A stretch of DNA of 64,000 bases. Source: an uncultured Alphaproteobacteria bacterium. GTDB lineage: Bacteria > Pseudomonadota > Alphaproteobacteria > Rs-D84. This document shows positions 1-64,000 of this stretch, in pieces. The stretch is taken from NCBI GenBank assembly GCA_944393245.1, contig CALXZM010000002.1, positions 124,001-188,000 on the forward strand, in the 5' to 3' direction. How positions within the stretch are numbered: position 1 is the first letter of the stretch; each line of letters opens with the position of its first letter. The translations under genes and the position numbers were made by a program. The notes beneath the pieces are model-generated. The model did not search any database and had not been told where the DNA came from. It was given only the letters and a program-made list of their open reading frames with translations.

Positions 1-727
1 ATTTAAAGCCTGCGCCCATTGACCAAGTGTCATTGAACTGATAAAACGCGTTCAGGCCAAAATTAATTTCTGTTGTGGATTTCAAATCAACGGAAATTTC
101 AGATGGAATGCCCGCCAATGCCAACATTCCGCTCATTTCCGCATTCAAACCAGCAATATCAATAACGTTGTTGCTGTTACCGAATGTTTTCAAAACTTCC
201 ACAAACGCGCTGGTGGTCAGTTTGCTCCACGTTTTACCGAAGCGAACCCCAACATCCGCACCCCAACGACCGTTGGAATAGTTGTCATACTGGAAGCCGG
301 TCGCGGTATATGCACCACGCATTTTGTTAATACCGCCCAAGTGAGCATCGGCATAGATATCCAACACAATATCGTCGGACGTTTCAACCGCACGCCAAAT
401 CAGTCCCAAACGGCCGTGATTCATACCCTTGCGGTCAATATCGGCATCGTGTGTGTATGCAAACGCACCACGAATTGCAATGCGGTCTGTGATACCGATA
501 CCTAAATCTTCCTGAATACGCCAAATTGGGAATTCAACTTCGCCATCGTGGCCCTTCATTTTATGTGCATCGGAACTGTCCGCAACCTTTAACATCAATC
601 CGCCTGATGTTTTTGAATAAAATTCACCGGCTGTCGGCATGTATAACGGATTTTCCAAATTAGCAGCCATCGCAGGTGTTGCCAAAACAGATGCGGCAAC
701 CGCCAATTTTAAACTTTTTTTCATCAT
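1..727 (-). CDS. Outer-membrane beta-barrel protein, 3' part outside the window
   Basis: The reverse strand reads from an ATG at 727 (or the adjacent ATG at 724) to the window edge without a stop, about 241 residues. A Lys-rich start, hydrophobic core and an Ala-x-Ala cleavage site (TPAMAAN) form a clear signal peptide. The rest alternates polar and aromatic residues in short amphipathic stretches, as in barrel strands, with motifs such as GRWGADVGVRFG. An AAGGAG site at 732-737 is spaced better for the ATG at 724. Two 14-bp repeats lie upstream. No specific transport family is recognised; a porin-like or autotransporter-barrel role is inference. The C-terminal strand, which would carry the BAM-recognition aromatic residue, is missing. 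Confidence 0.7.
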   Translation of the reverse strand, partial: MMKKSLKLAVAASVLATPAMAANLENPLYMPTAGEFYSKTSGGLMLKVADSSDAHKMKGHDGEVEFPIWRIQEDLGIGITDRIAIRGAFAYTHDADIDRKGMNHGRLGLIWRAVETSDDIVLDIYADAHLGGINKMRGAYTATGFQYDNYSNGRWGADVGVRFGKTWSKLTTSAFVEVLKTFGNSNNVIDIAGLNAEMSGMLALAGIPSEISVDLKSTTEINFGLNAFYQFNDTWSMGAGFK

Positions 728-764
728 TTAACTCCTTGTATTGTGATGAAGTAATCACACGGCC

Positions 765-815
765 CCCATTATTGGCAAAACCGCGGGTCATATCCGCCCC
801 GCCCATTATTGGCAA
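765..815 (-). promoter_or_regulatory. Two tandem copies of a 14-bp motif upstream of the barrel gene
   Basis: CCCATTATTGGCAA occurs exactly at 765-778 and 802-815, starts 37 bp apart, 38-91 bp upstream of the barrel gene start. On the coding strand each copy begins TTGCCA, so either could serve as a -35 element, or the pair could be an activator or repressor site. The function is inferred. Confidence 0.4.
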
Positions 816-955
816 CAGTGCGTTTTTATGATATAACCATATTTAGGGTGCTATATTATGTGAATAAAGTCAAAGACTAATTTACCATGACTTGTAATAT
901 CAGCAAACCGACCTATAATATCATGAACAAGGTTTTTAATCCCAAGGGGGTTCGC

Positions 956-1510
956 ATGAACGACGATTTTAACAAAAATATGCAGATTATTACAGGTGCC
1001 AATCCGCAAAACAGCACGGTCAAACAACTGACAGATGCCGACAAGAAAAAAATTTCTGATGCTTATTTTAACTTGTTCTTTAACCTGACGTTTACAAATT
1101 GGATACGGGGCGGAAATTTGGGTAATGCATGGTACAAGGCATTGTCACAAATCAAACAATTCGTGGGCGCAAAACAACCGTCTAATCCAGCAACAATGTA
1201 CATGCGTCAAATTTGTGCGGCGCATAATGCACGTTGGGCCCAGGTTATGATGACCAACAAACATCGCGATGATGTGTTGGATGCCACCCCAGAACAAAAA
1301 CAACAGTGGAATGCGCGCACGGCACAAAATACCACCAATGCGCTAAAAATATTAAATGACACCGTTGCCGCATATACAGCAACACAACAAAAAGACACCC
1401 AGCAATCGCAAGTGTCACAATCAGACGCAATCAAAATCGCCGCACAAAAAATGCAGATGATGATATTGATGCAAATGCGTCAAAAGCAAAATGGTGGAAT
1501 GGTCGCATAA
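956..1510 (+). CDS. Hypothetical protein, Gln/Met-rich C-terminus
   Basis: The protein is 184 residues from the ATG at 956, chosen because AAGGGGG lies just upstream at 944-950. An in-frame ATG at 887 would add 23 residues but has no visible ribosome site. There is no signal peptide or membrane segment. It is mostly predicted helix, Asn/Gln-rich, with aromatic positions in the first half (FNLFFNLTFTNW) and a Met/Gln-rich basic tail (KMQMMILMQMRQK). A strong terminator follows directly. I do not recognise the family. Good start context, own terminator and the absence of a better reading on the other strand make it likely to be real. Confidence 0.6.
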   Translation: MNDDFNKNMQIITGANPQNSTVKQLTDADKKKISDAYFNLFFNLTFTNWIRGGNLGNAWYKALSQIKQFVGAKQPSNPATMYMRQICAAHNARWAQVMMTNKHRDDVLDATPEQKQQWNARTAQNTTNALKILNDTVAAYTATQQKDTQQSQVSQSDAIKIAAQKMQMMILMQMRQKQNGGMVA

Positions 1511-1513
1511 AAT

Positions 1514-1539
1514 ATCCCGCAATTTTTGCGGGATTTTTT
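1514..1539. terminator. Bidirectional rho-independent terminator
   Basis: Stem ATCCCGC/GCGGGAT with a 7-nt AT-rich loop and a T-run. It lies between the convergent hypothetical gene and the U32 gene and can serve both. Confidence 0.8.
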
Positions 1540-2782
1540 ATTTATGTTTATATGCAAAAACACATGGCACTAATTTATTTATATCCGCCGCGCCAAACCA
1601 CGCACGCGGTATAATCACAGAATTATTTTGACCAGCCGACATTTTGGGCTGTATCGCGCCTGTATCTGCATTTATAATTTGCGACAATTTAATGGGTATA
1701 TCTTTATCATCCCCAGGAACAATAAAATATATCGTATCACCCGCAATGATTTCATTGCGTAATTCCATTATGATTTTGTCGGAATCTGTGGCCGTTATTA
1801 CGCCCGCCGCATGCCAATCTGATACAGAACGCGCCGTTTCATAATTATGTGCATCCGGCCCGACCGGCCCATCAAAAAACGCCGTTGTATAACCACGTGT
1901 TTCCAAACGATTTAACATTTCCATAAATGGCCCAACATCAAAATTATCTGGATCACGCGCATATGCATCCATTGCGCAACGATATGCATGCACCACAGAA
2001 CCAACATAATATTCACTGCGGTTGCGGCCCTCTATCTTTAATGAATCAGGACGCGATTCCAATACTTCACGCAGGCGCGGCATTAAACATAAATCACGCG
2101 AATTCATAATGTACGCGCCACGATTATCTTCTGTAATTGGCATTTCAATGCCCGATTCATGTTCACGCAAAATCACATCGTATTTCCACCGGCATAATTG
2201 CGCACATGCACCACGATTTGCCGGACGCCCAGTAATAAAGTTTGACAACAGGCACCGCCCAGAATAACTCATGCACATTGCACCATGAATAAAAATTTCC
2301 AATCCTGTATCCGGACACTTTTCACGAATTATTTTAAATTCAGAATGCGGTACTTCACGTGCCAATACACATAAACTGGCACCCGCATTTTGCCAAAATT
2401 TGACAGATTCGGCCGAACAAATATTTGCCTGGGTCGATATGTGTATTGGCATATCCGGGAAATTTTCACGCACCCACATCATCACGCCTGGGTCCGCGAC
2501 AATTAATGCATCTGGTCGTAAATATTCAATAACTTCTGCGACCCGCGGCATATTGTCAAAATCGCGTTCATGGGCAAACAAATTAAACGCCAGGTACACT
2601 TTACGACCGGCGGCATGTGCTAAATCGATTCCGGTCCGCACCTGGTCAACCGTGATTTTTGCGCGTGCCCGCATTGAAAAACCCGGCAATCCGGCGTAAA
2701 TTGCATCCGCCCCATACAGAATCGCCGTTTTAAATGCGTCCAATGTTCCAGCCGGTGCCAATAATTCAGGTAATTTTATCAT
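1538..2782 (-). CDS. trhP: U32-family protein, TrhP/YegQ-like (tRNA hydroxylation)
   Basis: This 414-residue protein begins with the U32 N-terminus (PELLAPAGTLDAFKTAI, then YGADAIYAG). It carries the family signature at about residues 162-198: EIFIHGAMC, SGRC, NRGACAQLCR. Cys170, Cys177, Cys193 and Cys197 are the candidate iron-sulfur ligands. U32 proteins of this branch (YegQ/TrhP in Escherichia coli, YrrN/YrrO in Bacillus) make 5-hydroxyuridine at wobble U34 of certain tRNAs using prephenate. Older annotation calls them collagenase-like peptidases. The substrate is assigned from family knowledge; RlhA and UbiU/V are relatives. The gene is monocistronic, ends in a shared terminator, and its start codon at 2782 has no strong Shine-Dalgarno sequence. 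Confidence 0.8.
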   Translation of the reverse strand: MIKLPELLAPAGTLDAFKTAILYGADAIYAGLPGFSMRARAKITVDQVRTGIDLAHAAGRKVYLAFNLFAHERDFDNMPRVAEVIEYLRPDALIVADPGVMMWVRENFPDMPIHISTQANICSAESVKFWQNAGASLCVLAREVPHSEFKIIREKCPDTGLEIFIHGAMCMSYSGRCLLSNFITGRPANRGACAQLCRWKYDVILREHESGIEMPITEDNRGAYIMNSRDLCLMPRLREVLESRPDSLKIEGRNRSEYYVGSVVHAYRCAMDAYARDPDNFDVGPFMEMLNRLETRGYTTAFFDGPVGPDAHNYETARSVSDWHAAGVITATDSDKIIMELRNEIIAGDTIYFIVPGDDKDIPIKLSQIINADTGAIQPKMSAGQNNSVIIPRAWFGAADINKLVPCVFAYKHK

Positions 2783-2839
2783 AGTAACTATATTTTTTAC
2801 TGATATTTTAATAATGCAAGTAAATTATGATTTTTTAAC

Positions 2840-2868
2840 TTGAAATATTTAACATAACAAGGTATAGT
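2840..2868 (+). promoter_or_regulatory. Sigma-70-type promoter of tRNA-Thr
   Basis: -35 TTGAAA (2840-2845), 17-bp spacer, -10 TATAGT (2863-2868). The predicted transcription start is a few bases before the mature tRNA 5' end at 2879. Confidence 0.7.
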
Positions 2869-2878
2869 AAAGCACATT

Positions 2879-2954
2879 GCCGGATTAGCTCAGCTGGTAG
2901 AGCGGCTGATTTGTAATCAGTAGGTCGTTGGTTCAAGTCCGACATCCGGCACCA
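2879..2954 (+). tRNA. tRNA-Thr (TGT anticodon)
   Basis: A 76-nt cloverleaf with encoded CCA. The acceptor stem GCCGGAT pairs with ATCCGGC at 2944-2950, with discriminator A at 2951 and CCA at 2952-2954. The anticodon loop TTTGTAA gives TGT, reading ACA (Thr). The T-arm has GTTCAAG. A consensus promoter lies just upstream and a hairpin terminator just downstream, so it is a single-gene transcription unit. Confidence 0.95.
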
Positions 2955-2962
2955 TGATAAAC

Positions 2963-2987
2963 ACACCGCCCATGTGGGCGGTGTTTT
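2963..2987 (+). terminator. Terminator of tRNA-Thr
   Basis: A 9-bp GC-rich stem (ACACCGCCC / GGGCGGTGT) with an ATGT loop, followed by a T-rich stretch, 9 nt after the tRNA CCA. Confidence 0.8.
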
Positions 2988-3048
2988 ATTATACCAGGCA
3001 TAATGTTACGTTATAAAGAACAGTTCGTAACAGTACAGTGATTTATAT

Positions 3049-3080
3049 ACTCACAACCGCCCATGTGGGCGGTTGTGAGT
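3049..3080. repeat. Second hairpin sharing its core with the tRNA-Thr terminator
   Basis: A perfect 14-bp stem (3049-3062 with 3067-3080) around an ATGT loop. Its central 16 nt, CCGCCCATGTGGGCGG, are identical to the tRNA-Thr terminator 90 bp upstream. It has no T-run on either side, so it is a poor intrinsic terminator. It lies between that terminator and the convergent gene ending at 3102. Confidence 0.6.
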
Positions 3081-3101
3081 GTGCGGATTGCAGAAAGCGT
3101 A

Positions 3102-3659
3102 TTATTTCTTCTTTTTATTATTTTTTGATTGTGATTTTTGACGGGATTTTTTATTTTGATTTTCACGTTCGTAATCTGTGTATTCTGTATCATCGTCGTC
3201 ATCATCGTATGGAACATATTCATCGTATTCAACATCTATATCCCCATAACGGCCATCCATAATGTCGTTCAACATTTTGCGCGCACGCGGATTACGGTTT
3301 GAATATTTCTTTAATCCGACAACCAATGCGGCGGCTATCATTTTTTCCATGTCGCCACTGGATACACTTTCGGATACGCGATCACGAATATTTGACGCCA
3401 TATTTTTTACTGCATGTTTGGCTTTATAAAACAAAGAATGACGACGGCGGACATGTTCAACAATTTCCATAATCCACATTAATATCAAAAACAATAACGC
3501 CGGAACCGCAAAGCATACAATAAAATATTTAAATACATGGTCATCACAGAACATTGTGCCAAACATCGCATCACACGTGCGACTGCAATGCAACAATATA
3601 ACAGCGACGATTTCGTATATCGTCAGAACGGTTAAACAAATTTTTGATTTTAGAAACAT
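3102..3659 (-). CDS. Hypothetical membrane protein with acidic then poly-Lys tail
   Basis: This 185-residue protein has AAAGGAG well placed before the ATG at 3659. Two hydrophobic segments (about residues 8-27 and 43-66) suggest an inner-membrane hairpin. A basic region follows, then a highly acidic run near residues 138-158 that includes six consecutive Asp, and a tail ending in repeated Lys. Three Cys lie in or near the short loop between the helices. No family is recognised. An 18-bp sequence lies 45 nt upstream of the start and recurs at nearly the same distance before the next gene, suggesting shared control. The charged tail could bind nucleic acid or protein, but this is speculation. 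Confidence 0.6.
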   Translation of the reverse strand: MFLKSKICLTVLTIYEIVAVILLHCSRTCDAMFGTMFCDDHVFKYFIVCFAVPALLFLILMWIMEIVEHVRRRHSLFYKAKHAVKNMASNIRDRVSESVSSGDMEKMIAAALVVGLKKYSNRNPRARKMLNDIMDGRYGDIDVEYDEYVPYDDDDDDTEYTDYERENQNKKSRQKSQSKNNKKKK

Positions 3660-3703
3660 TTCTCTCTCCTTTGGACTATATTATTGTTACTGATTTAATA
3701 AAT

Positions 3704-3721
3704 AAAATCATCAGGAACAAA
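3704..3721 (-). promoter_or_regulatory. 18-bp upstream motif, copy 1
   Basis: On the coding strand the motif reads TTTGTTCCTGATGATTTT. It ends 45 nt upstream of the start at 3659. The identical 18-mer sits 43 nt upstream of the barrel gene start at 4481. It may be a promoter element or regulator site; the function is inferred from position only. Confidence 0.5.
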
Positions 3722-3737
3722 TCCCGCGTACAATCAA

Positions 3738-4481
3738 CTAAAAACTGATAAAGCGAATTCCCATCATCACCATCCAATCATTACGATGCCAATTTCCACC
3801 CAGGCGATGACCCGCACGAATCCACGCACCGGTTGTTTTGTTTAACATGGTGCCCAATTCAAATTCTGTGGAAAATTCCTGGTGACCGGTTTCATAGTTT
3901 ACCCAAACCTGGGGATCGGCCAAAATCCACCATCCTTTGTTTGACGCATAGCCTAATAATATTCTGTATTGGCCCTGGTTTATATCTGGTGCGATGTCGG
4001 GATCGGTGTTATGCAATGAAATAAATTGCTTTGCCACCAATGCGCCGAACACATTGTGTCCAAATGAATAAACATACCCCAAAATTGGATCAAATGTATA
4101 CTGTTGGGCCCCCAGGGTATCTTCGGTTGCGGTCGGTAATAAAAATTCCGCCGCGCCAATCAACGTATGCCGGCCCCATGTATGTTGGGCGCGCCCGCGC
4201 ACAGTCATATCGCCAATGCCATTGTCCGATGTGCCACGGCCACTGTAACGCAAAATTGGTAATTCTGCGTTAATGCCGAACACACGTTTTATTGCATGAT
4301 CGTATTTTAATGTTAACGATGTAATTGACGAATCACCAAACGCACGCAGTTGCGGCAATAATTCTATTTTGGTCAAATTATCGGCCGGATTAATACCACG
4401 CGCTGTATCCCCTGCATCGGCGGCCCATACATTTGGGGTGACCAACACAATCGTTAAAATTGTAAATATTGTTTTTTTCAT
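3738..4481 (-). CDS. Outer-membrane beta-barrel protein
   Basis: A 247-residue protein with a signal peptide (MKKTIFTILTIVLV... VWAADA, cleavage near residue 20) followed by about 225 residues of alternating hydrophobic and polar strands rich in Gly, Tyr and Trp. The last residue is Phe (GIRFISF), the usual BAM-recognition end of an outer-membrane barrel. Motifs such as PILGYVYSFG, and a barrel of about 12 short strands, recall the loosely defined transporter/phenol-degradation MetA-type barrel group, but I would not assign a substrate. A GGGGG ribosome site lies 6 nt before the ATG. The 18-bp shared motif lies 43 nt upstream of the start, after the terminator of the cvpA-like gene. Confidence 0.7.
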   Translation of the reverse strand: MKKTIFTILTIVLVTPNVWAADAGDTARGINPADNLTKIELLPQLRAFGDSSITSLTLKYDHAIKRVFGINAELPILRYSGRGTSDNGIGDMTVRGRAQHTWGRHTLIGAAEFLLPTATEDTLGAQQYTFDPILGYVYSFGHNVFGALVAKQFISLHNTDPDIAPDINQGQYRILLGYASNKGWWILADPQVWVNYETGHQEFSTEFELGTMLNKTTGAWIRAGHRLGGNWHRNDWMVMMGIRFISF

Positions 4482-4523
4482 TTATTCCCCCTGTATGAAA
4501 ATATTGTGACAGGGACAAATAAA

Positions 4524-4541
4524 AAAATCATCAGGAACAAA
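4524..4541 (-). promoter_or_regulatory. 18-bp upstream motif, copy 2
   Basis: Exact copy of the 18-mer at 3704-3721, in the same orientation and 43 nt before the barrel gene start. Its 5' end overlaps the T-run of the preceding terminator. Confidence 0.5.
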
Positions 4542-4561
4542 AACCGCCGCAAATGCGGCGG
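4539..4561 (-). terminator. Rho-independent terminator after the cvpA-like gene
   Basis: Stem CCGCCGC/GCGGCGG with a 4-nt loop. On the minus strand it is followed by TTTTTGTTC. It lies 20 nt beyond the stop codon of the CvpA-family gene. Confidence 0.85.
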
Positions 4562-4581
4562 ATATTCAATTGAAAATTATT

Positions 4582-5460
4582 TTAATCAGATGTTACCGGG
4601 GCATCCGCACTGCCATACTGGGGCGATGCATCCGCCGCGCCAAAATCATCCGCAGCATTTTCCATCGCGGCCGTCGCAGCCGCCGTGGAATCCGTAGCAT
4701 TTTGAACAGGTTCCTGTACGGCATTATCGGATTCAGCCGCAGTGGCGCGTTCCTCTTCGGCCAGGGCCGCATTTTCAATTTGCAGCAACTGTTTTTCCAA
4801 TGCGGAACGTTCCGATGATTTGTATCCTGTTTCACCCGCAGAACCCGCGGAATCAGATTCTGTACCAGTGGCCTTGGATACAGCGGGATTAATCAGATTT
4901 TCAAATATTTCCTGGCTGGCCTGGGTGCCGGTCATATCACGTGCCAACAATTTACTGCCGGGGCCGGGGAAAAACCATTCATCCAATTTAACCGCAGTTA
5001 ATTGCATAATCGGGCGCGTTCTGGCATTTTCAACCCATGGTGCCAAACGTGGCGCATCAGAATAATACCACAGCGCGCACCAATAAACGATACCCATTAT
5101 AACAATTCCACGAATTATGCCGAATATGATTCCCAACGTTCTGTCGGTTACATTCATAATACTGTTTTGTATTTTTTCGCGCAGACGTTGATTAAAAAAT
5201 CCAACCAACATCAATATCACAAAGAAAACAATAAAATACGATGCAACCAGTGTACCAACAGTGGATGCGGACAAATCAAACCAACCCTGTAATAACTTGT
5301 CCAGCAGGGGGGAAATAAATCGCGCAGCAAATGCCGCAATTACCCACGACAATGTCGCGACGGTTTCAAATATACCGCCACGAATTGTCGCCCAAATTGT
5401 GGATGCAATCAAAACACCCACATAAATGTAATCCAAAGTAGTCAAATCAAACATCGGCAA
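4582..5460 (-). CDS. cvpA: CvpA family membrane protein
   Basis: The protein is 292 residues. The N-terminal 170 residues match the CvpA family: LDYIYVGVLIASTIWATIRGGIFE at the start, then three further hydrophobic segments, with the TDRTLGIIFGIIRGI motif at about residues 105-119. CvpA proteins are inner-membrane proteins needed for colicin V production in E. coli and for bile-acid tolerance or envelope homeostasis in several bacteria; the mechanism is unknown. The C-terminal 100 residues are a low-complexity Ala/Glu/Asp/Ser tail, much longer than in the E. coli protein (about 162 residues) and probably cytoplasmic and disordered. In many alphaproteobacteria cvpA precedes purF; here it follows a thioredoxin-fold gene on the same strand, probably co-transcribed. 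Confidence 0.85.
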   Translation of the reverse strand: MPMFDLTTLDYIYVGVLIASTIWATIRGGIFETVATLSWVIAAFAARFISPLLDKLLQGWFDLSASTVGTLVASYFIVFFVILMLVGFFNQRLREKIQNSIMNVTDRTLGIIFGIIRGIVIMGIVYWCALWYYSDAPRLAPWVENARTRPIMQLTAVKLDEWFFPGPGSKLLARDMTGTQASQEIFENLINPAVSKATGTESDSAGSAGETGYKSSERSALEKQLLQIENAALAEEERATAAESDNAVQEPVQNATDSTAAATAAMENAADDFGAADASPQYGSADAPVTSD

Positions 5461-5492
5461 ATCCCAATACTATGTTCAAAGATTAAAAGATT

Positions 5493-6080
5493 TTATTTTT
5501 TCTTTTTATCTTTTTTGACCAGTACAAATGCCAATGCCGCGACCAATACTATTAACAATACATAGAAATAAACCGGTGAAGCACTGTTATTTTTTTTTTC
5601 ATCGGCCGCAGCCTGGGCAGCGGCAGCCGCCGCATTATATTCAGTTATCGCCTGTTGACGGTCTGAATGTTTTGCCTTAAAATCGTCCGGATTTTCTTCT
5701 AGCATTTTTTTGTTTTCAGCGGCCTGTTGTTTGTCGGCATCAGACAGGTCTGCTTCCACTGCGTCACGCAATTCCTGTTGCATAAAATCGGCATAGCCCT
5801 GGAAACATTTGTCGCCGACCACAATTACCGGCACACCGCCACTTTCATATCCGCATTTTTCCAATACATCCTGAAATTTTGGTAAATTTGCCTGGTCCGT
5901 GACATTTACCTGAACAACACGCAATTTCGGATATTCATATACAATACGATTCACAAAAAAATCGCGTGCATGATGACAATGCGGGCAAAATGGCGAATAA
6001 TATAATGTTATATCTGCCGCAGATGCAGCACCGCAAAAAAACAACCCAATTAATGCGGAAAAAATGGATAACTTTTTCAT
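5493..6080 (-). CDS. Membrane-anchored thioredoxin-fold protein (CPHC motif)
   Basis: The protein is 195 residues from the ATG at 6080, preceded by AAAGGAG; upstream in-frame codons to 6125 lack this context. A signal peptide (cleavage near ASAA, residue 21) leads into a thioredoxin/glutaredoxin-like fold beginning ITLYYSPFCPHCHHA, with Cys32-Pro-His-Cys35, the DsbA-type active site, and a cis-Pro region GGVPVIVV. A charged Ala/Gln-rich helix follows. The protein ends with one membrane helix (about residues 170-188) and a Lys-rich tail facing the cytoplasm. Family knowledge suggests periplasmic thiol-disulfide exchange. Whether it oxidises, reduces or only senses cannot be read from sequence. 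It lies 33 nt upstream of cvpA, probably in one operon. Confidence 0.75.
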   Translation of the reverse strand: MKKLSIFSALIGLFFCGAASAADITLYYSPFCPHCHHARDFFVNRIVYEYPKLRVVQVNVTDQANLPKFQDVLEKCGYESGGVPVIVVGDKCFQGYADFMQQELRDAVEADLSDADKQQAAENKKMLEENPDDFKAKHSDRQQAITEYNAAAAAAQAAADEKKNNSASPVYFYVLLIVLVAALAFVLVKKDKKKK

Positions 6081-6242
6081 AATTTCTCCTTTGTCTTGAA
6101 TTGGATTATAAAAATCCATTCGCATCGGTGCAAGCCATTTTTAACAATCTGGGCGGAAAATTTTTCTGTTGAGTTTTTATTTGCTGAATGCAAAATACAA
6201 ATGTAAACCAGGTAATTATATAAAACAAAGGGGAAAATTAAT

Positions 6243-6830
6243 ATGTATTCTTTGAATCAATTTCCATTACAATTTTCAGTATCGGCGTTGGAACCATATA
6301 TGTCTGCGGAAACTTTGAATTGCCACCATGGCAAACATTTGGCAACATATATAAAAAATTTAAACGATTTGTCGGCGGGTACTGAATATGCCGATATGCC
6401 ATTGTATGATATAATTATTAAGTCCGTGGCCGATAATAACGCAAAAAAAATTTTCAATAATGCGGCCCAGGTGTTTAATCATGATTTCTTTTTTAAATGC
6501 ATGACTGTAAATGGGGGCGGTAACGTACCAGATGAAATTGCGGACGCGTTCGGTGATGCCAACAAATTTATTACAGAATTCAAGGCCGCAGCCGCCAGTG
6601 TTTTCGGCAGCGGTTGGGCGTGGTTGGTGCGCGATAATGGTCAAATCAAAATAATGACAACGGCAAACGCAGATACCCCAATTGCACATGGAATAAAACC
6701 ACTGATGGCATTGGATGTTTGGGAACACGCTTATTATCTGGATTATCAAAATCGCCGGGCTGATTTCATAGATGCGTTTTTATCCCATCTGATAAATTGG
6801 GATTTTGTTCGCGAAAACATGCAGCAATAA
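6243..6830 (+). CDS. sodB: Superoxide dismutase, Fe-type
   Basis: The protein is 195 residues, full length for the Fe/Mn-SOD family. The metal ligands are His28, His80, Asp158 and His162 (the last two in DVWEHAYYLDY). Tyr36 is the gateway tyrosine. Gln77 next to the second ligand, and ADTP rather than QDSP near residue 145, favour iron over manganese. It converts superoxide to oxygen and hydrogen peroxide, and with no signal peptide it should be cytoplasmic. An AAAGGGGA ribosome site precedes the ATG, and a rho-independent terminator follows at once, so it is monocistronic. Its presence implies at least transient oxygen exposure. Confidence 0.95.
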   Translation: MYSLNQFPLQFSVSALEPYMSAETLNCHHGKHLATYIKNLNDLSAGTEYADMPLYDIIIKSVADNNAKKIFNNAAQVFNHDFFFKCMTVNGGGNVPDEIADAFGDANKFITEFKAAAASVFGSGWAWLVRDNGQIKIMTTANADTPIAHGIKPLMALDVWEHAYYLDYQNRRADFIDAFLSHLINWDFVRENMQQ

Positions 6831-6832
6831 AA

Positions 6833-6856
6833 AATGGGGCCAATGCCCCATTTTTT
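6833..6856 (+). terminator. Terminator of sodB
   Basis: Stem AATGGGGC/GCCCCATT with a CAAT loop and T-run, 2 nt after the sodB stop. Confidence 0.85.
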
Positions 6857-7020
6857 ATGCACATAATCGCGACGGTATATAATCCTGTGGAAAATGTGGA
6901 AATGACGATATATAATATCATTTGCATTGGGTGACCTGTGCGGGTGTGATTACACAAAAAGACATCCACCCCAACCCAAAAAGTTGGTGGTATTTTTATC
7001 TTTTATGATGGAGAGAGATT

Positions 7021-7287
7021 ATGACCCAAAATGAATTGTATGATATTTTCACTGTAAAAACAGATACCATACCATCCAAAGAAATTTATTATCAAAAACT
7101 GGGTCAGGTATTGAATAAAGTAAGAACTGATTGCAATATATCCCCACAACAGGTTCAAAAAGAAACCGGCATCACAATGCATAAATTACAAGAGTATGAA
7201 GCCGGTAATTGTGAAATACCTATTTATGACCTGTTGGTGTTGTTAAGTTTTTTTGAATCAACAAACCTGTTTGATATTATAAGTTAA
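7021..7287 (+). CDS. Small HTH (XRE/Cro-like) regulator
   Basis: This 88-residue protein has a Cro/CI-type helix-turn-helix at about residues 27-77: LGQVLNKVRTDCNISPQQVQKETG followed by MHKLQEYEAGNCEIPIYDLL, with the usual glutamate in the YEAG turn. A GGAGAGAG ribosome site lies just upstream. A GC-rich inverted repeat and a short T-run lie between about 6967 and 7000 in the leader. The target is unknown. It could repress its own leader or control the divergent neighbourhood; no toxin, phage or restriction partner is adjacent. Confidence 0.75.
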   Translation: MTQNELYDIFTVKTDTIPSKEIYYQKLGQVLNKVRTDCNISPQQVQKETGITMHKLQEYEAGNCEIPIYDLLVLLSFFESTNLFDIIS

Positions 7288-7297
7288 CACTTTGTGC

Positions 7298-8689
7298 TTA
7301 CTTTACATGTCTGTCATATATTACCGGCGTTTTGTTTATTGTATAAATTCGATTGTCGGCATCACGGTTATACCATACGTATAAAATATTTGCGACATCG
7401 TTTTCCGAATATGGATTGGCATATCCGATAACCTGGCGCGTGGTATTTTGTGGGAATACGGCATGAAATGTATTATCAAAAACCTGGGAATATTTATCAC
7501 GAAATGATTGACTGGCAATTATATTCATAATCAATATTCCGTCTGGGGCAACACGGGATTTTACACGTTCCATAAATTCAGCGGTTATAAATCCTTCGGG
7601 GACCTGAAACGAATTAGAATACACGTCCAGTATTATCATGTCGTATAATTCATCTGTATTTTTTAAATACTGACTGGCATCCTGGACAATAAACTTTTTA
7701 TTTTCCGGCAATTTTTCCCCCAGAAAATATTTTTCTGATATTTCCTGTAACGTATGTTCAATATCCACAAACGTATATTCGTTATAGAAATCATTTAAAC
7801 CAGCCGTAAATCCACCAGCACCTAAAACTAAAATCTTGCGCGGGGTATCATGTGGTATATTATAAATAAAATGCGAATTCAGATAATCTATATATTCAGC
7901 ATTTTGGCCAGTACGCGGATTGTATGTCGACATAGGCAAACCATTCATATATAAAATACGCAAACCATTCGCATACTGGGAAACAGAAATCGTGGAATTA
8001 GCATTGTTGACCAGAATACCATACTTGTTGCGCTGAAACGTGTTACTGTTTACCAATGCCGTCGGTATTAACAAGGCAACGCACAACAATATAACCCACC
8101 ATTTTGGACGCGTTACAATTGCAGCAAATACCGCCAACACCACAATTAAAATTACCGTATAATTAACGCCAATAAACGGCATTAAAATCAATGTTGTTAA
8201 CAATGAACCTAATACAGAACCAATCGTGTCCCACGCCATGATATTGCCGGTATAATTTGTATTGTATCGATGCAGGCACCGTGACAACAATGTTGTATTG
8301 AATCCAAATAAAAACGGCCCGACGGATAACAATAAAAATGAAAATATAAATGTCTGTAATACACTGGATGTTATGCCCCAACGATACAAGTGTACAAAAT
8401 ATTCAGTAATTAACGGAAAACTGGATGCAAAAAACGCAAACAGCGCAATTATAATAAAACTGATACTTAAAATTGTTCTGATACGATTATTTTTTATACG
8501 TTCAGACGACCCCAGAAAATACCCCAGTGACATAAATCCCAAAAATGTCCCCATAATAATACTGGTTATTACAGCACTGGACCCAACCCAAAATCCCAAT
8601 TGGCGCAACACAACCAATTCAAATGACAAACTGATATATCCATTTAAGAAAATTAAAAATATCAACCAAACACGTAATTTGCGCGACAT
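7298..8689 (-). CDS. Membrane-fused spermidine-synthase-like protein
   Basis: A 463-residue protein in two parts. Residues 1-205 hold about seven hydrophobic helices, beginning with the hallmark GYISLSFELVVLRQLGFWVGSSAVITSIIMG of the fused spermidine-synthase family. Residues 215-440 are a Rossmann-type aminopropyl/methyltransferase fold, with the cofactor loop ILVLGAGGFTAGL, then FVDIEHTL (acidic ribose contact) and MIILDVYSNSFQVPEGF. In true spermidine synthase the catalytic loop is D-x-x-D/P; here it is DVYS, so polyamine synthesis is doubtful. The family is widespread in bacteria but poorly characterised. It appears monocistronic, with a stop-to-stop gap of only 10 bp to the convergent HTH gene. 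Confidence 0.75.
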   Translation of the reverse strand: MSRKLRVWLIFLIFLNGYISLSFELVVLRQLGFWVGSSAVITSIIMGTFLGFMSLGYFLGSSERIKNNRIRTILSISFIIIALFAFFASSFPLITEYFVHLYRWGITSSVLQTFIFSFLLLSVGPFLFGFNTTLLSRCLHRYNTNYTGNIMAWDTIGSVLGSLLTTLILMPFIGVNYTVILIVVLAVFAAIVTRPKWWVILLCVALLIPTALVNSNTFQRNKYGILVNNANSTISVSQYANGLRILYMNGLPMSTYNPRTGQNAEYIDYLNSHFIYNIPHDTPRKILVLGAGGFTAGLNDFYNEYTFVDIEHTLQEISEKYFLGEKLPENKKFIVQDASQYLKNTDELYDMIILDVYSNSFQVPEGFITAEFMERVKSRVAPDGILIMNIIASQSFRDKYSQVFDNTFHAVFPQNTTRQVIGYANPYSENDVANILYVWYNRDADNRIYTINKTPVIYDRHVK

Positions 8690-8759
8690 TATGCACCTTC
8701 CTTTTACTTGTGGGAAATACTAGTAAAAAATAAAAATATGTTCAAGTCTGAAAATACGT

Positions 8760-9062
8760 TTATCGCGCATGCAAAAAACGAACATCATCGAATTCTGGAT
8801 AACGACTGAACATCGCGGTTGCAAATGGACACAATGTAATAACTTTGCGGTGCTGATTCCGGGCCAGGTCGGCCGCACATCTGACCAAATTTAATCCGAC
8901 ATTTTGATTTTTATACTTATCCGAAACAGCGGTATAATCTATTATCATTTTATCCGCCCCAACACGTACAAATGTTATTTCACCAACATGACGCCCGTCA
9001 CAGTTCGCGTAAAACCCCAAACCATTTGGAAAAATATCGTATGTGATTGTTTCGTCCGACAT
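8760..9062 (-). CDS. Small GNAT-type N-acetyltransferase
   Basis: The protein is about 100 residues from the ATG at 9062, which has GGGGGC 8 nt upstream. An ATG at 9077 would add five residues but lies inside the stem of a terminator-like hairpin and has no ribosome site. It resembles the short GCN5-related YjdJ/CG-type acetyltransferases: strand EITFVRVGADKMIIDYTAVSDKY, then the acetyl-CoA loop NQNVGLNLVRCAADLARNQ and a CPFATAMF stretch. In that group R/Q-x-x-G-x-G/A normally binds CoA; here it is degenerate (QNVGLNL). The substrate is unknown. Confidence 0.65.
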   Translation of the reverse strand: MSDETITYDIFPNGLGFYANCDGRHVGEITFVRVGADKMIIDYTAVSDKYKNQNVGLNLVRCAADLARNQHRKVITLCPFATAMFSRYPEFDDVRFLHAR

Positions 9063-9069
9063 ATTAAAA

Positions 9070-9099
9070 GCCCCCATAATATTATTATATCATGGGGGC
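9070..9099 (-). terminator. Terminator after L-lactate dehydrogenase
   Basis: GCCCCCAT / ATGGGGGC stem around a 14-nt AT-rich loop, followed on the minus strand by TTTT. It lies 36 nt past the ldh stop and just before the GNAT gene, whose ribosome site overlaps the 3' half of the stem. This suggests attenuation of read-through. Confidence 0.6.
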
Positions 9100-9134
9100 C
9101 AATGCTGTATAAATCGGATTGTTGTCCGTAAATT

Positions 9135-10067
9135 TTATGCAATCGAATCGTAATTTTTACGAATGATTTTTCCACTGCGACGTAATGCCGCCGATTCTGA
9201 TGATGACATTTTTGGCCGCAATGTGGCAACAACGCCATTTGCACCAACAACGCGGGGCAAAGACATTGCAACAGCATCATTTCCTGTGCCGGAAACACAA
9301 CTGACGGTTAATATTCTGCGTTCATCATTTATTATGCAACGCAATAAATCCGCCGCTGCGGCCCCTATGCCATCCCACGTTGCACCACGTCCACGAATTA
9401 TTTCGTACGCGGCATTACGCACACGATGTTCAATTGTGTTACGCGTCGTTTGCGGTAATGATATTTTTATCTGTCTGCAAAAATCATCCAATTGCAACGC
9501 CCCCACAGTGGCAGATGTCCAATTAACAACACTGCTGTCACCATGTTCACCCAAAACGTATGCGTTTATCGATTGCGTCGATATACTGAACTGACGCGAC
9601 AATATTGTACGCAGACGCGCAGAATCCAGCATCGTCCCAGTACCAATAACACGCCCCGCCGGTAATTTTGACAATTTGTGCGCCAACATAACCATTACAT
9701 CCAATGGGTTTGTTAATATAATTATTTTTACATTCTTGGAATCAACATTTGCCATAACACGCGGAATAATATCCGCAATTACCATTGCATTTTTATTTAA
9801 CAAATCCATTCGTGTTTCACCGGGCCGCTGATTTGCACCCGCAGCAATAATGACGATATCACTGCCACGTATGCCACGATAATTACTGACCGCGGTAATT
9901 TTTACATCAAAACTAAAACTGGCCGCATGCCCCAAATCATCCGCCGCAGCACGTGCACGAATGCCGTCCCGGTCAAATAAAACAATTTCATGAACGAAAC
10001 CTGTATTTTTTACCGCCGTTGCCACAGCAGAACCAACCGTACCAACACCAATTATTGCTATCTTCAT
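9135..10067 (-). CDS. ldh: L-lactate dehydrogenase
   Basis: This 310-residue protein has the LDH/MDH fold. The NAD-binding glycine loop GVGTVG (residues 7-12) is followed by Asp32, which favours NAD. The substrate loop is GANQRPGETRMDLLNKN. Gln80 at the specificity position (Arg in malate dehydrogenase), Arg86, and the catalytic His175 in GEHGDSS favour lactate over malate. It would interconvert pyruvate and L-lactate with NADH in the cytoplasm, a fermentative step that agrees with the pyruvate kinase encoded further along. The gene lies 67 bp downstream of the 3' end of proS, beyond a terminator, so it probably has its own promoter. Confidence 0.85.
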   Translation of the reverse strand: MKIAIIGVGTVGSAVATAVKNTGFVHEIVLFDRDGIRARAAADDLGHAASFSFDVKITAVSNYRGIRGSDIVIIAAGANQRPGETRMDLLNKNAMVIADIIPRVMANVDSKNVKIIILTNPLDVMVMLAHKLSKLPAGRVIGTGTMLDSARLRTILSRQFSISTQSINAYVLGEHGDSSVVNWTSATVGALQLDDFCRQIKISLPQTTRNTIEHRVRNAAYEIIRGRGATWDGIGAAAADLLRCIINDERRILTVSCVSGTGNDAVAMSLPRVVGANGVVATLRPKMSSSESAALRRSGKIIRKNYDSIA

Positions 10068-10106
10068 ATTATTTAGTCCTTTATATCACTGTTTATATTA
10101 TAGCAT

Positions 10107-10131
10107 AAAAAATCCCGCTTTATGCGGGATT
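10107..10131. terminator. Terminator after proS
   Basis: Stem AATCCCGC/GCGGGATT with a TTTAT loop, flanked by A and T runs, immediately past the proS stop. Confidence 0.85.
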
Positions 10132-10134
10132 TTT

Positions 10135-11571
10135 TTAATACGATTTTGCAACGTATACATATGTCGGGTCGTTGTCGTCCAGACAGCGGCGCGATATCTT
10201 GTACGTTTCCATCAATTCATCGAATTTCTCATTTTGCGTCAAATCGTATTTGATACGGAAAAATCCAATCTTGCCGTCTGATAACGCCGATTCCAGTGCG
10301 CTTAAATCCGCGACATTGTGAATCATTGTTTCATTACGACGAACAACCGCGTCATACATATCGTGCTGGATTTGTTCCAACATATTTTTAACGTCCGCCA
10401 CAAATGCGTCAATCGTCATTGTTTGCCGCGACGATTTGCCCAAATCACGACGTGTGACGGTTATGTTGTTTTCATCCATTTCACGCGCGCCAATTTCAAC
10501 ACGTAATGGCACACCACGCTTAATCCATTTCCACATTTTATCGGGTGCACGCATATCAGATGTATCAACCAACACACGGATACCAGCATTGCGCAATTGC
10601 GCGCCCAGTTGTTCCGCATATGTGTTTAATGTATTCAATGTTTCTTCGCGGGTAATTGGAATGATTACAACCTGATACGGGGCAATGGCGGGCGGCAAAA
10701 CCAGCCCATCGTCGTCAGAATGCGTCATAAACAAACTGCCCATCATGCGGGTGGACACACCCCACGATGTTGTCCACGCATGCTTTAACACGCCATCTGT
10801 ATCCAAAAACTGAATACCAAATGATTTTGAAAAATGCTGGCCCAGGTCATGCGATGTGCCGGCCTGTAAAGCGCGCCCGTCCTGCATAATATGTTCCAAT
10901 GTATATGTATGATCGGCACCGGCAAATCGTTCTTCGGGTGTTTTTTCACCCATAATTGACGGTATGGCCAATACTTCACGCATATAATCACCATAAACCT
11001 GGTGCATTTTGCGTGCGTCTGCGTTTGCATCATCGTGCGTGGCGAATGCATTATGGCCCTCTTGCCAATAAAATTCAGATGTTCGCAGGAACAAGCGCGG
11101 ACGCATTTCCCAGCGCATCACGTTTACCCATTGATTCAATTTCAATGGCAAATCACGATATGACTGAACCCAACGTGACATGGCATCACCAATAATGGTT
11201 TCTGATGTCGGACGAATGATATATGGTTCAGTTAATTTAGAATCTGGGTCCGGTTGCAACGTGCCGTCAATCATTTTTAAACGATAATGGGTTACAACGG
11301 CGGCCTCTTTGGCAAAGCCAGCAACATGTTCCGCTTCACGATTAAAAAAGTTAATCGGTATTAACAATGGAAATTGCGCATTTTGAACGCCACATGCCTT
11401 GATACGTTTATCCATTTCATCACGCATCAATTCCCATATTGCCCAACCATACGGCTTTATTGTCATACATCCACGCACAGGCGCATTTTCCGCCAAATCC
11501 GCCGCAGTTATTAAATTTTGATACCATTCACTAAAATTTTCCGCACGTGTCGGTGTAATTGCTGTTTTCAT
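10135..11571 (-). CDS. proS: Prolyl-tRNA synthetase, archaeal/eukaryotic type
   Basis: A 478-residue class II synthetase. Motif 2 and 3 regions are visible: RPTSETIIGDAMSRWVQSYRDLPL, then LFLRTSEFYWQEGHNAF, and WGVSTRMMGSLFMTHSDDDGLVLP. The anticodon-binding domain follows (YQVVIIPI). The C-terminal extension ends in Tyr (VAKSY). This architecture, without the roughly 180-residue INS editing domain of the usual bacterial enzyme and with the added C-terminal module, is the archaeal/eukaryotic-type ProRS, also found in Mycoplasma, Bacteroidetes and Borrelia. Most alphaproteobacteria have a different short form. The canonical Zn cysteines of the C-terminal module are not evident. It charges tRNA-Pro in the cytoplasm. 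Confidence 0.93.
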   Translation of the reverse strand: MKTAITPTRAENFSEWYQNLITAADLAENAPVRGCMTIKPYGWAIWELMRDEMDKRIKACGVQNAQFPLLIPINFFNREAEHVAGFAKEAAVVTHYRLKMIDGTLQPDPDSKLTEPYIIRPTSETIIGDAMSRWVQSYRDLPLKLNQWVNVMRWEMRPRLFLRTSEFYWQEGHNAFATHDDANADARKMHQVYGDYMREVLAIPSIMGEKTPEERFAGADHTYTLEHIMQDGRALQAGTSHDLGQHFSKSFGIQFLDTDGVLKHAWTTSWGVSTRMMGSLFMTHSDDDGLVLPPAIAPYQVVIIPITREETLNTLNTYAEQLGAQLRNAGIRVLVDTSDMRAPDKMWKWIKRGVPLRVEIGAREMDENNITVTRRDLGKSSRQTMTIDAFVADVKNMLEQIQHDMYDAVVRRNETMIHNVADLSALESALSDGKIGFFRIKYDLTQNEKFDELMETYKISRRCLDDNDPTYVYVAKSY

Positions 11572-11586
11572 TATAAATTCTCTTTC

Positions 11587-12414
11587 TTAACTAGATTTCT
11601 TATCTTTTAATTCCATATATTTTTCAGAAACTGTTTTATGCAGTGTTTCCGCAATCTGCTTTCTGTCCATGCCCGCCAGGGGCGGTGGCGGCAACACTGT
11701 TAATTCCACCATAAATCCACCCAGCATCATGATGTGAAACACCTGGCCGAATGCACTGCGTTCACGTGAACATTTTGGCCCCATATCTTGCTTTGCATTA
11801 TCAAAATAGGCAAAATGTTGTGCCATATCTGTGTCGCTGATTGGCGTACCGTCACGAAAACGATAATTCATAACCATTGGCTGTACAACAACATTTGAAT
11901 TTTCAATAAAATTGAACAGCGTACTTTTAAACGGTTTTACATATGCACCATTTGTTGTGGTACCTTCGGGGAATAAAAATATTGGATATGAAACGTTCGC
12001 AACCGTTTGCTGAACACGGGCCAACGCGTCCATTGCATGGGACGGACGACGGTCAATAAATACAACCCCGAATTTACGCGCGACCCATCCAACCAATGGC
12101 CATGATTCCATTTCCTGTTTGGCAATAAAACTGCCACCAAATGCAACCGGAAATGTCGCAATTTCAAAAATAGATATATGATTAGATATAACCAATAATG
12201 GTCTGTGATTGGATAATTCACCATGAACACGCACGCGAATACCAACCACATACAGCAATATCCGCATAAAAAAGCGCATATATTTCACCGATGTCGCACC
12301 ACGTGGCAAAAACACCAAAATCGGTAACTGTATCGCAACCAACAGCCAAAACAGCGTAAATTTCAGGCATGCACCAACCGTATTAAAAAAATTTTGCCGT
12401 CTGACACGCGTCAT
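11587..12414 (-). CDS. olsA: Lyso-ornithine-lipid O-acyltransferase (PlsC family)
   Basis: A 275-residue PlsC-family acyltransferase. A hydrophobic N-terminal segment (residues 17-36) anchors it to the inner membrane. Block I is NHISIFE, with His79 and Glu84 in place of the usual Asp. The FPEGT motif is at 148-152. PlsC relatives acylate lysophosphatidate. Placement directly after an OlsB-type gene, with a 4-bp ATGA overlap, makes OlsA, which adds the second acyl chain to lyso-ornithine lipid, the better call. A dual role with the phosphatidate pathway is possible. The ProRS gene follows after 15 bp and may be co-transcribed. Confidence 0.8.
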   Translation of the reverse strand: MTRVRRQNFFNTVGACLKFTLFWLLVAIQLPILVFLPRGATSVKYMRFFMRILLYVVGIRVRVHGELSNHRPLLVISNHISIFEIATFPVAFGGSFIAKQEMESWPLVGWVARKFGVVFIDRRPSHAMDALARVQQTVANVSYPIFLFPEGTTTNGAYVKPFKSTLFNFIENSNVVVQPMVMNYRFRDGTPISDTDMAQHFAYFDNAKQDMGPKCSRERSAFGQVFHIMMLGGFMVELTVLPPPPLAGMDRKQIAETLHKTVSEKYMELKDKKSS

Positions 12415-13373
12415 TGTTCACCGTCCCCGTCACTGTCCTTGGAATCATCAATATATTCTGCATCGGCGGCATCTTCGCGTAACAAAAATTCAACAAACGC
12501 ACGCACAACCTTAAACGACCCTGTCACAGGCAGCAGCATTATTTTTCCAACCGTCTTTAACGCATTGTCACGAACATCCAAATGTTCCAATGCATTTGCA
12601 CGGCCCAGGAAATGTTTCTGATACGCAGCATCTATTTTTTTAGTTTGAACCATAACAAACACATCGTACGTGTTGAATGGTTTATCTATGAATACACCAC
12701 GCCCAAATGTTGCACCCAAACGTAAATAGCCCTTTATCAATGGTGTCATTTGTTTGCGCGCATCTGTTTCATCAACAAATTCACGGGGTAATATATTCAT
12801 ACGCGACAGTTTTGGATTTACACCATCAGCAAAATTTTCACTTAACACCGTTGCACGCAACCCCATGGGCGATAAATGATTATAGTATAAATATGATATG
12901 GCCTGGGCCGATTCAACAGGCTTTATCCCCACCCATGACGCAACACCAAACAATATTGTTATTTTGCGGCGCATGACATATTCACCCAATCCAGCCCACA
13001 ACATACGCATAACCAGCGCATTATCACGATATTCACGATTAACACATGCACGTGACATTTCCGCAATATTACCGTCGACTTTTTTTATCTTTGATATATT
13101 AAATTCTGTTTCGGTATAAAAGCCACCCATTTTTTCGGCATTATTACGATCAATAATCCGATATGTGCCAACTATCTTGCCATTATGAAATACAGCCAAA
13201 TATTCAGCATACCGGTCATATGAATCGTATTCTTCGCGCAGATTTCTTTGTTCTTCGGTGGCGGTTGCGCCCTCTTCTTCGACAAAAACATCATAACGTA
13301 ACTGACGTACCTGGCGGCGTTCTTCTTTGTTTCGTGTCAGGCGGACTTCATAGTCACGAACCTTAATAGCCAT
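12411..13373 (-). CDS. olsB: L-ornithine N-alpha-acyltransferase (OlsB-like)
   Basis: The protein is about 320 residues from the ATG at 13373, which has AAAGGG upstream; a GTG nine bases earlier is less likely. It matches the acyl-ACP-dependent GNAT-like family of OlsB: LRYDVFVEEEGA near the N-terminus, HNGKIVGTYRI, then EMSRACVNREYRDNALVMRMLW and a Gly-rich GYLRLGATFGRGVFIDKPFNTYDVFVMV. OlsB transfers a 3-hydroxyacyl chain from ACP to ornithine, the first step of phosphorus-free ornithine lipids in bacterial membranes. The protein has a longer C-terminal tail than usual, acidic (DSKDSDGDGEQ). It overlaps olsA by 4 bp, so the two are translationally coupled. Confidence 0.82.
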   Translation of the reverse strand: MAIKVRDYEVRLTRNKEERRQVRQLRYDVFVEEEGATATEEQRNLREEYDSYDRYAEYLAVFHNGKIVGTYRIIDRNNAEKMGGFYTETEFNISKIKKVDGNIAEMSRACVNREYRDNALVMRMLWAGLGEYVMRRKITILFGVASWVGIKPVESAQAISYLYYNHLSPMGLRATVLSENFADGVNPKLSRMNILPREFVDETDARKQMTPLIKGYLRLGATFGRGVFIDKPFNTYDVFVMVQTKKIDAAYQKHFLGRANALEHLDVRDNALKTVGKIMLLPVTGSFKVVRAFVEFLLREDAADAEYIDDSKDSDGDGEQ

Positions 13374-13440
13374 AAAAATCACCCTTTATATTCTTTTACT
13401 TTTTCAAGAGTATCAAAGAATCCCGCCATTTTCAATTATT

Positions 13441-14535
13441 TTATTGCTTTAATTCATCGGCCAACGTTGCAATCGCAATTGCGTACCAATTTGAACTGTT
13501 CCACTTTTTTATTCGATAAAAATTCGGATAAGTCAAATACGCATATATTACCGGTTGGGGGGCAACATCGGTGTCAATCGCATTTGGATCAGTTGTGCCA
13601 GATGCACCCGCATTTGATGCGGCCGCAACCGCCGCCGCACGCGCGGTTTTTATTGCCGCAGTATCCGCCACCAAACCAGCCGTCATATCAGCAATTGGTA
13701 TCGGCGAACCGTCTGGATTTGTTACCCCCAGTGCCGCCCATTCATATAACGACTTTTTCGTTTTACCATCCAACAACGATATGTCAAAATCCGCCGGCAA
13801 TGCAACACGACGCACAATTTTTTCATTTGAATTCCACCCCAAACGATTCAAATAATTACCGGCACTGAACATTGCGTCACCAACACTGTGAATAATATCA
13901 ATGCGACCGTCACCATTACCATCCGAACCATATTGTTGTAATGTTGTTGGAATAAACTGAAAATGCCCCATTGCGCCGGCCCAACTGCCACGAATATCAT
14001 TTATATCCAGACCGTTATCATCGGCAATTTTCATTAATGCCAATAATTGATTGCCAAAAAAAGTTTCACGACGACCATCGTACATCAATGTTAAAAACGC
14101 ATCTGTTAATTTATGCGCCGCACGATATGAACCGTAATTTGATTCCAATCCCCAGAAAGCCAATATAACATGCGGCTGTACCCCATATTTTCGTTCCACA
14201 CGTGACAGCATTGTGGGGTATGCAGAACGCATTTTATGCCCATTTTCAATACGGCGCGAATTGACCGTACGTGCCAAATATTCATCCAATGTTAATTTAA
14301 ATTCAGCCTGATTTTTATCACTTTTAACAATTGACGGAATAAATGCAGGATATTTCAATGTTGCGTCAATTGTATCCTTGGAAATACCGTTTTGTGATGC
14401 ACGGGTGCGAACATTATCCAAAATTTCATACCAACGGTCCACATCGAACGCGCCACGTTCTGCATGTGCTGAAAACGGCAATACCATAACCATCATCACG
14501 CCCATCATGCGCGCGATTAAACCACGTTTTATCAT
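13441..14535 (-). CDS. mltB: Lytic murein transglycosylase, MltB type
   Basis: The protein is 364 residues. A signal peptide (cleavage near AHA, residue 25) precedes an SLT_2/MltB domain: LSRVERKYGVQPHVILAFWGLESNYG with catalytic Glu131, then GNQLLALMKIADDNGLDINDIRGSWAGAMGHFQFIPTTL and DGRIDIIHSVGDAMFSAGNYL. These enzymes cut peptidoglycan glycan strands to 1,6-anhydromuropeptides in the periplasm. An Ala-rich insert at about residues 290-320 precedes the last barrel strands. No lipobox is visible, so it is soluble rather than a lipoprotein. The gene starts 9 bp after the stop of the barrel-like gene upstream, suggesting co-transcription. Confidence 0.88.
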   Translation of the reverse strand: MIKRGLIARMMGVMMVMVLPFSAHAERGAFDVDRWYEILDNVRTRASQNGISKDTIDATLKYPAFIPSIVKSDKNQAEFKLTLDEYLARTVNSRRIENGHKMRSAYPTMLSRVERKYGVQPHVILAFWGLESNYGSYRAAHKLTDAFLTLMYDGRRETFFGNQLLALMKIADDNGLDINDIRGSWAGAMGHFQFIPTTLQQYGSDGNGDGRIDIIHSVGDAMFSAGNYLNRLGWNSNEKIVRRVALPADFDISLLDGKTKKSLYEWAALGVTNPDGSPIPIADMTAGLVADTAAIKTARAAAVAAASNAGASGTTDPNAIDTDVAPQPVIYAYLTYPNFYRIKKWNSSNWYAIAIATLADELKQ

Positions 14536-14544
14536 GATTCCCCC

Positions 14545-16026
14545 TTAAAAAGAGTATTTTAAACCGATATGCAGACCAAACGATTGCCACGTCGCATGTT
14601 CCAATTGGTCACTGATATGAACGGTTTCAGCCGGAACAGTTTCTAAAATCGGCAATCCGTTTTCATCTAAAATATAGTACCCATTTTCATCAACCAGCCA
14701 ACTGGTATATTCAGCCAAATATAATTCGCCACCAATTTTACCAACATGGAACAAATTAGTGTCAACCTTTATCGCCAACTGCATACGGTCCGATATTCTG
14801 TAATTATATTCCATTTCTGCGGCGTATGAATAGGAACCATTGTTGCCCTCGTCAATAAAACTGGGGTTTTGTTGCCAATCTGTACGGTTTGGCCATGTAC
14901 CCTCGGACGAATATTTTGGCAATCCGACCTGGAAATAAAAACGCAATTTATCCGCCAGTGTCATTTGCTTTTCAATTTCCAAACCAATATAAAATCCAGA
15001 CCACGTTGTGTTATAAATGTGGGTTGTACCTTCTACTATCACGGGGCCATCACCACCAATAACGACGCATTCGCCTGCGTCAACACCCCATGGCACATAT
15101 CCCATATTGGGATCATAATCACCGGTAATCAGCGATGTTCCCAAACCCAATATGCCACCAGAATTACTGGTCTGAACCAATTTTATATCTTCGGGCGACA
15201 TACAAACCTGGTACCAATCATCCAGGACGTTGCCGGTCATGTTAATTGGCACAGAATAATAATTCCCATCAACATCACCGTAAACATAATCACCATTACT
15301 GGTCATCAACGGCAGGAATATGCCCGGATTCGGATAATAATGATTGGACATTTCCAAGTTATGATTAAATATTTCATATCCAAATGATGGTGACAGTTTC
15401 CACCCGCCAATATCCCATATATGATGCGCACCAATTCCAACCTTGAAATGATTGGTGCGACCGGTTTGATCACCAACAGAAATCGTAAATATACCGTTAT
15501 ACGGATCCGCCGCATCATACGGTTCCAAATCATAGTCCATCGACATACCGCCATGCGACATGAATCCCATACTGTATTGCGCATACGCGAACATGTCAAA
15601 ACTGCGGATGCTGAAATTATGCTGTAACCCAAAATTAATTTCGTCGTAAACCATGTCGTCCCATTCCAGAACGGAATTAACACCGGTTTTAAATTCAAAA
15701 TCCGCAAAACGACGTGAATAGCCCGCATATAATGTGGTATTGTTTTCAACCGGCATCGCAATCCCATTCGCCGTCATCGTCCCGGCCACAGTCGGCACGG
15801 TTGGACGCGGCACCTGGTACGATGTGGTTTGACTGCCCACAACCTGTTTGTTACCAGATTGACCAACGTATTGTGTGTAACCCTGGCTGGCATATTTACC
15901 ATACGCAGCACGATTTACGGTGGTGGTACTGTTATCCTGGTAATATGATGGAACACCCTCGTTCGACGCAACAGCCGCCAAGGGTGCCAGAATTCCGCAT
16001 AAAAATGATAACCTTCCTGTATTCAT
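14545..16026 (-). CDS. Exported barrel-like hypothetical protein
   Basis: A 493-residue protein with a hydrophobic N-terminus ending near AAVASNEG, probably a signal peptide. A Gln/Thr/Tyr-rich unstructured region (residues 25-85) precedes about 400 residues of alternating strands rich in Gly, Tyr, Trp and Phe. The sequence ends GLHIGLKYSF, with a terminal Phe as in BAM substrates. Many residues suggest long acidic loops (YDLEPYDAADPYNG). No family is recognised; an outer-membrane barrel of 14 or more strands is inference. The ribosome site before the ATG is weak (TAGGT). It is the first gene of a unit with mltB and faces divergent hemW. Confidence 0.6.
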   Translation of the reverse strand: MNTGRLSFLCGILAPLAAVASNEGVPSYYQDNSTTTVNRAAYGKYASQGYTQYVGQSGNKQVVGSQTTSYQVPRPTVPTVAGTMTANGIAMPVENNTTLYAGYSRRFADFEFKTGVNSVLEWDDMVYDEINFGLQHNFSIRSFDMFAYAQYSMGFMSHGGMSMDYDLEPYDAADPYNGIFTISVGDQTGRTNHFKVGIGAHHIWDIGGWKLSPSFGYEIFNHNLEMSNHYYPNPGIFLPLMTSNGDYVYGDVDGNYYSVPINMTGNVLDDWYQVCMSPEDIKLVQTSNSGGILGLGTSLITGDYDPNMGYVPWGVDAGECVVIGGDGPVIVEGTTHIYNTTWSGFYIGLEIEKQMTLADKLRFYFQVGLPKYSSEGTWPNRTDWQQNPSFIDEGNNGSYSYAAEMEYNYRISDRMQLAIKVDTNLFHVGKIGGELYLAEYTSWLVDENGYYILDENGLPILETVPAETVHISDQLEHATWQSFGLHIGLKYSF

Positions 16027-16138
16027 ACCTACATTGTTACGTTTATTTTAACATAAAAATTATTTCCATGAAAAGTACTTTTTTTATATAACAAATCAAA
16101 AACTGGATTTCATGCAGTTTTGATATAAAATATTCCGT

Positions 16139-17197
16139 ATGACTGTACCACATAATATTTATATCCACGTCCCGTTTTGCATATCAAAGTGCAATTATTG
16201 TGCTTTTTTTTCACGTGCATGCGCATGCCCGAATTGGAACAAATACGAAAGTGATATAATTAATGAAATTTTATACTGGGCAAAACTGTTGGGGCGCGTA
16301 CAGGTTCCAACTGTATTTTTCGGCGGCGGCACCCCGTCATTAATGCCCGTGCAAACATTTGAAAAAATTATGTCGGTATTAAATTCCGCATTTTGCATAC
16401 AATCAGACTGTGAAATAACACTGGAATCAAATCCGGGAACAATTGATTACAACAAATTGGTTGGATTTATCAATGCTGGCGTAAACAGATTATCAATTGG
16501 TGTGCAATCTTTGGATGATAATAAATTGAAATTCCTGGGGCGACGTCACAACGTAACCGACGCAATGACATTAATTGGTTTTGCACATAAATTAAATTTA
16601 CGTACCAGTGCTGATTTTATTTATGGGTTACCTGGCGAGACAACTGACACCGTTATACAATTATGCAAAAAAATAAATTCAATTGGATTAACACACTGTT
16701 CCATGTATGAATTAACAATTGAACCAAACACCCCGTTTGGAAAAATGAATTTAGATATGCCGTCAAATGACGAAATGGCAAATATGTATAATGCCATATA
16801 TGAAACATTAAACCTGACACGGTACGAAGTTTCTAATTATTCCGCCCCAGGTAACGAATGTCGCCACAATGCGAATGTATGGGATGGACAACCATATATT
16901 GGTATTGGCCGTGGTGCGGCGGGACGTATCTTAATTGATGAACAATGGTACGAACAACGTGGCGCAGGCATGCAATTTGAAAAAATATCAAATACAGACC
17001 GCGCAATTGAGCGCGTAATAACAGGACTGCGAACAAAGCGTGGCGTTTATCTTGACACGGATGTACAAAAAATACTAAACATGCAATACGTACACGCACA
17101 TCCAGAATTATTAAACATAACCAACAACGAACGTATCAGCGCAACCAACAGGGGCATGCTTGTTCTGGATGAAGTGATACTGAACACAGTGGGGTGA
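16139..17197 (+). CDS. hemW: HemW-type radical SAM protein
   Basis: The protein is 352 residues. The radical-SAM cluster CISKCNYC (Cys14, Cys18, Cys21) sits in the HemW context YIHVPFC, followed by FFGGGTPSLM, ESNPGTIDYNKL, NRLSIGVQSLDDNKLKFLGR and DFIYGLPGET. HemW is a haem chaperone related to, but distinct from, oxygen-independent coproporphyrinogen oxidase HemN. The C-terminal domain is present though short. The start is an ATG at 16139 with no visible Shine-Dalgarno; TATAAA at 16124-16129 lies so close that the mRNA would be nearly leaderless. The stop overlaps a possible GTG start of the following M13 peptidase. Confidence 0.88.
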   Translation: MTVPHNIYIHVPFCISKCNYCAFFSRACACPNWNKYESDIINEILYWAKLLGRVQVPTVFFGGGTPSLMPVQTFEKIMSVLNSAFCIQSDCEITLESNPGTIDYNKLVGFINAGVNRLSIGVQSLDDNKLKFLGRRHNVTDAMTLIGFAHKLNLRTSADFIYGLPGETTDTVIQLCKKINSIGLTHCSMYELTIEPNTPFGKMNLDMPSNDEMANMYNAIYETLNLTRYEVSNYSAPGNECRHNANVWDGQPYIGIGRGAAGRILIDEQWYEQRGAGMQFEKISNTDRAIERVITGLRTKRGVYLDTDVQKILNMQYVHAHPELLNITNNERISATNRGMLVLDEVILNTVG

Positions 17198-17199
17198 AA

Positions 17200-19194
17200 A
17201 TGCAACATAAATTTTTAAACATTATCGGTATAATTGCCGTTGTAATTGCTGTTGTGGCGGCCTATTTTATTACCGATGCAAAGGAGAAGGTTATGAACAT
17301 TGGTATAAAAACAGAAAACATGGACACATCTGTACGACCCGGGGATGACTTTTTTGATTATGCGACATTGGGATGGCGTCGTAATAACCCTGTGCCGGAT
17401 GACTATACGCGTTATGGGGCATTTGAAGTATTAAATGACACCAACCTGAAACGTGTGCGCGAAATCGCAGAAACAGATACCGGCAAAATCGGGACACTGT
17501 ATACAATTGCAATGAATGCGGAAAAATTAAACGCAGACGGGGTCGCGCCAGTCAAATCATATCTGGATGAAATAGATAATATAAAATCAGCAGATGATTT
17601 ACCCGTATATCTGGGAAAAATGCATAAATTTACATCCGCTTTTTGGGGTGACGGCGTGGCGTTGGATGAAAAAAACAGTGATTATTATCTGTATAATATT
17701 GGCCAGGGTGGAATTGGACTGTCACGTGACTATTATTTTGACACAGATGAAAAATCCGTTGAAATCAGAACAAAGTATCGCGATTTCATCGCAAAGCAAC
17801 TGAAAAACTTTGGGATAAATGCCGACGCCGAACAAATATATAAACTGGAAGAACGCATGGCACGTTCTTTTTACCCAAAAGAAAAATTACGCGACCCCAA
17901 TGCTAATTATCATAAAATGTCGGTCGAAGATGTTAAATCACAATTTCCTGGATTTAATTGGGATAAATATCTGACGGTACGTGGCGCGGCCGCCGCCAGT
18001 GATATTAACATCAATCAGCCCCAGGCAATTGCTGAATCAATTGCAATCATGAATGATACAGATATTGCATTAATTCGTGATTATTTGAAATATCGAATCA
18101 TCAGCGCGGCCGATACTTTATTGGATGACAAAACATATGAAATATCATTCGATTTTTATAATCGCACCATGGCCGGGCAAATGGAACAAAAACCACGGTG
18201 GAAACGTGCTGTGGCGTTACTAGATGGTTCACTGGGTGAAGAAATTGGCCATTTATACGTAGATAAATATTTTCCACCAGCCGCCAAGGAACGCATGCAA
18301 CAGTTGGTAAAAAATCTGCAACGCGCATTGGGTATGCGAATTGAAAATCTGGACTGGATGTCCGATGAAACAAAAAAACGCGCACTGGAAAAACTGAATA
18401 CTTTCCACGCAAAAATCGGATACCCAGACAAATGGCGCGATTATTCCAATTTGGATATCAGTGCAGATGCGCCACTGTGGGAAAATATTGTACGCGTCGC
18501 CAAATTCGAAGACGCGTTCTGGTTGGATAAAATCGGCCAAAAGAAAGATCCAACCATCTGGTATATGAACGCACACGAAATAAATGCGTACTATGACCCC
18601 ACCACGAACGAAGTTTGTTTTCCGGCCGGAATTTTACAATATCCGTTCTTTGATATGGATGCAGATGATGCGTTTAACTATGGCGCAATCGGCAGCATAA
18701 TTGGCCATGAAATGACACACGGATTCGACGATTCCGGACGACAATTTGACGCGGATGGAAACCTGCGCGATTGGTGGACGGCGGCCGATGCAGACGCGTT
18801 TAACGCACGCGCACGCGTCATGCGGGATTTCTTTGATAATATCCAGGTTGCGCCCGGTGTTCACGCAAATGGCGAATTTACACTGGGGGAAAATCTGGCG
18901 GATTATGGTGGAATAACTGTTGCATACACTGCGTACAAAAACTTTGGCACCCCCAGCCCAGAATTTAATGGTTTAACCCCAGACATGCGATTCTTTATCG
19001 CATATGCAGGCGCATGGGCACAAAATATTCGTGATGCAGAAGCATTACGTCTGACCAAAATGGATGAACATTCATTGGCGCGGTGGCGTGTGAATGGAAT
19101 ACTGCCACACATAGATGCATGGTATGATGCGTTTGATGTAACAACAAATGATAAAATGTATATCGCACCAGATCAGCGCGTAAAATTATGGTAA
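17200..19194 (+). CDS. pepO: M13-family metallopeptidase (PepO/neprilysin-like)
   Basis: The protein is about 664 residues from the ATG at 17200, 5 nt after GGGG; a GTG at 17194 overlapping the hemW stop is an alternative. A single N-terminal hydrophobic segment (about residues 6-25) is a signal anchor or uncleaved signal, placing the catalytic part in the periplasm. The zinc motif HEMTH (His503, Glu504, His507) is followed by ENLADYGG near residue 563, the third ligand. The N-terminal M13 motif PGDDFFDYATLGWRRNNPVP is also present. M13 enzymes cut short peptides. A terminator follows at once. It probably forms a two-gene unit with hemW. Confidence 0.92.
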   Translation: MQHKFLNIIGIIAVVIAVVAAYFITDAKEKVMNIGIKTENMDTSVRPGDDFFDYATLGWRRNNPVPDDYTRYGAFEVLNDTNLKRVREIAETDTGKIGTLYTIAMNAEKLNADGVAPVKSYLDEIDNIKSADDLPVYLGKMHKFTSAFWGDGVALDEKNSDYYLYNIGQGGIGLSRDYYFDTDEKSVEIRTKYRDFIAKQLKNFGINADAEQIYKLEERMARSFYPKEKLRDPNANYHKMSVEDVKSQFPGFNWDKYLTVRGAAAASDININQPQAIAESIAIMNDTDIALIRDYLKYRIISAADTLLDDKTYEISFDFYNRTMAGQMEQKPRWKRAVALLDGSLGEEIGHLYVDKYFPPAAKERMQQLVKNLQRALGMRIENLDWMSDETKKRALEKLNTFHAKIGYPDKWRDYSNLDISADAPLWENIVRVAKFEDAFWLDKIGQKKDPTIWYMNAHEINAYYDPTTNEVCFPAGILQYPFFDMDADDAFNYGAIGSIIGHEMTHGFDDSGRQFDADGNLRDWWTAADADAFNARARVMRDFFDNIQVAPGVHANGEFTLGENLADYGGITVAYTAYKNFGTPSPEFNGLTPDMRFFIAYAGAWAQNIRDAEALRLTKMDEHSLARWRVNGILPHIDAWYDAFDVTTNDKMYIAPDQRVKLW

Positions 19195-19224
19195 AAAAAT
19201 ACCGGCAAACGCCGGTATTTTTTT
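19195..19224. terminator. Bidirectional terminator, pepO and the small membrane gene
   Basis: Stem ACCGGC/GCCGGT extended by A/T pairs, AAAC loop, flanked by A and T runs, between two convergent stop codons. Confidence 0.85.
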
Positions 19225-19226
19225 AT

Positions 19227-19562
19227 TTAATGATGCGCAATTAAATGTAAAATTATACTGATGAAAAATATTATCGTTATAACAGCCAAAATTATTTTTT
19301 GTGTACGGTGATTGTGGCCATGTTCATCATGACAATGATTACAATCACAATGACAATCGCGAATAACCAAAAACCACGACAACGCCAACATCAATGCTGA
19401 AAACACAAACAACCACGGTTCAACCCAATGCGGGATAAATTCCGCATGCGCAAATTCCGGTGCAAACAATCCGACAATCGATAATACTATCGGTAACACG
19501 CAACAAAACAGATGCGGCAAAATGCTGGCAATAATTCCAATTTTTACGGCTTTATTTTTCAT
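19227..19562 (-). CDS. Small membrane protein with Cys/His cluster (MerC/MerT-like)
   Basis: The protein is 111 residues from the ATG at 19562. An upstream in-frame extension to 19613 would run into the duplicated tRNA-Arg fragment and is rejected. Three or four hydrophobic helices are visible. The first contains LPHLFCCVLP, a vicinal-cysteine motif seen in mercury- and metal-transport MerC/MerT-type proteins. A loop near residues 68-84 is a dense metal-binding cluster (CHCDCNHCHDEHGHNH). Transport or sensing of a soft or divalent metal is inference. There is no clear ribosome site. The duplicated tRNA segment lies immediately upstream and may have displaced its native promoter. Confidence 0.6.
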   Translation of the reverse strand: MKNKAVKIGIIASILPHLFCCVLPIVLSIVGLFAPEFAHAEFIPHWVEPWLFVFSALMLALSWFLVIRDCHCDCNHCHDEHGHNHRTQKIILAVITIIFFISIILHLIAHH

Positions 19563-19579
19563 TTTTTCAAACCACAATT

Positions 19580-19596
19580 GTATCCCCAACAGGAAT
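19580..19596 (-). repeat. Duplicated 3' fragment of tRNA-Arg
   Basis: A 17-bp exact direct repeat of the end of the tRNA-Arg gene at 19696-19712, from the T-loop to the discriminator base. It is separated from the true copy by 99 bp. Such a block is what integration at a tRNA 3' end leaves. Confidence 0.75.
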
Positions 19597-19693
19597 ACTT
19601 CGTCACCTGGCAAAATTGCGCTGCGCGCAACTGGCGTACGCCCGTCCGCCTTTTTGCGGCGGTTCGAACCTTTGCCACAGGTTCAATTCCTGT

Positions 19694-19769
19694 TGGTATC
19701 CCCAACAGGAATCGAACCTGTATCAAGGGTTTAGGAAACCCCCGTTCTATCCAGTTGAACTATGGGGAC
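19694..19769 (-). tRNA. tRNA-Arg (CCT anticodon)
   Basis: A 76-nt cloverleaf with CCA encoded (complement of 19694-19696). The acceptor stem GTCCCCA pairs with TGGGGAT, with a G-U first pair. The anticodon loop TTCCTAA reads AGG (Arg), and the T-arm is GGTTCGATTCC. The 17 nt from within the T-loop to the discriminator base are repeated exactly 116 bp downstream, and an inverted copy of the T-arm (GGAATTGAACC) lies just past the CCA. Confidence 0.95.
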
Positions 19770-19802
19770 AGTGCATTATATTTTATTCACATATTTTTAA
19801 TA

Positions 19803-19831
19803 TTGCAAGTTGTAATCACGACTTGTATAAT
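19803..19831 (+). promoter_or_regulatory. Consensus promoter of fabH-ihfA
   Basis: -35 TTGCAA (19803-19808), 17-bp spacer, -10 TATAAT (19826-19831). It lies 30 nt upstream of the fabH ATG, between divergently oriented tRNA-Arg and fabH. Confidence 0.8.
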
Positions 19832-19860
19832 ACGCCGAATAAAATAAAAGGAAAGGCAAA

Positions 19861-20799
19861 ATGGGAAACAGATTAATTGGTTATGGTTCTTATTTGCCCG
19901 AACGGGTTGTAACTAATTTCGATTTGGAAAAGATAGTCGACACATCCGACGAATGGATTGTTCAACGCACAGGTATGCGTGAACGTCATTTTGCACGCGA
20001 TGATGAAACTGTTGTCGATATGGCCACAATCGCGGCCCAACGGGCATTGGATAATGCACATGTTTCTATAAATGACATTGATTTGGTAATCGTTGCAACA
20101 ACTTCACCTGAATTGGATTTTCCATCCGTCGGGGTCCAGGTTTTGGGACGATTGGGGGCGTCTAATAACGCACCGGCATTTGACGTACGGGGGGCTTGCA
20201 CGGGATATATTTATGCATTACACTGTGCACGCGCGTTTTTTACGTCCGGGATACACAAACGCATAATGCTTATCGGGGCGGAAAAAATGTCACGATTTAT
20301 AGACTGGGGTGACCGCAGCACGGCCGTGTTATTTGGCGATGGTGCGGGCGCACAGATATTCGAACATTCCACGTCCAGTTATTCGGGAATTATTGATACC
20401 GTCGTAATGTCTGATGGACGTGAAATGGGAATGTTATATGGAACACCGGACCATCACATTATGATGAATGGACCAGAAACATATAAAAAGGCTGTAACCC
20501 TGATGCCAGAGGCCGCCAGTTACATCATGGAACATGCCGGAATTACCGCAGATAACGTCGATTGGATTATTCCACACCAGGCGAATCTGCGTATTATTCA
20601 AAGTGGCGCGCAACGTTTGGGATTCCCATTGGAAAAAATTGTTGTCACGGTGGACAAACATGCAAATACCAGTGGCGCATCCGGCGTACTTGCAATGTCG
20701 TACGCAATAGATAATAATATAATTAAAAAGGGACAACTTGTTCTGTATCCTGCGTTTGGCAGTGGCCTGACATGGGGTGCGGCATTAATCAGGGTGTAA
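19861..20799 (+). CDS. fabH: 3-oxoacyl-ACP synthase III (KAS III)
   Basis: A 312-residue thiolase-fold enzyme. The catalytic triad is Cys113 in GACTGYIYAL, His239 in IPHQANLRI and Asn269 in NTSGASG. The N-terminal GYGSYLPERVVTN and the DEWIVQRTGMRERHFA motif are typical of FabH. It condenses acetyl-CoA with malonyl-ACP to start fatty-acid synthesis in the cytoplasm. AAAGGAAAGG lies upstream of the ATG and a consensus promoter just before it. The ihfA gene follows after 3 bp, an arrangement common in alphaproteobacteria, where plsX-fabH-ihfA often form one block. Here plsX is 10 kb away with rpmF. Confidence 0.95.
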   Translation: MGNRLIGYGSYLPERVVTNFDLEKIVDTSDEWIVQRTGMRERHFARDDETVVDMATIAAQRALDNAHVSINDIDLVIVATTSPELDFPSVGVQVLGRLGASNNAPAFDVRGACTGYIYALHCARAFFTSGIHKRIMLIGAEKMSRFIDWGDRSTAVLFGDGAGAQIFEHSTSSYSGIIDTVVMSDGREMGMLYGTPDHHIMMNGPETYKKAVTLMPEAASYIMEHAGITADNVDWIIPHQANLRIIQSGAQRLGFPLEKIVVTVDKHANTSGASGVLAMSYAIDNNIIKKGQLVLYPAFGSGLTWGAALIRV

Positions 20800-20802
20800 A
20801 AA

Positions 20803-21090
20803 ATGGCAACAATAACCAGAAGTGATTTTGCAAACCGTTTACGTGAACGTTTTGGCGTTACCACAACTGATGCGCTGAAATTGGTTGATATTATATTTGA
20901 CGAAATTCGCGAATCTTTGATTAATGGCGAAGAAGTTAAGTTCGCCGGATTTGGCAGTTTCAAAATTTTGGCAAAGCCACAACGTATGGGCCGAAATCCT
21001 AAGACAGGCGCACCGGCGGTCATAACCGCACGACGCGTGGCTTCTTTCCGCCCCAGTAATGAATTTAGAAAGCGGGTTGCGAAAAAGTAA
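20803..21090 (+). CDS. ihfA: Integration host factor subunit alpha
   Basis: This 95-residue HU/IHF-family protein is of the alpha type: ITRSDFANRLRERFGVTTTDA, EEVKFAGFGSFKILAK and the DNA-contact arm RMGRNPKTGAPAVITARRVASFRPS, with the intercalating Pro in NPKTG. It binds and bends DNA as a heterodimer with IHF-beta, which is not in this window. It lies 3 bp after fabH, so both come from the same promoter, and a terminator follows. Confidence 0.93.
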   Translation: MATITRSDFANRLRERFGVTTTDALKLVDIIFDEIRESLINGEEVKFAGFGSFKILAKPQRMGRNPKTGAPAVITARRVASFRPSNEFRKRVAKK

Positions 21091-21092
21091 TA

Positions 21093-21120
21093 AAAACACC
21101 GGAAAAAGCCGGTGTTTTTT
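21093..21120 (+). terminator. Terminator of fabH-ihfA
   Basis: Stem ACACCGG/CCGGTGT with an A-rich loop, followed by TTTTTT. Confidence 0.85.
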
Positions 21121-21189
21121 ATCGCGTTTATGCAATTATAATATTTTTTGAAAAATGGCCGGTAAATGCCGGGCAAAAAAGGAAGTAAA

Positions 21190-22275
21190 ATGAAAATATA
21201 TGATCAAACCGAATTAGATTTCAAAGATGTATTGGTAAAGCCAAAACGTTCATTTATTAATTCACGATCCGAAGTAGAAGTTACCCGCGAATACAAATTC
21301 AAATGGTGCCCACGTCGCATCGTTGGCACGGGCATAATTTCTGCAAATATGGCAACTGTTGGTACATTCCAGGTCGCAAAACATATGATGCAAAACAAAA
21401 TGTTTTGTTGTTTGCATAAACATTATGAAATTGACGATTTGATAAAATTCATAACTGAAAATGATTGTCGCGATTATGTATTTTTATCCATGGGACTGCG
21501 CGACGAAGATTATAAAAAAATTGAAACCATATTAACCGAATATCCCGACAAATGTCGCAATATCTGCATTGATGTTCCGAACGCATATATTCCACGCGTC
21601 AAAGAATTAGTTATCAAAATGCGCGAAAAATTTCCTGATATATTGCTGATGGTTGGCAATGCGGTAACGGCCGAATTGGTCGAAGATTTAATTTTATCCG
21701 GTGCCGACATTGTAAAATGTGGCATTGGCAGTGGCAGCGCATGCATAACCCGCCGAATAACCGGTGTTGGCCGGCCACAATTATCAACCATATTTGAATG
21801 CGCGGATACCGCCCACGGTATTGGCGGCATGATTTGCAGTGATGGCGGTGTTGTATATGTTGGCGATATATGCAAGGCATTTGGTGCCGGGGCTGATTTT
21901 GTTATGATGGGCGGTTTTTATGCCGGATGTCCCGAAGCCGCGGGCGATATCATTGAAAAGAAATTTATCACCGGCCAAATCGACGAAAAGACCGGCGAAC
22001 GTGTTATTGAAACCAAACGGTTCAAAGTCTTTTACGGCATGTCATCTGAATATGCACAAAACAAACACTATCACGGCATGCCGAAATACCGCGCCAGCGA
22101 GGGTCGTGTTGTCGAAGTACCACTGCGCGACCCAATAGACAAAATGAACCAGGATATTTTGGGTGGATTGCGTTCATACATGACATACATTGGCGCACGC
22201 CGATTAAAAGACGTGTCAAAATGCACAACGTTTTATCGTGTAAACACGCAATTAAACACTGTGTTTGGTGAATAA
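21190..22275 (+). CDS. guaC: GMP reductase
   Basis: The protein is 361 residues from the ATG at 21190, with AAAGGAAG just upstream; the in-frame codon at 21166 is not used in this view. It is an IMPDH/GMPR-family TIM barrel. DFKDVLVKPKRS opens the domain, KCGIGSGSACITRRITGVG holds the catalytic Cys, and DGGVVYVGDICKAFGAGADFVMMGGFYAG is the phosphate-binding loop. The YGMSSEYAQNK segment and the lack of a CBS insert distinguish it from IMP dehydrogenase. It deaminates GMP to IMP with NADPH, linking guanine salvage to the adenine branch. It is single, with its 3' end meeting the PLD-family gene tail to tail. Confidence 0.92.
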   Translation: MKIYDQTELDFKDVLVKPKRSFINSRSEVEVTREYKFKWCPRRIVGTGIISANMATVGTFQVAKHMMQNKMFCCLHKHYEIDDLIKFITENDCRDYVFLSMGLRDEDYKKIETILTEYPDKCRNICIDVPNAYIPRVKELVIKMREKFPDILLMVGNAVTAELVEDLILSGADIVKCGIGSGSACITRRITGVGRPQLSTIFECADTAHGIGGMICSDGGVVYVGDICKAFGAGADFVMMGGFYAGCPEAAGDIIEKKFITGQIDEKTGERVIETKRFKVFYGMSSEYAQNKHYHGMPKYRASEGRVVEVPLRDPIDKMNQDILGGLRSYMTYIGARRLKDVSKCTTFYRVNTQLNTVFGE

Positions 22276-23865
22276 TTAAACAAATTTTTCCGGGACCAGG
22301 TTGGTAAGTATTTTCCACGCCCGACGAAATACTGATGTATCCGGACTGTGATGATACACACGCGGTTGTTTATCGCCGGGGCGACTGCCGGTCCAGACGG
22401 GATCACCATCCGAATTCAACGTTACGTGCCATGACGTTTTGGTATCCTGGATAATCATGTTACGTAATTTGTCGGCAAAATCACGACTTTCAAAAACAGC
22501 AACGTTTTCAGTATTATAATATGCACTGCGCGGATCCAGGTTAAAACTGCCAATCCATGAAATATCGTCATCAAACACAATTGTTTTACTGTGCATTACA
22601 GAAAAACTGGATTGCCTGCGTTCGCGGTCGTGTTCACGCCCACGCAGGTTTTCAGCAGATAACATAAATTCATATATATCCGCCCCAGATTCAATCAACT
22701 GCTTTCTGTACTTTTCCCACTTTGCATATACCGTCGGTGCATTTGTTGATGCCAACGAATTTGTAACAATTGTCATGTGAACACCGGAATTTTCTTCACG
22801 TAACATGTGTTCCAAACCACCCTGGCCCGGGACAAAATATGCCGCAGACATATAAACAGAATCCGTTGTTCTGTCCCACAGACGTTGCAATGCAGTGATT
22901 ATTTCACCACGATATTCCTCTTTTTCAGACATGGACATTTCAACCTTGGACGGTGGGTCAGCCAAAAATTTTCCACGTCCCCAACTGAAATCAAATTTTT
23001 TGTTTTTATATTCGTCCTGGGCCAATAAAATGATTTTATTGTATTCACGTATTGCGTCCGCACTTTTACGTTCTATATCTTTAAACTTTTGTTCCAATTT
23101 ACGCATGGCGCGTTCGGATTTCGCCTTTGGAAAAACAGACGCCGGTATTGCCAAATGATAATTCCAATATTCGTCAAAACTGGCCGTGGCATATTTCGTC
23201 ATATCGCCGATAAACAACACGTCGGTATCAGAAAAGTTCGATGCCGTTTCAGGGTAAAAATAATTACTGCCAACATTGCGGCCCCCCGTTATGTATGCAA
23301 CGTTATCAACAATAAACAATTTATTATGCATACGCGAATTTAAACGGTTAAAGTCCAATAAAAATTGCGGATAATACAGCAATCTGGAACGATTTGCCAC
23401 AGGATTGAAAACTTTAACCTCTATATTCGGATGTTGGTTCAGTAACATTACGTCCGCAATATCGGATTTAGTACCATAATCATCCAATAAAATTCGCACC
23501 TTGACCCCACGGTCAGCCGCACGCTTTAATTCACCAATTAAAACCTTGGACGAAAAATCATTACTGTAAATATATGTTTGCAAATCAATGGTCTTGGTCG
23601 CCATACGGGCAAATGCGGCACGAATTACAAATGCCGACAGGCCATCTTCTATTAATGTGGCACCACTGATATCCGGGCCAGATGCCAATTCCGATGCATA
23701 GCACTGCGCCAACGGGGTCTGAATAGGATCATAATCGAAATCAGTGGCGGTAACCTTTGGCACATAATTGGCCAACCGTTCATCAGTCGTTGATGTCGGT
23801 ATCACCGTACACCCCATAAACGGCAGTGTAAATATGAATAAAGACGCCTTTTTCAAGAAAGACAA
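22276..23865 (-). CDS. PLD-family lipoprotein, cardiolipin-synthase-like (ClsC/YmdC type)
   Basis: The protein is about 529 residues from a TTG at 23865, chosen because AGGGGT lies 8 nt upstream and the product then begins MSFLKKASLFIFTLPFMGC, a plausible lipoprotein signal with Cys as lipid site. An ATG at 23922 lacks this context. Two HKD motifs are present: HNKLFIVDNVAYITGG and HSKTIVFDDDISWIGSFNLDPRS. The overall order matches the YmdC/ClsC branch of phospholipase D enzymes, which make cardiolipin from two phospholipids. If it is a lipoprotein it would act on the periplasmic side, unlike ClsA. A consensus promoter sits 40-67 nt upstream. Confidence 0.8.
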   Translation of the reverse strand: MSFLKKASLFIFTLPFMGCTVIPTSTTDERLANYVPKVTATDFDYDPIQTPLAQCYASELASGPDISGATLIEDGLSAFVIRAAFARMATKTIDLQTYIYSNDFSSKVLIGELKRAADRGVKVRILLDDYGTKSDIADVMLLNQHPNIEVKVFNPVANRSRLLYYPQFLLDFNRLNSRMHNKLFIVDNVAYITGGRNVGSNYFYPETASNFSDTDVLFIGDMTKYATASFDEYWNYHLAIPASVFPKAKSERAMRKLEQKFKDIERKSADAIREYNKIILLAQDEYKNKKFDFSWGRGKFLADPPSKVEMSMSEKEEYRGEIITALQRLWDRTTDSVYMSAAYFVPGQGGLEHMLREENSGVHMTIVTNSLASTNAPTVYAKWEKYRKQLIESGADIYEFMLSAENLRGREHDRERRQSSFSVMHSKTIVFDDDISWIGSFNLDPRSAYYNTENVAVFESRDFADKLRNMIIQDTKTSWHVTLNSDGDPVWTGSRPGDKQPRVYHHSPDTSVFRRAWKILTNLVPEKFV

Positions 23866-23904
23866 TCGATTACCCCTATATGTTGAATACACAATATGCA
23901 ACAT

Positions 23905-23932
23905 ATTACAACATATAATCACACAATGTCAA
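23905..23932 (-). promoter_or_regulatory. Promoter of the PLD-family gene
   Basis: -35 TTGACA (23932-23927), 16-bp spacer, -10 TGTAAT (23910-23905). The expected start near 23898 gives a leader of about 33 nt to the TTG start at 23865. Confidence 0.7.
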
Positions 23933-24068
23933 ATTCATTAAATAATTTAACAAATTATGATATTAGTCATATCAGAACTAATTATTTTTATGTTTGAATT
24001 TTCTATTTTTTGTTTGCGCGTTTTTGCGTATTATGATAAAATCTGTGTAATAGAAGGGAAGATTTCGC

Positions 24069-26258
24069 ATGAAAAGATTGATTGCTGTACTTAGTGGATT
24101 ACTGGTTTTGCCCGCATTTGCAGAGATTGCGCCACAATATTATTACGAAGAATTGATGGCACAATATGCTGATGAAATGCCGGACATGGAATTCGTTGAC
24201 ACAGAAATTGATGTCACCGATGACACTGATACCCAGGAAACAGAACCTGTTACACCGGTCGTTCCCACAGCGGTCAGTCCACGTAATGCAAATGGTCGTG
24301 CCGCTGCATCCCGCGCGATTGTATCATCAAACACCAGTTCTGGACGCAATATCGCGGCCCGCAATGTAACAAATGCAACAACGGCCCGCACGGTCAGCAC
24401 GCGCCCAACAACAGTTACCACAAAAACAAACACAACATCACGCGCAGCAACAACCAATACTGGACGCAGTGCGGTTTCACGTGGGGCAACATCGCGCACA
24501 CAAACAGCGCGCACAACCGCAACAAATACTGTGGCGAACCGTCCAACGGCGACTGTTCGTTCAACCGGCACACAAAATACTGTGTCCACAACACAACCTG
24601 GGTTAACAACACGCACGTCCAGCACCAGAACAACTGGTGCCAACACAACACGCGCGTCAATTCTGCAAACAGACACGGTTAATTCACCGTTATATATCAG
24701 CAGCCGCGTCGGTGTCAGCAATACTGCAAACGTAACATCGCGTGTACCAACAATCCGCGTTGGTTCGTCTGCAACCGGTACTGCCGCGACAACCGCATCA
24801 GAAACAACGACTTCATCAACAACATCAATTGATGAATTGGCGCAATTGACCGATTATTGCAAGGCGCAATATGTTGCATGTATGGATAATTTCTGTAACG
24901 TTTTGGATGACAACCAGGGCCGTTGCAGTTGCAGTGCTAATCTGAAAAACTATGCCGAAACAGAAGCGGCACTGAAACAGGCAACCGAAGATTTACAGGA
25001 TGTTGCAATGCAAATCCAGTATATCGGTTTAACCGCAGACGAAGTTGAAACACTGTTCACCCAGACCGAGGCTGAATTAGAACTGCAAACCAGCAGTGAT
25101 AACAGTCAATTGAAAAATGATTTGGATAAAATCAAAAATATGATTATCGACGTTGAATCTGGCAAAGCCACATCAACAACGTCCAGCGGGTTAAGTTTGG
25201 ATTTATCTGGGTTATTGGATTTCACAATTGACAGTACTGGATTTAATCTGGCCACACTGTTTGGAACCAACAACAACACAGACAGCATCAGCAATCAGCG
25301 TGGTGAACAATTGTATGAAACAGCCGCCTCTCGATGCAAATCAGCCGTTTTGAACAGCTGTGCCGCCCAGGGCGTTGATATAACAATTATTACAAATTCA
25401 TATGACCTGGAAATAGACAAGGCGTGTATCGCATATGAACGCAATCTGACCGACGCAAACGATCAAATGTCATCAACCGTACGCAATGCGAAAAGTGTTC
25501 TGCAACGCGCACGTTTGTTGGTGGCCCAACAAAAGAATCAGTATGACCTGCGCGGGTGTGTAAATGCGTTGGATACATGCATGCAGGACGATTTCGTATG
25601 TGGCGACGATTATGAAAACTGTCTGGATCCAACCGGCAAATATATTGTCGCAGGCGAAGTAGTTGTCGGCAGTAAACCTGGCGCACCAGGCGAAGAAACA
25701 TCTGATATTTATGGAACGTGGACATATACCGATTCTGAATCACAAACCAAAAAGGCGTGGTTCGATGGCACGTTAAGCGAATACATCGAAACCACGGTAA
25801 AAGATGGCGCCGCAGCCAAGACATCTGTAAACATGTCTGAATTCCTGCAAAATAAAATCGGTTATCACGACGATGACGATGGCAAGAATTACGGTATGTG
25901 CATGTCTGTATTGAACAGATGCCAGGATATAACATATCAGGGCAGTGGCCAAAATGCCAAATACGTGCCAACAAATAACGTGATAAAGGAATTCTTGAAC
26001 CGTACGTTGGTGCAAATAAAGTCATCCCAGGATACTATTTTGGCAAACTATGCCGAAGAATGTATAACGGACGTTGCATCATGTTTGGCACAAAATAATT
26101 ATAACGTCAATAACGACGGTGGCAGTGGTAATAACATAGCCATCCGTGCATGCAATCCTATTATTACCACATGCATGAGTGTAAATGGCGTTACGGGTGA
26201 TTTGGACGGCGGAACAATAACTGCCGAAGACTGGATTAAGGATATTATGAGCAATTAA
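24069..26258 (+). CDS. Secreted Thr/Arg-rich protein with Cys-rich C-terminal half
   Basis: A 729-residue protein I do not recognise. A signal peptide (cleavage after AFA, residue 18) is followed by an acidic stretch. Residues 68-254 are a low-complexity region of Thr, Ala, Ser and Arg, basic and probably disordered. The rest is helical and Cys-rich, with the repeated pattern YCKAQYVACMDNFC, GRCSCSANL, GCVNALDTCMQDDFVC, GMCMSVLNRC and ACNPIITTCMSV, which suggests periplasmic or surface disulfides. A coiled-coil-like segment (residues 285-370) lies between. GAAGGGAAG lies upstream of the ATG; a terminator follows. A surface stalk or peptidoglycan-contacting role is possible but unproven. Confidence 0.7.
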   Translation: MKRLIAVLSGLLVLPAFAEIAPQYYYEELMAQYADEMPDMEFVDTEIDVTDDTDTQETEPVTPVVPTAVSPRNANGRAAASRAIVSSNTSSGRNIAARNVTNATTARTVSTRPTTVTTKTNTTSRAATTNTGRSAVSRGATSRTQTARTTATNTVANRPTATVRSTGTQNTVSTTQPGLTTRTSSTRTTGANTTRASILQTDTVNSPLYISSRVGVSNTANVTSRVPTIRVGSSATGTAATTASETTTSSTTSIDELAQLTDYCKAQYVACMDNFCNVLDDNQGRCSCSANLKNYAETEAALKQATEDLQDVAMQIQYIGLTADEVETLFTQTEAELELQTSSDNSQLKNDLDKIKNMIIDVESGKATSTTSSGLSLDLSGLLDFTIDSTGFNLATLFGTNNNTDSISNQRGEQLYETAASRCKSAVLNSCAAQGVDITIITNSYDLEIDKACIAYERNLTDANDQMSSTVRNAKSVLQRARLLVAQQKNQYDLRGCVNALDTCMQDDFVCGDDYENCLDPTGKYIVAGEVVVGSKPGAPGEETSDIYGTWTYTDSESQTKKAWFDGTLSEYIETTVKDGAAAKTSVNMSEFLQNKIGYHDDDDGKNYGMCMSVLNRCQDITYQGSGQNAKYVPTNNVIKEFLNRTLVQIKSSQDTILANYAEECITDVASCLAQNNYNVNNDGGSGNNIAIRACNPIITTCMSVNGVTGDLDGGTITAEDWIKDIMSN

Positions 26259-26275
26259 TCCAACAAAACACAAAT

Positions 26276-26300
26276 AAAACGGGGCGTTATGCCCCGTTTT
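26276..26300 (+). terminator. Terminator of the Thr/Arg-rich protein gene
   Basis: Stem AAAACGGGGC/GCCCCGTTTT with a GTTAT loop; A/T flanks make it active mainly on the plus strand. Confidence 0.85.
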
Positions 26301-26373
26301 TATTACTGATAAACGTAATCAATCGCATAAATAATGCAAAACAAAGCACATCATACAAATGTGCAATTCAAGA

Positions 26374-26820
26374 TTATGAAATTGTTAAGTTTGGCCGGGC
26401 GGCACGCAAATTATTTAGTGACCGTTCCTGGGCAGCACGGAATGCATCCGGATTCCAAATTTGAAAACTGTTACCACGACCAACAAATATGGCAGTGTCT
26501 GTAATACCAGCATGTTTCAACAAATCGGCCGGAATAACAATACGCCCCGTCACATCAAATGCCAACGGGCGCGCGTCCGCAAACAACATTGCCGACAAAT
26601 CGTCCAATTCACTGTCAAACACACCCATTTTATCCGTGGCCGATGCCAATTGTTCCATACGGGACATGGACAGACCCTCTATACAATTATGGGTAAAAGA
26701 ACGATACAAAACAACACCCGGGAATTTTTCAGATGCAACCGAAGCCCGGAAAGATGCCGGAACGGATATACGCCCCTTGGTATCCAAACGATTTTCATAA
26801 GATGAGAGAAACAATGACAT
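26374..26820 (-). CDS. mraZ: MraZ transcriptional regulator
   Basis: This 148-residue protein has two tandem SpoVT/AbrB-like MraZ repeats. Each carries the DxxxR-type signature: RLDTKGRISVPASFR at residues 11-25 and AFDVTGRIVIPADLL near 86-100. MraZ is a ring-forming DNA-binding protein that represses its own operon, normally the first gene of the division-and-cell-wall (dcw) cluster with rsmH, ftsL and ftsI. Here it stands alone: its downstream neighbour is convergent and unrelated. A promoter with iterated 9-bp boxes across its -35 region lies upstream, consistent with self-repression. The leader before the ATG is about 50 nt with no good ribosome site next to the start. Confidence 0.93.
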   Translation of the reverse strand: MSLFLSSYENRLDTKGRISVPASFRASVASEKFPGVVLYRSFTHNCIEGLSMSRMEQLASATDKMGVFDSELDDLSAMLFADARPLAFDVTGRIVIPADLLKHAGITDTAIFVGRGNSFQIWNPDAFRAAQERSLNNLRAARPNLTIS

Positions 26821-26878
26821 TTTTTAGGTCTTTGTTTTGGGCATCTGCCCCGGTGTTCCTTTCCTTGGCTTCACTGAA

Positions 26879-26907
26879 AATTTAGCACGGCATTTTATGG
26901 TTGTCAA
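26879..26907 (-). promoter_or_regulatory. mraZ promoter
   Basis: -35 TTGACA (26907-26902), 17-bp spacer, -10 TAAATT (26884-26879). The spacer contains one of the iterated boxes. Confidence 0.75.
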
Positions 26908-26941
26908 TGACATTTTATAATTATTTTATGGGATTTTATGG
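26892..26941 (-). promoter_or_regulatory. Probable MraZ operator: four iterated 9-bp boxes
   Basis: ATTTTATGG occurs at 26892-26900, 26923-26931 and 26933-26941, with a near copy (ATTTTATAA) at 26912-26920. All are on one strand, at steps of 20, 11 and 10 bp. MraZ binds direct repeats about one helical turn apart upstream of its own gene, so this array overlapping the mraZ promoter fits autoregulation. The E. coli box sequence (TGGG-based) differs. Confidence 0.6.
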
Positions 26942-27201
26942 TTTTGTAAGTAAAATCATATTAATTAAAAATAAATTTAAAATAATTGTATTTTATGCTT
27001 GACCTGCGATTCGTTTTTGTTCTAAGATGTTTGTATAGACAAGGAGAAAAGAGTTAAAAGCCCCAGTTTTCCGCAAAAAATCCGGATTTCTGGCAAAAAT
27101 AAAAATCAACACGAAATTTCATTTTTATTTTTTGTAAATACCTGTGTACATACAAAAAATAATCTGATTTTTCATCAAAACCCGAAAGGAGGGACCGCAC
27201 A
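26942..27201 (+). promoter_or_regulatory. AT-rich leader of the 111-residue gene, with a promoter
   Basis: TTGACC (26999-27004) with an 18-bp spacer and TAAGAT (27023-27028) form a likely plus-strand promoter. The transcript would then have a leader of about 165 nt. An AAGGAG at 27041-27046 has no start codon within reach. The working site AAAGGAGGG is at 27185-27193. No other gene is visible here. Confidence 0.5.
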
Positions 27202-27537
27202 ATGTCAAAGTCAATAAAAGAAATTATGATTGCCCTGAACCAAGTTTTAACAACAACTGTTTGGGTTAATGAAGACAGACAGATTATATCATTGGCCGAC
27301 GAATTACAAATTGGCCACAATAACGCCCCGCGTTCCATAGAAGATTTGTCCCGCCCGTCTTTGGTCGGCGCATATGTATCACTGCAAATTCGCACAGATA
27401 ATTTTGATGTCGCGGCAGAAACATTGGAAACAAAAGATTTGGCACTGCGCGTAAAAGAAATGGTGTTCGCCGAAGCAAAAAAAATTATGGATACCGCTGA
27501 AGGCAAACAATCCGAAAAAATTGCCCGTGCTGCTTAA
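27202..27537 (+). CDS. Small hypothetical protein
   Basis: The protein is 111 residues with a strong AAAGGAGGG ribosome site 8 nt before the ATG. There is no signal peptide or membrane segment. Alpha/beta composition with an amphipathic helical C-terminus (ALRVKEMVFAEAKKIMDTAEGKQ). The N-terminal part (IKEIMIALNQVLTTTVWVNEDRQIISLADELQIG) does not match a family I recognise. It is monocistronic: a promoter lies about 175 nt upstream, and a terminator about 65 nt after the stop. The strong ribosome site suggests high expression. A 150-residue antisense reading frame across it is judged a shadow. Confidence 0.65.
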   Translation: MSKSIKEIMIALNQVLTTTVWVNEDRQIISLADELQIGHNNAPRSIEDLSRPSLVGAYVSLQIRTDNFDVAAETLETKDLALRVKEMVFAEAKKIMDTAEGKQSEKIARAA

Positions 27538-27602
27538 ATGTTCGGCCCGTGCGGTCCATTGGGCATAATCACAGTTTCTGGTCTAACCAGAAGGAGGGGA
27601 GA

Positions 27603-27633
27603 AATCACCGGCAAGTAATTGCCGGTGATTTTT
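27603..27633 (+). terminator. Terminator of the 111-residue gene
   Basis: Perfect 12-bp stem (27603-27614 with 27619-27630), GTAA loop, T-run. A purine-rich AAGGAGGGG at 27590-27598 immediately precedes it without a reading frame. Confidence 0.85.
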
Positions 27634-27641
27634 ATTTATTA

Positions 27642-30353
27642 TTAAAACCTTAACACACCGCGCAGGTGGGCATTATAATTGTTATAATCACGACGCAGTT
27701 CCACACCTGCCCCAAATTCTAATTCAGTAATTGGACTAAATACAGCACGTAATTTTAATTCGGAATTAAATGCCCAGCGCGGTAAATGCACCCCCGTTAT
27801 TAAATATGATGCCCCATTTATTGACACGCGCGTATTGTCGGCATCACTGCGCAAGTCATATGACGCGCCCGCCGTCAATTCCGGAATCAGATTTATATCG
27901 CCCAGCATAATATTAGCCCGCGCAACCGACACATCCGCATACGCGGTCAAAAAATGCAGATTTTTTGATTCTGTTGTCTGGTCTGCACCGTCTGTAACAG
28001 CACTGCGGTGCATCAATGTATATCGTGCGCCTGCGCGCGGTGTGGCGTGCCAATTTAATCCGGCAATACGATACCCTATATCCGTCCAGGCACCGTATGT
28101 ATATATCGACGGATTATTATCAACCGCAAATCCCGCAACGTTTTTGGTTTCATTCATATCCGTATAAAACATTGTTGCCGCACCGCGCCAAACAATATTA
28201 TACGGCGAATAAATCGCATACAGGCCGCCACCGTGCGTCGGCGCGTGAATTGTGCGCGCCCAACTTTTCAGACGATCGTACTGGTACATATATGATGCAC
28301 CAAACGTCCAGTCGTTATAACTGTATTCCGCACCAACCGCACCACCAAAGCCATACATATCAAAGTCCGCATATTGCCGACCATCGCCACGCAAATGACC
28401 GCCACCACCAAATCCAGACGCCCATAAACTGCCATTTGCGATATAATATCTGTTCGTTGAATTCGAATCCAACAATGATGAAAAACGCGACACATAAGAT
28501 GTACCCATAATCTGCATCAGTGGTGCTGGCGACGCTGCCAGTGCGGTCAGTGCGCGAATATATTCAACCGCGTCAGTTTGCAACAATTCGTTCATACGAA
28601 CATATATTTCGTGTTCCAGGCCTTTTGTTGCTGGGGGCTCTATAATCCATACCGCCGCAGTATTCAGGTTGTTCTGGGTTCCGCCTGCGTCGTTTATTAC
28701 ATCGGTATAATCGTTTTGCTGCGCTATTTCATACCAACCGTCACCAATCTGGGTGAACATATAGATATTGTTATCTATTGTTGGCACAAATGCATCGTCA
28801 ACCGGCGCACTGCCACGCAGCAGTTGCACACGCATAGTTGTATCATCACCCATTGCATCTGGGGCCAGAATAACACTTAAATTTGCGCCATCCGATATAT
28901 TAAAACCGTTTGCAGAAACAGAACCATATGTGTCCGCATTATTTATATTCAGCCGCAGTGTTGACGACGCGCCGAATGTGGCCATGTTGGCTGAAATCGC
29001 CGATGTGCCTATATCCAATGTACCACCAGATATATTCAGGTTATCCGCACTAAAAAACGTGCCACCGTCCGCAATTTGCAGGATGCCGTCATACATCGTT
29101 ATGTTGCCTGAAAATCCTGACATATCCGCCCCCAGCACCACTGTGCCGCCAGTCGGTACATTTTGATTATCATATATATACGAACGATTGATTATTATTT
29201 CGCCGTCGCCGTTGATTGCATCGTTAAAAACTATTGATTTATCAGATGCCGCGTTCATAGAAAGTGTTCCCGACGAATAAATCGCATTTGATGTGTCGGC
29301 GGCGGTATTATTGCTGAACGTCATATCAGCGTCTGTCGCAATCAAATATAATTCGCCCAGGTTAAAAATCGCACCACCACCATCGGTTGCACTGTTATTT
29401 GCAAACGTGCTGTCCACAATATAAATATCGTCCCAGTTATAAATTGCGCCGCCGTATGTTGCGCTGTTGCCGTTAAATTGGGAATTACGCACAACCGAAA
29501 ATAATCCGTCCCCAATTATTCCATAGTTACCTATGGCACCACCGGTCGCCCCAGAATTATTTTCAAACACCCCACCAGTTAAATCCATATTACCAGTTGT
29601 ATAAATAGCCCCAACGTCTGACGTACCAGTATTTCCAATAAATCGCACATTACGCAATGTCATTAAATTTGAATTATACAGTGCGCCACCACTGTCCGCG
29701 GTATTTGATGCAAAGGTGCTGTTTGATATATTCAATGTACCGTCGTTAAATATCACACCACCATAATCACGCACAGAATTATTCTGGAACACTGTATTAT
29801 CAAACGTCGCGGATGCACCATACTCATTATATAAAACACCGCCGTCGCCACGGGTTGCACGATTGCCATCAAATACTGAATCAGACACATTCATCATGGC
29901 GCCGTCGCCCTGGTACAGTACACCACCACCGACGGTTGCACTGTTGGATGCAAACGCACTGTTACCGATTGTCAAATTACCGCCCAGATTTGCAATTACT
30001 GCGCCCTGGGTTCGCGCAAAGTTATTGTATGATTTCGTAATCGTTGCCGCGTCGCCGGACACGATGAACGCGCCACCATTTGACAGGTTAAATGTATAAT
30101 CCCGCGAAACGACAAATCCGTTTAATCCGCCACCATTAAATGCATATCCGCCACCGTTTATCAGTGTTGTTTCGCCGCCCGCAACGGTTAAAATACGCGT
30201 TGCTGTCAAATCTGTGCCAATGGCAATGTCATTTTGCGGTGCGGCCGTTTTATATAAACTGTAAAAAGTATCAAAATCTGGTGCGTCCGATGCAAACGAT
30301 GGCATCGCACAACATACGCACATAATTACCAACATAGATGTTTTGAATTGCAT
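27642..30353 (-). CDS. Autotransporter adhesin with Pmp-like repeats
   Basis: The protein is about 903 residues from the ATG at 30353, preceded by GGGGGAAAA; codons up to 30452 are upstream readthrough. The signal peptide ends near SFASDA. Residues of about 120-380 carry repeated FxxN and GGAI/GGVL-type motifs (VFDGN, FQNNS, FASNTADSGGALYN, FNGNSATYGGAIYN), the pattern of chlamydial polymorphic membrane proteins and other right-handed beta-helix passengers. From about residue 635 to the end is a type V autotransporter barrel, closing with LRGVLRF and a terminal Phe. The passenger is probably displayed on the surface. Adhesion or immune interaction is an inference from Pmp biology. Confidence 0.85.
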   Translation of the reverse strand: MQFKTSMLVIMCVCCAMPSFASDAPDFDTFYSLYKTAAPQNDIAIGTDLTATRILTVAGGETTLINGGGYAFNGGGLNGFVVSRDYTFNLSNGGAFIVSGDAATITKSYNNFARTQGAVIANLGGNLTIGNSAFASNSATVGGGVLYQGDGAMMNVSDSVFDGNRATRGDGGVLYNEYGASATFDNTVFQNNSVRDYGGVIFNDGTLNISNSTFASNTADSGGALYNSNLMTLRNVRFIGNTGTSDVGAIYTTGNMDLTGGVFENNSGATGGAIGNYGIIGDGLFSVVRNSQFNGNSATYGGAIYNWDDIYIVDSTFANNSATDGGGAIFNLGELYLIATDADMTFSNNTAADTSNAIYSSGTLSMNAASDKSIVFNDAINGDGEIIINRSYIYDNQNVPTGGTVVLGADMSGFSGNITMYDGILQIADGGTFFSADNLNISGGTLDIGTSAISANMATFGASSTLRLNINNADTYGSVSANGFNISDGANLSVILAPDAMGDDTTMRVQLLRGSAPVDDAFVPTIDNNIYMFTQIGDGWYEIAQQNDYTDVINDAGGTQNNLNTAAVWIIEPPATKGLEHEIYVRMNELLQTDAVEYIRALTALAASPAPLMQIMGTSYVSRFSSLLDSNSTNRYYIANGSLWASGFGGGGHLRGDGRQYADFDMYGFGGAVGAEYSYNDWTFGASYMYQYDRLKSWARTIHAPTHGGGLYAIYSPYNIVWRGAATMFYTDMNETKNVAGFAVDNNPSIYTYGAWTDIGYRIAGLNWHATPRAGARYTLMHRSAVTDGADQTTESKNLHFLTAYADVSVARANIMLGDINLIPELTAGASYDLRSDADNTRVSINGASYLITGVHLPRWAFNSELKLRAVFSPITELEFGAGVELRRDYNNYNAHLRGVLRF

Positions 30354-30427
30354 TTTTCCCCCGATATTTTTTGATATATACAGGGTTTGCAAAAATGCGA
30401 ACAATATCAATACGGACGTTTTCCCAA

Positions 30428-30449
30428 TAAAAAACCGCCAAAATGGCGG
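30428..30449 (-). terminator. Terminator of rpmF-plsX
   Basis: Stem CCGCCA/TGGCGG, followed on the minus strand by TTTTTTATTG, 7 nt past the plsX stop and upstream of the autotransporter. Confidence 0.8.
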
Positions 30450-30456
30450 CAATATT

Positions 30457-31521
30457 TTATTCCTGGTTTACAATTTCATCCCGTATCTTGGACACAGATG
30501 CGGCGCGCGCCGCAATTACATCATTTAAATTTGCACCCGTCAAATCAGACGCGTACTTGATTGAATTCGCAAATGCCAGCGCATCACTGTTACCATGGGT
30601 TTTTACGGCAAATCCCTTTAACCCCAGGAACGTTGCCCCGGCATACGAACGCGGATCTATTTTATTTTTTAAACGCTTGAACACATGGACCAGGAAAAAC
30701 GCCCCGACAATCGCCAAAACAGATTTTTTTAGGTTATCAACCAAAACGCGTTTAATCAGTTTTGCCGTGCCTTCGACCGTTTTCAGAACTATATTGCCGG
30801 TAAAACCGTCAGTAACAACAACCTGGACATTACCGCCACCGATATCGTTACCCTCTACAAATCCGATGTATTCATACGGCAATTCATCTTTGTGTGCAGA
30901 TAAAATTTTATTTAGTTTTTGCAATGTTTCATTGCCCTTGGTGGCTTCTTCTCCTATGTTCAGGACGCCAACCTTTGGACGGGACATATGGCCAATAACT
31001 TCGGCATAGACACTGCCCAAAATGGCAAAATCGAACAAATCACGTTCGTCACATTGCACGTTTGCCCCCAAATCCAGAACAACCACACGCGAATCCCCAC
31101 CGCCCGACGGTAACATCGTTGTAATCGCAGGACGTGAAATCCCATCAATGGTTTTTAATGCCAGTTTCGACAACGACATCAGAATACCCGTGTTACCAGC
31201 ACTGACAACTGTGGCGGAATTACCCTCGCGTACGTCCTTTATCGCCATATACATGGACGTATCCTGGGCGTGACGAATAACATCACGAACTTTATCCGTT
31301 CCCTTGATAACACCGGGGGCATCAATGACCTGACAATTGCGGGCGACACGTGGGTATTTGGCCAACAGCGGCCCCAAAACCTGGGGATCACCAAACAGGC
31401 GGAAAAATACACTGTCTTCGCCATTTTGGTATAAAAACTGATTCATACCACCCAGCACGGCGTTCGGACCCTTATCCCCGCCCATTGCATCAATTGCTAT
31501 GATTTTTTTTTCTGATGACAT
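30457..31521 (-). CDS. plsX: Phosphate acyltransferase PlsX
   Basis: The protein is about 354 residues from the ATG at 31521 (an in-frame GTG at 31548 lies upstream but neither has a good ribosome site). It begins KIIAIDAMGGDKGPNAVLGG, the PlsX N-terminal glycine-rich signature. It continues with VSAGNTGILMSLSKLALKTIDGISRPA, LDLGANVQCDERDLFDFAILGS, and FVEGNDIGGGNVQVVVTDGFTGNIVLKTVEG. PlsX converts acyl-ACP to acyl-phosphate, feeding PlsY in phospholipid synthesis; it is a peripheral membrane enzyme. The rpmF gene lies 72 bp upstream on the same strand, the usual alphaproteobacterial order. The fabH and ihfA genes that often follow are elsewhere. Confidence 0.93.
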   Translation of the reverse strand: MSSEKKIIAIDAMGGDKGPNAVLGGMNQFLYQNGEDSVFFRLFGDPQVLGPLLAKYPRVARNCQVIDAPGVIKGTDKVRDVIRHAQDTSMYMAIKDVREGNSATVVSAGNTGILMSLSKLALKTIDGISRPAITTMLPSGGGDSRVVVLDLGANVQCDERDLFDFAILGSVYAEVIGHMSRPKVGVLNIGEEATKGNETLQKLNKILSAHKDELPYEYIGFVEGNDIGGGNVQVVVTDGFTGNIVLKTVEGTAKLIKRVLVDNLKKSVLAIVGAFFLVHVFKRLKNKIDPRSYAGATFLGLKGFAVKTHGNSDALAFANSIKYASDLTGANLNDVIAARAASVSKIRDEIVNQE

Positions 31522-31593
31522 AATAAAATTAAAAAGGCAGAAAGGCACAATATAACTTACGCGCCAAATTCTGCCTGAGTATATTTCTGGTTA

Positions 31594-31743
31594 TTATTTA
31601 GCACCACACGCCGGGCATACGTGATGCGGGCGTTTCTTTTCACCACAGGTTTTGCATACTGTGCACGGCATTACAGACAATGCATCGTGCGAACGACGCT
31701 GTGCGGAACGTGCTTTACTTGTTTTACTTTTTGGCGTTGCCAT
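31594..31743 (-). CDS. rpmF: 50S ribosomal protein L32
   Basis: A 49-residue protein starting MATPKSKTSKARSAQRR, the L32 signature. The zinc ribbon is formed by two Cys-x-x-Cys pairs in CTVCKTCGEKKRPHHVCPACG. It is a structural protein of the large ribosomal subunit. AAAGGAT lies just upstream of the ATG at 31743. plsX follows on the same strand. Confidence 0.95.
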   Translation of the reverse strand: MATPKSKTSKARSAQRRSHDALSVMPCTVCKTCGEKKRPHHVCPACGAK

Positions 31744-31828
31744 TTTGTTATCCTTTTATTTACAGTTACGTATTTTATTAAAATCTGGCGCATTTGCAAG
31801 AAAAACTTTATTTTCCCCATTTGCGCGT

Positions 31829-31866
31829 AAAATTGCCCGGCGACATTTCAACCAGTCAACCGGGCA
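31829..31866 (-). terminator. Terminator of the rpoBC operon
   Basis: Stem TGCCCGG (31834-31840) / CCGGGCA (31860-31866) with a 19-nt loop, then ATTTTACG on the minus strand, 24 nt beyond the rpoC stop. Confidence 0.65.
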
Positions 31867-31889
31867 TATTTGTATCGGCCCTGTACCCT

Positions 31890-34800
31890 TTATATATCCA
31901 ACAACTGTTGTTGGGAATTGCCATCGCGGGCCAATTTTTCGGCTTTTTCCTCTTCACGGGCGATTTCACGTACACGACGTACATATGCACCCGTACCAAC
32001 CGGAATCAGACGACCCACAACCAGGTTTTCATTTATACCAACCAATTTGTCAGTTGCACCACTGATGGCCGCATCAACCAGAACCTTGGTCGTTTGTTGG
32101 AACGACGCATTCGATATGAACGAACGACTGGTCAATGATGCACGGGTCAACCCAACCAGAACCTGTGACGCTTCGGCTGGTTTGCCGCCATCATGTACGA
32201 CACGTGCGTTTTCTTCTTCGAAATCAACACGGTCCACAACCTGGCCCATCAAGAACCCTGAATCCCCAGGATTTGTGATTTCAACACGACGGGTCATTTC
32301 ACGTATCAAAATTTCAATGTGTTTATCATTGATTGACACGCCCTGTAAACGATAAACCTGTTGAATTTGTTCAACCATAAATGTTGCCAATGCCTTTTGC
32401 CCCAGAATACGTAAAATATCCTGTGGAACGGGATCACCGTCAACCAATTTATCGGCCTTTTTAACAATATCGCCACTGCGCACCAACAGATTTGTTCCCT
32501 TTGGCACGGCGTATTCAACAGGGGCCGTTCCATCATCTGGCATAATGCGAACGATGATTTTTGATTTCGCATCTTCCAATTCAATGGTACCGTCAACTTC
32601 GGCCAATAATGCCGGGTTTGCAGGACGACGAACTTCTAATAATTCGTTAACGCGTGGCAAACCACCAGTAATATCGCCCGTACGCTTGGTCTGAACAGGA
32701 ATACGCGCCAAAACGTCACCCGCCGACACTGTCGCACCATTTGCAACGTTCAAAATCGAATACATTGGCAACAGATATTCGGCAATCTTTTTGCCACCCA
32801 GGGATATAACCTGGCCCTGGTCATCAACCAATGTAATTGCCGGATTCAATGCTTTTTTGGTATTCGCTTTCCAGTTAATAACCTTGCGCGATGTGATACC
32901 AGTGGTGGAATCAACCTCTTCCTGATATGAAACGTTTTCAATTAAATCCTGGAACTGAACAATACCGTCCTTTTCGGCAATGATTGTATTGGAATAAGGA
33001 TCCCATTCTGCAACCTTTGCCCCCTTGTCAACGGTATCACCGTCGTTCACAATCATCATTGTGGCGTATGGCAATTTTGTTGCGAACAGTTTTTCACCCT
33101 TGTCATCAACCACGGCCAATTCACCGTTACGCGACAACACAACCACACGGCCCGCTGAATTTTTAATTGTTTCAACGTTGGATAACTTTATTTTACCAGC
33201 AACAGGTACCTCTATATAATGACTTTCTGCGCCACCTGATGCGACACCACCGATGTGGAACGTACGCAAAGTTAACTGAGTACCAGGTTCGCCAATGGAC
33301 TGACCGGCAATAACACCAACCGCTTCGCCAACGTGCACCAATGCCTGGCGTGACAAATCCATACCATAACATTTCGCACACAGACCGTCACTGTGACATG
33401 TCAAAACACTGCGCACATCAACAGATGGCAATCCTGATTCATTAATTTTGCGGGCGGCGGCCTTGGTCACCAATTCACCTGCTGGGACAATGACCTCTTT
33501 GGTAATTGGGTGCACGATATCATGCGCAGCCGTACGGCCCAAAACAACATCGCCCAATGGTACGGACAATGTACTGCCCTGGTACACAGGTTTTGCAGTA
33601 ATATATTCATCTGTACCACAATCGTGTTCAGTAATAACAGTGTTCTGTGCCAATTCAACCAAACGACGTGTCAGGTAACCCGCGTCCGCAGTTTTCAATG
33701 CGGTGTCCGACATACCTTTGCGCGCACCGTGGGTGGACGTAAAGTATTCCGCCATGGTCAAACCTTCCTTAAAGTTTGAAATAATCGGAACTTCAATAAT
33801 AGAACCGTCGGGCTTCTGCATCATACCACGCATACCAGCAACCTGTTGAATCTGACGCTTGGACCCACGGGCACCAGACAACGCCATCATTAATACAGAA
33901 TTCCAATGATCACCCGTTGTTTTACCCAGTGCAGCATATGCCAAATCACCGATTTTGTCGGTTGTACCCTGCCACAGGTCAATCAGTTTATTATGCTTTT
34001 CACCACTGGACAGCAAACCATTTTGATACTGCTGTTCAATTTCTTCGGCTGCTTTTTCAGTTTGTTCAATAATTGTTTTCTTTTCTTCTGGAATAACAAT
34101 GTCGTCATATCCAATTGAAATACCACTGCGGGCAGCCTGTTCAAAGCCTGTATCCTTTAACGCGTCGGCCAACAGAATTGTTGCCTTGTCCCCACAACGT
34201 TCGTACGTCGTCGCTAACAATGCCTTGATTTCACCAACTGGCATGACCTTGTTCACCAAATCAAACGGCATATTTTCAGATTTCGGCAGCAATTCGCCCA
34301 AAATCATACGGCCTGCGGTTGTTTTATAAACTTTGCCATTAATACGTGCGACAATTGGCGTATGCAATGTGATGGATTTGTTTTCCAACGCCATTTTTAC
34401 TTCGTCCATATTGGCAAAACGCGGTGATTTGTCGGTATGTTCGCCGTTTATCAGCGAAATATAGTACACGCCCAAAACCATGTCCTGGGACGGAACAATC
34501 ATTGGTTCGCCATTGGCCGGCGACAGAATGTTGTTCGACGACAGCATTAATGTGCGGGCTTCTAATTGCGCCTCTAATGAAATTGGAACATGCACGGCCA
34601 TCTGGTCACCGTCAAAGTCAGCATTGAATCCCTTGCAGACCAATGGGTGCAGACGGATGGCTTTGCCCTCTATCAAAACAGGTTCAAATGCCAACATTGA
34701 TAATCTGTGCAATGTCGGTTGACGGTTCAGCAATACTGGATGTTGATGAATAACCTGTTCCAGGATTTCCCAAACGACATCTTCGCCATTTTCAACCATT

Positions 34801-35999
34801 TTGCGTGCTGTTTTAATGGTGTTTGCATAATCGCCCGCCATCAAACGCGCATAAACAAACGGTTTGAACAATTCCAACGCCATTGTTTTTGGCAAACCAA
34901 CCTGGTGCAATTTTAATGACGGCCCAGATACAATAACAGAACGGCCGGAATAATCCACACGTTTGCCCAAAATATTCATACGGAAACGTCCAGATTTCCC
35001 ACGCAAAGAATCAGACAATGATTTCAGCGGACGACGATTTTGCGACATCATTGGACGTGCCTTGTGCCCATTGTCAAACAGGGAATCGACGGCCTCTTGC
35101 AACATGCGCTTTTCATTGCGGACAATGATTTCAGGCGCGTGCATTTCAATAAAACGCTTTAAACGGTTGTTACGAATAATAACACGGCGATACAAATCAT
35201 TCAGGTCAGATGCCGCAACATGGCCCGCATCCAACGTTACCAACGGACGCATATCTGGTGGAATAACAGGAATTACATCCGGTAACATCCATGCTGGATC
35301 AGTTTTAGAATCCAAAAATGCTTCAACCAGTTTTAATTGCTTAATCAAACCTTTGCGCTTTGCATCGGATTTTGTTTCCGCCAATTCAGCGCGCAGACGT
35401 GTGCGTTCATCACCCATATCCAAATTGGCGATAATGCTGCGAACACCTTCGGCACCAATGCCGACACGAAATGCGTCCGCACCGAATTCTTCCACAGCCT
35501 TTTGATATTCATCTTCGCTGATAACATCATATTGCTTTAAACTGGTTAAACCAGGTTCAATAACAATATATGCATCGTATGAAATAACCTGTTCTAATTT
35601 TTTCTGGGGCAGATTATTCAGCAACGTTGCGATTTTACCTTCACGTAAAAACCATGTATGCGCAACAGGCATTGCCAATTTAATATGTCCCATACGTTCG
35701 CGACGCACAGATGATGAACCAACCTCTACCCCGCAACGTTCGCAAACCACACCGCGGAACTTAATTCTTTTATATTTTCCGCATGCGCATTCGTAATCCT
35801 TGACCGGGCCAAAAATCTGCTGACAGAACAAACCCTCGGGCTCTGGCTTCATGGAATGATAATTTATGGTTTCAGGCTTTTTCACTTCGCCATGTGACCA
35901 AGACAGAATTTCTTCGGGTGACGCAATGGTGATGCGCAACGCGTCAAATTGTTCCTTGGTTTCAATTTGTCCAAATATCTTTTGCAACATATTTGTCAT
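31890..35999 (-). CDS. rpoC: RNA polymerase beta' subunit
   Basis: A 1369-residue protein, slightly shorter than the E. coli homologue. The N-terminal zinc site is CACGKYKRIKFRGVVCERCG near residues 69-88. The catalytic Mg loop NADFDGDQMAVHVP lies near residue 456. The second zinc site includes CHSDGLCAKC near residue 865. The QNRRPLKSLSDSLRGKSGRFR and LLGKRVDYSGRSVIV regions (the latter here ILGKRVDYSGRS) are intact. It forms the active centre with beta. The ATG is preceded by AAAGGAGCAAAATA, a clear ribosome site. A 28-nt imperfect palindrome lies in the 66-nt gap after rpoB, and a terminator closes the operon. Confidence 0.98.
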   Translation of the reverse strand: MTNMLQKIFGQIETKEQFDALRITIASPEEILSWSHGEVKKPETINYHSMKPEPEGLFCQQIFGPVKDYECACGKYKRIKFRGVVCERCGVEVGSSSVRRERMGHIKLAMPVAHTWFLREGKIATLLNNLPQKKLEQVISYDAYIVIEPGLTSLKQYDVISEDEYQKAVEEFGADAFRVGIGAEGVRSIIANLDMGDERTRLRAELAETKSDAKRKGLIKQLKLVEAFLDSKTDPAWMLPDVIPVIPPDMRPLVTLDAGHVAASDLNDLYRRVIIRNNRLKRFIEMHAPEIIVRNEKRMLQEAVDSLFDNGHKARPMMSQNRRPLKSLSDSLRGKSGRFRMNILGKRVDYSGRSVIVSGPSLKLHQVGLPKTMALELFKPFVYARLMAGDYANTIKTARKMVENGEDVVWEILEQVIHQHPVLLNRQPTLHRLSMLAFEPVLIEGKAIRLHPLVCKGFNADFDGDQMAVHVPISLEAQLEARTLMLSSNNILSPANGEPMIVPSQDMVLGVYYISLINGEHTDKSPRFANMDEVKMALENKSITLHTPIVARINGKVYKTTAGRMILGELLPKSENMPFDLVNKVMPVGEIKALLATTYERCGDKATILLADALKDTGFEQAARSGISIGYDDIVIPEEKKTIIEQTEKAAEEIEQQYQNGLLSSGEKHNKLIDLWQGTTDKIGDLAYAALGKTTGDHWNSVLMMALSGARGSKRQIQQVAGMRGMMQKPDGSIIEVPIISNFKEGLTMAEYFTSTHGARKGMSDTALKTADAGYLTRRLVELAQNTVITEHDCGTDEYITAKPVYQGSTLSVPLGDVVLGRTAAHDIVHPITKEVIVPAGELVTKAAARKINESGLPSVDVRSVLTCHSDGLCAKCYGMDLSRQALVHVGEAVGVIAGQSIGEPGTQLTLRTFHIGGVASGGAESHYIEVPVAGKIKLSNVETIKNSAGRVVVLSRNGELAVVDDKGEKLFATKLPYATMMIVNDGDTVDKGAKVAEWDPYSNTIIAEKDGIVQFQDLIENVSYQEEVDSTTGITSRKVINWKANTKKALNPAITLVDDQGQVISLGGKKIAEYLLPMYSILNVANGATVSAGDVLARIPVQTKRTGDITGGLPRVNELLEVRRPANPALLAEVDGTIELEDAKSKIIVRIMPDDGTAPVEYAVPKGTNLLVRSGDIVKKADKLVDGDPVPQDILRILGQKALATFMVEQIQQVYRLQGVSINDKHIEILIREMTRRVEITNPGDSGFLMGQVVDRVDFEEENARVVHDGGKPAEASQVLVGLTRASLTSRSFISNASFQQTTKVLVDAAISGATDKLVGINENLVVGRLIPVGTGAYVRRVREIAREEEKAEKLARDGNSQQQLLDI

Positions 36000-36030
36000 T
36001 ATATTTTGCTCCTTTCAAAGGGTTCAATAC

Positions 36031-36059
36031 CGGTGTCGGTGACATGTCACCGAACACCG
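36031..36059 (-). promoter_or_regulatory. Intercistronic palindrome between rpoB and rpoC
   Basis: A perfect 16-nt palindrome CGGTGACATGTCACCG (36037-36052) extends outward by six further pairs around one bulged base. It has no T-run on the minus strand, so it is more likely an RNA processing or stability hairpin than a terminator. Confidence 0.45.
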
Positions 36060-36065
36060 ACATTT

Positions 36066-39000
36066 TTAGTCTATTTTCTTTGGTGTTAACGCCAATCCCA
36101 AACCACGCAGTTCGCGCATCAGCACATTAAATGCCTCTGGCGTGCCGGTCTGGAAATCGTTACTGCCGGATATGATGGCTTCATACATTTTGGTACGGCC
36201 GACAATATCGTCCGATTTTACGGTCAACATTTCGCGCAACAGGTGGGCGGCACCATGTGCTTCCAGTGCCCAAACCTCCATTTCACCCAAACGCTGACCA
36301 CCCATGTGGGCCTTGCCCGACAATGGCTGTTGTGTTACCAAAGAATAATTGCCAGTTGAACGTGCGTGAATCTTTTCATCAACCAAGTGATGCAGTTTCA
36401 GCATGTACATTACACCAACTGTTACAGGACGTGCAAACTTTTCACCAGTCATACCGTCATACAGGGTGAATTGACCCGTTTCCGGTAATTTGGCCAGTTT
36501 CAGCATGCGTCTGATGTCATCTGATGTGGCACCGTCAAATGTCGGCGTTGCCATCGGAACACCATCGCGCAACAATGCGGCTTCGGCACGAACATCTGTA
36601 TCGGTCATCTTTTCCAATTTTTCAGCCGTTTCTTTGCCATAGATTTTGCCCATAATCGTGCGCAAATCATCTGTCACGGCACGTTTTTGTTTGACCTCTT
36701 CCAGAACGGCACCAATTTGTTGGCCCAATGTACGCGCCGCCATCCCCAGGTGGGTTTCTAAAATCTGGCCCAGGTTCATACGCGACGGCACACCCAACGG
36801 ATTTAACACCAGGTCAACTGGGGTGCCATCTTCCATATATGGCATGTCTTCGATTGGAACAACCTTGGACACAATACCCTTGTTACCGTGACGCCCAGCC
36901 ATTTTGTCACCCGGTTGCAGTTTCATTTTGTGTGCAATGTAAACCTTTACCGTTTTCAAAACACCGGCACCCAAAGAGTTTGTTTCTGTTGCCTTGGCAA
37001 CTTCGGCATCGGCCTTGTCATTCAAAGCCTTTAACTTTGCCACGTGTTGTTCACGCAGTTCGTCAATTTTTGCCTGGGCATCTTTATCACTTACAACCAA
37101 TTTCTTTACATCGGATGGTTTGATGCCCTCGAATACTTCCTGGGTTAATTTTTTGCCGATGAATGGTTTCAAACTGCCGGTGCCTGCATCTATTACCAAA
37201 CCTTCGGCGATTTGGAATATCTGATCGGCAAAGCCACGTTCCATGATGGACGTTTCCTCTTCACGGTCACGATTTATCTTTTCTATCTTTTGCAGTTCAA
37301 TCATCTGGGTGCGTTCGTCTTTCTTGACACCATGACGTGTCAAAACGTTCACACCGATAACTGTACCCTCTTCGTTCGGACCAACACGCAGTGATGTATC
37401 CTTTACATTTAATGCCTTTTCACCAAAGATGTTGCGTAACAATGCCTCTTCTGGGGTCAGCAATGTTTCAGATTTCGGTGATACGCGACCAACCAAAATA
37501 TCCCCCTGTTTCACGCGGGCACCAACATAAATGATTCCGGATTCGTCCAGATTCTTTAATGCCTCTTCGCTGACATTCGGAATATCGCGGGTCAAACTTT
37601 CAGGCCCCAACTGAGTGTCACGAACCTTGAATTCTTTTTCAACAATTTTTACAGACGTAAATACGTCGTCGCGTGAAATGCGTTCGGAAATAACAATTGA
37701 ATCTTCATAGTTATATCCACGCCACGGCACGAACGCAACCAGTACATTGCGTCCCAACGCCAATTCACCGTAATTCATTGATGAACCGTCTGCAATAATG
37801 TCACCCGCAGAAACACGATCGCCAACCTTTACCAACGGTTTTTGATGTATCAGGGTTTCACTGTTGCTGCGTTCGAATTTTTCCAGGTTATAAATATCAA
37901 CACCGGTCACAACATTGCGGCTGTTCATACATTTTACCACAATGCGGTTCGCATCAACAGATTCAACAACACCACTGTGCTTGGCCGCAACACCGGTGCG
38001 GGAATCACGCGCAACTTCGCGTTCTATGCCGGTACCAACCAATGGGGCCTGGACACGCAGTAATGGAATTGCCTGGCGCTGCATGTTTGATCCCATCAAT
38101 GCACGGTTCGCGTCGTCGTTTTCAACGAACGGTATCAATCCAGTTGCAATGGACACCACCTGGCGCGGTTCAACGTCGATTAAATCAATTTCTTCCTTGG
38201 GCACCATGGTGAATTCACCATCAACGCGCGCGGTTACAACATCTTCGGCCAAAACACCATCAGACCCGGTCGGGGTATTACCCTGGGCAATTTTATGCCC
38301 CAATTCTTCGTCCGCAGTCAGATATACCATTTTGTTGGTGATTTTACTGTTTTCAACCACGTAATATGGTGTTTCAATAAAGCCATATGGATTAACACGT
38401 GCATATGTTGCCAAATGGTTAATCAGTCCGATATTGCCACCTTCGGGGGTGTTAATCGGGCACAAACGGCCATAATGCGTCGGATGTACGTCGCGGACAT
38501 CAATACCCGCACGATCACGATTCAAACCGCCCGGCCCCAATGCAGAAATACGACGCTTGTGTTCCAGTTCGGACAGCGGATTATACGCATCCATAAACTG
38601 AGACAACTGGGACGTACCCAAAAATTCGTTTACCAGTGACATCAACGGTTTTACATTGATAACATCCTGGGGCTGCATATTGGCAATGTTTGGTGAAGAC
38701 AAACTTTCACGAACCAGACGTTCAATACGAACCATGCCTGTGCGGAAATTCTGTTCCAGCAATTCGCCAACCGTGCGAACACGACGATTTGACAGATTAT
38801 CAATATCATCAACCGTATCTTTGTGATCAATAATATTAGTCAACGTCTTTAATACGGCCAAGAAATCTGATTTAGTCAACAAACGTTCATCTTCGGGCTT
38901 TTTACCAGAATCTATTTTTAAACGCTTGTTCATCTTGAAACGGCCAACCGCCGATAAATCATAATATGCCGCGTCAAAGCCCTGACGCATGAACAGATTA

Positions 39001-40205
39001 ATGGCTGCTTCCAGTGTTGGACGTTCACCCGGACGAATGATATTGTATATTTCAATCAAGGCTTCTTCGCGGTTAACGGTCTTGTCCGCAATCAACGTAT
39101 TGCGCATGTGGGCCGTAACTGTTGTATTATCAATGGCAATTAATGAAATTTCATGCACATTCATTTTTTCTAAATCAGCCATCACATCTGGTGTGATTTC
39201 TGTGCCTGCGCGCCATACAACATTGCCCGCACCGTCCAAAATCGGGTCAAACAAATATTCCCCAATCAGTGAATCTGGCATAATGCCAAATTCATTGGAT
39301 GCGTCCATAACACGTTTCAGGCGTTTTGCATTCATACGGTCGCCCTTGGACGCCAATGGCTTTTTATCACGCGGATTAATCAAATCATAATTCAGGCGGT
39401 ATTTATCCAAACCCGCAAATGCAGATGTTTGGCCAACCCACATATTGCCATCAAATTTCAACGGAATACGATTATAGAATACCCCCAGAATTTCAGTATC
39501 GTCCATGCCACGGATTGTTGGTTTGCGCGGATCCGCAACCCATTTCTTTTCATCTTCTGCGGATGGCAAACAGCGCAACAGCACAGTCGCCGGAATTTTA
39601 CGACGACGGTCGATACGAACATAAATAACACCCTTGGATTCTTCGAAATCAATCCATGAACCATGTTCTGGGATAATACGCGCAGTATAAGTAATAGGAT
39701 TGCCAGCAATTTTTGCTTCCTTGGTGGTGGCGAACACAACACCCTGGGCACGATGCATTTGGGAAACAATGACACGTTCCACACCGGCGGCAATAAAACT
39801 GCCACGTTCGGTCATTAACGGAACGTCGCCCATGAATATTTCCTGTTCCTTTATATCACGCAATGTTTTTTTGCCGTCTTCGGCAACGTCCCATAAAATC
39901 AATCTCAGCTTCAGCTTTAATTTACTGGAATACGTCAGATTGCGCAACATGCATTCTTTTACATTATATACAGGCTTGTCCAAAGTATATTCGACGAATT
40001 CCAAATCAGCGATTCCAGCGTAATCCTTGATTGGGAACATTGACGCAAAAACATTTTGCAGACCGATATTTTTTCTGCTTTGCGGGTCTACATCTGCCTG
40101 CAAGAAATCTTTGTAAGAATTATATTGAATCTCGACTAAATCAGGAAGCGGAGTTTGCAAAAAACTTTTTCCAAAAGATTTTCTGAATTTCTGGATAACT
40201 GCCAT
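36066..40205 (-). CDS. rpoB: RNA polymerase beta subunit
   Basis: The protein is about 1379 residues from the ATG at 40205 (MAVIQKFRKSFG), preceded by AAAGGATTGATACC; codons up to 40247 are upstream readthrough. The fork/rifampicin region is recognisable: FLGTSQLSQFMDAYNPLSELEHKRRISALGPGGLNRDRAG, with the wild-type residues at Gln, Asp, His and Ser positions commonly altered in resistant mutants. The C-terminal GEMEVWALEAHGAAHLLREMLTVKSDD clamp segment is present. It is the catalytic partner of beta'. It lies in the tRNA-Trp to rpoC block, between rplL and rpoC, with an attenuator-like hairpin upstream. Confidence 0.98.
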   Translation of the reverse strand: MAVIQKFRKSFGKSFLQTPLPDLVEIQYNSYKDFLQADVDPQSRKNIGLQNVFASMFPIKDYAGIADLEFVEYTLDKPVYNVKECMLRNLTYSSKLKLKLRLILWDVAEDGKKTLRDIKEQEIFMGDVPLMTERGSFIAAGVERVIVSQMHRAQGVVFATTKEAKIAGNPITYTARIIPEHGSWIDFEESKGVIYVRIDRRRKIPATVLLRCLPSAEDEKKWVADPRKPTIRGMDDTEILGVFYNRIPLKFDGNMWVGQTSAFAGLDKYRLNYDLINPRDKKPLASKGDRMNAKRLKRVMDASNEFGIMPDSLIGEYLFDPILDGAGNVVWRAGTEITPDVMADLEKMNVHEISLIAIDNTTVTAHMRNTLIADKTVNREEALIEIYNIIRPGERPTLEAAINLFMRQGFDAAYYDLSAVGRFKMNKRLKIDSGKKPEDERLLTKSDFLAVLKTLTNIIDHKDTVDDIDNLSNRRVRTVGELLEQNFRTGMVRIERLVRESLSSPNIANMQPQDVINVKPLMSLVNEFLGTSQLSQFMDAYNPLSELEHKRRISALGPGGLNRDRAGIDVRDVHPTHYGRLCPINTPEGGNIGLINHLATYARVNPYGFIETPYYVVENSKITNKMVYLTADEELGHKIAQGNTPTGSDGVLAEDVVTARVDGEFTMVPKEEIDLIDVEPRQVVSIATGLIPFVENDDANRALMGSNMQRQAIPLLRVQAPLVGTGIEREVARDSRTGVAAKHSGVVESVDANRIVVKCMNSRNVVTGVDIYNLEKFERSNSETLIHQKPLVKVGDRVSAGDIIADGSSMNYGELALGRNVLVAFVPWRGYNYEDSIVISERISRDDVFTSVKIVEKEFKVRDTQLGPESLTRDIPNVSEEALKNLDESGIIYVGARVKQGDILVGRVSPKSETLLTPEEALLRNIFGEKALNVKDTSLRVGPNEEGTVIGVNVLTRHGVKKDERTQMIELQKIEKINRDREEETSIMERGFADQIFQIAEGLVIDAGTGSLKPFIGKKLTQEVFEGIKPSDVKKLVVSDKDAQAKIDELREQHVAKLKALNDKADAEVAKATETNSLGAGVLKTVKVYIAHKMKLQPGDKMAGRHGNKGIVSKVVPIEDMPYMEDGTPVDLVLNPLGVPSRMNLGQILETHLGMAARTLGQQIGAVLEEVKQKRAVTDDLRTIMGKIYGKETAEKLEKMTDTDVRAEAALLRDGVPMATPTFDGATSDDIRRMLKLAKLPETGQFTLYDGMTGEKFARPVTVGVMYMLKLHHLVDEKIHARSTGNYSLVTQQPLSGKAHMGGQRLGEMEVWALEAHGAAHLLREMLTVKSDDIVGRTKMYEAIISGSNDFQTGTPEAFNVLMRELRGLGLALTPKKID

Positions 40206-40271
40206 TGGTATCAATCCTTTATTTTTTGCGTTTTGCAAACGAAACAATTTTATATATTTTTACGCCTTTGT

Positions 40272-40300
40272 GCCCACCTGGGAAAAAATCCCAGGTGGGC
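40272..40300 (-). promoter_or_regulatory. Attenuator-like hairpin between rplL and rpoB
   Basis: A perfect 12-bp stem (40272-40283 with 40289-40300), 5-nt loop, in the 154-nt rplL-rpoB gap. There is no T-run directly after it on the minus strand. In E. coli a partial attenuator and an RNase III site sit at the same place and set the ratio of ribosomal protein to polymerase; the same role is inferred. Confidence 0.55.
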
Positions 40301-40359
40301 GGCGTTTGCGTGACATTTGTCACGACTTTGTATTTTTGAACCATACGGTTCGGGATGAA

Positions 40360-40725
40360 TTATTTCAATTCAACCTTGGCACCGGCCGCTTCTAATGTAG
40401 CCTTCATTTTTTCGGCTTCATCTTTGGCGACGCCTTCTTTTACAGCCTTTGGTGCAGATTCAACCAAGGCTTTTGCTTCGCCCAGGCCCAAACCTGTGAT
40501 GTCTTTGACTGCCTTGATAACTGCCAATTTGTTTGCACCAACATCGGACAGAACAACGTCAAATTCCGATTTTTCTTCGGCGGCGGCAGCGGCCGGACCA
40601 GCTGCAACTGCAACTGCGGCGGCGGCACTAACGCCCCATGTTTCTTCCAATGCCTTGGACAGTTCGACTGCTTCCATAACAGTCAATTTTGACAATTCTT
40701 CAACTAATTTTTGAATGTCTGCCAT
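40360..40725 (-). CDS. rplL: 50S ribosomal protein L7/L12
   Basis: A 121-residue protein of normal length. The N-terminal dimerisation helix ([23 protein letters not shown]), Ala-rich hinge ([19 protein letters not shown]) and C-terminal factor-binding domain ([38 protein letters not shown]) are all clear. It forms the ribosomal stalk with L10, recruiting translation GTPases. It lies downstream of rplJ in one transcript. Confidence 0.97.
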
Positions 40726-40768
40726 TTTTTGCTCCTATATAATCAGAACATTGATGTTCTGGTTTGTT

Positions 40769-41245
40769 TTAATTCTTTTTTCCATACTCTGCGGAAACGC
40801 GGGCCAGGCGCGACGCCGGTTCGACCAGAATGCGCGCAATTTTGCCACGGATTTCCAACAGGGACGGCAGTTTGGATAATTGCAAAATATCGTCTTTGCT
40901 TAAAACACCCGCATCCATTTTACCGCCAACAATTGTCAAATTCGGATGTTCATCTGCGAATTTGGCCAATACCTTGGTCACAGCCAGTCCATCTGTTGCA
41001 ACCGCAACAGCCGTTGGACGTGCCATCATGTCAGATACAGGTTCGAAATCGGTATCTTTTAATGCCAATTTCATCAAACGGTTTTTGACAACTTTGAAAA
41101 CAGAAACCAATGGGCGCAGTTCATTGCGCAGGGCTTCAAATTCTTTTACAGTCAAACCATGGTTTTCAACAACGAAAACACCGTTTGCTTCCTTCAAGGA
41201 CGATTGCAACGCTGAAATCAAATCTGATTTTTCTTCGCGTCTCAT
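40769..41245 (-). CDS. rplJ: 50S ribosomal protein L10
   Basis: A 158-residue protein, slightly shorter than E. coli L10 (165). It begins MRREEKSDLISALQSSLKEANGVFVVENHGLTVKE and contains LRNELRPLVSVFKVVKNRLMKLALKDTDF, the rRNA-binding part. The C-terminal helix carries L7/L12 dimers. The 208-nt gap upstream resembles the L10 leader through which L10-L7/L12 represses translation of its own message. Confidence 0.95.
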   Translation of the reverse strand: MRREEKSDLISALQSSLKEANGVFVVENHGLTVKEFEALRNELRPLVSVFKVVKNRLMKLALKDTDFEPVSDMMARPTAVAVATDGLAVTKVLAKFADEHPNLTIVGGKMDAGVLSKDDILQLSKLPSLLEIRGKIARILVEPASRLARVSAEYGKKN

Positions 41246-41453
41246 ATCTTTACCCTTATCTGCAAGATTTCAGGTTTTACCCCAAAATCCCTGTTTTGTT
41301 AAACTTTCCATCCAACGTTGCCGTTGGGTGGGGCCTGATTCTGCCCCAAAGAATTTTTCTTTGTCTATGATGGCAATTAAGTCCAGAATGCTGGGCACCA
41401 TCAGTCTTGGACAGAAATCTGTACGCGGTGGGGAAATTCCCCGCCGCGATTTA
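41246..41453 (-). promoter_or_regulatory. Probable L10 (rplJL) mRNA leader
   Basis: A 208-nt non-coding gap between rplA and rplJ, by far the longest in the ribosomal-protein part of the operon. It contains several short inverted repeats, including GGGGAATTTCCCC just after rplA, and G/C-rich stems around 41320-41350. By analogy with the Rfam L10 leader it would bind L10-(L7/L12). Assigned by position and structure, not by covariance. Confidence 0.5.
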
Positions 41454-42128
41454 TTATTTTATATCAACCTTTAATCCAGGACCCTGGGTTGTCGCAATTG
41501 CAGCACCCAAAATATATTGGCCCTTGACCGATGCAGGTTTAACTTTTTTCAACTGATCAACCAATGCATTTACATTTTCGACCAATTTGTCCGTTGAAAA
41601 TGACATTTTGCCAACACCGGCATGAACAATGCCATTCTTTTCAGCACGGTATTCAACCTGGCCCGCCTTGGCAGTGGTGACTGCGTCGGCAACATTGTTT
41701 GTAACCGTACCCAATTTTGGATTCGGCATCAAACCCTTTGGCCCCAGAATACGGGCAATCTTTGACATTTTTGGCATCATATCAGGTGTCGCAATAACAC
41801 GGTCAAAATTAATTTCACCGGCCGCAACACGTTCAATCAAATCTTCACCGCCAACAATATCTGCCCCGGCTTTTTTGGCTTCGTCCGCACTGTTAACGGT
41901 AAACACTGCAACACGAACTGTTTTACCAGTACCATTTGGCAAAGATACCATGCCACGGATATTTTGGTCGGCCTTGGTCACATCAACACCCAAACGGATT
42001 GCGATTTCCAGGCTTTCATCAAACTTTTTAGACGCATATTCACGCAATGCTTCTATGGCATCGGCAACAGAATAAACATTATCCTTGTTCAATTTTGCCC
42101 AAGTTTGCTGTCTTTTCGTAACTTTCAT
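41454..42128 (-). CDS. rplA: 50S ribosomal protein L1
   Basis: A 224-residue protein. It shows the L1 signature GTGKTVRVAVF and the second-domain DMMPKMSKIARILGPKGLMPNPKLGTVT, with the C-terminal KPASVKGQYILGAAIATTQGPGLKVD. It binds 23S rRNA at the L1 stalk and also autoregulates rplKA in other bacteria. It starts 3 bp after the rplK stop, so translation is probably coupled. Confidence 0.97.
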   Translation of the reverse strand: MKVTKRQQTWAKLNKDNVYSVADAIEALREYASKKFDESLEIAIRLGVDVTKADQNIRGMVSLPNGTGKTVRVAVFTVNSADEAKKAGADIVGGEDLIERVAAGEINFDRVIATPDMMPKMSKIARILGPKGLMPNPKLGTVTNNVADAVTTAKAGQVEYRAEKNGIVHAGVGKMSFSTDKLVENVNALVDQLKKVKPASVKGQYILGAAIATTQGPGLKVDIK

Positions 42129-42131
42129 GTC

Positions 42132-42566
42132 TTATTCCTCCACCTTTACGCCCATTGAACGGCACTGACCCGCAACAATGTTCATCGCGGATTCAATGGT
42201 AGAGCAATTCAAGTCCGGCATTTTGTTTTCAGCAATCTCTTTAATCTGTGCTTTTGTTATTGTGCCAACAAAATCACGACCCGGTTTATGAGAACCGATT
42301 TTCAATTTCAATGCTTTTTTGATATAGTACGATACCGGCGGCAGTTTCATAATAAATTCAAAACTGCGGTCCGTATAAACCGTGATTATGCACGGAATCG
42401 GCATACCCGGTTCTTTATCAGCCGTTTTATCATTAAACTGTTTGCAGAATTCTGCAATATTAACACCAGCCGCACCCAACGCCGGCCCAATCGGTGGCGC
42501 AGGATTCGCCTGCTTTGCGGGAACGACCAGTTTGACCACTCCCTTGACTTCTTTTTTTGCTGCCAT
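42132..42566 (-). CDS. rplK: 50S ribosomal protein L11
   Basis: The protein is 144 residues from the ATG at 42566, with TGGAGTG upstream. The signature [36 protein letters not shown] is complete, as is the C-terminal rRNA-binding region ([33 protein letters not shown]). L11 forms the GTPase-associated centre and is needed for stringent-response RelA activation. It is followed directly by rplA. Confidence 0.97.
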
Positions 42567-42661
42567 TTTGTTCACTCCATTTTTGGTTAGTGTTCGTGGT
42601 ACGATGTGGCGCATCTACCACGTATTTATGCATGCCTTGCACATGCCCGTCGGTTACCCGA

Positions 42662-43195
42662 TTAAACCCTTTCGACCTGTTCGAAATCCAATTCAACACT
42701 GGTTTCACGACCAAATACCAATATGGTTGCAGTCATTTTCTGTTTTACATTGTCCACTTCGGCCACAACGCCATTAAATCCAGAAAACGGCCCGTCGATT
42801 ACGTGCACTTCCTGGCCAACATCGTATGTGACATCTTCGGCGACAACACTGCCCTCTTCCACCTGTTTTAACAGACGGCGGGCCTCTTCTTCACTTACTG
42901 CAATTGGTTTATTTTTAGCACCCAAAAACATTACAACCTGGGGCATTAATTTTACCAGGGAAAACGTTTCATTATTCATAACCATCTGAACAACTATATA
43001 CCCCGGGAAAAACTTTTTTTCAGTCTTTACACGTTTGCCGGCCTTGATTTCCGTAATTTCACGCGTTGGAACCAAAATTTCGCCAAAATACGCATTCAGG
43101 CGACGTTTGTCTATTTGTTCGCGCAGGCCGCGCGCAACCTTGTCTTCGCACCCGGTATGAACGTTCACAACGAACCATTGCATTTTATCTTCCAT
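42662..43195 (-). CDS. nusG: Transcription antitermination factor NusG
   Basis: The protein is about 177 residues from the ATG at 43195 (AAAGGG 9 nt upstream); an ATG at 43183 is an alternative. The NGN domain begins MQWFVVNVHTGCEDKVARGLREQI, and the C-terminal KOW domain reads GQEVHVIDGPFSGFNGVVAEVD. It binds RNA polymerase at the beta' clamp and couples it to Rho or the ribosome. It starts 19 bp after the secE stop. Confidence 0.96.
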   Translation of the reverse strand: MEDKMQWFVVNVHTGCEDKVARGLREQIDKRRLNAYFGEILVPTREITEIKAGKRVKTEKKFFPGYIVVQMVMNNETFSLVKLMPQVVMFLGAKNKPIAVSEEEARRLLKQVEEGSVVAEDVTYDVGQEVHVIDGPFSGFNGVVAEVDNVKQKMTATILVFGRETSVELDFEQVERV

Positions 43196-43214
43196 CTCTA
43201 CACCCTTTGCCCGT

Positions 43215-43394
43215 TTAGAAAATCCAACCAACCAGCGCGTTCAGAATACTGTCAACCACAAAAAAGAACAACGCCGCAACACCAGAAAATACCAAAATCA
43301 TGATAGTTGCACGAATAACACTGTCACGTGATGGCCATACAATTTTAAACCATTCACTGCGCACAGATTTGATATAATCCAGTATTTTTTTCAT
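43215..43394 (-). CDS. secE: Preprotein translocase subunit SecE
   Basis: A 59-residue single-TM SecE: a short amphipathic helix (ILDYIKSVRSEWFKIVWPSRDSV) with the family WP-S/T motif, then one membrane helix (ATIMILVFSGVAALFFFVVDSIL). It is part of SecYEG in the inner membrane. The ATG at 43394 has only a weak ribosome site; codons upstream to 43514 run into the duplicated tRNA fragment and are not used. tRNA-Trp lies just upstream, the classic order. Confidence 0.93.
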   Translation of the reverse strand: MKKILDYIKSVRSEWFKIVWPSRDSVIRATIMILVFSGVAALFFFVVDSILNALVGWIF

Positions 43395-43436
43395 AAAAAA
43401 TCGCCCATATATTAATAAATCCCCAAAAATACGCCC

Positions 43437-43476
43437 CGCGTATTTTGAAAAATTTTGTGACAGGGGCAGAAGGAAT
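43437..43476 (-). repeat. Duplicated 3' fragment of tRNA-Trp plus flank
   Basis: A 40-bp direct repeat of 43621-43660 with 38 identities. It covers the tRNA-Trp 3' end from the T-loop through CCA and the next 21 nt. It lies 184 bp downstream of the true tRNA end and just upstream of secE. Confidence 0.85.
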
Positions 43477-43641
43477 GTTCGGCTTTGCCTTACCACTCGT
43501 ACGGATTTCGCCACGTTACACTTGCAAAATCCAACTCGTATGCGAACCCAACATATTACTTATTCGGGTTCAATTCCATCCGCCCACAGCAAAAATCCCA
43601 AAATTTTCCAAAACACGACCCGCGTATCTTGAAAAATTTTG

Positions 43642-43715
43642 TGGCAGGGGCAGAAGGAATCGAACCCTCATCCGCGGTTTTGGAGACCGATATTCTACCG
43701 TTGAACTATGCCCCT
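43642..43715 (-). tRNA. tRNA-Trp (CCA anticodon)
   Basis: A 74-nt cloverleaf. The acceptor stem AGGGGCA pairs with TGCCCCT, followed by discriminator G and an encoded CCA (complement of 43642-43644). The anticodon loop contains CCA, reading UGG. The T-arm is GGGTTCGATTCC. It is the first gene of the secE-nusG-rpl-rpoBC unit. Its 3' end, from the T-loop outward, is duplicated 184 bp downstream. Confidence 0.95.
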
Positions 43716-43767
43716 GTACGCCGTAGACCACCTGTCTGATGTACCGCCCGACCCCGCAGTCCGGGTA

Positions 43768-43795
43768 AAGATAGCACAACAATACAGAAAATCAA
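43768..43795 (-). promoter_or_regulatory. Promoter of tRNA-Trp / secE-rpoC transcript
   Basis: -35 TTGATT (43795-43790), 16-bp spacer, -10 TATCTT (43773-43768). A GC-rich start region follows, as is common at stringently controlled stable-RNA promoters. It lies 53 nt before the tRNA 5' end. Confidence 0.5.
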
Positions 43796-43885
43796 GCGGA
43801 AATTATTATACTTTTTTAATTTATTTTCTGCAAGCAGTTTTTGAATTAACCTTTTTATTTAATTATGTTTTTGTACACTTTTTAC

Positions 43886-43915
43886 TTGCGCAGGCCGTCG
43901 CTTTTTTTCTACAAT
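43886..43915 (+). promoter_or_regulatory. Candidate promoter of the virB8 operon
   Basis: -35 TTGCGC (43886-43891), 18-bp spacer, -10 TACAAT (43910-43915), giving a short leader to the TTG start at 43944. Confidence 0.45.
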
Positions 43916-43943
43916 CCACATATATAAGAAGGGGAGGAATCCA

Positions 43944-44633
43944 TTGCAACGCCGCGTAGAACCGCCTGTTTTGCTGTCCAGACTGATGATTTTTATATTC
44001 GCCGGAATGCTGGTTGTGTTGGGCGTGTTGGGGATAACGTTGTATAATATGTACCCATTGGATCGCCCCCAGGTGTTTTTTCTGATGTCGGCACCAAAAA
44101 ACGATTTGCAAATTGTTTTGGCTAAAATGATACCAAACGATGACGTGAATTTAGAAAACTTTAAACGGTCTTTTATTCGCGAATACATTCGGGCCAGAAA
44201 TGAAATCGTGCCAGATGCACGTGAAATGCGCACAAAGTGGAATAATGATGTCGACGGCGTGGTGTATGCATGGTCCACGCCAGAGGTATATGGTGATTTT
44301 ATCAAAACAAATATGTGGAACGCGTGGATGAGTGGCGTGCCTGATTTTGAATTTTCTTGTTCAGTTGAATTTGAAAATGGCGCCATCGAACCACGCAATC
44401 AACAAAACAACGAATACGCCATCAGTTTCCGCTATTTCTGTGCAGATAATGATAGACAGATGGACAAAAAAGAGTATAAAATAAAAATAAAACTGGATAT
44501 GGCGGATGGCACAGAAATGAAATGGGTCGACCGCTTGAACAACCCACTGGGAATTCGCGTTTCAGAATACACAGTTGAATCTGGGAACGGCGATCCATTG
44601 GATACTGGATATTTGGCGACATCTGCTGAATAA
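43944..44633 (+). CDS. virB8: VirB8-type T4SS inner-membrane protein
   Basis: A 229-residue protein starting at a TTG (43944) with AGGGGAGG 6 nt upstream; no ATG in frame fits. A single membrane helix (about residues 12-35) is followed by a periplasmic domain with the VirB8 pattern FIREYIRARNEIVPD, DVDGVVYAWSTPEVYGDF and the conserved C-terminal NPLGIRVSEYTV. VirB8 is an assembly and coupling component of type IV secretion in the inner membrane. DotI/IcmL has the same fold and is the alternative, but the NPLG-V-Y motif is typical of VirB8. It is first in a virB8-virB9-virB10 set; no ATPase or VirD4 gene is near. Confidence 0.78.
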   Translation: MQRRVEPPVLLSRLMIFIFAGMLVVLGVLGITLYNMYPLDRPQVFFLMSAPKNDLQIVLAKMIPNDDVNLENFKRSFIREYIRARNEIVPDAREMRTKWNNDVDGVVYAWSTPEVYGDFIKTNMWNAWMSGVPDFEFSCSVEFENGAIEPRNQQNNEYAISFRYFCADNDRQMDKKEYKIKIKLDMADGTEMKWVDRLNNPLGIRVSEYTVESGNGDPLDTGYLATSAE

Positions 44634-44662
44634 ACCAAAACCGCGAAACGGAAGGAATAGGT

Positions 44663-46213
44663 ATGACATTTGCAAAGGCTATAAAGTTAAACGTATCTAT
44701 ATTATGCATTGCAATGCTGTGTGGCAGTGCCGCGACGGCTGTGGATGCAGCAACCGGCATAAATTATGGAATTCAGGCGGCGTGGGATAATCCAACCGCC
44801 AATATGGCGGCCGGCAGTTTAAAGCCTGGATATGCACAATTGACCTGGTCCAAGGGCAGTGTTTTACCCATTAAATTACGTAATGGTATGACAACGTTGG
44901 TAACGTTACCAAATGGTGAAAAAATCGCAGATGCCGTTGTTGGAAATGACGGGCTGTTTTCAATTGATGCAACCCAGGGCGGCAGCACGATGTTCATTAC
45001 ACCGGTATCCAGCAACCAGGGTTCGGACACAAATCTGATTGTTACGGGTGAATCTGGAAATCAGTACATATTTTATCTGCGCAGTGAACCGTCTAATTCC
45101 AGTGAAATTACTTATTCCCAGGTTGATGTTTCGTTGGACGGCAATTCAACACTGCCAAATGCAACGGGCGCAACAAATGCGGTCGGCGGTTCTGCATCCA
45201 TATTTAAAAAGGTATCCAACGCATCCAGCACCGTTGGCGTTGACGGCGAAGATTATGGTTGGATAAAATCAATGAAAATTGACCCGTCTGAATTCCGGTT
45301 TGATTTGGATATATTCGTACCAAATCCAGATGATTATGTAATTGCACCCGAACGCGTATGGCGCGACCAGATATTCACATACATTGATTTCGGGGACAAG
45401 GTTATTTCTATGACCCAACGTCCGGTTGTATCCCTGTTGATAGAAGGTGGCGAATCGCCGGTCGGATTCCGTACCGATGGCGAAGATGGACGTCTGTTAA
45501 TAGTAGAGGCCGTTGGTGACATGGTTCTGCGCAGTGGGCAACGTATTGTGTGCATTAAAAAGCGCGAAAAACCGTTCTTGATTGCGGACACTGCATCTGT
45601 TATGGCATTGGCCGAGGCAAACGTTGCACAATCCATAATGTCCGGACAATCACTGAACAATATTGCATATACTGCGGATGTTAACGCAATTAATGCGTCT
45701 GCAAATGGATATACAACAACGCCCATGATGATTGGCAATATGCCGATGGGCACAACAAATGGGGCATATGCACCGGCAGGTTATGTAATACCGGCGGCGA
45801 ATTACGGCACATCAACCGGTGGTGGCAACGGTATTACAATGATTCCAACAGAACGTCTGACCGCGGGTTCGTTCCTGCCACAGTCCAACATTCCATTGAT
45901 TACCAGCAATCAAACCGGTGTTGCAATTGAATTGAAATCCGACACATCGGTTAAGGCCTTGGACGATTATTGGGCAAATCTGTTGGCAAAATTTAGCGGT
46001 GAAGATGGCCAGGGTATTTTGACCCCGTACAAGGATATGGTTTTCTATGCGGTTGACGAACAGGGTGTTGGTGATTTAGGTGCGGATTCGTCTGCGGCGC
46101 GTCTGTATCGGTTGCGCATTGGGCCATTGTCTGACGTTGCCACCGCCCAGGAATTGTGCAATAAACTGTTACAATTCAGCGGCACCAGTTGCAGTGTTGT
46201 GCGCGTGCAATAG
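44663..46213 (+). CDS. virB9: VirB9/TrbG-type T4SS protein with C-terminal SPOR-like domain
   Basis: A 516-residue protein with a signal peptide (cleavage near ATAVDA, residue 30). The conserved VirB9/CagX/TrbG domain is at about 229-299: APERVWRDQIFTYIDFG, ESPVGFRTDGEDGRLLIVEAVGDMVLRSGQ, closing with IVCIKK. A Gly/Asn/Met-rich linker follows. The last 45 residues (ARLYRLRIGPLSDVATAQELCNKLLQFSGTSCSVVRVQ, written as visible strand-helix-strand blocks) look like half a SPOR domain, which binds denuded peptidoglycan. Usual VirB9 is about 280 residues, so this is nearly double. GAAGGAAT lies before the ATG. It forms the outer part of the T4SS core complex. Its stop abuts an S23 cassette. Confidence 0.75.
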   Translation: MTFAKAIKLNVSILCIAMLCGSAATAVDAATGINYGIQAAWDNPTANMAAGSLKPGYAQLTWSKGSVLPIKLRNGMTTLVTLPNGEKIADAVVGNDGLFSIDATQGGSTMFITPVSSNQGSDTNLIVTGESGNQYIFYLRSEPSNSSEITYSQVDVSLDGNSTLPNATGATNAVGGSASIFKKVSNASSTVGVDGEDYGWIKSMKIDPSEFRFDLDIFVPNPDDYVIAPERVWRDQIFTYIDFGDKVISMTQRPVVSLLIEGGESPVGFRTDGEDGRLLIVEAVGDMVLRSGQRIVCIKKREKPFLIADTASVMALAEANVAQSIMSGQSLNNIAYTADVNAINASANGYTTTPMMIGNMPMGTTNGAYAPAGYVIPAANYGTSTGGGNGITMIPTERLTAGSFLPQSNIPLITSNQTGVAIELKSDTSVKALDDYWANLLAKFSGEDGQGILTPYKDMVFYAVDEQGVGDLGADSSAARLYRLRIGPLSDVATAQELCNKLLQFSGTSCSVVRVQ

Positions 46214-46218
46214 TAACT

Positions 46219-46242
46219 GGTTACTCGTAACTTGTTACTCGT
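46219..46242 (+). repeat. Left inverted-repeat end of the S23 cassette
   Basis: GGTTACTCGTAACTTGTTAC and the next 4 nt form a repeat end that matches the reverse complement of the right end (46531-46552) at 18 of 22 positions. It begins 6 nt after the virB9 stop. Confidence 0.65.
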
Positions 46243-46266
46243 GACCATATTCGTGGGGGGATAAAA

Positions 46267-46536
46267 ATGCTTGTGCAAAGTATGGATGTTTATAAAAAGG
46301 CACACATTTTAACACTTGATGTTTACAAATGCACAGGTGGTTTTCCGCACTCAAAAATTTACGGCATGGCATCAAAAATGCGTCGCGCAGCAATATCAAT
46401 AAATTCAAATGAGGTAGAAGGTGACACGCGATTTACGGTATATAAATCGAATATGGCCGAATACCTGATAAATAGCACGCAACAGACGGGGCAAATGCTT
46501 AGTGATATTATAAAAAAGCATACGATTAAAGAGTAA
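46267..46536 (+). CDS. S23-type four-helix-bundle protein (23S rRNA IVS-protein family)
   Basis: An 89-residue protein that matches the four-helix-bundle family first found in 23S rRNA intervening sequences: MDVYKKAHILTLDVYKCTGGFP, SKIYGMASKMRRAAISINSNEVEGDTR, then the last helices. The usual SNIAEG is SNEVEG here, and the C-terminus is short (the family is usually 110-125 residues). GGGGGG lies 6 nt before the ATG. It sits between virB9 and virB10 inside a unit bounded by inverted GTTACTC repeats, its own stop codon being within the right repeat. The function of the family is uncertain; relatives include Avd of diversity-generating retroelements. No reverse transcriptase is nearby. Confidence 0.8.
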   Translation: MLVQSMDVYKKAHILTLDVYKCTGGFPHSKIYGMASKMRRAAISINSNEVEGDTRFTVYKSNMAEYLINSTQQTGQMLSDIIKKHTIKE

Positions 46537-46552
46537 CGAGCAACGAGTAACG
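46531..46552 (+). repeat. Right inverted-repeat end of the S23 cassette
   Basis: GAGTAACGAGCAACGAGTAA and the next 2 nt; the inverse of the left end with 4 mismatches in 22. It ends 3 nt before the virB10 ATG, leaving no room for a usual ribosome site. Confidence 0.65.
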
Positions 46553-46555
46553 TAT

Positions 46556-49096
46556 ATGAACAAATTAAAAAAGCAATTTTCTGATTTACGCAAAAATACG
46601 CCAAAGCATATCCAGTGGCTGTTGTTGGCGGCGGCATTTGTTGTGGTGTTAATATTATTGACCCTGTTGCTGACACGTGGCGAAGAAGAAAAACTGGAAA
46701 ATGCAGATGATGTCGCAATAATATTAAATATTGCCCCAGATACCATTGACTGGGGGGCGGTAATTGTTGGCGAAACAGAAACTGAAACCATTAAAATTTC
46801 AGCCAATCAACCCGTTAAAATTATGGACGTTCGTTTGGGCGACGGGGCCAGCGGAATGGAAAAACCACAACAAAATTGTACCCCCATGGATCACATCGAT
46901 TCTGACATTCCATGTTCCGTTGTTTTGACGTACAAACCAACCACACCCGCCCAGGCACAGGCAGTTGACCTGTACATTGATTGGCGTGGGGCCAGTGAAC
47001 CGGATATTATGAAAAATACTGACCGCGTTGTGTTGGTATTGGGCGCAACGGCCCCTGAAATCCCAGAACCAGAACCCGTGGTAATTCCAGACCCAGAACC
47101 ATTAACACAAATTGAACCAATCGCCCCAGTAACAGAAAATGATACGATTGATTCCATTGCGTCGGAAACAATCGCCACGGTGACGGAACCAACTGCACCG
47201 ACATATCAACAGGAAATTATCAATGATATAGAATCTATTGCACCGTCATCTGGGTTTGCATTTGATACGGCGGAACAATATGCCCCAATAAATAATTATG
47301 ATTCTGAACCAGAATATGTTCGTCCGCCAGAGGCATGTTCTGACTTCGCAATGCCGGCATATAATTTGTCGGGTGTGCAAAGTGGATGGATTCGTCCCAG
47401 TGGTGGTGCGTACTATTTCCACCCTTTTTCTGATACAGAATGCAATAATCCGACCGGCGTATACAATCCTGATAATGGAATTATTACGGATATAAATAAT
47501 CCAGCGCAAAAAATTGGTACGGATGCTGAACACATTGGATACATAACAATACAAAATGGAACATTGCCGCAACTGTCAAATCCAGCAGTAACAAAAACAG
47601 TGAACAAGGCAGTTCAGCTGACCACTGATCAATTAAGGACCATAAACACGCCACAAGACAGCACTAAACTGCCGGGACTGCGTTTGAAACCTGCACCAGA
47701 AAGCGGGGTGATTATTGGCACCAGTGGTAGTGCGGTATTTTCATCCGACCCGTTTGACAGAAAATTTGTTCTGCGTCAATATAAACCAATTCCGGCAACA
47801 ATAGTATCAGAAGTACGCGCCGATCCATCATTGTATGGTTGTATGACAAACGCCCAAGGACAAGTGGAATGCACAGGTCAAACATTGCCCGTACGCGCAA
47901 CCGTTGACCGTAATGTTTATGCGGATGATGGCCGCACCGTTGTAATACCAACCGGTACATTAATGTTGGGATATGTTACCGGTGAATTGCCGGGGCCGTA
48001 TAAATCAATTGGTCGTATGCAAATAAATTGGTATCAATTTATATTGCCCAGTGGCGTTGAGTTTAATTTTAATACCACCAATGCACCGTTTTCCGGCGAT
48101 TCCCAGGGACGTGCCGGCGTACCCGGTCACGGCAGCACCGATTATGTTGAACAACTGGTTATGCCGATGCTGACGGCAATTGTGCCTGCGGCAGTGAACT
48201 TGATTGCACCAATTGCCGACACATTTGTAAATCAAATTGATTTGGACAATAACACCGTTGTACAAAGCGGTACGGTTCGTTCGTCTGAATTAGCCAAGCA
48301 AGAGGTTATTACCGCCTGGAACCAGGTGGCGCAAAAACTGATTGTTGATGCGTTGGATAATACGATTCCACCGTTCTCTATTGCCGCTGGTACACGTATA
48401 ACCGTATATTCACCGATGGATTTGGTTATTACCTGTGGTACTGGCAACAGCAAGGAATGTTCTGTTGAAACGGTTACTGCGGCAACAAAACCTGCCGACA
48501 ACAGCCGCAACCAACGTCAAGATGATTGGCGCACAAATATAAAAGCACTTCCAACAGTAAATTATTCAGATGGTTCGTGGACCGGTCAGGTACGTTCGTT
48601 CAATCTGGATAACTATTGTACTAAAAACACGGATGATGGTATGTGGGACATAGATCCAGATCTGACTGCAAAGGTTATTGCAGAATCCGGATATGATTAC
48701 AGAACCGTGTTGGCATACTGTCAATCACTGAATTATCAGGCAATCAGCAATGCCCAACAAGATGCATTGTATCAAAATCAACAAGAACAATTCCAAGCCA
48801 ATTATGGAACGGGTTCTTCGTTCAATACAGGTACGGGTTTAACCGGCATCAGCGGCAGCCAATCGTATAACGAAGACATATTGGGGCTGACATATGATGA
48901 CAGTGGCGCAATACAAAATCCGTTCGTTGATAATACCACGACAGGGGCCACCACAGAAACTGTCATCACATGCGAAGGTGGCGCACTGCCAGATGCAAAT
49001 GGTTGCTGTCCGGGTGAAATATATACCGATATGGGCGAACAGGGATTCAATTGTTGCCCAGAGGCCGGTGGTGATTGCTTTCCGCCGATACAGTGA
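46556..49096 (+). CDS. virB10: VirB10/TrbI-type T4SS protein, extended
   Basis: An 846-residue protein. A single membrane helix (residues 18-42) is followed by a periplasmic beta-domain (about 50-150, PDTIDWGAVIVGETETETIKISANQPV) that looks Ig/ASH-like, then a Pro/Glu/Thr-rich linker. The TrbI/VirB10 core is about residues 411-625: IPATIVSEVRAD, VRATVDRNVYADDGRTVVIPTGTLMLGYV, RMQINWYQFILPSGVEFNF and GSTDYVEQL. The C-terminal 200 residues end in a Cys-rich tail (CEGGALPDANGCCPGEI, NCCPEAGGDCFPP). VirB10 spans both membranes in the core complex. Canonical VirB10 is about 380-480 residues, so this is twice as long. There is no ribosome site before the ATG at 46556 because the S23 repeat abuts it. 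Confidence 0.78.
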   Translation: MNKLKKQFSDLRKNTPKHIQWLLLAAAFVVVLILLTLLLTRGEEEKLENADDVAIILNIAPDTIDWGAVIVGETETETIKISANQPVKIMDVRLGDGASGMEKPQQNCTPMDHIDSDIPCSVVLTYKPTTPAQAQAVDLYIDWRGASEPDIMKNTDRVVLVLGATAPEIPEPEPVVIPDPEPLTQIEPIAPVTENDTIDSIASETIATVTEPTAPTYQQEIINDIESIAPSSGFAFDTAEQYAPINNYDSEPEYVRPPEACSDFAMPAYNLSGVQSGWIRPSGGAYYFHPFSDTECNNPTGVYNPDNGIITDINNPAQKIGTDAEHIGYITIQNGTLPQLSNPAVTKTVNKAVQLTTDQLRTINTPQDSTKLPGLRLKPAPESGVIIGTSGSAVFSSDPFDRKFVLRQYKPIPATIVSEVRADPSLYGCMTNAQGQVECTGQTLPVRATVDRNVYADDGRTVVIPTGTLMLGYVTGELPGPYKSIGRMQINWYQFILPSGVEFNFNTTNAPFSGDSQGRAGVPGHGSTDYVEQLVMPMLTAIVPAAVNLIAPIADTFVNQIDLDNNTVVQSGTVRSSELAKQEVITAWNQVAQKLIVDALDNTIPPFSIAAGTRITVYSPMDLVITCGTGNSKECSVETVTAATKPADNSRNQRQDDWRTNIKALPTVNYSDGSWTGQVRSFNLDNYCTKNTDDGMWDIDPDLTAKVIAESGYDYRTVLAYCQSLNYQAISNAQQDALYQNQQEQFQANYGTGSSFNTGTGLTGISGSQSYNEDILGLTYDDSGAIQNPFVDNTTTGATTETVITCEGGALPDANGCCPGEIYTDMGEQGFNCCPEAGGDCFPPIQ

Positions 49097-49102
49097 TAAC
49101 AA

Positions 49103-49125
49103 AACCCGCCAAACGGCGGGTTTAT
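49103..49125 (+). terminator. Terminator of the virB8-B10 operon
   Basis: Stem AACCCGCC/GGCGGGTT, AAAC loop, T-rich 3' side, 6 nt after the virB10 stop. Confidence 0.8.
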
Positions 49126-49409
49126 TAATAATAAACATATTGAAATATAACAGGGGGTGAACTACTTATTTAATGCACAAAACATAATACGTACAAATAC
49201 AATTTAACAAATGCGCCATGTCGGCGCATTTTTATTTGTTCAAATCGAACAATTTTATTGAATTTGTCGATTCGCGAACAAAAGAAAAAAATCCAAAGAC
49301 GAATCGAATTTCTGATTCGTGTTTCAACCAACGGTTGTAACCTTTTACAGATTACAATTATTGGGTTATATATCCAAATCAGAAAACACAACAACAAGGA
49401 GATGAGAAA
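49126..49409 (+). promoter_or_regulatory. Structured AT-rich intergenic leader
   Basis: This gap holds a terminator-like hairpin at 49210-49234 (AATGCGCC/GGCGCATT, then TTTTA), an inverted repeat TTGTTC...GAACAA at 49236-49252, and ACGAATC...GATTCGT at 49299-49320. A good promoter follows, TTTACA (49344-49349) with 17-bp spacer and TATATA (49367-49372). The promoter serves the small gene at 49410. No reading frame is seen in the gap. Confidence 0.5.
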
Positions 49410-49754
49410 ATGACTTCACAAAACATACAAAACGCATACACCACAGAAAAATTTCAAAATGCTGAACAATTATGGTTCTGGTTTTTGTATTCTAAATCTG
49501 TGCAAAACGGATGTGCACGTAATAATGGTGCTTCACGACGCGTGTGCGAATTATTGGATATAGAAATGCTGATTACAAAATTGTATTTATCGGGGCAATT
49601 ATCCGATGAACAATTAAACGTTATGAAAAAATTTGGCGACCGCCGACGCGCACCACACCAATATATCTGGGCGGAAAATCGCGCCGCTGCATTATGGAAT
49701 GACGCAATGAAAACATTGGGGGCGGCGGCCGTTGCACGCGGTTGGATTGAATAA
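49410..49754 (+). CDS. Hypothetical protein, Trp-rich, alphaproteobacterial type
   Basis: A 114-residue protein with AAGGAGATGAG before the ATG. It is soluble and mostly helical, with NAEQLWFWFLYSKSVQNGCARN, the CELLDIEMLITKLYLSGQLSDEQLNVMKKFGDRRRAP stretch and a C-terminal WNDAMKTLGAAAVARGWIE. I recall this as a conserved alphaproteobacterial hypothetical family but cannot name a function. The promoter is just upstream. A second small gene follows 33 bp on and the pair end in a common terminator, so they are likely one operon. Confidence 0.75.
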   Translation: MTSQNIQNAYTTEKFQNAEQLWFWFLYSKSVQNGCARNNGASRRVCELLDIEMLITKLYLSGQLSDEQLNVMKKFGDRRRAPHQYIWAENRAAALWNDAMKTLGAAAVARGWIE

Positions 49755-49787
49755 AATATATTCATATTACAAGTTAAGGATATAATC

Positions 49788-50147
49788 ATGCTAGTTATCG
49801 GTTTTTCACAAAATACATCAAAAATAACACCACGTATATTATGCCGGCCCCCACGGCACTGTGCGCCAATTGTTCCAGTGAAATCGGCACGCTTTATAAT
49901 GTATCAATTTGTGCGACACGGGCATATTACACAAATATACCTGAATCGGCGAGCAATAAAGTTACTGCGTGCAAATGGGTGGCGTTTTATCGTTTTAGAT
50001 ATACCAACACCATGCAATATTTTGCAGCACACAAAACACGCACGGTCGTGTGTTGATGTGTGCAAGCACGTCATCCAAATACACGCCCCGTTTATACAAA
50101 CACCCCGCGCATTATACCAGTGGTTGGCATGTCATAAATTACAGTAA
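49788..50147 (+). CDS. Small basic hypothetical protein
   Basis: A 119-residue, strongly basic protein (many Arg, His, Lys) with TTAAGGAT upstream of the ATG. Several Cys and His residues (LCRPPRHCAPI, HTKHARSCVDVCKHVIQIHAP) could bind a metal. The pattern FVRHGHITQIYLNRRAIKLLRANGWRFIVLD resembles structured alpha/beta proteins rather than a chance frame. Together with good spacing to the previous gene and a terminator right after it, this makes it probably real. I do not recognise a family. Co-transcription with the 114-residue gene suggests a shared role, nucleic-acid binding being one guess. Confidence 0.6.
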   Translation: MLVIGFSQNTSKITPRILCRPPRHCAPIVPVKSARFIMYQFVRHGHITQIYLNRRAIKLLRANGWRFIVLDIPTPCNILQHTKHARSCVDVCKHVIQIHAPFIQTPRALYQWLACHKLQ

Positions 50148-50149
50148 CA

Positions 50150-50174
50150 AAAACGCCCCAAACGGGGCGTTTTT
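50150..50174. terminator. Bidirectional terminator before yidC end
   Basis: Stem ACGCCCC/GGGGCGT with an AAAC loop, flanked by A and T runs, between convergent genes. Confidence 0.85.
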
Positions 50175-50175
50175 G

Positions 50176-51747
50176 TTATTTATTTAGTTTCTTGATATAA
50201 TACATCTGGCCAATACCAAATATATTTGACACCGTCCAATACAAAACCAATCCAGCCGGCATCCACGCAAACATTACCGTAAACAACAGCGGCATCCATT
50301 TCATCATTTTTTGCGTTTGGGCCGTAACATCGTTGGTGGCGGCGCCTTTGGTTGATGCAGTTTGCAAATGCTGTTGCAACCACATGGTCACGCCCATCAA
50401 TATCGGCAATATAAAGTATGGGTCCATTGTCGCCAAATCAGATATCCACAGAAAATGTGCACTGCGCATCTGGACGGAAATCAACAACGCTTTGTACAAT
50501 GCAAAAAATATCGGAATCTGAATCAACATCGGCAGACATCCCGACATCGGCGACGTTTTATGCGTTTGATACAGACGCATCATTTCCATTTGCATGCGCG
50601 CCTTGTCATTGGCATACAGTTTTTGTATGCGCGCCATTTCAGGTTGCATTTTCTGCATCGCCATCATGGATACATATGATTTACGCGTCAATGGCCACAT
50701 TGCCAAACGCAACAGCAATGTCATCAATATAATCGCAACACCATAATTCATCACAAATGAATTTAATACGTTTAACAACCATAAAATCGGACGTACAAAG
50801 AACCAGAACCAACCATAATCAACCGTTTCATCAATGCCTGAAATATACGCATTGGCGGTGTCTAAAATACGATGGTCGCGCGGCCCCATATACAAATTAG
50901 TTGTCAATGTTTTCGTTTCACCGGCACCAATTGTTATCGGTGCGGCGGCGGCATCAGCACTGAACAAATCACCCATCGGACGCACACGCATCGTCTGATC
51001 TGGACTGTCCACTGATAAAACTGTTTCCCAATACTGGTCAACAAAACCGATAAAGCCGTTCGTCGTTGAATATGCAAACGATTTATCCGCAATGCGGGGC
51101 CAATCTTCGTGTTCCAGGTCTGAATTCACATATGCAACAGAACCACTGTACACCCCAGCAGATGATTCCATGTCGTTCGCACGAACAATTTCTGCATATG
51201 GCGAAATGGAAATGTTGGCATCAGTGGTATTCTTTACCGTGTCGGACACAGATATTATGTATCCGTCAATCTTTACTGTACGATTATATTCAACACCATC
51301 TGAATTACGCCATGTATAAGTATCACCATTTTGATTCCAAACAGTTGTCTGTGTCGGTGTATCTGTGCCATTTGCAATCATACCAACCAACGCATATGAA
51401 TTATCATCCCCCAATAATACAACTGACCCAGAATCATCAGCGGATGCATCGGCCGCATAATTTAACAAATGTATATCAGATATACGTAATCCCTGAATCT
51501 GGGCCGTTAAATTTTCAGATGATATTTCTGATACAGGCACCGCAGATAAATCCACATGTTCCACAGGCGTCGCATCCGCCACTGTTTCATTTTTATTTGG
51601 CCCCATCCACCATGACAGCAACCACCAGGCTGCTAAAAATAAAATAAACCACCATAAAATTCCGCCCAAGCGTGACTTTTTAGCCGACGCATCACGCGCG
51701 GCATTCCATTGTTGAAAGCCTGAATTATTATTCATATATTTTACCAT
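50176..51747 (-). CDS. yidC: Membrane protein insertase YidC
   Basis: A 523-residue protein of the Gram-negative YidC type. An N-terminal membrane helix (about 25-45) precedes a periplasmic beta-domain of about 270 residues, then the five-helix 60-kDa inner-membrane domain. The family signature is near GVAIILMTLLLRLAMWPLTRKSYVSMMAMQKMQPEMARIQ, and the hydrophilic-groove Arg is in LLLRLAMWPL. It inserts inner-membrane proteins alone or with SecYEG. It starts 2 bp after the lspA stop, with AATGGGAA serving as ribosome site inside lspA's end; an ATG four codons downstream is possible. Usual chromosomal neighbours rnpA and rpmH are not here. Confidence 0.93.
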   Translation of the reverse strand: MVKYMNNNSGFQQWNAARDASAKKSRLGGILWWFILFLAAWWLLSWWMGPNKNETVADATPVEHVDLSAVPVSEISSENLTAQIQGLRISDIHLLNYAADASADDSGSVVLLGDDNSYALVGMIANGTDTPTQTTVWNQNGDTYTWRNSDGVEYNRTVKIDGYIISVSDTVKNTTDANISISPYAEIVRANDMESSAGVYSGSVAYVNSDLEHEDWPRIADKSFAYSTTNGFIGFVDQYWETVLSVDSPDQTMRVRPMGDLFSADAAAAPITIGAGETKTLTTNLYMGPRDHRILDTANAYISGIDETVDYGWFWFFVRPILWLLNVLNSFVMNYGVAIILMTLLLRLAMWPLTRKSYVSMMAMQKMQPEMARIQKLYANDKARMQMEMMRLYQTHKTSPMSGCLPMLIQIPIFFALYKALLISVQMRSAHFLWISDLATMDPYFILPILMGVTMWLQQHLQTASTKGAATNDVTAQTQKMMKWMPLLFTVMFAWMPAGLVLYWTVSNIFGIGQMYYIKKLNK

Positions 51748-51749
51748 TA

Positions 51750-52298
51750 TTATTTCCCATTGTTATCAGATTTAACCGCGCGTACACAACGACGACGCGC
51801 CAAGACAAAATTTAATATAAGCCATGCAACACCAATTACAATACACATATCCGCAACATTAAATGCCGGATAGTGCCACCCACCAATATGAAAGTCCAGA
51901 AAATCAACCACCGCACCAAAACGCACGCGATCAATTAAATTACCAATTGCCCCACCAACAACCAATGCCAACGGTGCACGTTCGTATTCCTGGGCGCGCG
52001 CAAACAAGTAATACGCAATAAACCCAATTATAAAGCCCGTCGCAATTATTATAATCAATGGCGCAGATTCCCCCAATCCACGCAACATAGAAAATGACGC
52101 CCCTGGATTCCATGTAAATACTATGTTAAAGAAATTACATACCTGGGTCATCAAATACGGCACGGGCACAATTTCCCACGCCGCACCAAACAACGGCACC
52201 GTCCCCGTTATCAGATACAGTAATATCCCCTTGGCCAATTGGTCGACAAAAATTGCCGCGACAATTATTGCAATATATTTCCAAATTTTGTTTTTCAT
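51750..52298 (-). CDS. lspA: Lipoprotein signal peptidase (signal peptidase II)
   Basis: The protein is 182 residues from the ATG at 52298, with GGGG 6 nt upstream; upstream codons to 52373 overlap a hairpin. Four membrane helices carry the two catalytic Asp in GNLIDRVRFGAVVDFLDF and FNVADMCIVIG. The WNPGASFSML loop is also diagnostic. It cleaves prolipoprotein signal peptides at the inner membrane after Lgt acts. yidC is immediately downstream in the same unit. Confidence 0.93.
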   Translation of the reverse strand: MKNKIWKYIAIIVAAIFVDQLAKGILLYLITGTVPLFGAAWEIVPVPYLMTQVCNFFNIVFTWNPGASFSMLRGLGESAPLIIIIATGFIIGFIAYYLFARAQEYERAPLALVVGGAIGNLIDRVRFGAVVDFLDFHIGGWHYPAFNVADMCIVIGVAWLILNFVLARRRCVRAVKSDNNGK

Positions 52299-52350
52299 AA
52301 AATTCCCCATATCCCGAAATATAACAGTCCACGCATATAAAATCAAATAT

Positions 52351-52375
52351 AAATGTCCCCACCCGGGGGACATTT
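52351..52375 (-). terminator. Hairpin between the Kef-type gene and lspA
   Basis: Stem AAATGTCCCC/GGGGACATTT with a 5-nt loop. On the minus strand it is followed by ATATTTGATTTTAT, a weak T-rich tail. It is a probable terminator or attenuator ahead of lspA. Confidence 0.6.
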
Positions 52376-52395
52376 ATATCACAATGTATAAAATA

Positions 52396-54099
52396 CTAAT
52401 TTTTATCTGATATTGTTTGTTCCACGCCCGCATAATTATCCGAACGCAATTGTTCCAATAAATTATTAATCTTTGCATCAGATATACCCAAATGCGCCAA
52501 AACCCCAGACCCCAAGAAAAATGATGATTCTATGGTTTCAGGTAATGCCTGGACAACGCCGTCTTTTAACAATTCGCGGGAATCAGCCAAATTACGGGCA
52601 CGGGCAAAAATCTTTACACGTGGCGCAATGTTACGCACCGTTAATATCGTATTTTTCGCGGTTGCCACATTATCCAACGCAACCACAACCGCACGCGTAC
52701 GACGCGATAACCCCAAATCACGCAATACGGCATCACTGCACGTGTTTCCATACATTACGTTAAAACCACGTTCACGACCCAACATTACCGCGTTGACATC
52801 TAAATCAATGGCTATGTATTGTATATTTTCTGCGGTCAACATTTGTGCTATTATTTGTCCAACACGGCCAAAGCCACATATCACCACCACGGGTTTTATG
52901 CCACGTTCAACACCATCCAATGTGCGTATCGGATATTTCGACAATATTTTTCCACGTTTACGCAAATAATCAAATATCGCCATCAATATCGGCGTTAACA
53001 TAATTGATACTATAATGATAGCAGTTAAAATTTCCTGGTGCGTTTGGGGCAATGCATCAATACCCGCCGTTTTCATTGTTTGCAACATCAGCAATCCAAA
53101 TTCACCCCCCTGGGCCAGGATTAATGCTATATTGGCAGCATCCGGCACAGGCACATGCCGAACACGCGCAACAACAAATATCGCAACAAATTTGATGATT
53201 ACCAATCCGGCAACGCCCGCCAAAATAATGCACCAATTTTGACCCAACAACGGCAAATTCAGCCCCATTCCCAATGCAATGAAAAAGAATGCTAAAAATA
53301 ACATTGAATAAGGCGTTATTTCGGCACTGACCTGATGACGATAAATTGTTTCAGACAATAACATACCTGCTAAAAATGCACCCAACCCCGCCGGCAGACC
53401 CATCAAATCCATAACCAGGGCCCAGATTATTATATTCAGCATTATGGTCAGTAAAAATGCCTCTTTAGATTTTAATTTTGCAACCAAACGCATCAGCGGA
53501 TTTAATACAAAACGACCAACAACAACCACGCCAAATATCAGCGCAACAGACAACACCAAAATATCAATCGCCGTTGCCCCCAGATTAAAACTTTTCCCGG
53601 CAAATACCGGCAACATTGCCAATAATGGAATTGATAATAAATCTTGGAATAACAATATGGAAAAAGTCTGGCGGCCCATATTGGTATTTAATTGATTACG
53701 GTCAGTCAGTAACTGCATATCTTCGGATGTGCTGGACATCGCCAACAACAGTGACACCATTATACACCCCAAAACAGACCATGGGGTTATACCCATTAGT
53801 ATCGGAAACATCATTATGGCAACCATTAAAACCTGGGCGGCACCAAATCCAAAAATTGTACGGCGCATATCCCACAGGCGACGCATATTTATTTCCAATC
53901 CCAATGTAAACCATAAAAACATTATTCCCAAATCACCCAGGAATACCCATGTATCGGTTAATTGAAATAAATCCAAAACATATGGTCCAGACAAAACACC
54001 GGCCAATAAAAATGCAACCAGCGCACCTATGCGTGCAACACGCAACACGCACACCAATACAAACAATATTGCAAAAAATATTAAGATAGGTAATGTCAT
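52396..54099 (-). CDS. Kef/YbaL-type cation:proton antiporter with RCK domain
   Basis: The protein is about 567 residues from the ATG at 54099. The first 390 residues form about 12 membrane helices of the CPA2 family (GLEINMRRLWDMRRTIFGFG, GAFLAGMLLSETIYRHQV, LGMGLNLPLLG). The C-terminal cytoplasmic TrkA-N/RCK domain starts VVVICGFGRVGQIIAQML with GxGxxG, then YIAIDLDVNAVMLGRERGFNVMYGNTC. YbaL and KefB/KefC are the nearest groups; without the glutathione-binding details I leave it as a K+ or Na+:H+ antiporter. The TrkA-C part is reduced. A run of nine G lies in the ribosome-site region, which could vary expression. Confidence 0.85.
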   Translation of the reverse strand: MTLPILIFFAILFVLVCVLRVARIGALVAFLLAGVLSGPYVLDLFQLTDTWVFLGDLGIMFLWFTLGLEINMRRLWDMRRTIFGFGAAQVLMVAIMMFPILMGITPWSVLGCIMVSLLLAMSSTSEDMQLLTDRNQLNTNMGRQTFSILLFQDLLSIPLLAMLPVFAGKSFNLGATAIDILVLSVALIFGVVVVGRFVLNPLMRLVAKLKSKEAFLLTIMLNIIIWALVMDLMGLPAGLGAFLAGMLLSETIYRHQVSAEITPYSMLFLAFFFIALGMGLNLPLLGQNWCIILAGVAGLVIIKFVAIFVVARVRHVPVPDAANIALILAQGGEFGLLMLQTMKTAGIDALPQTHQEILTAIIIVSIMLTPILMAIFDYLRKRGKILSKYPIRTLDGVERGIKPVVVICGFGRVGQIIAQMLTAENIQYIAIDLDVNAVMLGRERGFNVMYGNTCSDAVLRDLGLSRRTRAVVVALDNVATAKNTILTVRNIAPRVKIFARARNLADSRELLKDGVVQALPETIESSFFLGSGVLAHLGISDAKINNLLEQLRSDNYAGVEQTISDKN

Positions 54100-54105
54100 G
54101 TCTAT

Positions 54106-54114
54106 CCCCCCCCC
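54106..54114 (-). repeat. Poly-G tract (9) in the antiporter leader
   Basis: Nine consecutive G on the coding strand serve as or overlap the ribosome site, 6-14 nt before the ATG at 54099. Such tracts can change length by replication slippage. Confidence 0.7.
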
Positions 54115-54138
54115 AACGCACAATACATGATATAAATA

Positions 54139-54969
54139 TTATATCAAATCACGCGCCAACAGCGCAAATGTTTCCGGTGGCAATTGTTCGGCACGTTCCA
54201 TACCAGATAAACCATACTGTCCCCATTCAACATTTGAAATTATACCGCGTATCATTTTTCTGCGTTGCCCAAACAATGTTGCTGTGATTTTTTCAATACG
54301 TGATATATCACCCACAGACTTTATTTTTTCAGCGTTTGGAATTACCTGAACAACCGCACTTTGCACACGTGGACGCGGAACAAATGCAGTATTTGGAACA
54401 TCAAATAAAATACGCGCATCCGAAATTAATGATGTTAACACTGATAACCGACCGTATTGATTATCACCAACCTTGGCAACGATACGTTGTGCCACTTCGC
54501 GTTGAAACATTAATGTCATTGATTTTATTTTTTCCCCGCCGGCCGCACGTTCCAACCAACGTGTAAATAATTCAGTACCAACATTATACGGCAAATTAGA
54601 ACATATCGCATATTCACTGATTCCCAATGCAGAAAAATCAACACGCAACGCATCATCATAAATAACGGTTAAACGACCATCTGATGCAGTAACAATTTTA
54701 TCCAATATTGGTTGTGTGGTTTTGTCCTTTTCAATTGCAATTACTTGCCGTGCACCGGCCAACAATAACGCACGCGTCAATCCGGCGGGACCGGGTCCAA
54801 CCTCTATGACCGGGATGTTGGAAATATCAGGCACACTGCGCGCAATGCGGCCAGTTAAATTTAAATCAAACAAAAAATTTTGGCCAAACTGCTTTTTGGG
54901 TTCCAAACCCGCCGAACGCATCATGTCCGACACCGGTGGCAAAGATTTTATTTTATCGTTCATATTCAT
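54139..54969 (-). CDS. rsmA: 16S rRNA m6(2)A1518/A1519 dimethyltransferase
   Basis: A 276-residue RsmA/KsgA/Dim1 protein. It opens with LEPKKQFGQNFLFDLNLTGRIARS, followed by the SAM loop VIEVGPGPAGLTRALL, the acidic IAIEKDKT and the catalytic CSNLPYNVGTELFTRWL (NLPY). It dimethylates two adjacent adenines near the 3' end of 16S rRNA, a late step of small-subunit maturation. The start at 54969 follows the recR stop directly (TAAATG), so the pair is coupled; the next in-frame ATG is two codons on. Confidence 0.94.
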   Translation of the reverse strand: MNMNDKIKSLPPVSDMMRSAGLEPKKQFGQNFLFDLNLTGRIARSVPDISNIPVIEVGPGPAGLTRALLLAGARQVIAIEKDKTTQPILDKIVTASDGRLTVIYDDALRVDFSALGISEYAICSNLPYNVGTELFTRWLERAAGGEKIKSMTLMFQREVAQRIVAKVGDNQYGRLSVLTSLISDARILFDVPNTAFVPRPRVQSAVVQVIPNAEKIKSVGDISRIEKITATLFGQRRKMIRGIISNVEWGQYGLSGMERAEQLPPETFALLARDLI

Positions 54970-55569
54970 TTATAATTCCCGACGCCCCCCAAATGCCAAT
55001 GATAATGTACCATCATCCAAATAATCTAAATCACCGCCCAACGGCACGCCAGATGCCAATTCTGAAAAACGCGCACCAGAATCTGTACCAATCACAGACA
55101 TGACATAATGCTGGGTGGTTTTGCCCTCTACCGTATTTGGCAGGGCAAAAATAACTTCACTGACATTTTCTGTTTTTATGCGTTCGGGCAAACCTGAAAT
55201 ATTCAAATCATCCGGCATTGTACCCGCAGCCCCAGAAATCAAGCCCCCCAAAATATGATACCGTCCATGAAATATCGCTGACTTTTCCAACGTCCAAACA
55301 TCAGCCAAATCGCGCACTATACACAATTGACCATTCGCGCGCGACGCATCACGACAAAATTCACATGATTCAACCGTTGTGTCCGTTAATACACCACATA
55401 TCGGACATGGACGAATTGTTGCCGATGCGTCCAACAATGCATTGGCCAAACTTTCTGCACGGCCTGTTTTATCCTGTAACAATGCCAAAACTATACGCCC
55501 AGCAGCACGCGACCCCAGGCGCGGCAATTTTGCAAATTGTTTAATTAATTTTTCTATTTTTGGATTCAT
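54970..55569 (-). CDS. recR: Recombination mediator RecR
   Basis: A 199-residue protein: helix-hairpin-helix KLPRLGSRAAGRIVLALL near the N-terminus, a Cys4 zinc finger (CPICGVLTDTTVESCEFC), and a Toprim domain (LCIVRDLADVWTLEKSAIFHGRYHILGGLIS). RecR with RecO and RecF loads RecA onto gapped DNA. The dnaX-yebC/ybaB neighbours seen in many bacteria are not present; instead it pairs with rsmA. Confidence 0.95.
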   Translation of the reverse strand: MNPKIEKLIKQFAKLPRLGSRAAGRIVLALLQDKTGRAESLANALLDASATIRPCPICGVLTDTTVESCEFCRDASRANGQLCIVRDLADVWTLEKSAIFHGRYHILGGLISGAAGTMPDDLNISGLPERIKTENVSEVIFALPNTVEGKTTQHYVMSVIGTDSGARFSELASGVPLGGDLDYLDDGTLSLAFGGRREL

Positions 55570-55587
55570 TGCAAAAACCAGATATTA

Positions 55588-56781
55588 TTAATGAAACACG
55601 TAACTGTCAATCCCGGCATTTTTTGCACGGTTGCGAATATTTTGCGCCGCAGATTCAGATAAATTATTAACCCGCACCCGGAACATCCCGTTTGGCGCAG
55701 TTTCAATTACCGCGTTAACCCCAACAGAATTTTTAACATTTGCAACCTGGGCCGTGGCGGCATCGCGCGATGAAAACGCGCCAAATTGCACACCTGCATT
55801 TCCAGGTGCATTATTTGATATATCCACCACAGGCGCACTTTGTGCTGTGGCCGCATTATATGCCGCCGCAAATGTTGGCGTTGGTGTATCATATGTTACT
55901 GGCGCAGGCGCGGTATAAGTAACGGCACTTTGCGTTACAGGTTGCGGGGTTGCCGATGTATATGTAACAACTGATTGCGGGGGCAAACCTGCAACTTTTT
56001 CAAAACCCTTGTTCAACAAATTTGTGGCAACGTTTGCACGTACATCTTTATTTTCAGCCCCCAACACAACGGCGATTAAATGATGACCGTCACGCTGGGC
56101 CGTGGCAACCAATGAATAACGCGATTTACGTGTATACCCCGTTTTCATTCCGTCACATCCAGGATATGTACGCAACAACCTGTTACCATTTGTGTATGTT
56201 TTTCCATTATATGTCCACGTATTAATTGAAAAATATTTCCAGTATTGTGGAAAATGTTTATACACGGCAATTGACAGCAACGCAATATCACGCGCCGTTG
56301 ACATATGATCATCATTCGGCAATCCAGATGAATTTTCAAAATTAGTCCCCGACAATCCAATTTCACGCGCAACACGGGTCATTAAGTCCGCAAAATTACC
56401 CTCCATCCCGCCTTTTAAATTTTCCGCCAAAACACGCGCAACATCATTTGCACTTAATACGGTTAATGCCTTAATCGCGTCTTCGACCTTTATCTTGCTG
56501 CCGGCGGTTAATCCAACCTTTACCGGTTCGGCGGCGGCGGCGGATTTAGAAACTATTAAATAATCATCCAAATGCAGACGCCCATGTTCCAACGCGTCAA
56601 ACGTTAAATACAGCGTCATTATTTTAGTCAAACTGGCTGGATAATTTTGCACTGTGGAATTTTCAGCATATAAAACACGGCCACTGTCCATATCGGCAAC
56701 CAATGCCGCACGATACTGGGCGGCAAACGCCGATGAAACCGTCATAAAACACGCCAGAAATATCCCCAGAATTCCTTTCAT
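55588..56781 (-). CDS. dacC: D-Ala-D-Ala carboxypeptidase (S11) with SPOR domain
   Basis: A 397-residue protein. The signal peptide ends near SAFAAQ (residue 20). The penicillin-binding motifs are Ser50-x-x-Lys53 (SLTK), Ser110-Ala-Asn112 (SAN) and Lys213-Thr-Gly215 (KTG). After the catalytic domain, a Thr/Pro/Ala linker (260-320) leads to a SPOR domain at about residues 325-397 (GVQFGAFSSRDAATAQVANVK, FRVRVNNLSESAAQNIRNRAK), which targets septal peptidoglycan. It trims pentapeptides in the periplasm. SPOR fusions are frequent in alphaproteobacterial S11 enzymes. The recR gene follows after 18 bp; the gene is preceded by the pyk terminator. Confidence 0.9.
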   Translation of the reverse strand: MKGILGIFLACFMTVSSAFAAQYRAALVADMDSGRVLYAENSTVQNYPASLTKIMTLYLTFDALEHGRLHLDDYLIVSKSAAAAEPVKVGLTAGSKIKVEDAIKALTVLSANDVARVLAENLKGGMEGNFADLMTRVAREIGLSGTNFENSSGLPNDDHMSTARDIALLSIAVYKHFPQYWKYFSINTWTYNGKTYTNGNRLLRTYPGCDGMKTGYTRKSRYSLVATAQRDGHHLIAVVLGAENKDVRANVATNLLNKGFEKVAGLPPQSVVTYTSATPQPVTQSAVTYTAPAPVTYDTPTPTFAAAYNAATAQSAPVVDISNNAPGNAGVQFGAFSSRDAATAQVANVKNSVGVNAVIETAPNGMFRVRVNNLSESAAQNIRNRAKNAGIDSYVFH

Positions 56782-56800
56782 ATCAAAATATATGTTAGTA

Positions 56801-56836
56801 AAAAAACACGACGCCGGTCAATACAATATTGACCGG
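56801..56836 (-). terminator. Terminator of pyk
   Basis: A 10-bp stem CCGGTCAATA/TATTGACCGG with a 3-nt loop, then after a short spacer a run of seven T on the minus strand, between pyk and dacC. Confidence 0.7.
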
Positions 56837-56867
56837 TGCCGTTATATATGTGTTCTTAATTTATTAA

Positions 56868-58235
56868 TTAATCCAATGTGCGCAAACTGATTTTGTCAGC
56901 ATCCACAATAACCAATTTGCCAGACATTACACCAAACCGTCGTGCCGCATTAAACCCGTCACGATGCGCGAACAGTTCATCACTGAACACTGGAAACACA
57001 CCACGCAACAAGCATAACTGATTCGCAACAACACGTTCATTACAAACGGCAACAATTGGAATATCAGGCTTGCGACATGAAATTTGCATCGTCGCGTCCG
57101 TGTCACGCGCAAAAACGACAATTGCCGATGCACGATTCAAATACGCCATAGATGCCACACTGCGCGACCAGTCATTTTCCGGAATATTTTCCACACGCGA
57201 CCAATCATATGGGTTTGCAATTGCGTCCGCGTCGGCGTATGTCAAAATTTTTGACATGGTATCAATCACATTAACCGGATTGATGCCAATGGTTGTTTCT
57301 TCGGACGTCATGGTTGAATCCGCACGTAAATATGCAGTGTTTGCAACGTCGGTAATTTCAGCACGCGTTGGAAATTCACTGTTTACCATTGTACCCAACA
57401 TTTGCGTCGCCATAATAACAGGCTTGTTCATTTTGCGACATTCACGAATTATGTGACGGGATATGGCAGGTACCTGTTCGAATGGAACCTCAACCGCCAG
57501 GTCACCACGCGCAATCATTATGCCATCCGCCACAGATGCAATTTCAGTAATTCTGTCCACTGCATTGGGGCGTTCTATTTTTGCAATAATTTTTATCGGA
57601 TGCGATGTGCGTGCGGTGATAAAATCGCGAACTTCGGCAATATCTTCGGGTCTTTGAACAAATGAAATCGCAACCCAATCAGGATTTTTCGTAATCGCAT
57701 ATTCCAAATCCGCGCGATCTTTATCGGTCAGGGCCGATGTGGCAATATCGGTATCGGGCAAATTAAATCCGCGACGCGACCATATTTCAGTACCACGAAC
57801 AACCGTTGCAACAATTTTATCCGGCGCAACTGAATCAACCGTCATTTCAATTTTACCGTCATTAAGCAAAATTCTGTCACCAACGTTTAACGATTTTATA
57901 ACATCCGCATCCGGCAATTGAACACGCGTACCATCACCAGGCGTTGCGTCAGAATCAAATGTAAATTTTTGGCCCAGGGTTAATGGATATTTATCTTCGG
58001 TTGCGAAATTTCCAATACGATGTTTTGGCCCCTGCAAGTCAATCATTACAGCAACCGGTGTATGTAATTCGTCTGATATTTCACGTATTAAATCAATCTT
58101 TTTACCCTGGACATCACCAGTATCATGACTAAAATTTAGCCGGCACATATTTACGCCAGACGCAATCATTTTAGTCAAAGTTTCCCTGTCTTCACATTTC
58201 GGCCCAATTGACGCCGTAATTTTTGTAAACCTCAT
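56868..58235 (-). CDS. pyk: Pyruvate kinase
   Basis: The protein is about 455 residues from the ATG at 58235 (TGGAAGT upstream); the frame extends upstream to 58340 but those codons overlap the gapR start. The TIM barrel shows ITASIGPKCEDRETLTKMIASGVNMCRLNFSHD, DLQGPKHRIGNF and the signature IKIIAKIERPNAVDRITEI with the active-site Lys/Glu, followed by DGIMIARGDLAVEVPFEQVP. It makes pyruvate and ATP from phosphoenolpyruvate, the end of glycolysis, and feeds the L-lactate dehydrogenase in this window. A terminator follows. Confidence 0.94.
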   Translation of the reverse strand: MRFTKITASIGPKCEDRETLTKMIASGVNMCRLNFSHDTGDVQGKKIDLIREISDELHTPVAVMIDLQGPKHRIGNFATEDKYPLTLGQKFTFDSDATPGDGTRVQLPDADVIKSLNVGDRILLNDGKIEMTVDSVAPDKIVATVVRGTEIWSRRGFNLPDTDIATSALTDKDRADLEYAITKNPDWVAISFVQRPEDIAEVRDFITARTSHPIKIIAKIERPNAVDRITEIASVADGIMIARGDLAVEVPFEQVPAISRHIIRECRKMNKPVIMATQMLGTMVNSEFPTRAEITDVANTAYLRADSTMTSEETTIGINPVNVIDTMSKILTYADADAIANPYDWSRVENIPENDWSRSVASMAYLNRASAIVVFARDTDATMQISCRKPDIPIVAVCNERVVANQLCLLRGVFPVFSDELFAHRDGFNAARRFGVMSGKLVIVDADKISLRTLD

Positions 58236-58327
58236 AATACTTCCATTTATGTTTTCTGTTGTTTTCCTTGATTTTTGCGATTTAAGGTATATCATAATAT
58301 GCAGTAAAAGACAAGGAGAAAGCTGAC

Positions 58328-58576
58328 ATGAAAAACGCAAATCACGGTGCCATTGATAATCAGCAACTGTTAAGCATTATTGAAAGAATTGAAAAATTAA
58401 ATGAAGAAACGGCCGCAATTGCCGCAGATATCAAAGAAATTTACAGCGAAGCGAAATCTGCTGGTTTTGACCCTAAATATATACGCCAGATGATACGTTT
58501 ACGCAAAATGGACCCAGATGAATTGGACGAAGCAGACGAATTAACGCAAATGTATCGGACTGCGTTGGGTTTATAA
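58328..58576 (+). CDS. gapR: GapR-family DNA-binding protein (DUF2312)
   Basis: This 82-residue protein is an almost complete match to the GapR family: LLSIIERIEKLNEETAAIAADIKEIYSEAKSAGFDPKYIRQMIRLRKM. The basic KYIRQMIRLRKM stretch is the DNA-contact region. GapR of Caulobacter coats overtwisted AT-rich DNA and stimulates topoisomerases ahead of replication and transcription forks. AAGGAGAAAGCTGAC precedes the ATG. It is divergent from pyk. It is nearly restricted to alphaproteobacteria and to phages infecting them, so it supports the lineage call. Confidence 0.93.
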   Translation: MKNANHGAIDNQQLLSIIERIEKLNEETAAIAADIKEIYSEAKSAGFDPKYIRQMIRLRKMDPDELDEADELTQMYRTALGL

Positions 58577-58595
58577 AATGTAAAACGGATAAAAA

Positions 58596-58620
58596 CAGCC
58601 CCGTGTTTGGGGCTGCTTTT
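58596..58620. terminator. Terminator of gapR, possibly also pyrG
   Basis: Stem CAGCCCC/GGGGCTG, GTGTTT loop, A-run and T-run on the two sides, at the convergent gapR and pyrG stops. Confidence 0.85.
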
Positions 58621-60198
58621 TTATTTGCCCGTATGGCGCACCGCCGCCGCAATAAACGCATTAAACATCGGATGACCATGATATGGCCCAGATTGAAATT
58701 CTGGGTGAAATTGACCGGCAATAAAAAATGGGTGATTTTTTAATTCCACTATTTCCGGCAGACGGCCATCTGGACTGCGACCCGATATTATCATGCCGGC
58801 ACGTTCAAATTGGTCCGCAAACGACATATCCATTTCATATCTGTGACGATGGCGTTCTGATATTTGTGTTTCACCGTATATTTTATGCGCCAATGTATCC
58901 GGTGTAATTACACACGGATATGCCCCCAAACGTAACGTGCCACCCATGTCCGCCGCGTCATGGTCGGGCATAATATTAATAACAGGCGTACAATTTTTAG
59001 AAAATTCGGTCGAATCCGCATTTTCTATGCCCAATACATTACGTGCAAAATCTATGACTGCAACCTGCATCCCCAGGCATATGCCCATGTATGGCGTACC
59101 TGTTTCGCGTGCATATGTGGCCGCAGCAATTTTGCCATTGACGCCACGCGTACCAAATCCACCAGGCACCAAAATTCCATCGCAACCGGCCGCGGATGCG
59201 GATGAAAAATGTTCCGCATTTATCTTTTCAATATCAACGTGAACATTGTTTTGAATACCAGCATGGAACAAGGCTTCGTTCAAAGATTTATATGCGTCGG
59301 GTACATCAAAGTATTTTCCAACAACGCCTATCTTTACATGTGGTAAATCCGCAGACAAATAATGTTCTATGCGTTGAAATTTATCCATATTACCGGCTGC
59401 ATTGGGCAAATCAAAATGGTCTGCAATTATATCAAACACATGTTGTGCATCATATGCCAATGGAATTTTATAAATGTTATCAACATCTATGCCACTGATT
59501 ACATTTTTAGCAGGTAAATTACAGAACATTCCGATTTTTGCGCGTTCATCCGATGTCAACATACGTGGCGTACGAACAATTAACATATCGGCCTGAATAC
59601 CGTTTTCCAACAATTCGCGCACTGACATTTGTGTCGGTTTAGTTTTTAATTCACCACTTTTATCCAAATACGGTGCCAACGTTAAATGCACAAACATAAC
59701 ATTTTTGCGTCCAACATCATTTGCAAATTGACGTATGGATTCCAGGAATATTTTGCCCTCTATATCACCGACGGTACCACCAATTTCACACACAACAAAA
59801 TCAGTATCTGTGGGTGCGGCGATATATTCCTTTATCTTGTTACTGACGTGCGGAATCATTTGAACCGTCGCCCCCAGGTAATCCCCATGACGTTCAGCAT
59901 TTAAAACATCCCAATAAATCCGACCGCCAGATACAGAATCGTTACGCGACAGGCGCACCCCCAAAAAACGTTCGTAATACCCTAAATCTAAATCTGTTTC
60001 AAATCCGTCATTGGTTACATAGACTTCACCATGCTGAAATGGCGACATTGTGCCTGGATCTATGTTCAAATACGGATCAAATTTGCGCGCATGAACACTG
60101 TATCCGCGCGATTGAAGAAGGGCGCCACAACTTGCCGCCGCGACGCCCTTGCCCAAACTGGAAACCACACCACCGGTAATAAAAATATATTTTGCCAT
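58621..60198 (-). CDS. pyrG: CTP synthase
   Basis: The protein is 525 residues from the ATG at 60198 (AAGGGGG upstream); codons up to 60252 are upstream readthrough. The synthetase domain begins KYIFITGGVVSSLGKGVAAASCGALL, with FDPYLNIDPGTMSPFQHGEVYVTNDG. The glutaminase domain has GGFGTRGVNGKI, the nucleophile GICLGMQ and a terminal HPEFQSGP with the catalytic His-Glu. It makes CTP from UTP, ATP and glutamine in the cytoplasm. Often next to secG, kdsA or eno; here it stands between gapR and comEC. Confidence 0.97.
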   Translation of the reverse strand: MAKYIFITGGVVSSLGKGVAAASCGALLQSRGYSVHARKFDPYLNIDPGTMSPFQHGEVYVTNDGFETDLDLGYYERFLGVRLSRNDSVSGGRIYWDVLNAERHGDYLGATVQMIPHVSNKIKEYIAAPTDTDFVVCEIGGTVGDIEGKIFLESIRQFANDVGRKNVMFVHLTLAPYLDKSGELKTKPTQMSVRELLENGIQADMLIVRTPRMLTSDERAKIGMFCNLPAKNVISGIDVDNIYKIPLAYDAQHVFDIIADHFDLPNAAGNMDKFQRIEHYLSADLPHVKIGVVGKYFDVPDAYKSLNEALFHAGIQNNVHVDIEKINAEHFSSASAAGCDGILVPGGFGTRGVNGKIAAATYARETGTPYMGICLGMQVAVIDFARNVLGIENADSTEFSKNCTPVINIMPDHDAADMGGTLRLGAYPCVITPDTLAHKIYGETQISERHRHRYEMDMSFADQFERAGMIISGRSPDGRLPEIVELKNHPFFIAGQFHPEFQSGPYHGHPMFNAFIAAAVRHTGK

Positions 60199-60278
60199 AA
60201 GAAATGCCCCCTTATGGAATTTCATCATACGAATTTTTTCATTGCGGTGCAATTAAATAAATTCCTATACTTTTTTAC

Positions 60279-62192
60279 ATGCGGGAATTGTGGATAAATC
60301 AATCAGGTAACTGGTTTTTGTGGGTGCCATTCTTGATGGCGTTCGGGGCAGGATTATATTTTAATATCGCCAATGAACCGAACTTTACCATTTGTGCCAT
60401 CGGTATGGTGGCATTAATTATTTTGATTGCATTATGCAAACGTGTATTTGTACGCGCGATTATGCTGTTTCTGTTCGGATTTTGTTATGCATGCGTATTC
60501 ACACATATTATCAACACACCACAACTGTCACATCCAGTACATGGAATATCAATCAATGGCACTGTTAAAAATATTGATTATACCGCCGACAAATCCAGAA
60601 TTTATATCAAAACAGACAATGGCATGAATGTGCGTGTATCGTTACAGAACAACACACCCCCACCAAATATTGGCGATAAAATTCGTGCAAATGTTGGACT
60701 GTTCCATCCAGATGGTGCCGATGCCCCAGAATCGTTTGACTATGCACGTTGGGCTTATTTTAACGGGTTGACCGCCACGGGATATATTAATGATTTTACA
60801 ATTACATCACACGCGCACAACAACAGTATATCAAACCTGCGCGACAATTTACACAGACGGGCTAAATCTTTCCTGGTTGATACATTGGTGTTGGGTTATA
60901 AAAATGCAGTACCGGACACAGATGCTGAAATATGGACAGCAACAGGCGTCGGACACGTTTGGTCCATCAGTGGGTTTCATATAACGCTGGTATCTGCGTG
61001 GTTGTTTGCGATATTTTATTTACTGTTTCGTGCAATCGCACCAATTACAAAACGTATACCCGCACGAATACCAGCATTATGTTGCGCATGGATTGGATTA
61101 TTATTTTATGTAATTTTATCTGGCGCAGATGTTGCAACAATGCGCGCTTTTATCATGGCCACGTTGGTATTTGTGGCTTTTATACTGGGACGGCGCGCAA
61201 TTTCAATGCGTAATGTTTGTATCGCTTTTTGTGTATTGTTTTTGATGAACCCACACTTTGTTATGCAACCTGGTTTTCAATTATCTTTTGCCGCGATATT
61301 TGGGCTGGTATGGTTATGGAATGACATACGGCCCAAAATGCCACACAATAAAATTTTGAAAATTATCTGTACCGCTGTGTTAACGTCCGTGGTCGCGACA
61401 ATGTTTACGGCACCGTTTGTAATTACGCACTTTTATGATTTGCCTATTTATGGACTGATTGGAAATTTAATATTGTTACCAATATTTTCAATTGCAATTA
61501 TGCCGTTGGTATGTCTGGGAACAGTTACTTTATTTATTGGGTGGATGGGACCAATAAATTTGGCAGAATATATTTATGAAATTTGTATGAATATTGGAAC
61601 CAGTATCGCCACCCTGCCCGGCGCAACCATTACCATGCCACATATTCCAAATACGGCCATGGTGTTCGTTATTTGCGCAATGGCGTGCATAATGTTTATT
61701 CGGCCAATACGCATAAAAATAAATTACATATTTGGCATAATATTAATATGTATCGGTATTTGTATAACCGCGCTGTATCCGAAACCCGTATTTTACGTAA
61801 CAAATGATCATGAACTGGCCGCGTTTGTCGGCGAAAATGGCAAACTGGAATTTACAAAATCACGTGCGTCAAATCATTATTTTACTTTTGATACATGGAA
61901 ACGGTTAAATGGTGAACCAATTGGAACCAAAAATAATCGTCGCAAACCAAACGATGGGGTATGGATATATGAAACACCACATTTCACATTGGCATATATT
62001 CAACGCTTTACGCCATTAAGCAAAAAGATTGTGCGCATGTGTCGTGATGAAAACACAGATTTTATTGTTTCTTACTTTGACATTGACGCACCACAATGTA
62101 ATCAGAAAATTTTGCGTGATGGTTTTGTAATTTATCCGTCTGGGAAAATTAGATATGTTTATCATCGACGTCCGTGGCATATTCAGCACTGA
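60279..62192 (+). CDS. comEC: ComEC/Rec2-family competence protein
   Basis: A 637-residue protein. Three N-terminal helices precede a DUF4131-type OB region (about residues 85-175, HPVHGISINGTVKNIDYT, FDYARWAYFNGLTATGYI). The ComEC transmembrane domain follows, with the signature WTATGVGHVWSISGFHITLVSAW and SGADVATMRAFIMATLVFVAFILGRRAISMRN. No metallo-beta-lactamase domain follows the helices, as in many alphaproteobacterial homologues. It forms the inner-membrane channel for DNA uptake in competent bacteria. No other com gene is nearby. There is no obvious ribosome site before the ATG, so the start is uncertain. Its 3' end overlaps truA by 44 bp in convergent orientation. Confidence 0.85.
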   Translation: MRELWINQSGNWFLWVPFLMAFGAGLYFNIANEPNFTICAIGMVALIILIALCKRVFVRAIMLFLFGFCYACVFTHIINTPQLSHPVHGISINGTVKNIDYTADKSRIYIKTDNGMNVRVSLQNNTPPPNIGDKIRANVGLFHPDGADAPESFDYARWAYFNGLTATGYINDFTITSHAHNNSISNLRDNLHRRAKSFLVDTLVLGYKNAVPDTDAEIWTATGVGHVWSISGFHITLVSAWLFAIFYLLFRAIAPITKRIPARIPALCCAWIGLLFYVILSGADVATMRAFIMATLVFVAFILGRRAISMRNVCIAFCVLFLMNPHFVMQPGFQLSFAAIFGLVWLWNDIRPKMPHNKILKIICTAVLTSVVATMFTAPFVITHFYDLPIYGLIGNLILLPIFSIAIMPLVCLGTVTLFIGWMGPINLAEYIYEICMNIGTSIATLPGATITMPHIPNTAMVFVICAMACIMFIRPIRIKINYIFGIILICIGICITALYPKPVFYVTNDHELAAFVGENGKLEFTKSRASNHYFTFDTWKRLNGEPIGTKNNRRKPNDGVWIYETPHFTLAYIQRFTPLSKKIVRMCRDENTDFIVSYFDIDAPQCNQKILRDGFVIYPSGKIRYVYHRRPWHIQH

Positions 62193-62907
62193 CAAAATAT
62201 AACCCACACGCCGGCGCAGTTGGACCAGCCGCTGACCGATTACACGCAACAAAAATTTCATCAATATCATACGGTTTTCCCAAACCAATTTCCACCAATG
62301 TGCCAACCATATTACGTACCTGATGATGTAAAAAAGAACGTGCAGAAAATTCAAACACAACGTAATCACCACTGCGTTTTATTTGACACGTATCCAGTGT
62401 TTTTATTGGACTTTTGGCCTGGCACTGGGTGGCACGAAAACTGGTAAAATCATGATGGCCCAATAACTGTTTGGCCGCACGACGCATTGCAGTAATATTC
62501 AATTTACGTGGCACCCACCATACACGATTTTTTTCCAACACTGGATGCGCACCACGATTTAAAACAACATATTTATAATTACGACCTGTACATGAAAAAC
62601 GTGCATGAAAATCATCGGGCACAATTTCGCACCCCAATACTGCAACCGGCGATGTGGCCAAATAAAAATTCATCGCACGCATAACAGTCTGGACCGTGGG
62701 CGCGGTCGGCAAATCAAAATGCGCAACCATTGCCAACGCATGCACACCCGCATCAGTACGACCGGCGGCAACAATGTCTGGGCGCACACCACAAAATTTT
62801 TCAATTGCATCCATTAACAAAGACTGTACGGATGGACCCTGGTGATTCTGTTGCCAACCGATTAAATCCGTACCATCGTATTCAAGAGTTATTTTATAAC
62901 GCGTCAT
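62149..62907 (-). CDS. truA: tRNA pseudouridine(38-40) synthase
   Basis: A 252-residue TruA. It starts YKITLEYDGTDLIGWQQN, carries the catalytic Asp52 in AAGRTDAGVHALAM and the HDFTSFRATQCQAKSPIKT motif, and ends with FLHHQVRNMVGTLVEIGLGK. It modifies uridines 38-40 in the anticodon arm of many tRNAs. It is third in a def-fmt-(Cys-rich ORF)-truA unit. TTTGGGGCG provides the ribosome site. Its stop lies inside the convergent comEC reading frame. Confidence 0.95.
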   Translation of the reverse strand: MTRYKITLEYDGTDLIGWQQNHQGPSVQSLLMDAIEKFCGVRPDIVAAGRTDAGVHALAMVAHFDLPTAPTVQTVMRAMNFYLATSPVAVLGCEIVPDDFHARFSCTGRNYKYVVLNRGAHPVLEKNRVWWVPRKLNITAMRRAAKQLLGHHDFTSFRATQCQAKSPIKTLDTCQIKRSGDYVVFEFSARSFLHHQVRNMVGTLVEIGLGKPYDIDEIFVACNRSAAGPTAPACGLYFVSAEYATDVDDKHI

Positions 62908-63090
62908 TTATCGCCCCAAACATTTATCACATTTAGTTTTTTCAAACGTGTACATAATCAATGATTGCATACGTGCATATGTTTTACAACTGTGACAATG
63001 TGACCCAAAACACCCCAAGCATTCGCATTTACCAAAATCATTATGAACAGATAATTTTACATGCGCATGCCACAATCCACAAAACTGCAT
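62908..63090 (-). CDS. Small Cys-rich protein between fmt and truA
   Basis: A 60-residue protein from an ATG at 63090, with GGGGAATAAAA upstream, starting 2 nt after the fmt stop. Its own stop is followed directly by the truA ATG (TAAATG). Eight Cys occur in FCGL, CECLGC, CHSC and CDKC groups, with several His, suggesting one or two structural zinc sites. I recognise no family. The precise fit between two translation-factor genes with good ribosome site and coupled stops argues that it is a real gene. A role with tRNA or the ribosome is only inference from context. Confidence 0.6.
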   Translation of the reverse strand: MQFCGLWHAHVKLSVHNDFGKCECLGCFGSHCHSCKTYARMQSLIMYTFEKTKCDKCLGR

Positions 63091-63092
63091 TT

Positions 63093-63899
63093 TTATTCCC
63101 CGAATTTTATTTCTGCGCCATGCAGACCATTTAGGAAACTTTTCCAATCCATTGGCTTTTTACCGGCGGGCTGAATACGTAATATTTTTAATTCATTATT
63201 TTCAATACGCGTTTCCAGTATTTTTACATCCACACCGTTTATACGTGTGCGGCCCGCCCCCAACGCACGTACCTGATTATGAATGTCACGTGGCGAACGC
63301 GTCCAATCCAATATTTCATCCGCACCCGTAAATTTGCGCGTAAACGTTGGTTCACCAATTTGTGGCGTTGATGTGTATATGGCTGGATTTTTTAAATACT
63401 GAACCAGCATATCAGAACCAATTTCAGACACCATATGTTCAACGTCAGCATTTGTATCATTTTCACCAATTTTAAATGCGCGGCGCATATACACGCCACC
63501 AGCATCCAATTCAGGCGTCATTTGCATTAAACAAACCGCTGATTCTGTATCACCATTGTATATTGCAGTACGAATTGGCGATGGACCACGATATTTAGGT
63601 AAATCACTGGGGTGAATATTTACACACGGTGCAGAATTTAATACATTATCACGCAATATCACACCATAAGACACCACCACAACAATATCAGGCGAAAAAT
63701 TATAATCATTGATATTCGTATACACCGGCAACCCATGTACGTCCGCCCACGCATTAACTGGCGACGGTGTTAAAATATGTTTTCGCCCCACTGGTTTTGG
63801 CGCACGTGTAAACACGGCCACGATTTCATGGCCTGACTTTCGAACCGCATCAAAGATTGGCACAACAAAATCATTTGTGCCCATTAATACTGTCTTCAT
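63093..63899 (-). CDS. fmt: Methionyl-tRNA formyltransferase
   Basis: A 268-residue enzyme, shorter than the usual 300-315. The catalytic core is clear: [26 protein letters not shown] (with the formyl-transfer Asn-x-His and the [10 protein letters not shown] loop), [13 protein letters not shown], and the substrate loop region. The C-terminal OB domain begins [15 protein letters not shown] but is trimmed. It formylates initiator Met-tRNA. It overlaps the def stop by 3 bp, the standard def-fmt pair. The short C-terminal domain suggests reduced tRNA contact. Confidence 0.93.
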
Positions 63900-64000
63900 T
63901 TATGTTTTCTGACCTTGCGCATAACCATTTCACGACGAACCGGCGACAGATAGTCAATAAACAACACGCCGTCCAAATGGTCTGTTTCATGTTGGACAAT
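63896..64000 (-). CDS. def: Peptide deformylase, C-terminal part (runs off the window)
   Basis: The last 34 codons of def are present. They include the metal-binding HETDH motif in [18 protein letters not shown] and a basic C-terminus ending KVRKHK. The TGA at 63896-63898 overlaps the fmt ATG. It removes the N-formyl group from nascent proteins. The N-terminal part lies beyond position 64000. Confidence 0.93.

What the first reader, a model, noticed from the sequence alone, without database searches (positions are those of the whole stretch)
19597..43542. Both duplicated tRNAs share one architecture: a possible tRNA T-loop-targeting mini-element
Read along each tRNA, both loci show: tRNA, inverted T-arm GGAATTGAACC, a second GGTTCG, then 68 nt (19597-19664, Arg) or 66 nt (43477-43542, Trp), then ATTCC and the displaced tRNA 3' end. 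In both the breakpoint is identical, right after GGTTCG in the T-loop, and the insert length is nearly equal though the sequences have diverged. Two unrelated tRNA genes with the same design argue against chance and suggest a small non-autonomous element or integration scar specific for the T-loop, moved by an enzyme elsewhere in the genome.
Basis: partly seen in the sequence, partly recalled or inferred. Interest (0 to 1): 0.72.

Follow-up and report, generated by a model that had tools for sequence, protein, structure and literature searches.

The report
Gene-less folded elements behind tRNA genes
In a group of tiny-genome gut bacteria, many tRNA genes are followed by small gene-less folded units that each carry a copy of that tRNA's own tail, are cleanly present or absent between related species, and match no described family that we searched.

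Summary
In this genome (inferred Candidatus Enterousia, order Rs-D84) 14 of 45 tRNA genes carry such units, often in tandem. A unit is: an inverted copy of the tRNA's 3' end, a hairpin loop, the T-arm 5' half (GGTTCR), a folded core X (median 73 nt), then the T-arm 3' half, acceptor strand and CCA. Where the second half-arm is recognisable (86 of 95 units) X sits between T-loop positions 57 and 58. X comes in several unlike types; the two window inserts are of different types. Type-B cores covary strongly (63 double-change cells against 18 shuffled). The inverted segment fits its own tRNA better than other tRNAs (0 of 5000 isotype permutations). One pair of sites with 99% identical flanks differs by a clean 161-bp insertion. 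A type-B model hits 156 of 201 genomes of the order; in a draw of 385 class genomes only three, all of this genus. No mover was found: Y1 transposase 1/59 genomes, IS110 0/59, extra integrases patchy. Rfam, phage and plasmid searches gave no match. Best reading: a mobile, gene-less element mimicking the tRNA tail. How it moves, and whether RNA or DNA folds, is open.

The parts
19694..19769 (-). tRNA-Arg (CCT), intact; its CCA is encoded at 19694-19696
   Evidence: ARAGORN; Rfam tRNA
19678..19696 (-). inverted copy of the tRNA 3' end (P1 and P2 5' strands, CCAACAGGAATTGAACCTG); begins inside the tRNA's own CCA
   Evidence: sequence; pairs with 19580-19596 in the fold (z -4.45)
19665..19670 (-). 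second T-arm 5' half GGTTCG (P2 3' strand)
   Evidence: sequence
19597..19664 (-). core X, type A, 68 nt
   Evidence: sequence; 75-82% like stretches at C4:10268/10434, C2:40029 and C1:138558/138384 of the same genome
19580..19596 (-). displaced tRNA-Arg 3' end ATTCCTGTTGGGGATAC (17 nt direct repeat)
   Evidence: sequence; absent in empty relatives (L246, L263)
43642..43715 (-). tRNA-Trp (CCA anticodon), intact; upstream of an ORF recognised as secE (name recalled)
   Evidence: loci read
43597..43641 (-). hairpin directly after the tRNA's CCA (HP0), without a T-run here; terminator-like at many other tRNAs; absent at the Arg-CCT unit of the window
   Evidence: sequence
43565..43587 (-). inverted copy of the tRNA-Trp 3' end (GTGGGCGGATGGAATTGAACCCG)
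   Evidence: sequence; pairs with 43458-43476; own-versus-swapped test (Trp rank 1 of 21)
43543..43548 (-). second T-arm 5' half GGTTCG
   Evidence: sequence
43477..43542 (-). core X, type C, 66 nt; shares its P3 stem with type B by eye
   Evidence: sequence; cores at tRNA-Trp of 10 relatives
43458..43476 (-). displaced tRNA-Trp 3' end ATTCCTTCTGCCCCTGTCA (19 nt direct repeat, one mismatch)
   Evidence: sequence
43421..43457 (-). second, diverged copy of the post-CCA hairpin behind the displaced 3' end
   Evidence: sequence

Best explanation
These are mobile, gene-less 'tRNA-tail' elements of the order Rs-D84. A unit (median 157 bp) is inserted at the 3' end of a tRNA gene so that the gene stays whole, while a second copy of its last 17-19 nt lies at the far end of the unit. 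Folded as one strand, the unit mimics the acceptor/T-arm half of that tRNA. Its first segment pairs with the displaced T-stem and, in many cases, the acceptor strand up to CCA (P1) and with GGTTC (P2), and the folded core X stands out at the T-loop position. Shown: layout, clean presence/absence, coupling to the own tRNA, folded type-B core, unlike cores in one frame, similar cores at different tRNAs. Inferred: the frame is rebuilt from, or selected to match, each new target; the moving enzyme is either a host activity (XerC/XerD, replication or repair at the hairpin) or acts in trans and was not found; the fold acts as RNA made from the tRNA's strand (my guess) or as single-stranded DNA.
For: Own genome: 14 of 45 tRNA genes, tandem up to 3 units (L052). 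Empty versus occupied: L263/L264 flanks 915/926 and 891/900 identical with one clean 161-bp insertion; L226/L237 flanks 847/925 and 836/898, with empty outgroups L225 and L236. At least 6 state changes on the tree of 29 Trp loci. Covariation of the type-B core on 30 rows: 99.3% paired against 86.2% shuffled; 63 double-change cells against 18.3 +- 4.6, 0/500; slid controls 26-47%. Own P1 duplex -15.4 against -12.1 kcal/mol swapped; isotype permutation 0 of 5000 as low. Second half-arm found in 86 of 95 units, 79 exact; the 6 tRNAs in that set with odd T-arms share the odd base with their unit. The nearest core lies at a different tRNA class in 43 of 64. R1 loci: 27 of 30 lie 68-252 nt behind a tRNA on its strand (25 of them within 91 nt), 2 more by eye, 1 at a contig end.
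Against: No mobilising enzyme: Y1 transposase 1/59, IS110 0/59, RT 24/59, extra tyrosine recombinases patchy. Clean absence could be loss by recombination between the 17-19 nt repeats. Cores also cluster by tRNA class (21 of 64 nearest neighbours against 5 shuffled), and Trp cores follow the host (Mantel r 0.36, p 0.005, 11 rows) and differ less than secE-nusG (0.167 against 0.227), so many copies are old and inherited. The coupling is uneven: own rank 1-3 in 12 of 21 isotypes but 5-13 in the other 9; a cruder P1 test was weak (69 of 2000 isotype permutations as high). Two covariation measures do not stand out (pairs with double change 23/500, further pair types 79/500). The strand is undecided: in P3 11 G.U against 0 A.C, in P4a 2 against 6; sense energy lower in 42, antisense in 41 of 85 units, while 116 of 200 control stretches favour sense.
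Confidence: 0.55

Rival explanations
1. A non-mobile structured RNA module of tRNA transcripts (for processing or control), duplicated now and then, inherited vertically, and lost precisely by recombination between its 17-19 nt direct repeats.
For: Trp cores follow the host tree moderately and differ less than neighbouring coding DNA; strong covariation; no enzyme; repeat-mediated deletions, two of them at partial tRNA repeats, are described in Haloquadratum (PMC3119063, passages).
Against: Occupied L226 stands inside an otherwise empty clade of 7; nearest cores lie at other tRNA classes in 43 of 64; unlike cores share one insertion point and stand in tandem at one tRNA (L012, L066).
Confidence: 0.25
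2. Ordinary attachment scars or miniature satellites of a tyrosine integrase that uses the tRNA 3' end as attB.
For: Regenerated tRNA plus displaced 3' fragment is the classical signature (PMC4383910, abstract and passages); integrases other than the Xer-like ones occur in part of the genus.
Against: Nine genomes with 3-15 type-B matches (G010, G015, G017, G018, G024, G027, G029, G061, G065) have only two PF00589 matches, as expected for XerC and XerD (identity as Xer checked only in G000). An att site explains neither the covarying core nor the match of the inverted segment to the tRNA's acceptor strand.
Confidence: 0.12
3. Integron-like gene-less cassettes: folded single-stranded attC-like hairpins recombined at tRNA T-arms by XerC/XerD or an unknown recombinase.
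For: Tandem arrays of unlike cores at one site; both strands fold about equally well; Xer-like recombinases are in the genome.
Against: No tyrosine recombinase of G000 passes the integron-integrase model (about 107 bits against a cut-off of 265 for two, the third not listed); the frame is tRNA-derived, and attC features were not tested.
Confidence: 0.06
4. Assembly or binning artefact.
For: The genomes are mostly draft metagenome assemblies; a few units lie at contig ends.
Against: The type-B core is in 156 of 201 assemblies of the order, and a unit lies in a record titled as a whole chromosome (OX097180.1, L195).
Confidence: 0.01

Closest known systems
Genomic islands in tRNA genes (Islander type)
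   Same: tRNA 3' end regenerated, displaced fragment at the far end, tandem arrays possible
   Different: No integrase, no genes, median 157 bp from CCA to displaced end. Islander rejects candidates under 2 kb (PMC4383910, passages), so that survey could not see them
Rickettsia palindromic elements
   Same: Small folded repeats without genes in reduced alphaproteobacterial genomes, mover unknown (recalled; PMC5799277 passages name them only as elements infesting Rickettsia)
   Different: Recalled as lying mainly in coding genes; here the units stand behind tRNA genes and match the tRNA. Sequences were not compared
REP/RAYT and IS200/IS605-derived repeats
   Same: Folded gene-less repeats; GTAG before a hairpin in many type-B cores (REP motif recalled)
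   Different: Y1 transposase in 1 of 59 genus genomes
IS110 bridge-RNA elements
   Same: A guide-like segment complementary to the target around the insertion point (recalled)
   Different: No PF01548 match in 59 genus genomes
Gene-less integron cassettes
   Same: Tandem folded units at one site
   Different: No integron integrase in the own genome; frame derived from tRNA
tRNA-like structures and tRNA-derived SINEs
   Same: Acceptor/T-arm mimic ending in CCA
   Different: Only the 3' part of the tRNA is reused, and it is the neighbour's own sequence; bacterial (comparison recalled)

Membership tests
tRNA-integrated island with tyrosine integrase | intact tRNA plus displaced 3' fragment in the same orientation | tested here: met
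tRNA-integrated island with tyrosine integrase | integrase gene in the element, or a resident cognate integrase | tested here: not met
   units of this size (67-351 bp) hold no integrase gene; nine element-carrying genomes have only two PF00589 matches
REP/RAYT or IS200/IS605 | Y1 (HUH) transposase in the genome | tested here: not met
   PF01797 in 1 of 59 genus genomes, none in G000; control rings in 5 of 14
IS110 bridge-RNA element | DEDD transposase | tested here: not met
   PF01548 in 0 of 59; control rings in 4 of 14
Integron | integron integrase | tested here: not met
   two recombinases of G000 score about 107 bits against TIGR02249 cut-off 265, the third is not listed; relatives not tested this way
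Retroelement (group II intron, retron, DGR) | RT linked to the elements | tested here: inconclusive
   RT in 24 of 59 genomes; G000's RT is nearest to Drt2 (383 bits, cut-off 390); G015, G018, G026, G061, G065 carry elements without an RT match
Known structured RNA (Rfam 15) | match to a family at gathering score | tested here: not met
   window at gathering level: tRNA only; six loci at E up to 5: apart from tRNA only matches below gathering
Rickettsia palindromic elements | sequence family membership | not tested
   no RPE sequences were compared
tRNA-like RNA | processing by RNase P / RNase Z, CCA tail on the RNA | not testable with these tools
   no RNA data

The most novel reading that the evidence does not exclude
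A target-adaptive class of gene-less elements: on arrival at a new tRNA the element copies that tRNA's 3' end, once inverted and once direct, to build a pseudo-tRNA frame in which interchangeable folded cores stand at the T-loop. It thereby protects the host tRNA and uses tRNA-processing or repair enzymes for its spread, with no enzyme of its own.
Probability: 0.3. Interest if true: 0.9.

Novelty: categorically new. Interest (0 to 1): 0.72.

Why it matters
If true, hundreds of copies of an undescribed element sit behind the tRNA genes of a bacterial order, out of sight because a tRNA-island survey drops anything under 2 kb and Rfam lacks it. It would show how a parasite without genes can attach to the most conserved genes of a small genome without breaking them. 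It gives a natural experiment (many tRNAs, several cores, empty sites) for tRNA 3'-end processing and for movement without a resident transposase.

Tried and rejected
Rejected: chance; common descent of the two window inserts (types A and C differ by eye); REP/RAYT, IS110 and integron membership; RT as a required mover. The P4-like integrase of G000 (L060) sits near a partial tRNA-Asn copy and is not linked to the units. Phages with one type-B unit, plasmids with one type-A core: no match. IMG/VR: 16 stretches with a 16-base pattern, taken as chance and not inspected; none with two longer patterns.

Papers: searches for a description of such units listed 1, 1, 6 and 0 papers, and searches on comparators listed more; in the titles and abstract starts I saw no description of such units. 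The name search listed 10 papers, of which I read passages of one, PMC12306168 ('tRNA' and 'repeat' at 0 occurrences in its main text). Passages only of PMC3119063, PMC4383910 and PMC5799277. The rest is listing or recall.

Led nowhere or told against: the contiguous-helix P1 test was weak, and I then used duplex energy, which was clear; both are reported. Whole-unit strand asymmetry was null, and the antisense strands of the two window units also fold well (z -4.65 and -2.52). The first P3-apex register was wrong and was corrected. My first P4a parse was misaligned (1 G.U, 17 A.C) and was redone. GTAG is not invariant among type-B cores.

Rows dropped: one search kept 36 of 67 type-B rows (those with a GAAC strand, outliers removed), and I gave only 30 of these 36, so the covariation count covers rows that fit the P2 pattern. 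L220 dropped from 30 Trp loci (contig ends at the tRNA). Three of 67 rows dropped, where L119 and L126 may be labelled by a tRNA further upstream. The 95 units come from loci fetched largely by type-B matches and include two ordinary partial tRNA copies (L053, L156-Ala). Only 30 of the 56 Trp matches were fetched.
Full report
WHAT WAS CLAIMED. All of it is there, on the minus strand, at the stated coordinates.

WHERE IT IS. The window is part of a 0.93-Mb genome in seven contigs. Their titles name alphaproteobacterial or unresolved proteobacterial assemblies, many with gut or faeces in the isolate name, including Candidatus Enterousia avistercoris, excrementavium and intestinigallinarum, and one 'Rickettsiales' assembly. 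PMC12306168 (passages) places Enterousia in order Rs-D84 with reduced genomes. That the window's own genus is Enterousia is inferred from these relatives.

HOW COMMON. The tRNA model finds 46 places in the genome, one below cut-off: a partial tRNA-Asn copy beside an integrase gene. I took stretches around all of them. Fourteen of the 45 tRNA genes carry the unit: L008, L012, L015, L017, L021, L023, L024, L026, L028, L044, L046, L048, L051 and L052; L008 and L024 lack a recognisable second T-arm half. The automatic scan lists 20; I do not count L005, L006, L007, L020 and L049 (3-4 mismatches, no core of their own) or L053 (an ordinary partial tRNA-Leu copy). L025 shows a type-B motif without a displaced end and is not counted either. 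Units stand in tandem: three at tRNA-Ser (L052), two at L023, L026 and L046, two at L015 of which the second is cut short, and two of different types at tRNA-His (L012).

ANATOMY. Read along the tRNA: CCA; often a hairpin that looks like a terminator (absent at the window's Arg-CCT unit, without a T-run at Trp); an inverted segment; a hairpin loop; GGTTCR; core X; then AATCC-type T-loop 3' half, T-stem strand, acceptor strand and CCA. In 95 units collected from 208 usable tRNA genes (a sample biased to type-B loci) the second half-arm was found in 86 with at most one mismatch to the own T-arm, exact in 79. X is 46-166 nt there, median 73; the long ones are mostly two cores in a row. The tRNAs with an odd T-arm share the oddity with their unit: 6 of 6 (GTTTG, GGTTCA, GAGTTCG), and CGTTCG at L044 by eye. 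In these units X therefore sits between positions 57 and 58 of a T-arm copy of that very tRNA.

THE FRAME IS TUNED TO THE tRNA. The inverted segment pairs not only with the T-arm half but in many units with the acceptor strand, in some up to CCA. Mean duplex energy with the own displaced 3' end is -15.4 kcal/mol, with those of other isotypes -12.1 (86 units). Permuting 21 isotypes 5000 times never reached the observed mean (-14.8 against -12.0, sd 0.43). The effect is uneven: own rank 1-3 in 12 isotypes, 5-13 in nine. A cruder count of contiguous pairs on 66 type-B rows was weaker (z 3.6; 69 of 2000 isotype permutations as high). The folds of the two window units are stable (z -4.45 and -3.97; antisense -4.65 and -2.52).

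THE TYPE-B CORE IS FOLDED AND CONSERVED. In 30 type-B rows (chosen as told in Tried and rejected) 99.3% of cells pair (86.2% shuffled), with 63 double-change cells (18.3 +- 4.6 shuffled, 0 of 500); partners slid by 1-3 columns give 26-47%. Two of the five measures do not stand out: pairs with a double change (23 of 500) and further pair types (79 of 500). Other types were sorted by motif and eye only: C (sharing the P3 stem with B), A, D, AT-rich E and F. X-X tandems without a tRNA end between them occur in L255, L151 and L086. The strand that matters is not settled: G.U 11 against A.C 0 in P3, 2 against 6 in P4a, and sense lower in 42, antisense in 41 of 85 units, with 116 of 200 control stretches lower in sense.

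IT COMES AND GOES. At Arg-CCT, L264 (occupied) and L263 (empty) have flanks 98.8% and 99.0% identical without gaps and differ by 161 bp. At Trp, L226 (occupied) and L237 (empty) are about 92-93% identical in the flanks, with empty outgroups L225 and L236. On the tree of 29 Trp loci (11 occupied, 18 empty) the state changes at least six times. Loss by recombination between the repeats can explain part of this; L226 looks like a gain. Trp cores follow the host tree moderately (Mantel r 0.36, p 0.005) and differ less than the neighbouring coding DNA (0.167 against 0.227, 11 rows). Type-B cores have their nearest relative at the same tRNA class in 21 of 64 (5 shuffled) and at another class in 43 of 64. 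Together: vertical persistence, clean turnover, and probable movement between tRNAs with a re-matched frame.

SPREAD. A DNA search with one type-B unit hit 28 of 35 same-genus genomes and 0 of 24 others. A covariance model of type B (R1) hits 156 of 201 genomes of the order, in 7 of 23 genera, up to 19 places per genome. Matches outside the genus are weaker and were not inspected. In a draw of 385 genomes of the class only three hit, all of this genus. Of the 30 fetched R1 loci, 27 lie 68-252 nt behind a tRNA on its strand, two more do by eye, and one starts at a contig end.

NO MOVER FOUND. G000 has XerD- and XerC-like proteins (best, though sub-cut-off, equivalog scores) and one other integrase. 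In 59 genus genomes: Y1 transposase in 1, IS110 (PF01548) in 0, RT in 24. Nine genomes with 3-15 type-B matches have only two tyrosine-recombinase matches. G000's RT is nearest to the defence RT Drt2. Serine recombinases were not surveyed; one lies in G000. Rfam, phages, plasmids and IMG/VR gave nothing that I could use.

READING. The most economical account is a mobile, gene-less element that stands at tRNA 3' ends, leaves the tRNA whole, and folds into a mimic of the acceptor/T-arm half of that tRNA with interchangeable cores at the T-loop. Steps shown: layout, coupling, covariation of type B, presence/absence, taxonomic range. Steps inferred: direction of change (gain), the way the frame is matched, the mover, and RNA rather than DNA action. 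At Arg-CCT the CCA could fold back on TGG at positions 66-68 and be extended into the inverted segment seen (one base differs); this is a sequence observation that suggests self-primed copying, and nothing more.

COMPARISON. It works like a tRNA-targeting island in leaving a displaced 3' fragment, but fails the integrase criterion; Islander drops candidates under 2 kb (PMC4383910, passages). It resembles small palindromic repeats of other Alphaproteobacteria, a likeness recalled and not tested. I know of no described system with a target-matched tRNA frame and interchangeable cores, and the searches named in Tried and rejected listed none; only open-licence papers were searched. 'Categorically new' refers to that design; as a small gene-less repeat it is of a familiar sort.

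Noticed in passing
L077 (G004:C8), tRNA-Pro-TGG: Both tandem units carry the type-B core in inverted orientation, placed near the acceptor/T-stem border instead of the T-loop; inversion or independent insertion of X alone, unexplained.
   Followed up: partly
L255, L151, L086: Two type-B cores follow each other directly without a tRNA 3' end between them.
   Followed up: partly
L079, L082, L156, L162, L093: An AT-rich hairpin core (type E, starting like ATACGAGAATA) stands at the same region, in several cases behind a type-B core.
   Followed up: no
L008, L091, L098, L126 (tRNA-Gly-TCC): Type F insert without a recognisable second T-arm half, highly conserved; in G000 it is followed by another tRNA gene.
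   Followed up: no
L181, 82 nt behind tRNA-Lys: About 40 extra nt in the apex of the P3 hairpin of a type-B core.
   Followed up: no
L025 (G000:C3:103414), tRNA-Gln-CTG: Type-B core motif downstream without a displaced tRNA 3' end at 4 mismatches; perhaps a decayed unit.
   Followed up: no
L274 (G000:C5:40001-54000): Reverse transcriptase nearest to Drt2, an 831-aa ORF that looks like a type I restriction subunit (by eye), and a large serine recombinase next to tRNA-Ser-GGA: a defence-island-like stretch.
   Followed up: partly
L060 and L057 (G000:C2:2315-7337): P4-like integrase of 391 aa (likeness by eye) and a partial tRNA-Asn copy; looks like an ordinary integrated island.
   Followed up: partly
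L053 (G000:C2:88831): Partial tandem copy of tRNA-Leu from the anticodon arm on; ordinary partial duplication without core X.
   Followed up: no
L062 (G007:C33): A type-B unit behind only a remnant of a tRNA 3' end on a small contig, with repeated AATTTCCCTGT-like motifs upstream.
   Followed up: no

Follow-up and report, generated by a model that had tools for sequence, protein, structure and literature searches.

To our knowledge, the structure of S23/four-helix-bundle proteins has been solved and their function is not known, and we know of no accepted origin for the heptameric repeats that are over-represented in bacterial genomes. S23 ORFs are contained in rRNA intervening sequences, the ends of which pair (PMC4990558). 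In the literature that we found, members of the S23/rRNA intervening-sequence family (PF05635, TIGR02436; structures 2gsc, 2rld) were either rRNA-associated or of unknown function, and no heptamer arrays were mentioned. The Avd protein of diversity-generating retroelements has been reported to be structurally related to PF05635 (PMC10053308). MITEs and REP/RAYT systems resemble the elements studied here in having short non-coding inverted-repeat elements that are related to a coding copy which could act in trans.

Intergenic heptamers have been described apart from these proteins. GGGAATC arrays occur at 186 sites in Xanthomonas campestris and 183 in X. citri; they are intergenic, mostly have four units, form 70-75 inverted pairs (70 in X. 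campestris) and are unexplained (PMC4692102). The same study described GGGGA(T/C)T arrays in Nostoc. Both repeats resemble the arrays studied here in being intergenic heptamers, most often of approximately four units and often in inverted pairs, but they were described as quadruplex-forming, unassociated with mobile elements and tied to no gene (PMC4692102). The TAACTGA repeats of Beggiatoaceae and the STRR heptamers of cyanobacteria are also dispersed and intergenic, but they are mostly direct, not inverted (PMC4679880). We found no literature linking S23 or four-helix-bundle genes to heptamer arrays (only open-licence literature was covered, and the novelty is therefore provisional).

The window (the whole 64,000-nucleotide stretch of DNA that was analysed) carries an S23 gene between virB9 and virB10 (Table 1). 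As the initial annotation had stated, an S23-type gene of 89 residues fills this gap; the protein scored 47.8 bits against PF05635 and 47 against TIGR02436, above the curated cut-offs (33.8 and 24, respectively). As in rRNA, the flanking ends are complementary. It differs from the rRNA cases in that the gene lies in a protein operon, not within a 23S or 16S rRNA gene, its ends are tandem heptamer arrays, and this copy lacks helix 3. Imperfect GTTACTC-rich inverted repeats had been noted at 18 of 22 positions. The repeats were indeed present, but the best inverted arms (46220-46240 and 46531-46551) were complementary at 18 of 21 positions, and the full arrays were longer. Their placement was as described: the left arm begins 6 nt past the virB9 stop codon (TAG, 46211-46213), and the right array, which includes the S23 stop (46534-46536), ends just short of the virB10 start. 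It was also correct that a separate ribosome site for virB10 is not evident at this locus.

Table 1. Positions of the S23 cassette and its neighbours in the window
Feature	Position	Strand	Basis and remarks
virB9, upstream neighbour	44663..46213	+	CagX PF03524 6.5e-21; VirB9 TIGR02781; stop abuts left array
Left heptamer array, GTAACTG GTTACTC GTAACTT GTTACTC GTGAC	46213..46245	+	7-nt periodicity score 12; direct and inverted repeats
Putative ribosome site of the S23 ORF, purine-rich GGGGGGA	46255..46261	+	Sequence; similar GTGGGGGAAAA precedes the S23 ATG in G126
S23/four-helix-bundle ORF, ATG start, 89 aa, internally deleted, without the family's helix 3	46267..46536	+	PF05635 1.8e-12; alignment with full-length relative L029 and A4
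Right heptamer array, repeating the left one in inverted form and providing the S23 stop codon	46524..46552	-	7-nt periodicity score 14; inverted repeat 18/21
virB10, downstream neighbour	46556..49096	+	ATG 3 nt past right array; TrbI PF03743 1.6e-14; T4SS VirB10 NF038091

The terminal inverted repeats of the cassette are the inverted heptamer arrays. Profile searches of its contents found PF05635 only, and no recognised transposase or recombinase was encoded. A periodicity scan of the whole 64 kb gave only two 7-nt-periodic segments, and these were the two arrays flanking S23. With at most two mismatches, the two tandem units of GTTACTCGTTACTC matched six times in the window against 0.09 expected (0 of 100 shuffles reached six). 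The S23 ORF with its flanking inverted arrays is real and far above chance. This copy is the sole S23 gene of the window's own genome (G000).

We compared the window protein with its full-length relatives. At the homologous virB9-virB10 site of G126 (VirB9 approximately 90% identical), S23 is full-length, with 118 aa, and the heptamer unit is the same as that of the window. Alignment with the closest same-site relative placed a 29-residue in-frame deletion in the window S23. A full-length member of the family was modelled with confidence (mean pLDDT 94); its helices span residues 6-26, 31-57, 61-87 and 93-118, and it is the third of these that is missing from the window protein, which matched only profile positions 2-54 of the 106 in PF05635. 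A complete four-helix bundle is therefore not met here, but is met by full-length relatives, one of which matched the structure 2gsc at 1.3e-22. The polar face of the family is invariant (Q-x2-R-x3-S-x3-N-x2-E and, in addition, a Glu in helix 3); the window S23 has lost that Glu and carries Lys in place of the near-invariant Q40. The initial annotation had called the unit self-contained, which was too generous for so degenerate a copy. The window cassette is probably what is left of a mobile element, in a decayed copy.

The arrays were evaluated at S23 loci sampled from the genus, the family and the class, from 80 genome contigs (many bacterial phyla and one archaeal lineage), from viral contigs and from plasmids. 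Because the cross-phylum loci were collected with a single conserved peptide pattern, they over-represent one S23 subfamily; the alphaproteobacterial loci represent the other. At each locus, we aligned the upstream flank of the domain to the reverse complement of the downstream flank, with a threshold score of at least 14. This score was reached at 95.6% of 90 Alphaproteobacteria loci, 82.5% of the 80 loci on genome contigs and 92% of the 25 on viral contigs; in controls with flanks swapped between loci the share was 1.7-7.1%, and with the interval moved by 800-900 nt it was 1.2-2.6%. Clear inverted arrays were missing from about a sixth of the genome contig loci, in some cases because the flanks were cut, masked or carried direct instead of inverted arrays. 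An Rfam scan of 19 S23 loci (mostly loci without clear arrays) detected no rRNA near S23.

The period was 7 nt in most S23 loci and 8 nt in a minority, and the arrays had a median of 4.6 units (interquartile range 4.3-5.6). The orientation of the arrays was fixed relative to the S23 ORF, the upstream array being G-rich on the coding strand in 90%. The unit itself varied from locus to locus, with the left matching the right (GTTACTC, GTTAGTG, GTACAAA, AACAGAK, GGGACCG, GGGAGTA and many others), and even the twelve S23 genes of a single genome (G159) had mostly different units. S23 genes with inverted arrays are apparently a widespread and hitherto undescribed kind of mobile DNA. Among individual loci, 8-nt instead of 7-nt units were seen at L044, L075, L098 and L105. 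On the Nostoc edaphicum plasmid pNe_5 (L249), an S23 cassette with GGGAGTA arrays lies in opposite orientation between two ribonucleotide reductase genes.

We also asked how the unit behaved when the S23 genes were related and the wider flanks were not. In such pairs the array unit was shared in 10/14 cases at a protein identity of at least 70% and in 26/54 at 60-70%; at lower identities it was shared in 68/587 (50-60%) and 45/1123 (30-50%). As an example, the S23 proteins of L024 and L106 are 81% identical and their arrays are alike, with unrelated flanks. Since unit sharing falls with S23 identity, the array units drift between lineages, with the left and right ends staying matched. Because S23 genes are generally array-bounded and related S23 genes at unrelated sites share their unit, gene and arrays together behave as one mobile entity; this lends further support to the mobile cassette that had been suggested from the window alone. 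Part of this sharing at unrelated sites could come from recombination between arrays. Duplicate S23 copies on two Calothrix plasmids were considered as evidence of mobility, and were uninformative, as they lie in a shared plasmid segment with an integrase.

Xanthomonas codiaei and Pseudoxanthomonas have an S23 cassette between carA and carB. When 149 family genomes were queried with the joined carA/carB flanks, many uninterrupted sites were observed. The cassettes start at an identical position in five genomes, directly past CTGATG (or TCCATG) near the end of carA. The tail of CarA is now encoded by the array, and the ATG of S23 overlaps with the stop of carA; in three genomes, a sequence reading as the old carA tail (GAGAAC...TACTGA) stands behind the right array. 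No target-site duplication was visible on comparing carA-carB cassettes with empty sites, and the virB9-virB10 gaps were too diverged for this. The S23 gene and its arrays belong together as a single unit; each S23 lineage has arrays of its own, and defined sites between co-directional genes either carry the unit or lack it. The carA-carB junction (L285-L304, Xanthomonadaceae) was also seen to be an insertion hot spot, with unrelated inserts of approximately 90 to 2000 nt in many species.

To count arrays without an S23 gene across genomes, we used pattern searches and samples of 400 kb. The G159 sample contained 239 arrays of 7-nt period and only 0-5 at other periods. The arrays lying away from S23 numbered 229 in this genome (with 43 adjacent inverted pairs, and a strong enrichment outside long ORFs) and 146 in G174, as compared to 2 in the S23-free congener G125. 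Strong matches to the genome's own S23 arrays were found for 68% of the G159 arrays (2-21% for the sets of other genomes) and for 42% of the G174 arrays (6-22% for other sets). The array-only copies of G174 also matched the twelve S23 units of G159 to some extent (22%), and array families are thus partly common to genera. The array-only and S23 arrays stand to each other as the non-coding and coding copies of a mobile family. What is expected of a MITE-like family, namely many short ORF-less copies sharing their ends with a coding element of the same genome, was met in G159 and G174 as against G125.

If S23 genes are array-bounded, a coding partner is predicted for the GGGAATC repeats of Xanthomonas. 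X. codiaei has a second S23 gene (L253), apparently between accB and accC, with GGGAATC/GGGATTC arrays (GGGATTAGGGAATCGTGATTCGGGATTC and CGAATCCCCAATCCCGAATCCCCAATCCC) on its two sides. Its protein is homologous to XCC0516, the solved pentamer 2gsc (8.8e-41). An S23 gene of the L253 type is likely to be the coding partner of these unexplained repeats.

These observations are best read as mobile elements of a new class, MITE-like derivatives included, although movement of a cassette was never directly observed. We consider it probable that the window feature is a decayed copy of an element with one S23 gene between inverted arrays of approximately four to five units of about 7 nt, with S23 inferred to act on its cognate arrays. 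As inferred in the absence of binding data, the S23 protein would recognise its own heptamer arrays in DNA. It would do so both at the ends of its own element (in cis) and at array-only copies elsewhere (in trans), and may promote the movement or copying of the arrays with host enzymes. S23 lacks any recognised catalytic domain, and we identified no helper enzyme. The solved S23 homologue is a ring of five four-helix bundles, and the match of five subunits to four or five units per array is suggestive only. A stronger proposal is that S23 is itself the mobilising enzyme, its pentamer reading the lineage-specific arrays and cutting, joining or copying DNA through the invariant polar face without a known transposase, recombinase or reverse transcriptase. 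We regard this as possible but unlikely; were it so, much of the heptamer repeat load of bacteria would be its non-autonomous offspring.

The arrays might instead act in RNA, forming a stem in the transcript from which RNase III cuts out the S23 RNA, as in 23S rRNA. Apart from the rRNA precedent, this draws on the window cassette itself, which folds with the arrays as the closing stem (z = -2.8). However, mismatches between left and right arrays were 147 of the G-U compatible and 150 of the A-C type, and RNA pairing is thus not favoured. Array-only copies at many intergenic sites are a further difficulty. Published RT-PCR in X. citri also counts against it: an unannotated 444-bp ORF that separates carA from carB is transcribed together with them, and the products span carA-orf-carB (PMC4619228); from the same position in relatives, we infer that this ORF is an S23 gene. 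The arrays can pair in RNA, but with no G-U preference in their mismatches the excision raised by the initial annotation gained no support, and we think it improbable.

Slightly less probable still is a retroelement in which S23, having the fold of Avd, works with a reverse transcriptase encoded elsewhere. The structural relation to Avd agrees with this, and in a first sample of 18 genomes a reverse transcriptase gene was present in all well-assembled S23-rich genomes. Over 183 family genomes, however, the presence of reverse transcriptase was nearly independent of S23. It was found in approximately 7 of the 18 S23-positive congeners as against 41 of the rest (roughly 30%), and in other genera in 9 of the 18 S23-positive genomes as against 5 of the rest (all counted by hand); several S23-carrying genomes had no reverse transcriptase at all. 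No reverse transcriptase lies in the cassette, and none was linked to the element. Unlike a diversity-generating retroelement, the cassette has neither template/variable repeats nor a reverse transcriptase beside it. A reverse transcriptase acting in trans, suggested by the 18 genomes, was therefore left unsupported by the 183.

Some individual reverse transcriptase loci were also noted. In G159, an Avd-like gene adjoins a reverse transcriptase (L328:2035-4078), which is likely a diversity-generating retroelement. The window's own genome has a Drt2-like antiviral reverse transcriptase on contig C5 (L335:2102-3679), at 383 bits just below the curated cut-off of 390. At L049 and G114:C9:2268-3832, an S23 gene precedes a reverse transcriptase gene by approximately 700 nt, and on one reading its flanks carry direct, not inverted, arrays.

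It is very hard to sustain that the arrays are ordinary simple-sequence repeats made by polymerase slippage, with S23 as a passive neighbour. Array lengths and single units do vary, and slippage has been invoked for heptameric repeats (cited in PMC4692102). But slippage must then account for arrays that are inverted and matched around S23 and not at control positions, that keep a fixed orientation relative to its ORF, and that have units tracking S23 relatedness across sites. The near absence of such arrays from the S23-free congener also speaks against it.

We also examined the virB9-virB10 junction in relatives. VirB9 was found in 140 of 151 congeners and S23 genes in 18. According to the S23 coordinates, S23 adjoins virB9 in only three (G000, G126 and G048) of the approximately 140 congeners with virB9. 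The gap was read directly at 30 loci from the VirB9 search and at the S23 loci of G048 and G126; most gaps were 17-50 nt, and those outside the three genomes were empty or carried array scars. Cassette-free virB9-virB10 operons, which the initial annotation had advised looking for, were found at the other loci read, and GTTACTC-type arrays were present at further sites in G000. The mobile cassette would have been refuted had all relatives carried the gene with no repeats elsewhere; this did not occur, and the proposal is supported. The position in the operon, the common strand and the own ribosome site might point to a stable accessory virB gene that serves in secretion. This is scarcely credible for a gene missing from nearly all virB9-bearing congeners, of a family that also sits in carAB, accBC and nrd loci elsewhere and internally deleted in the window, and as a general rule it is refuted by the empty sites.

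The junctions with residual arrays were then read individually. In G060, which has the closest VirB9 (92-93%), the 41-nt gap is made up of the left and right arrays, joined directly and without an ORF. In G041, G132 and G122 there is only a left array, running into virB10, and in two of them the purine-rich region of the element start follows. Judged by their sequence, these residual arrays are scars of a lost cassette. Taking the cassette as a mobile element, we infer that it entered the virB9-virB10 junction in the ancestor of a subclade, after which virB10 would have become translated behind it. The element may now be in the course of being lost, through internal deletion in the window copy and through loss of the ORF, leaving array scars, in sister lineages.

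The association joins S23 and the heptamers, with the protein gene as the coding core and the heptamers as its ends and gene-less derivatives. It gives a direct hypothesis for the function of S23 (recognition and movement of its own array), it predicts which repeat goes with which protein, and it makes the origin of the repeats testable in common laboratory bacteria. On this model, almost all abundant inverted heptamer families would have a cognate S23 gene, intact or decayed, in their own species or a near relative, among them GGGAATC of X. campestris, GGGGA(T/C)T of Nostoc and possibly TAACTGA of Beggiatoaceae. The association also shows how an element with no promoter in evidence can persist within essential operons (carAB, accBC, nrd, virB), its stop and start codons being adapted to the neighbouring genes.

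The element differs from MITEs and REP/RAYT systems in that S23 is not a known transposase fold, the ends are tandem heptamers and no target duplication is visible. A REP/RAYT system was rejected, as no Y1 (HUH) transposase was present in any of 18 genomes. Outside the cassette, every GTTACTC array of G000 borders a REP cluster (TGTCATTGCGAGC...GCAATCCAG), for example at L305, L308, L309, L326 and L317 (around position 1500). These REP-bordering arrays are degenerate, and several of them directly follow the T-run of an intrinsic terminator.
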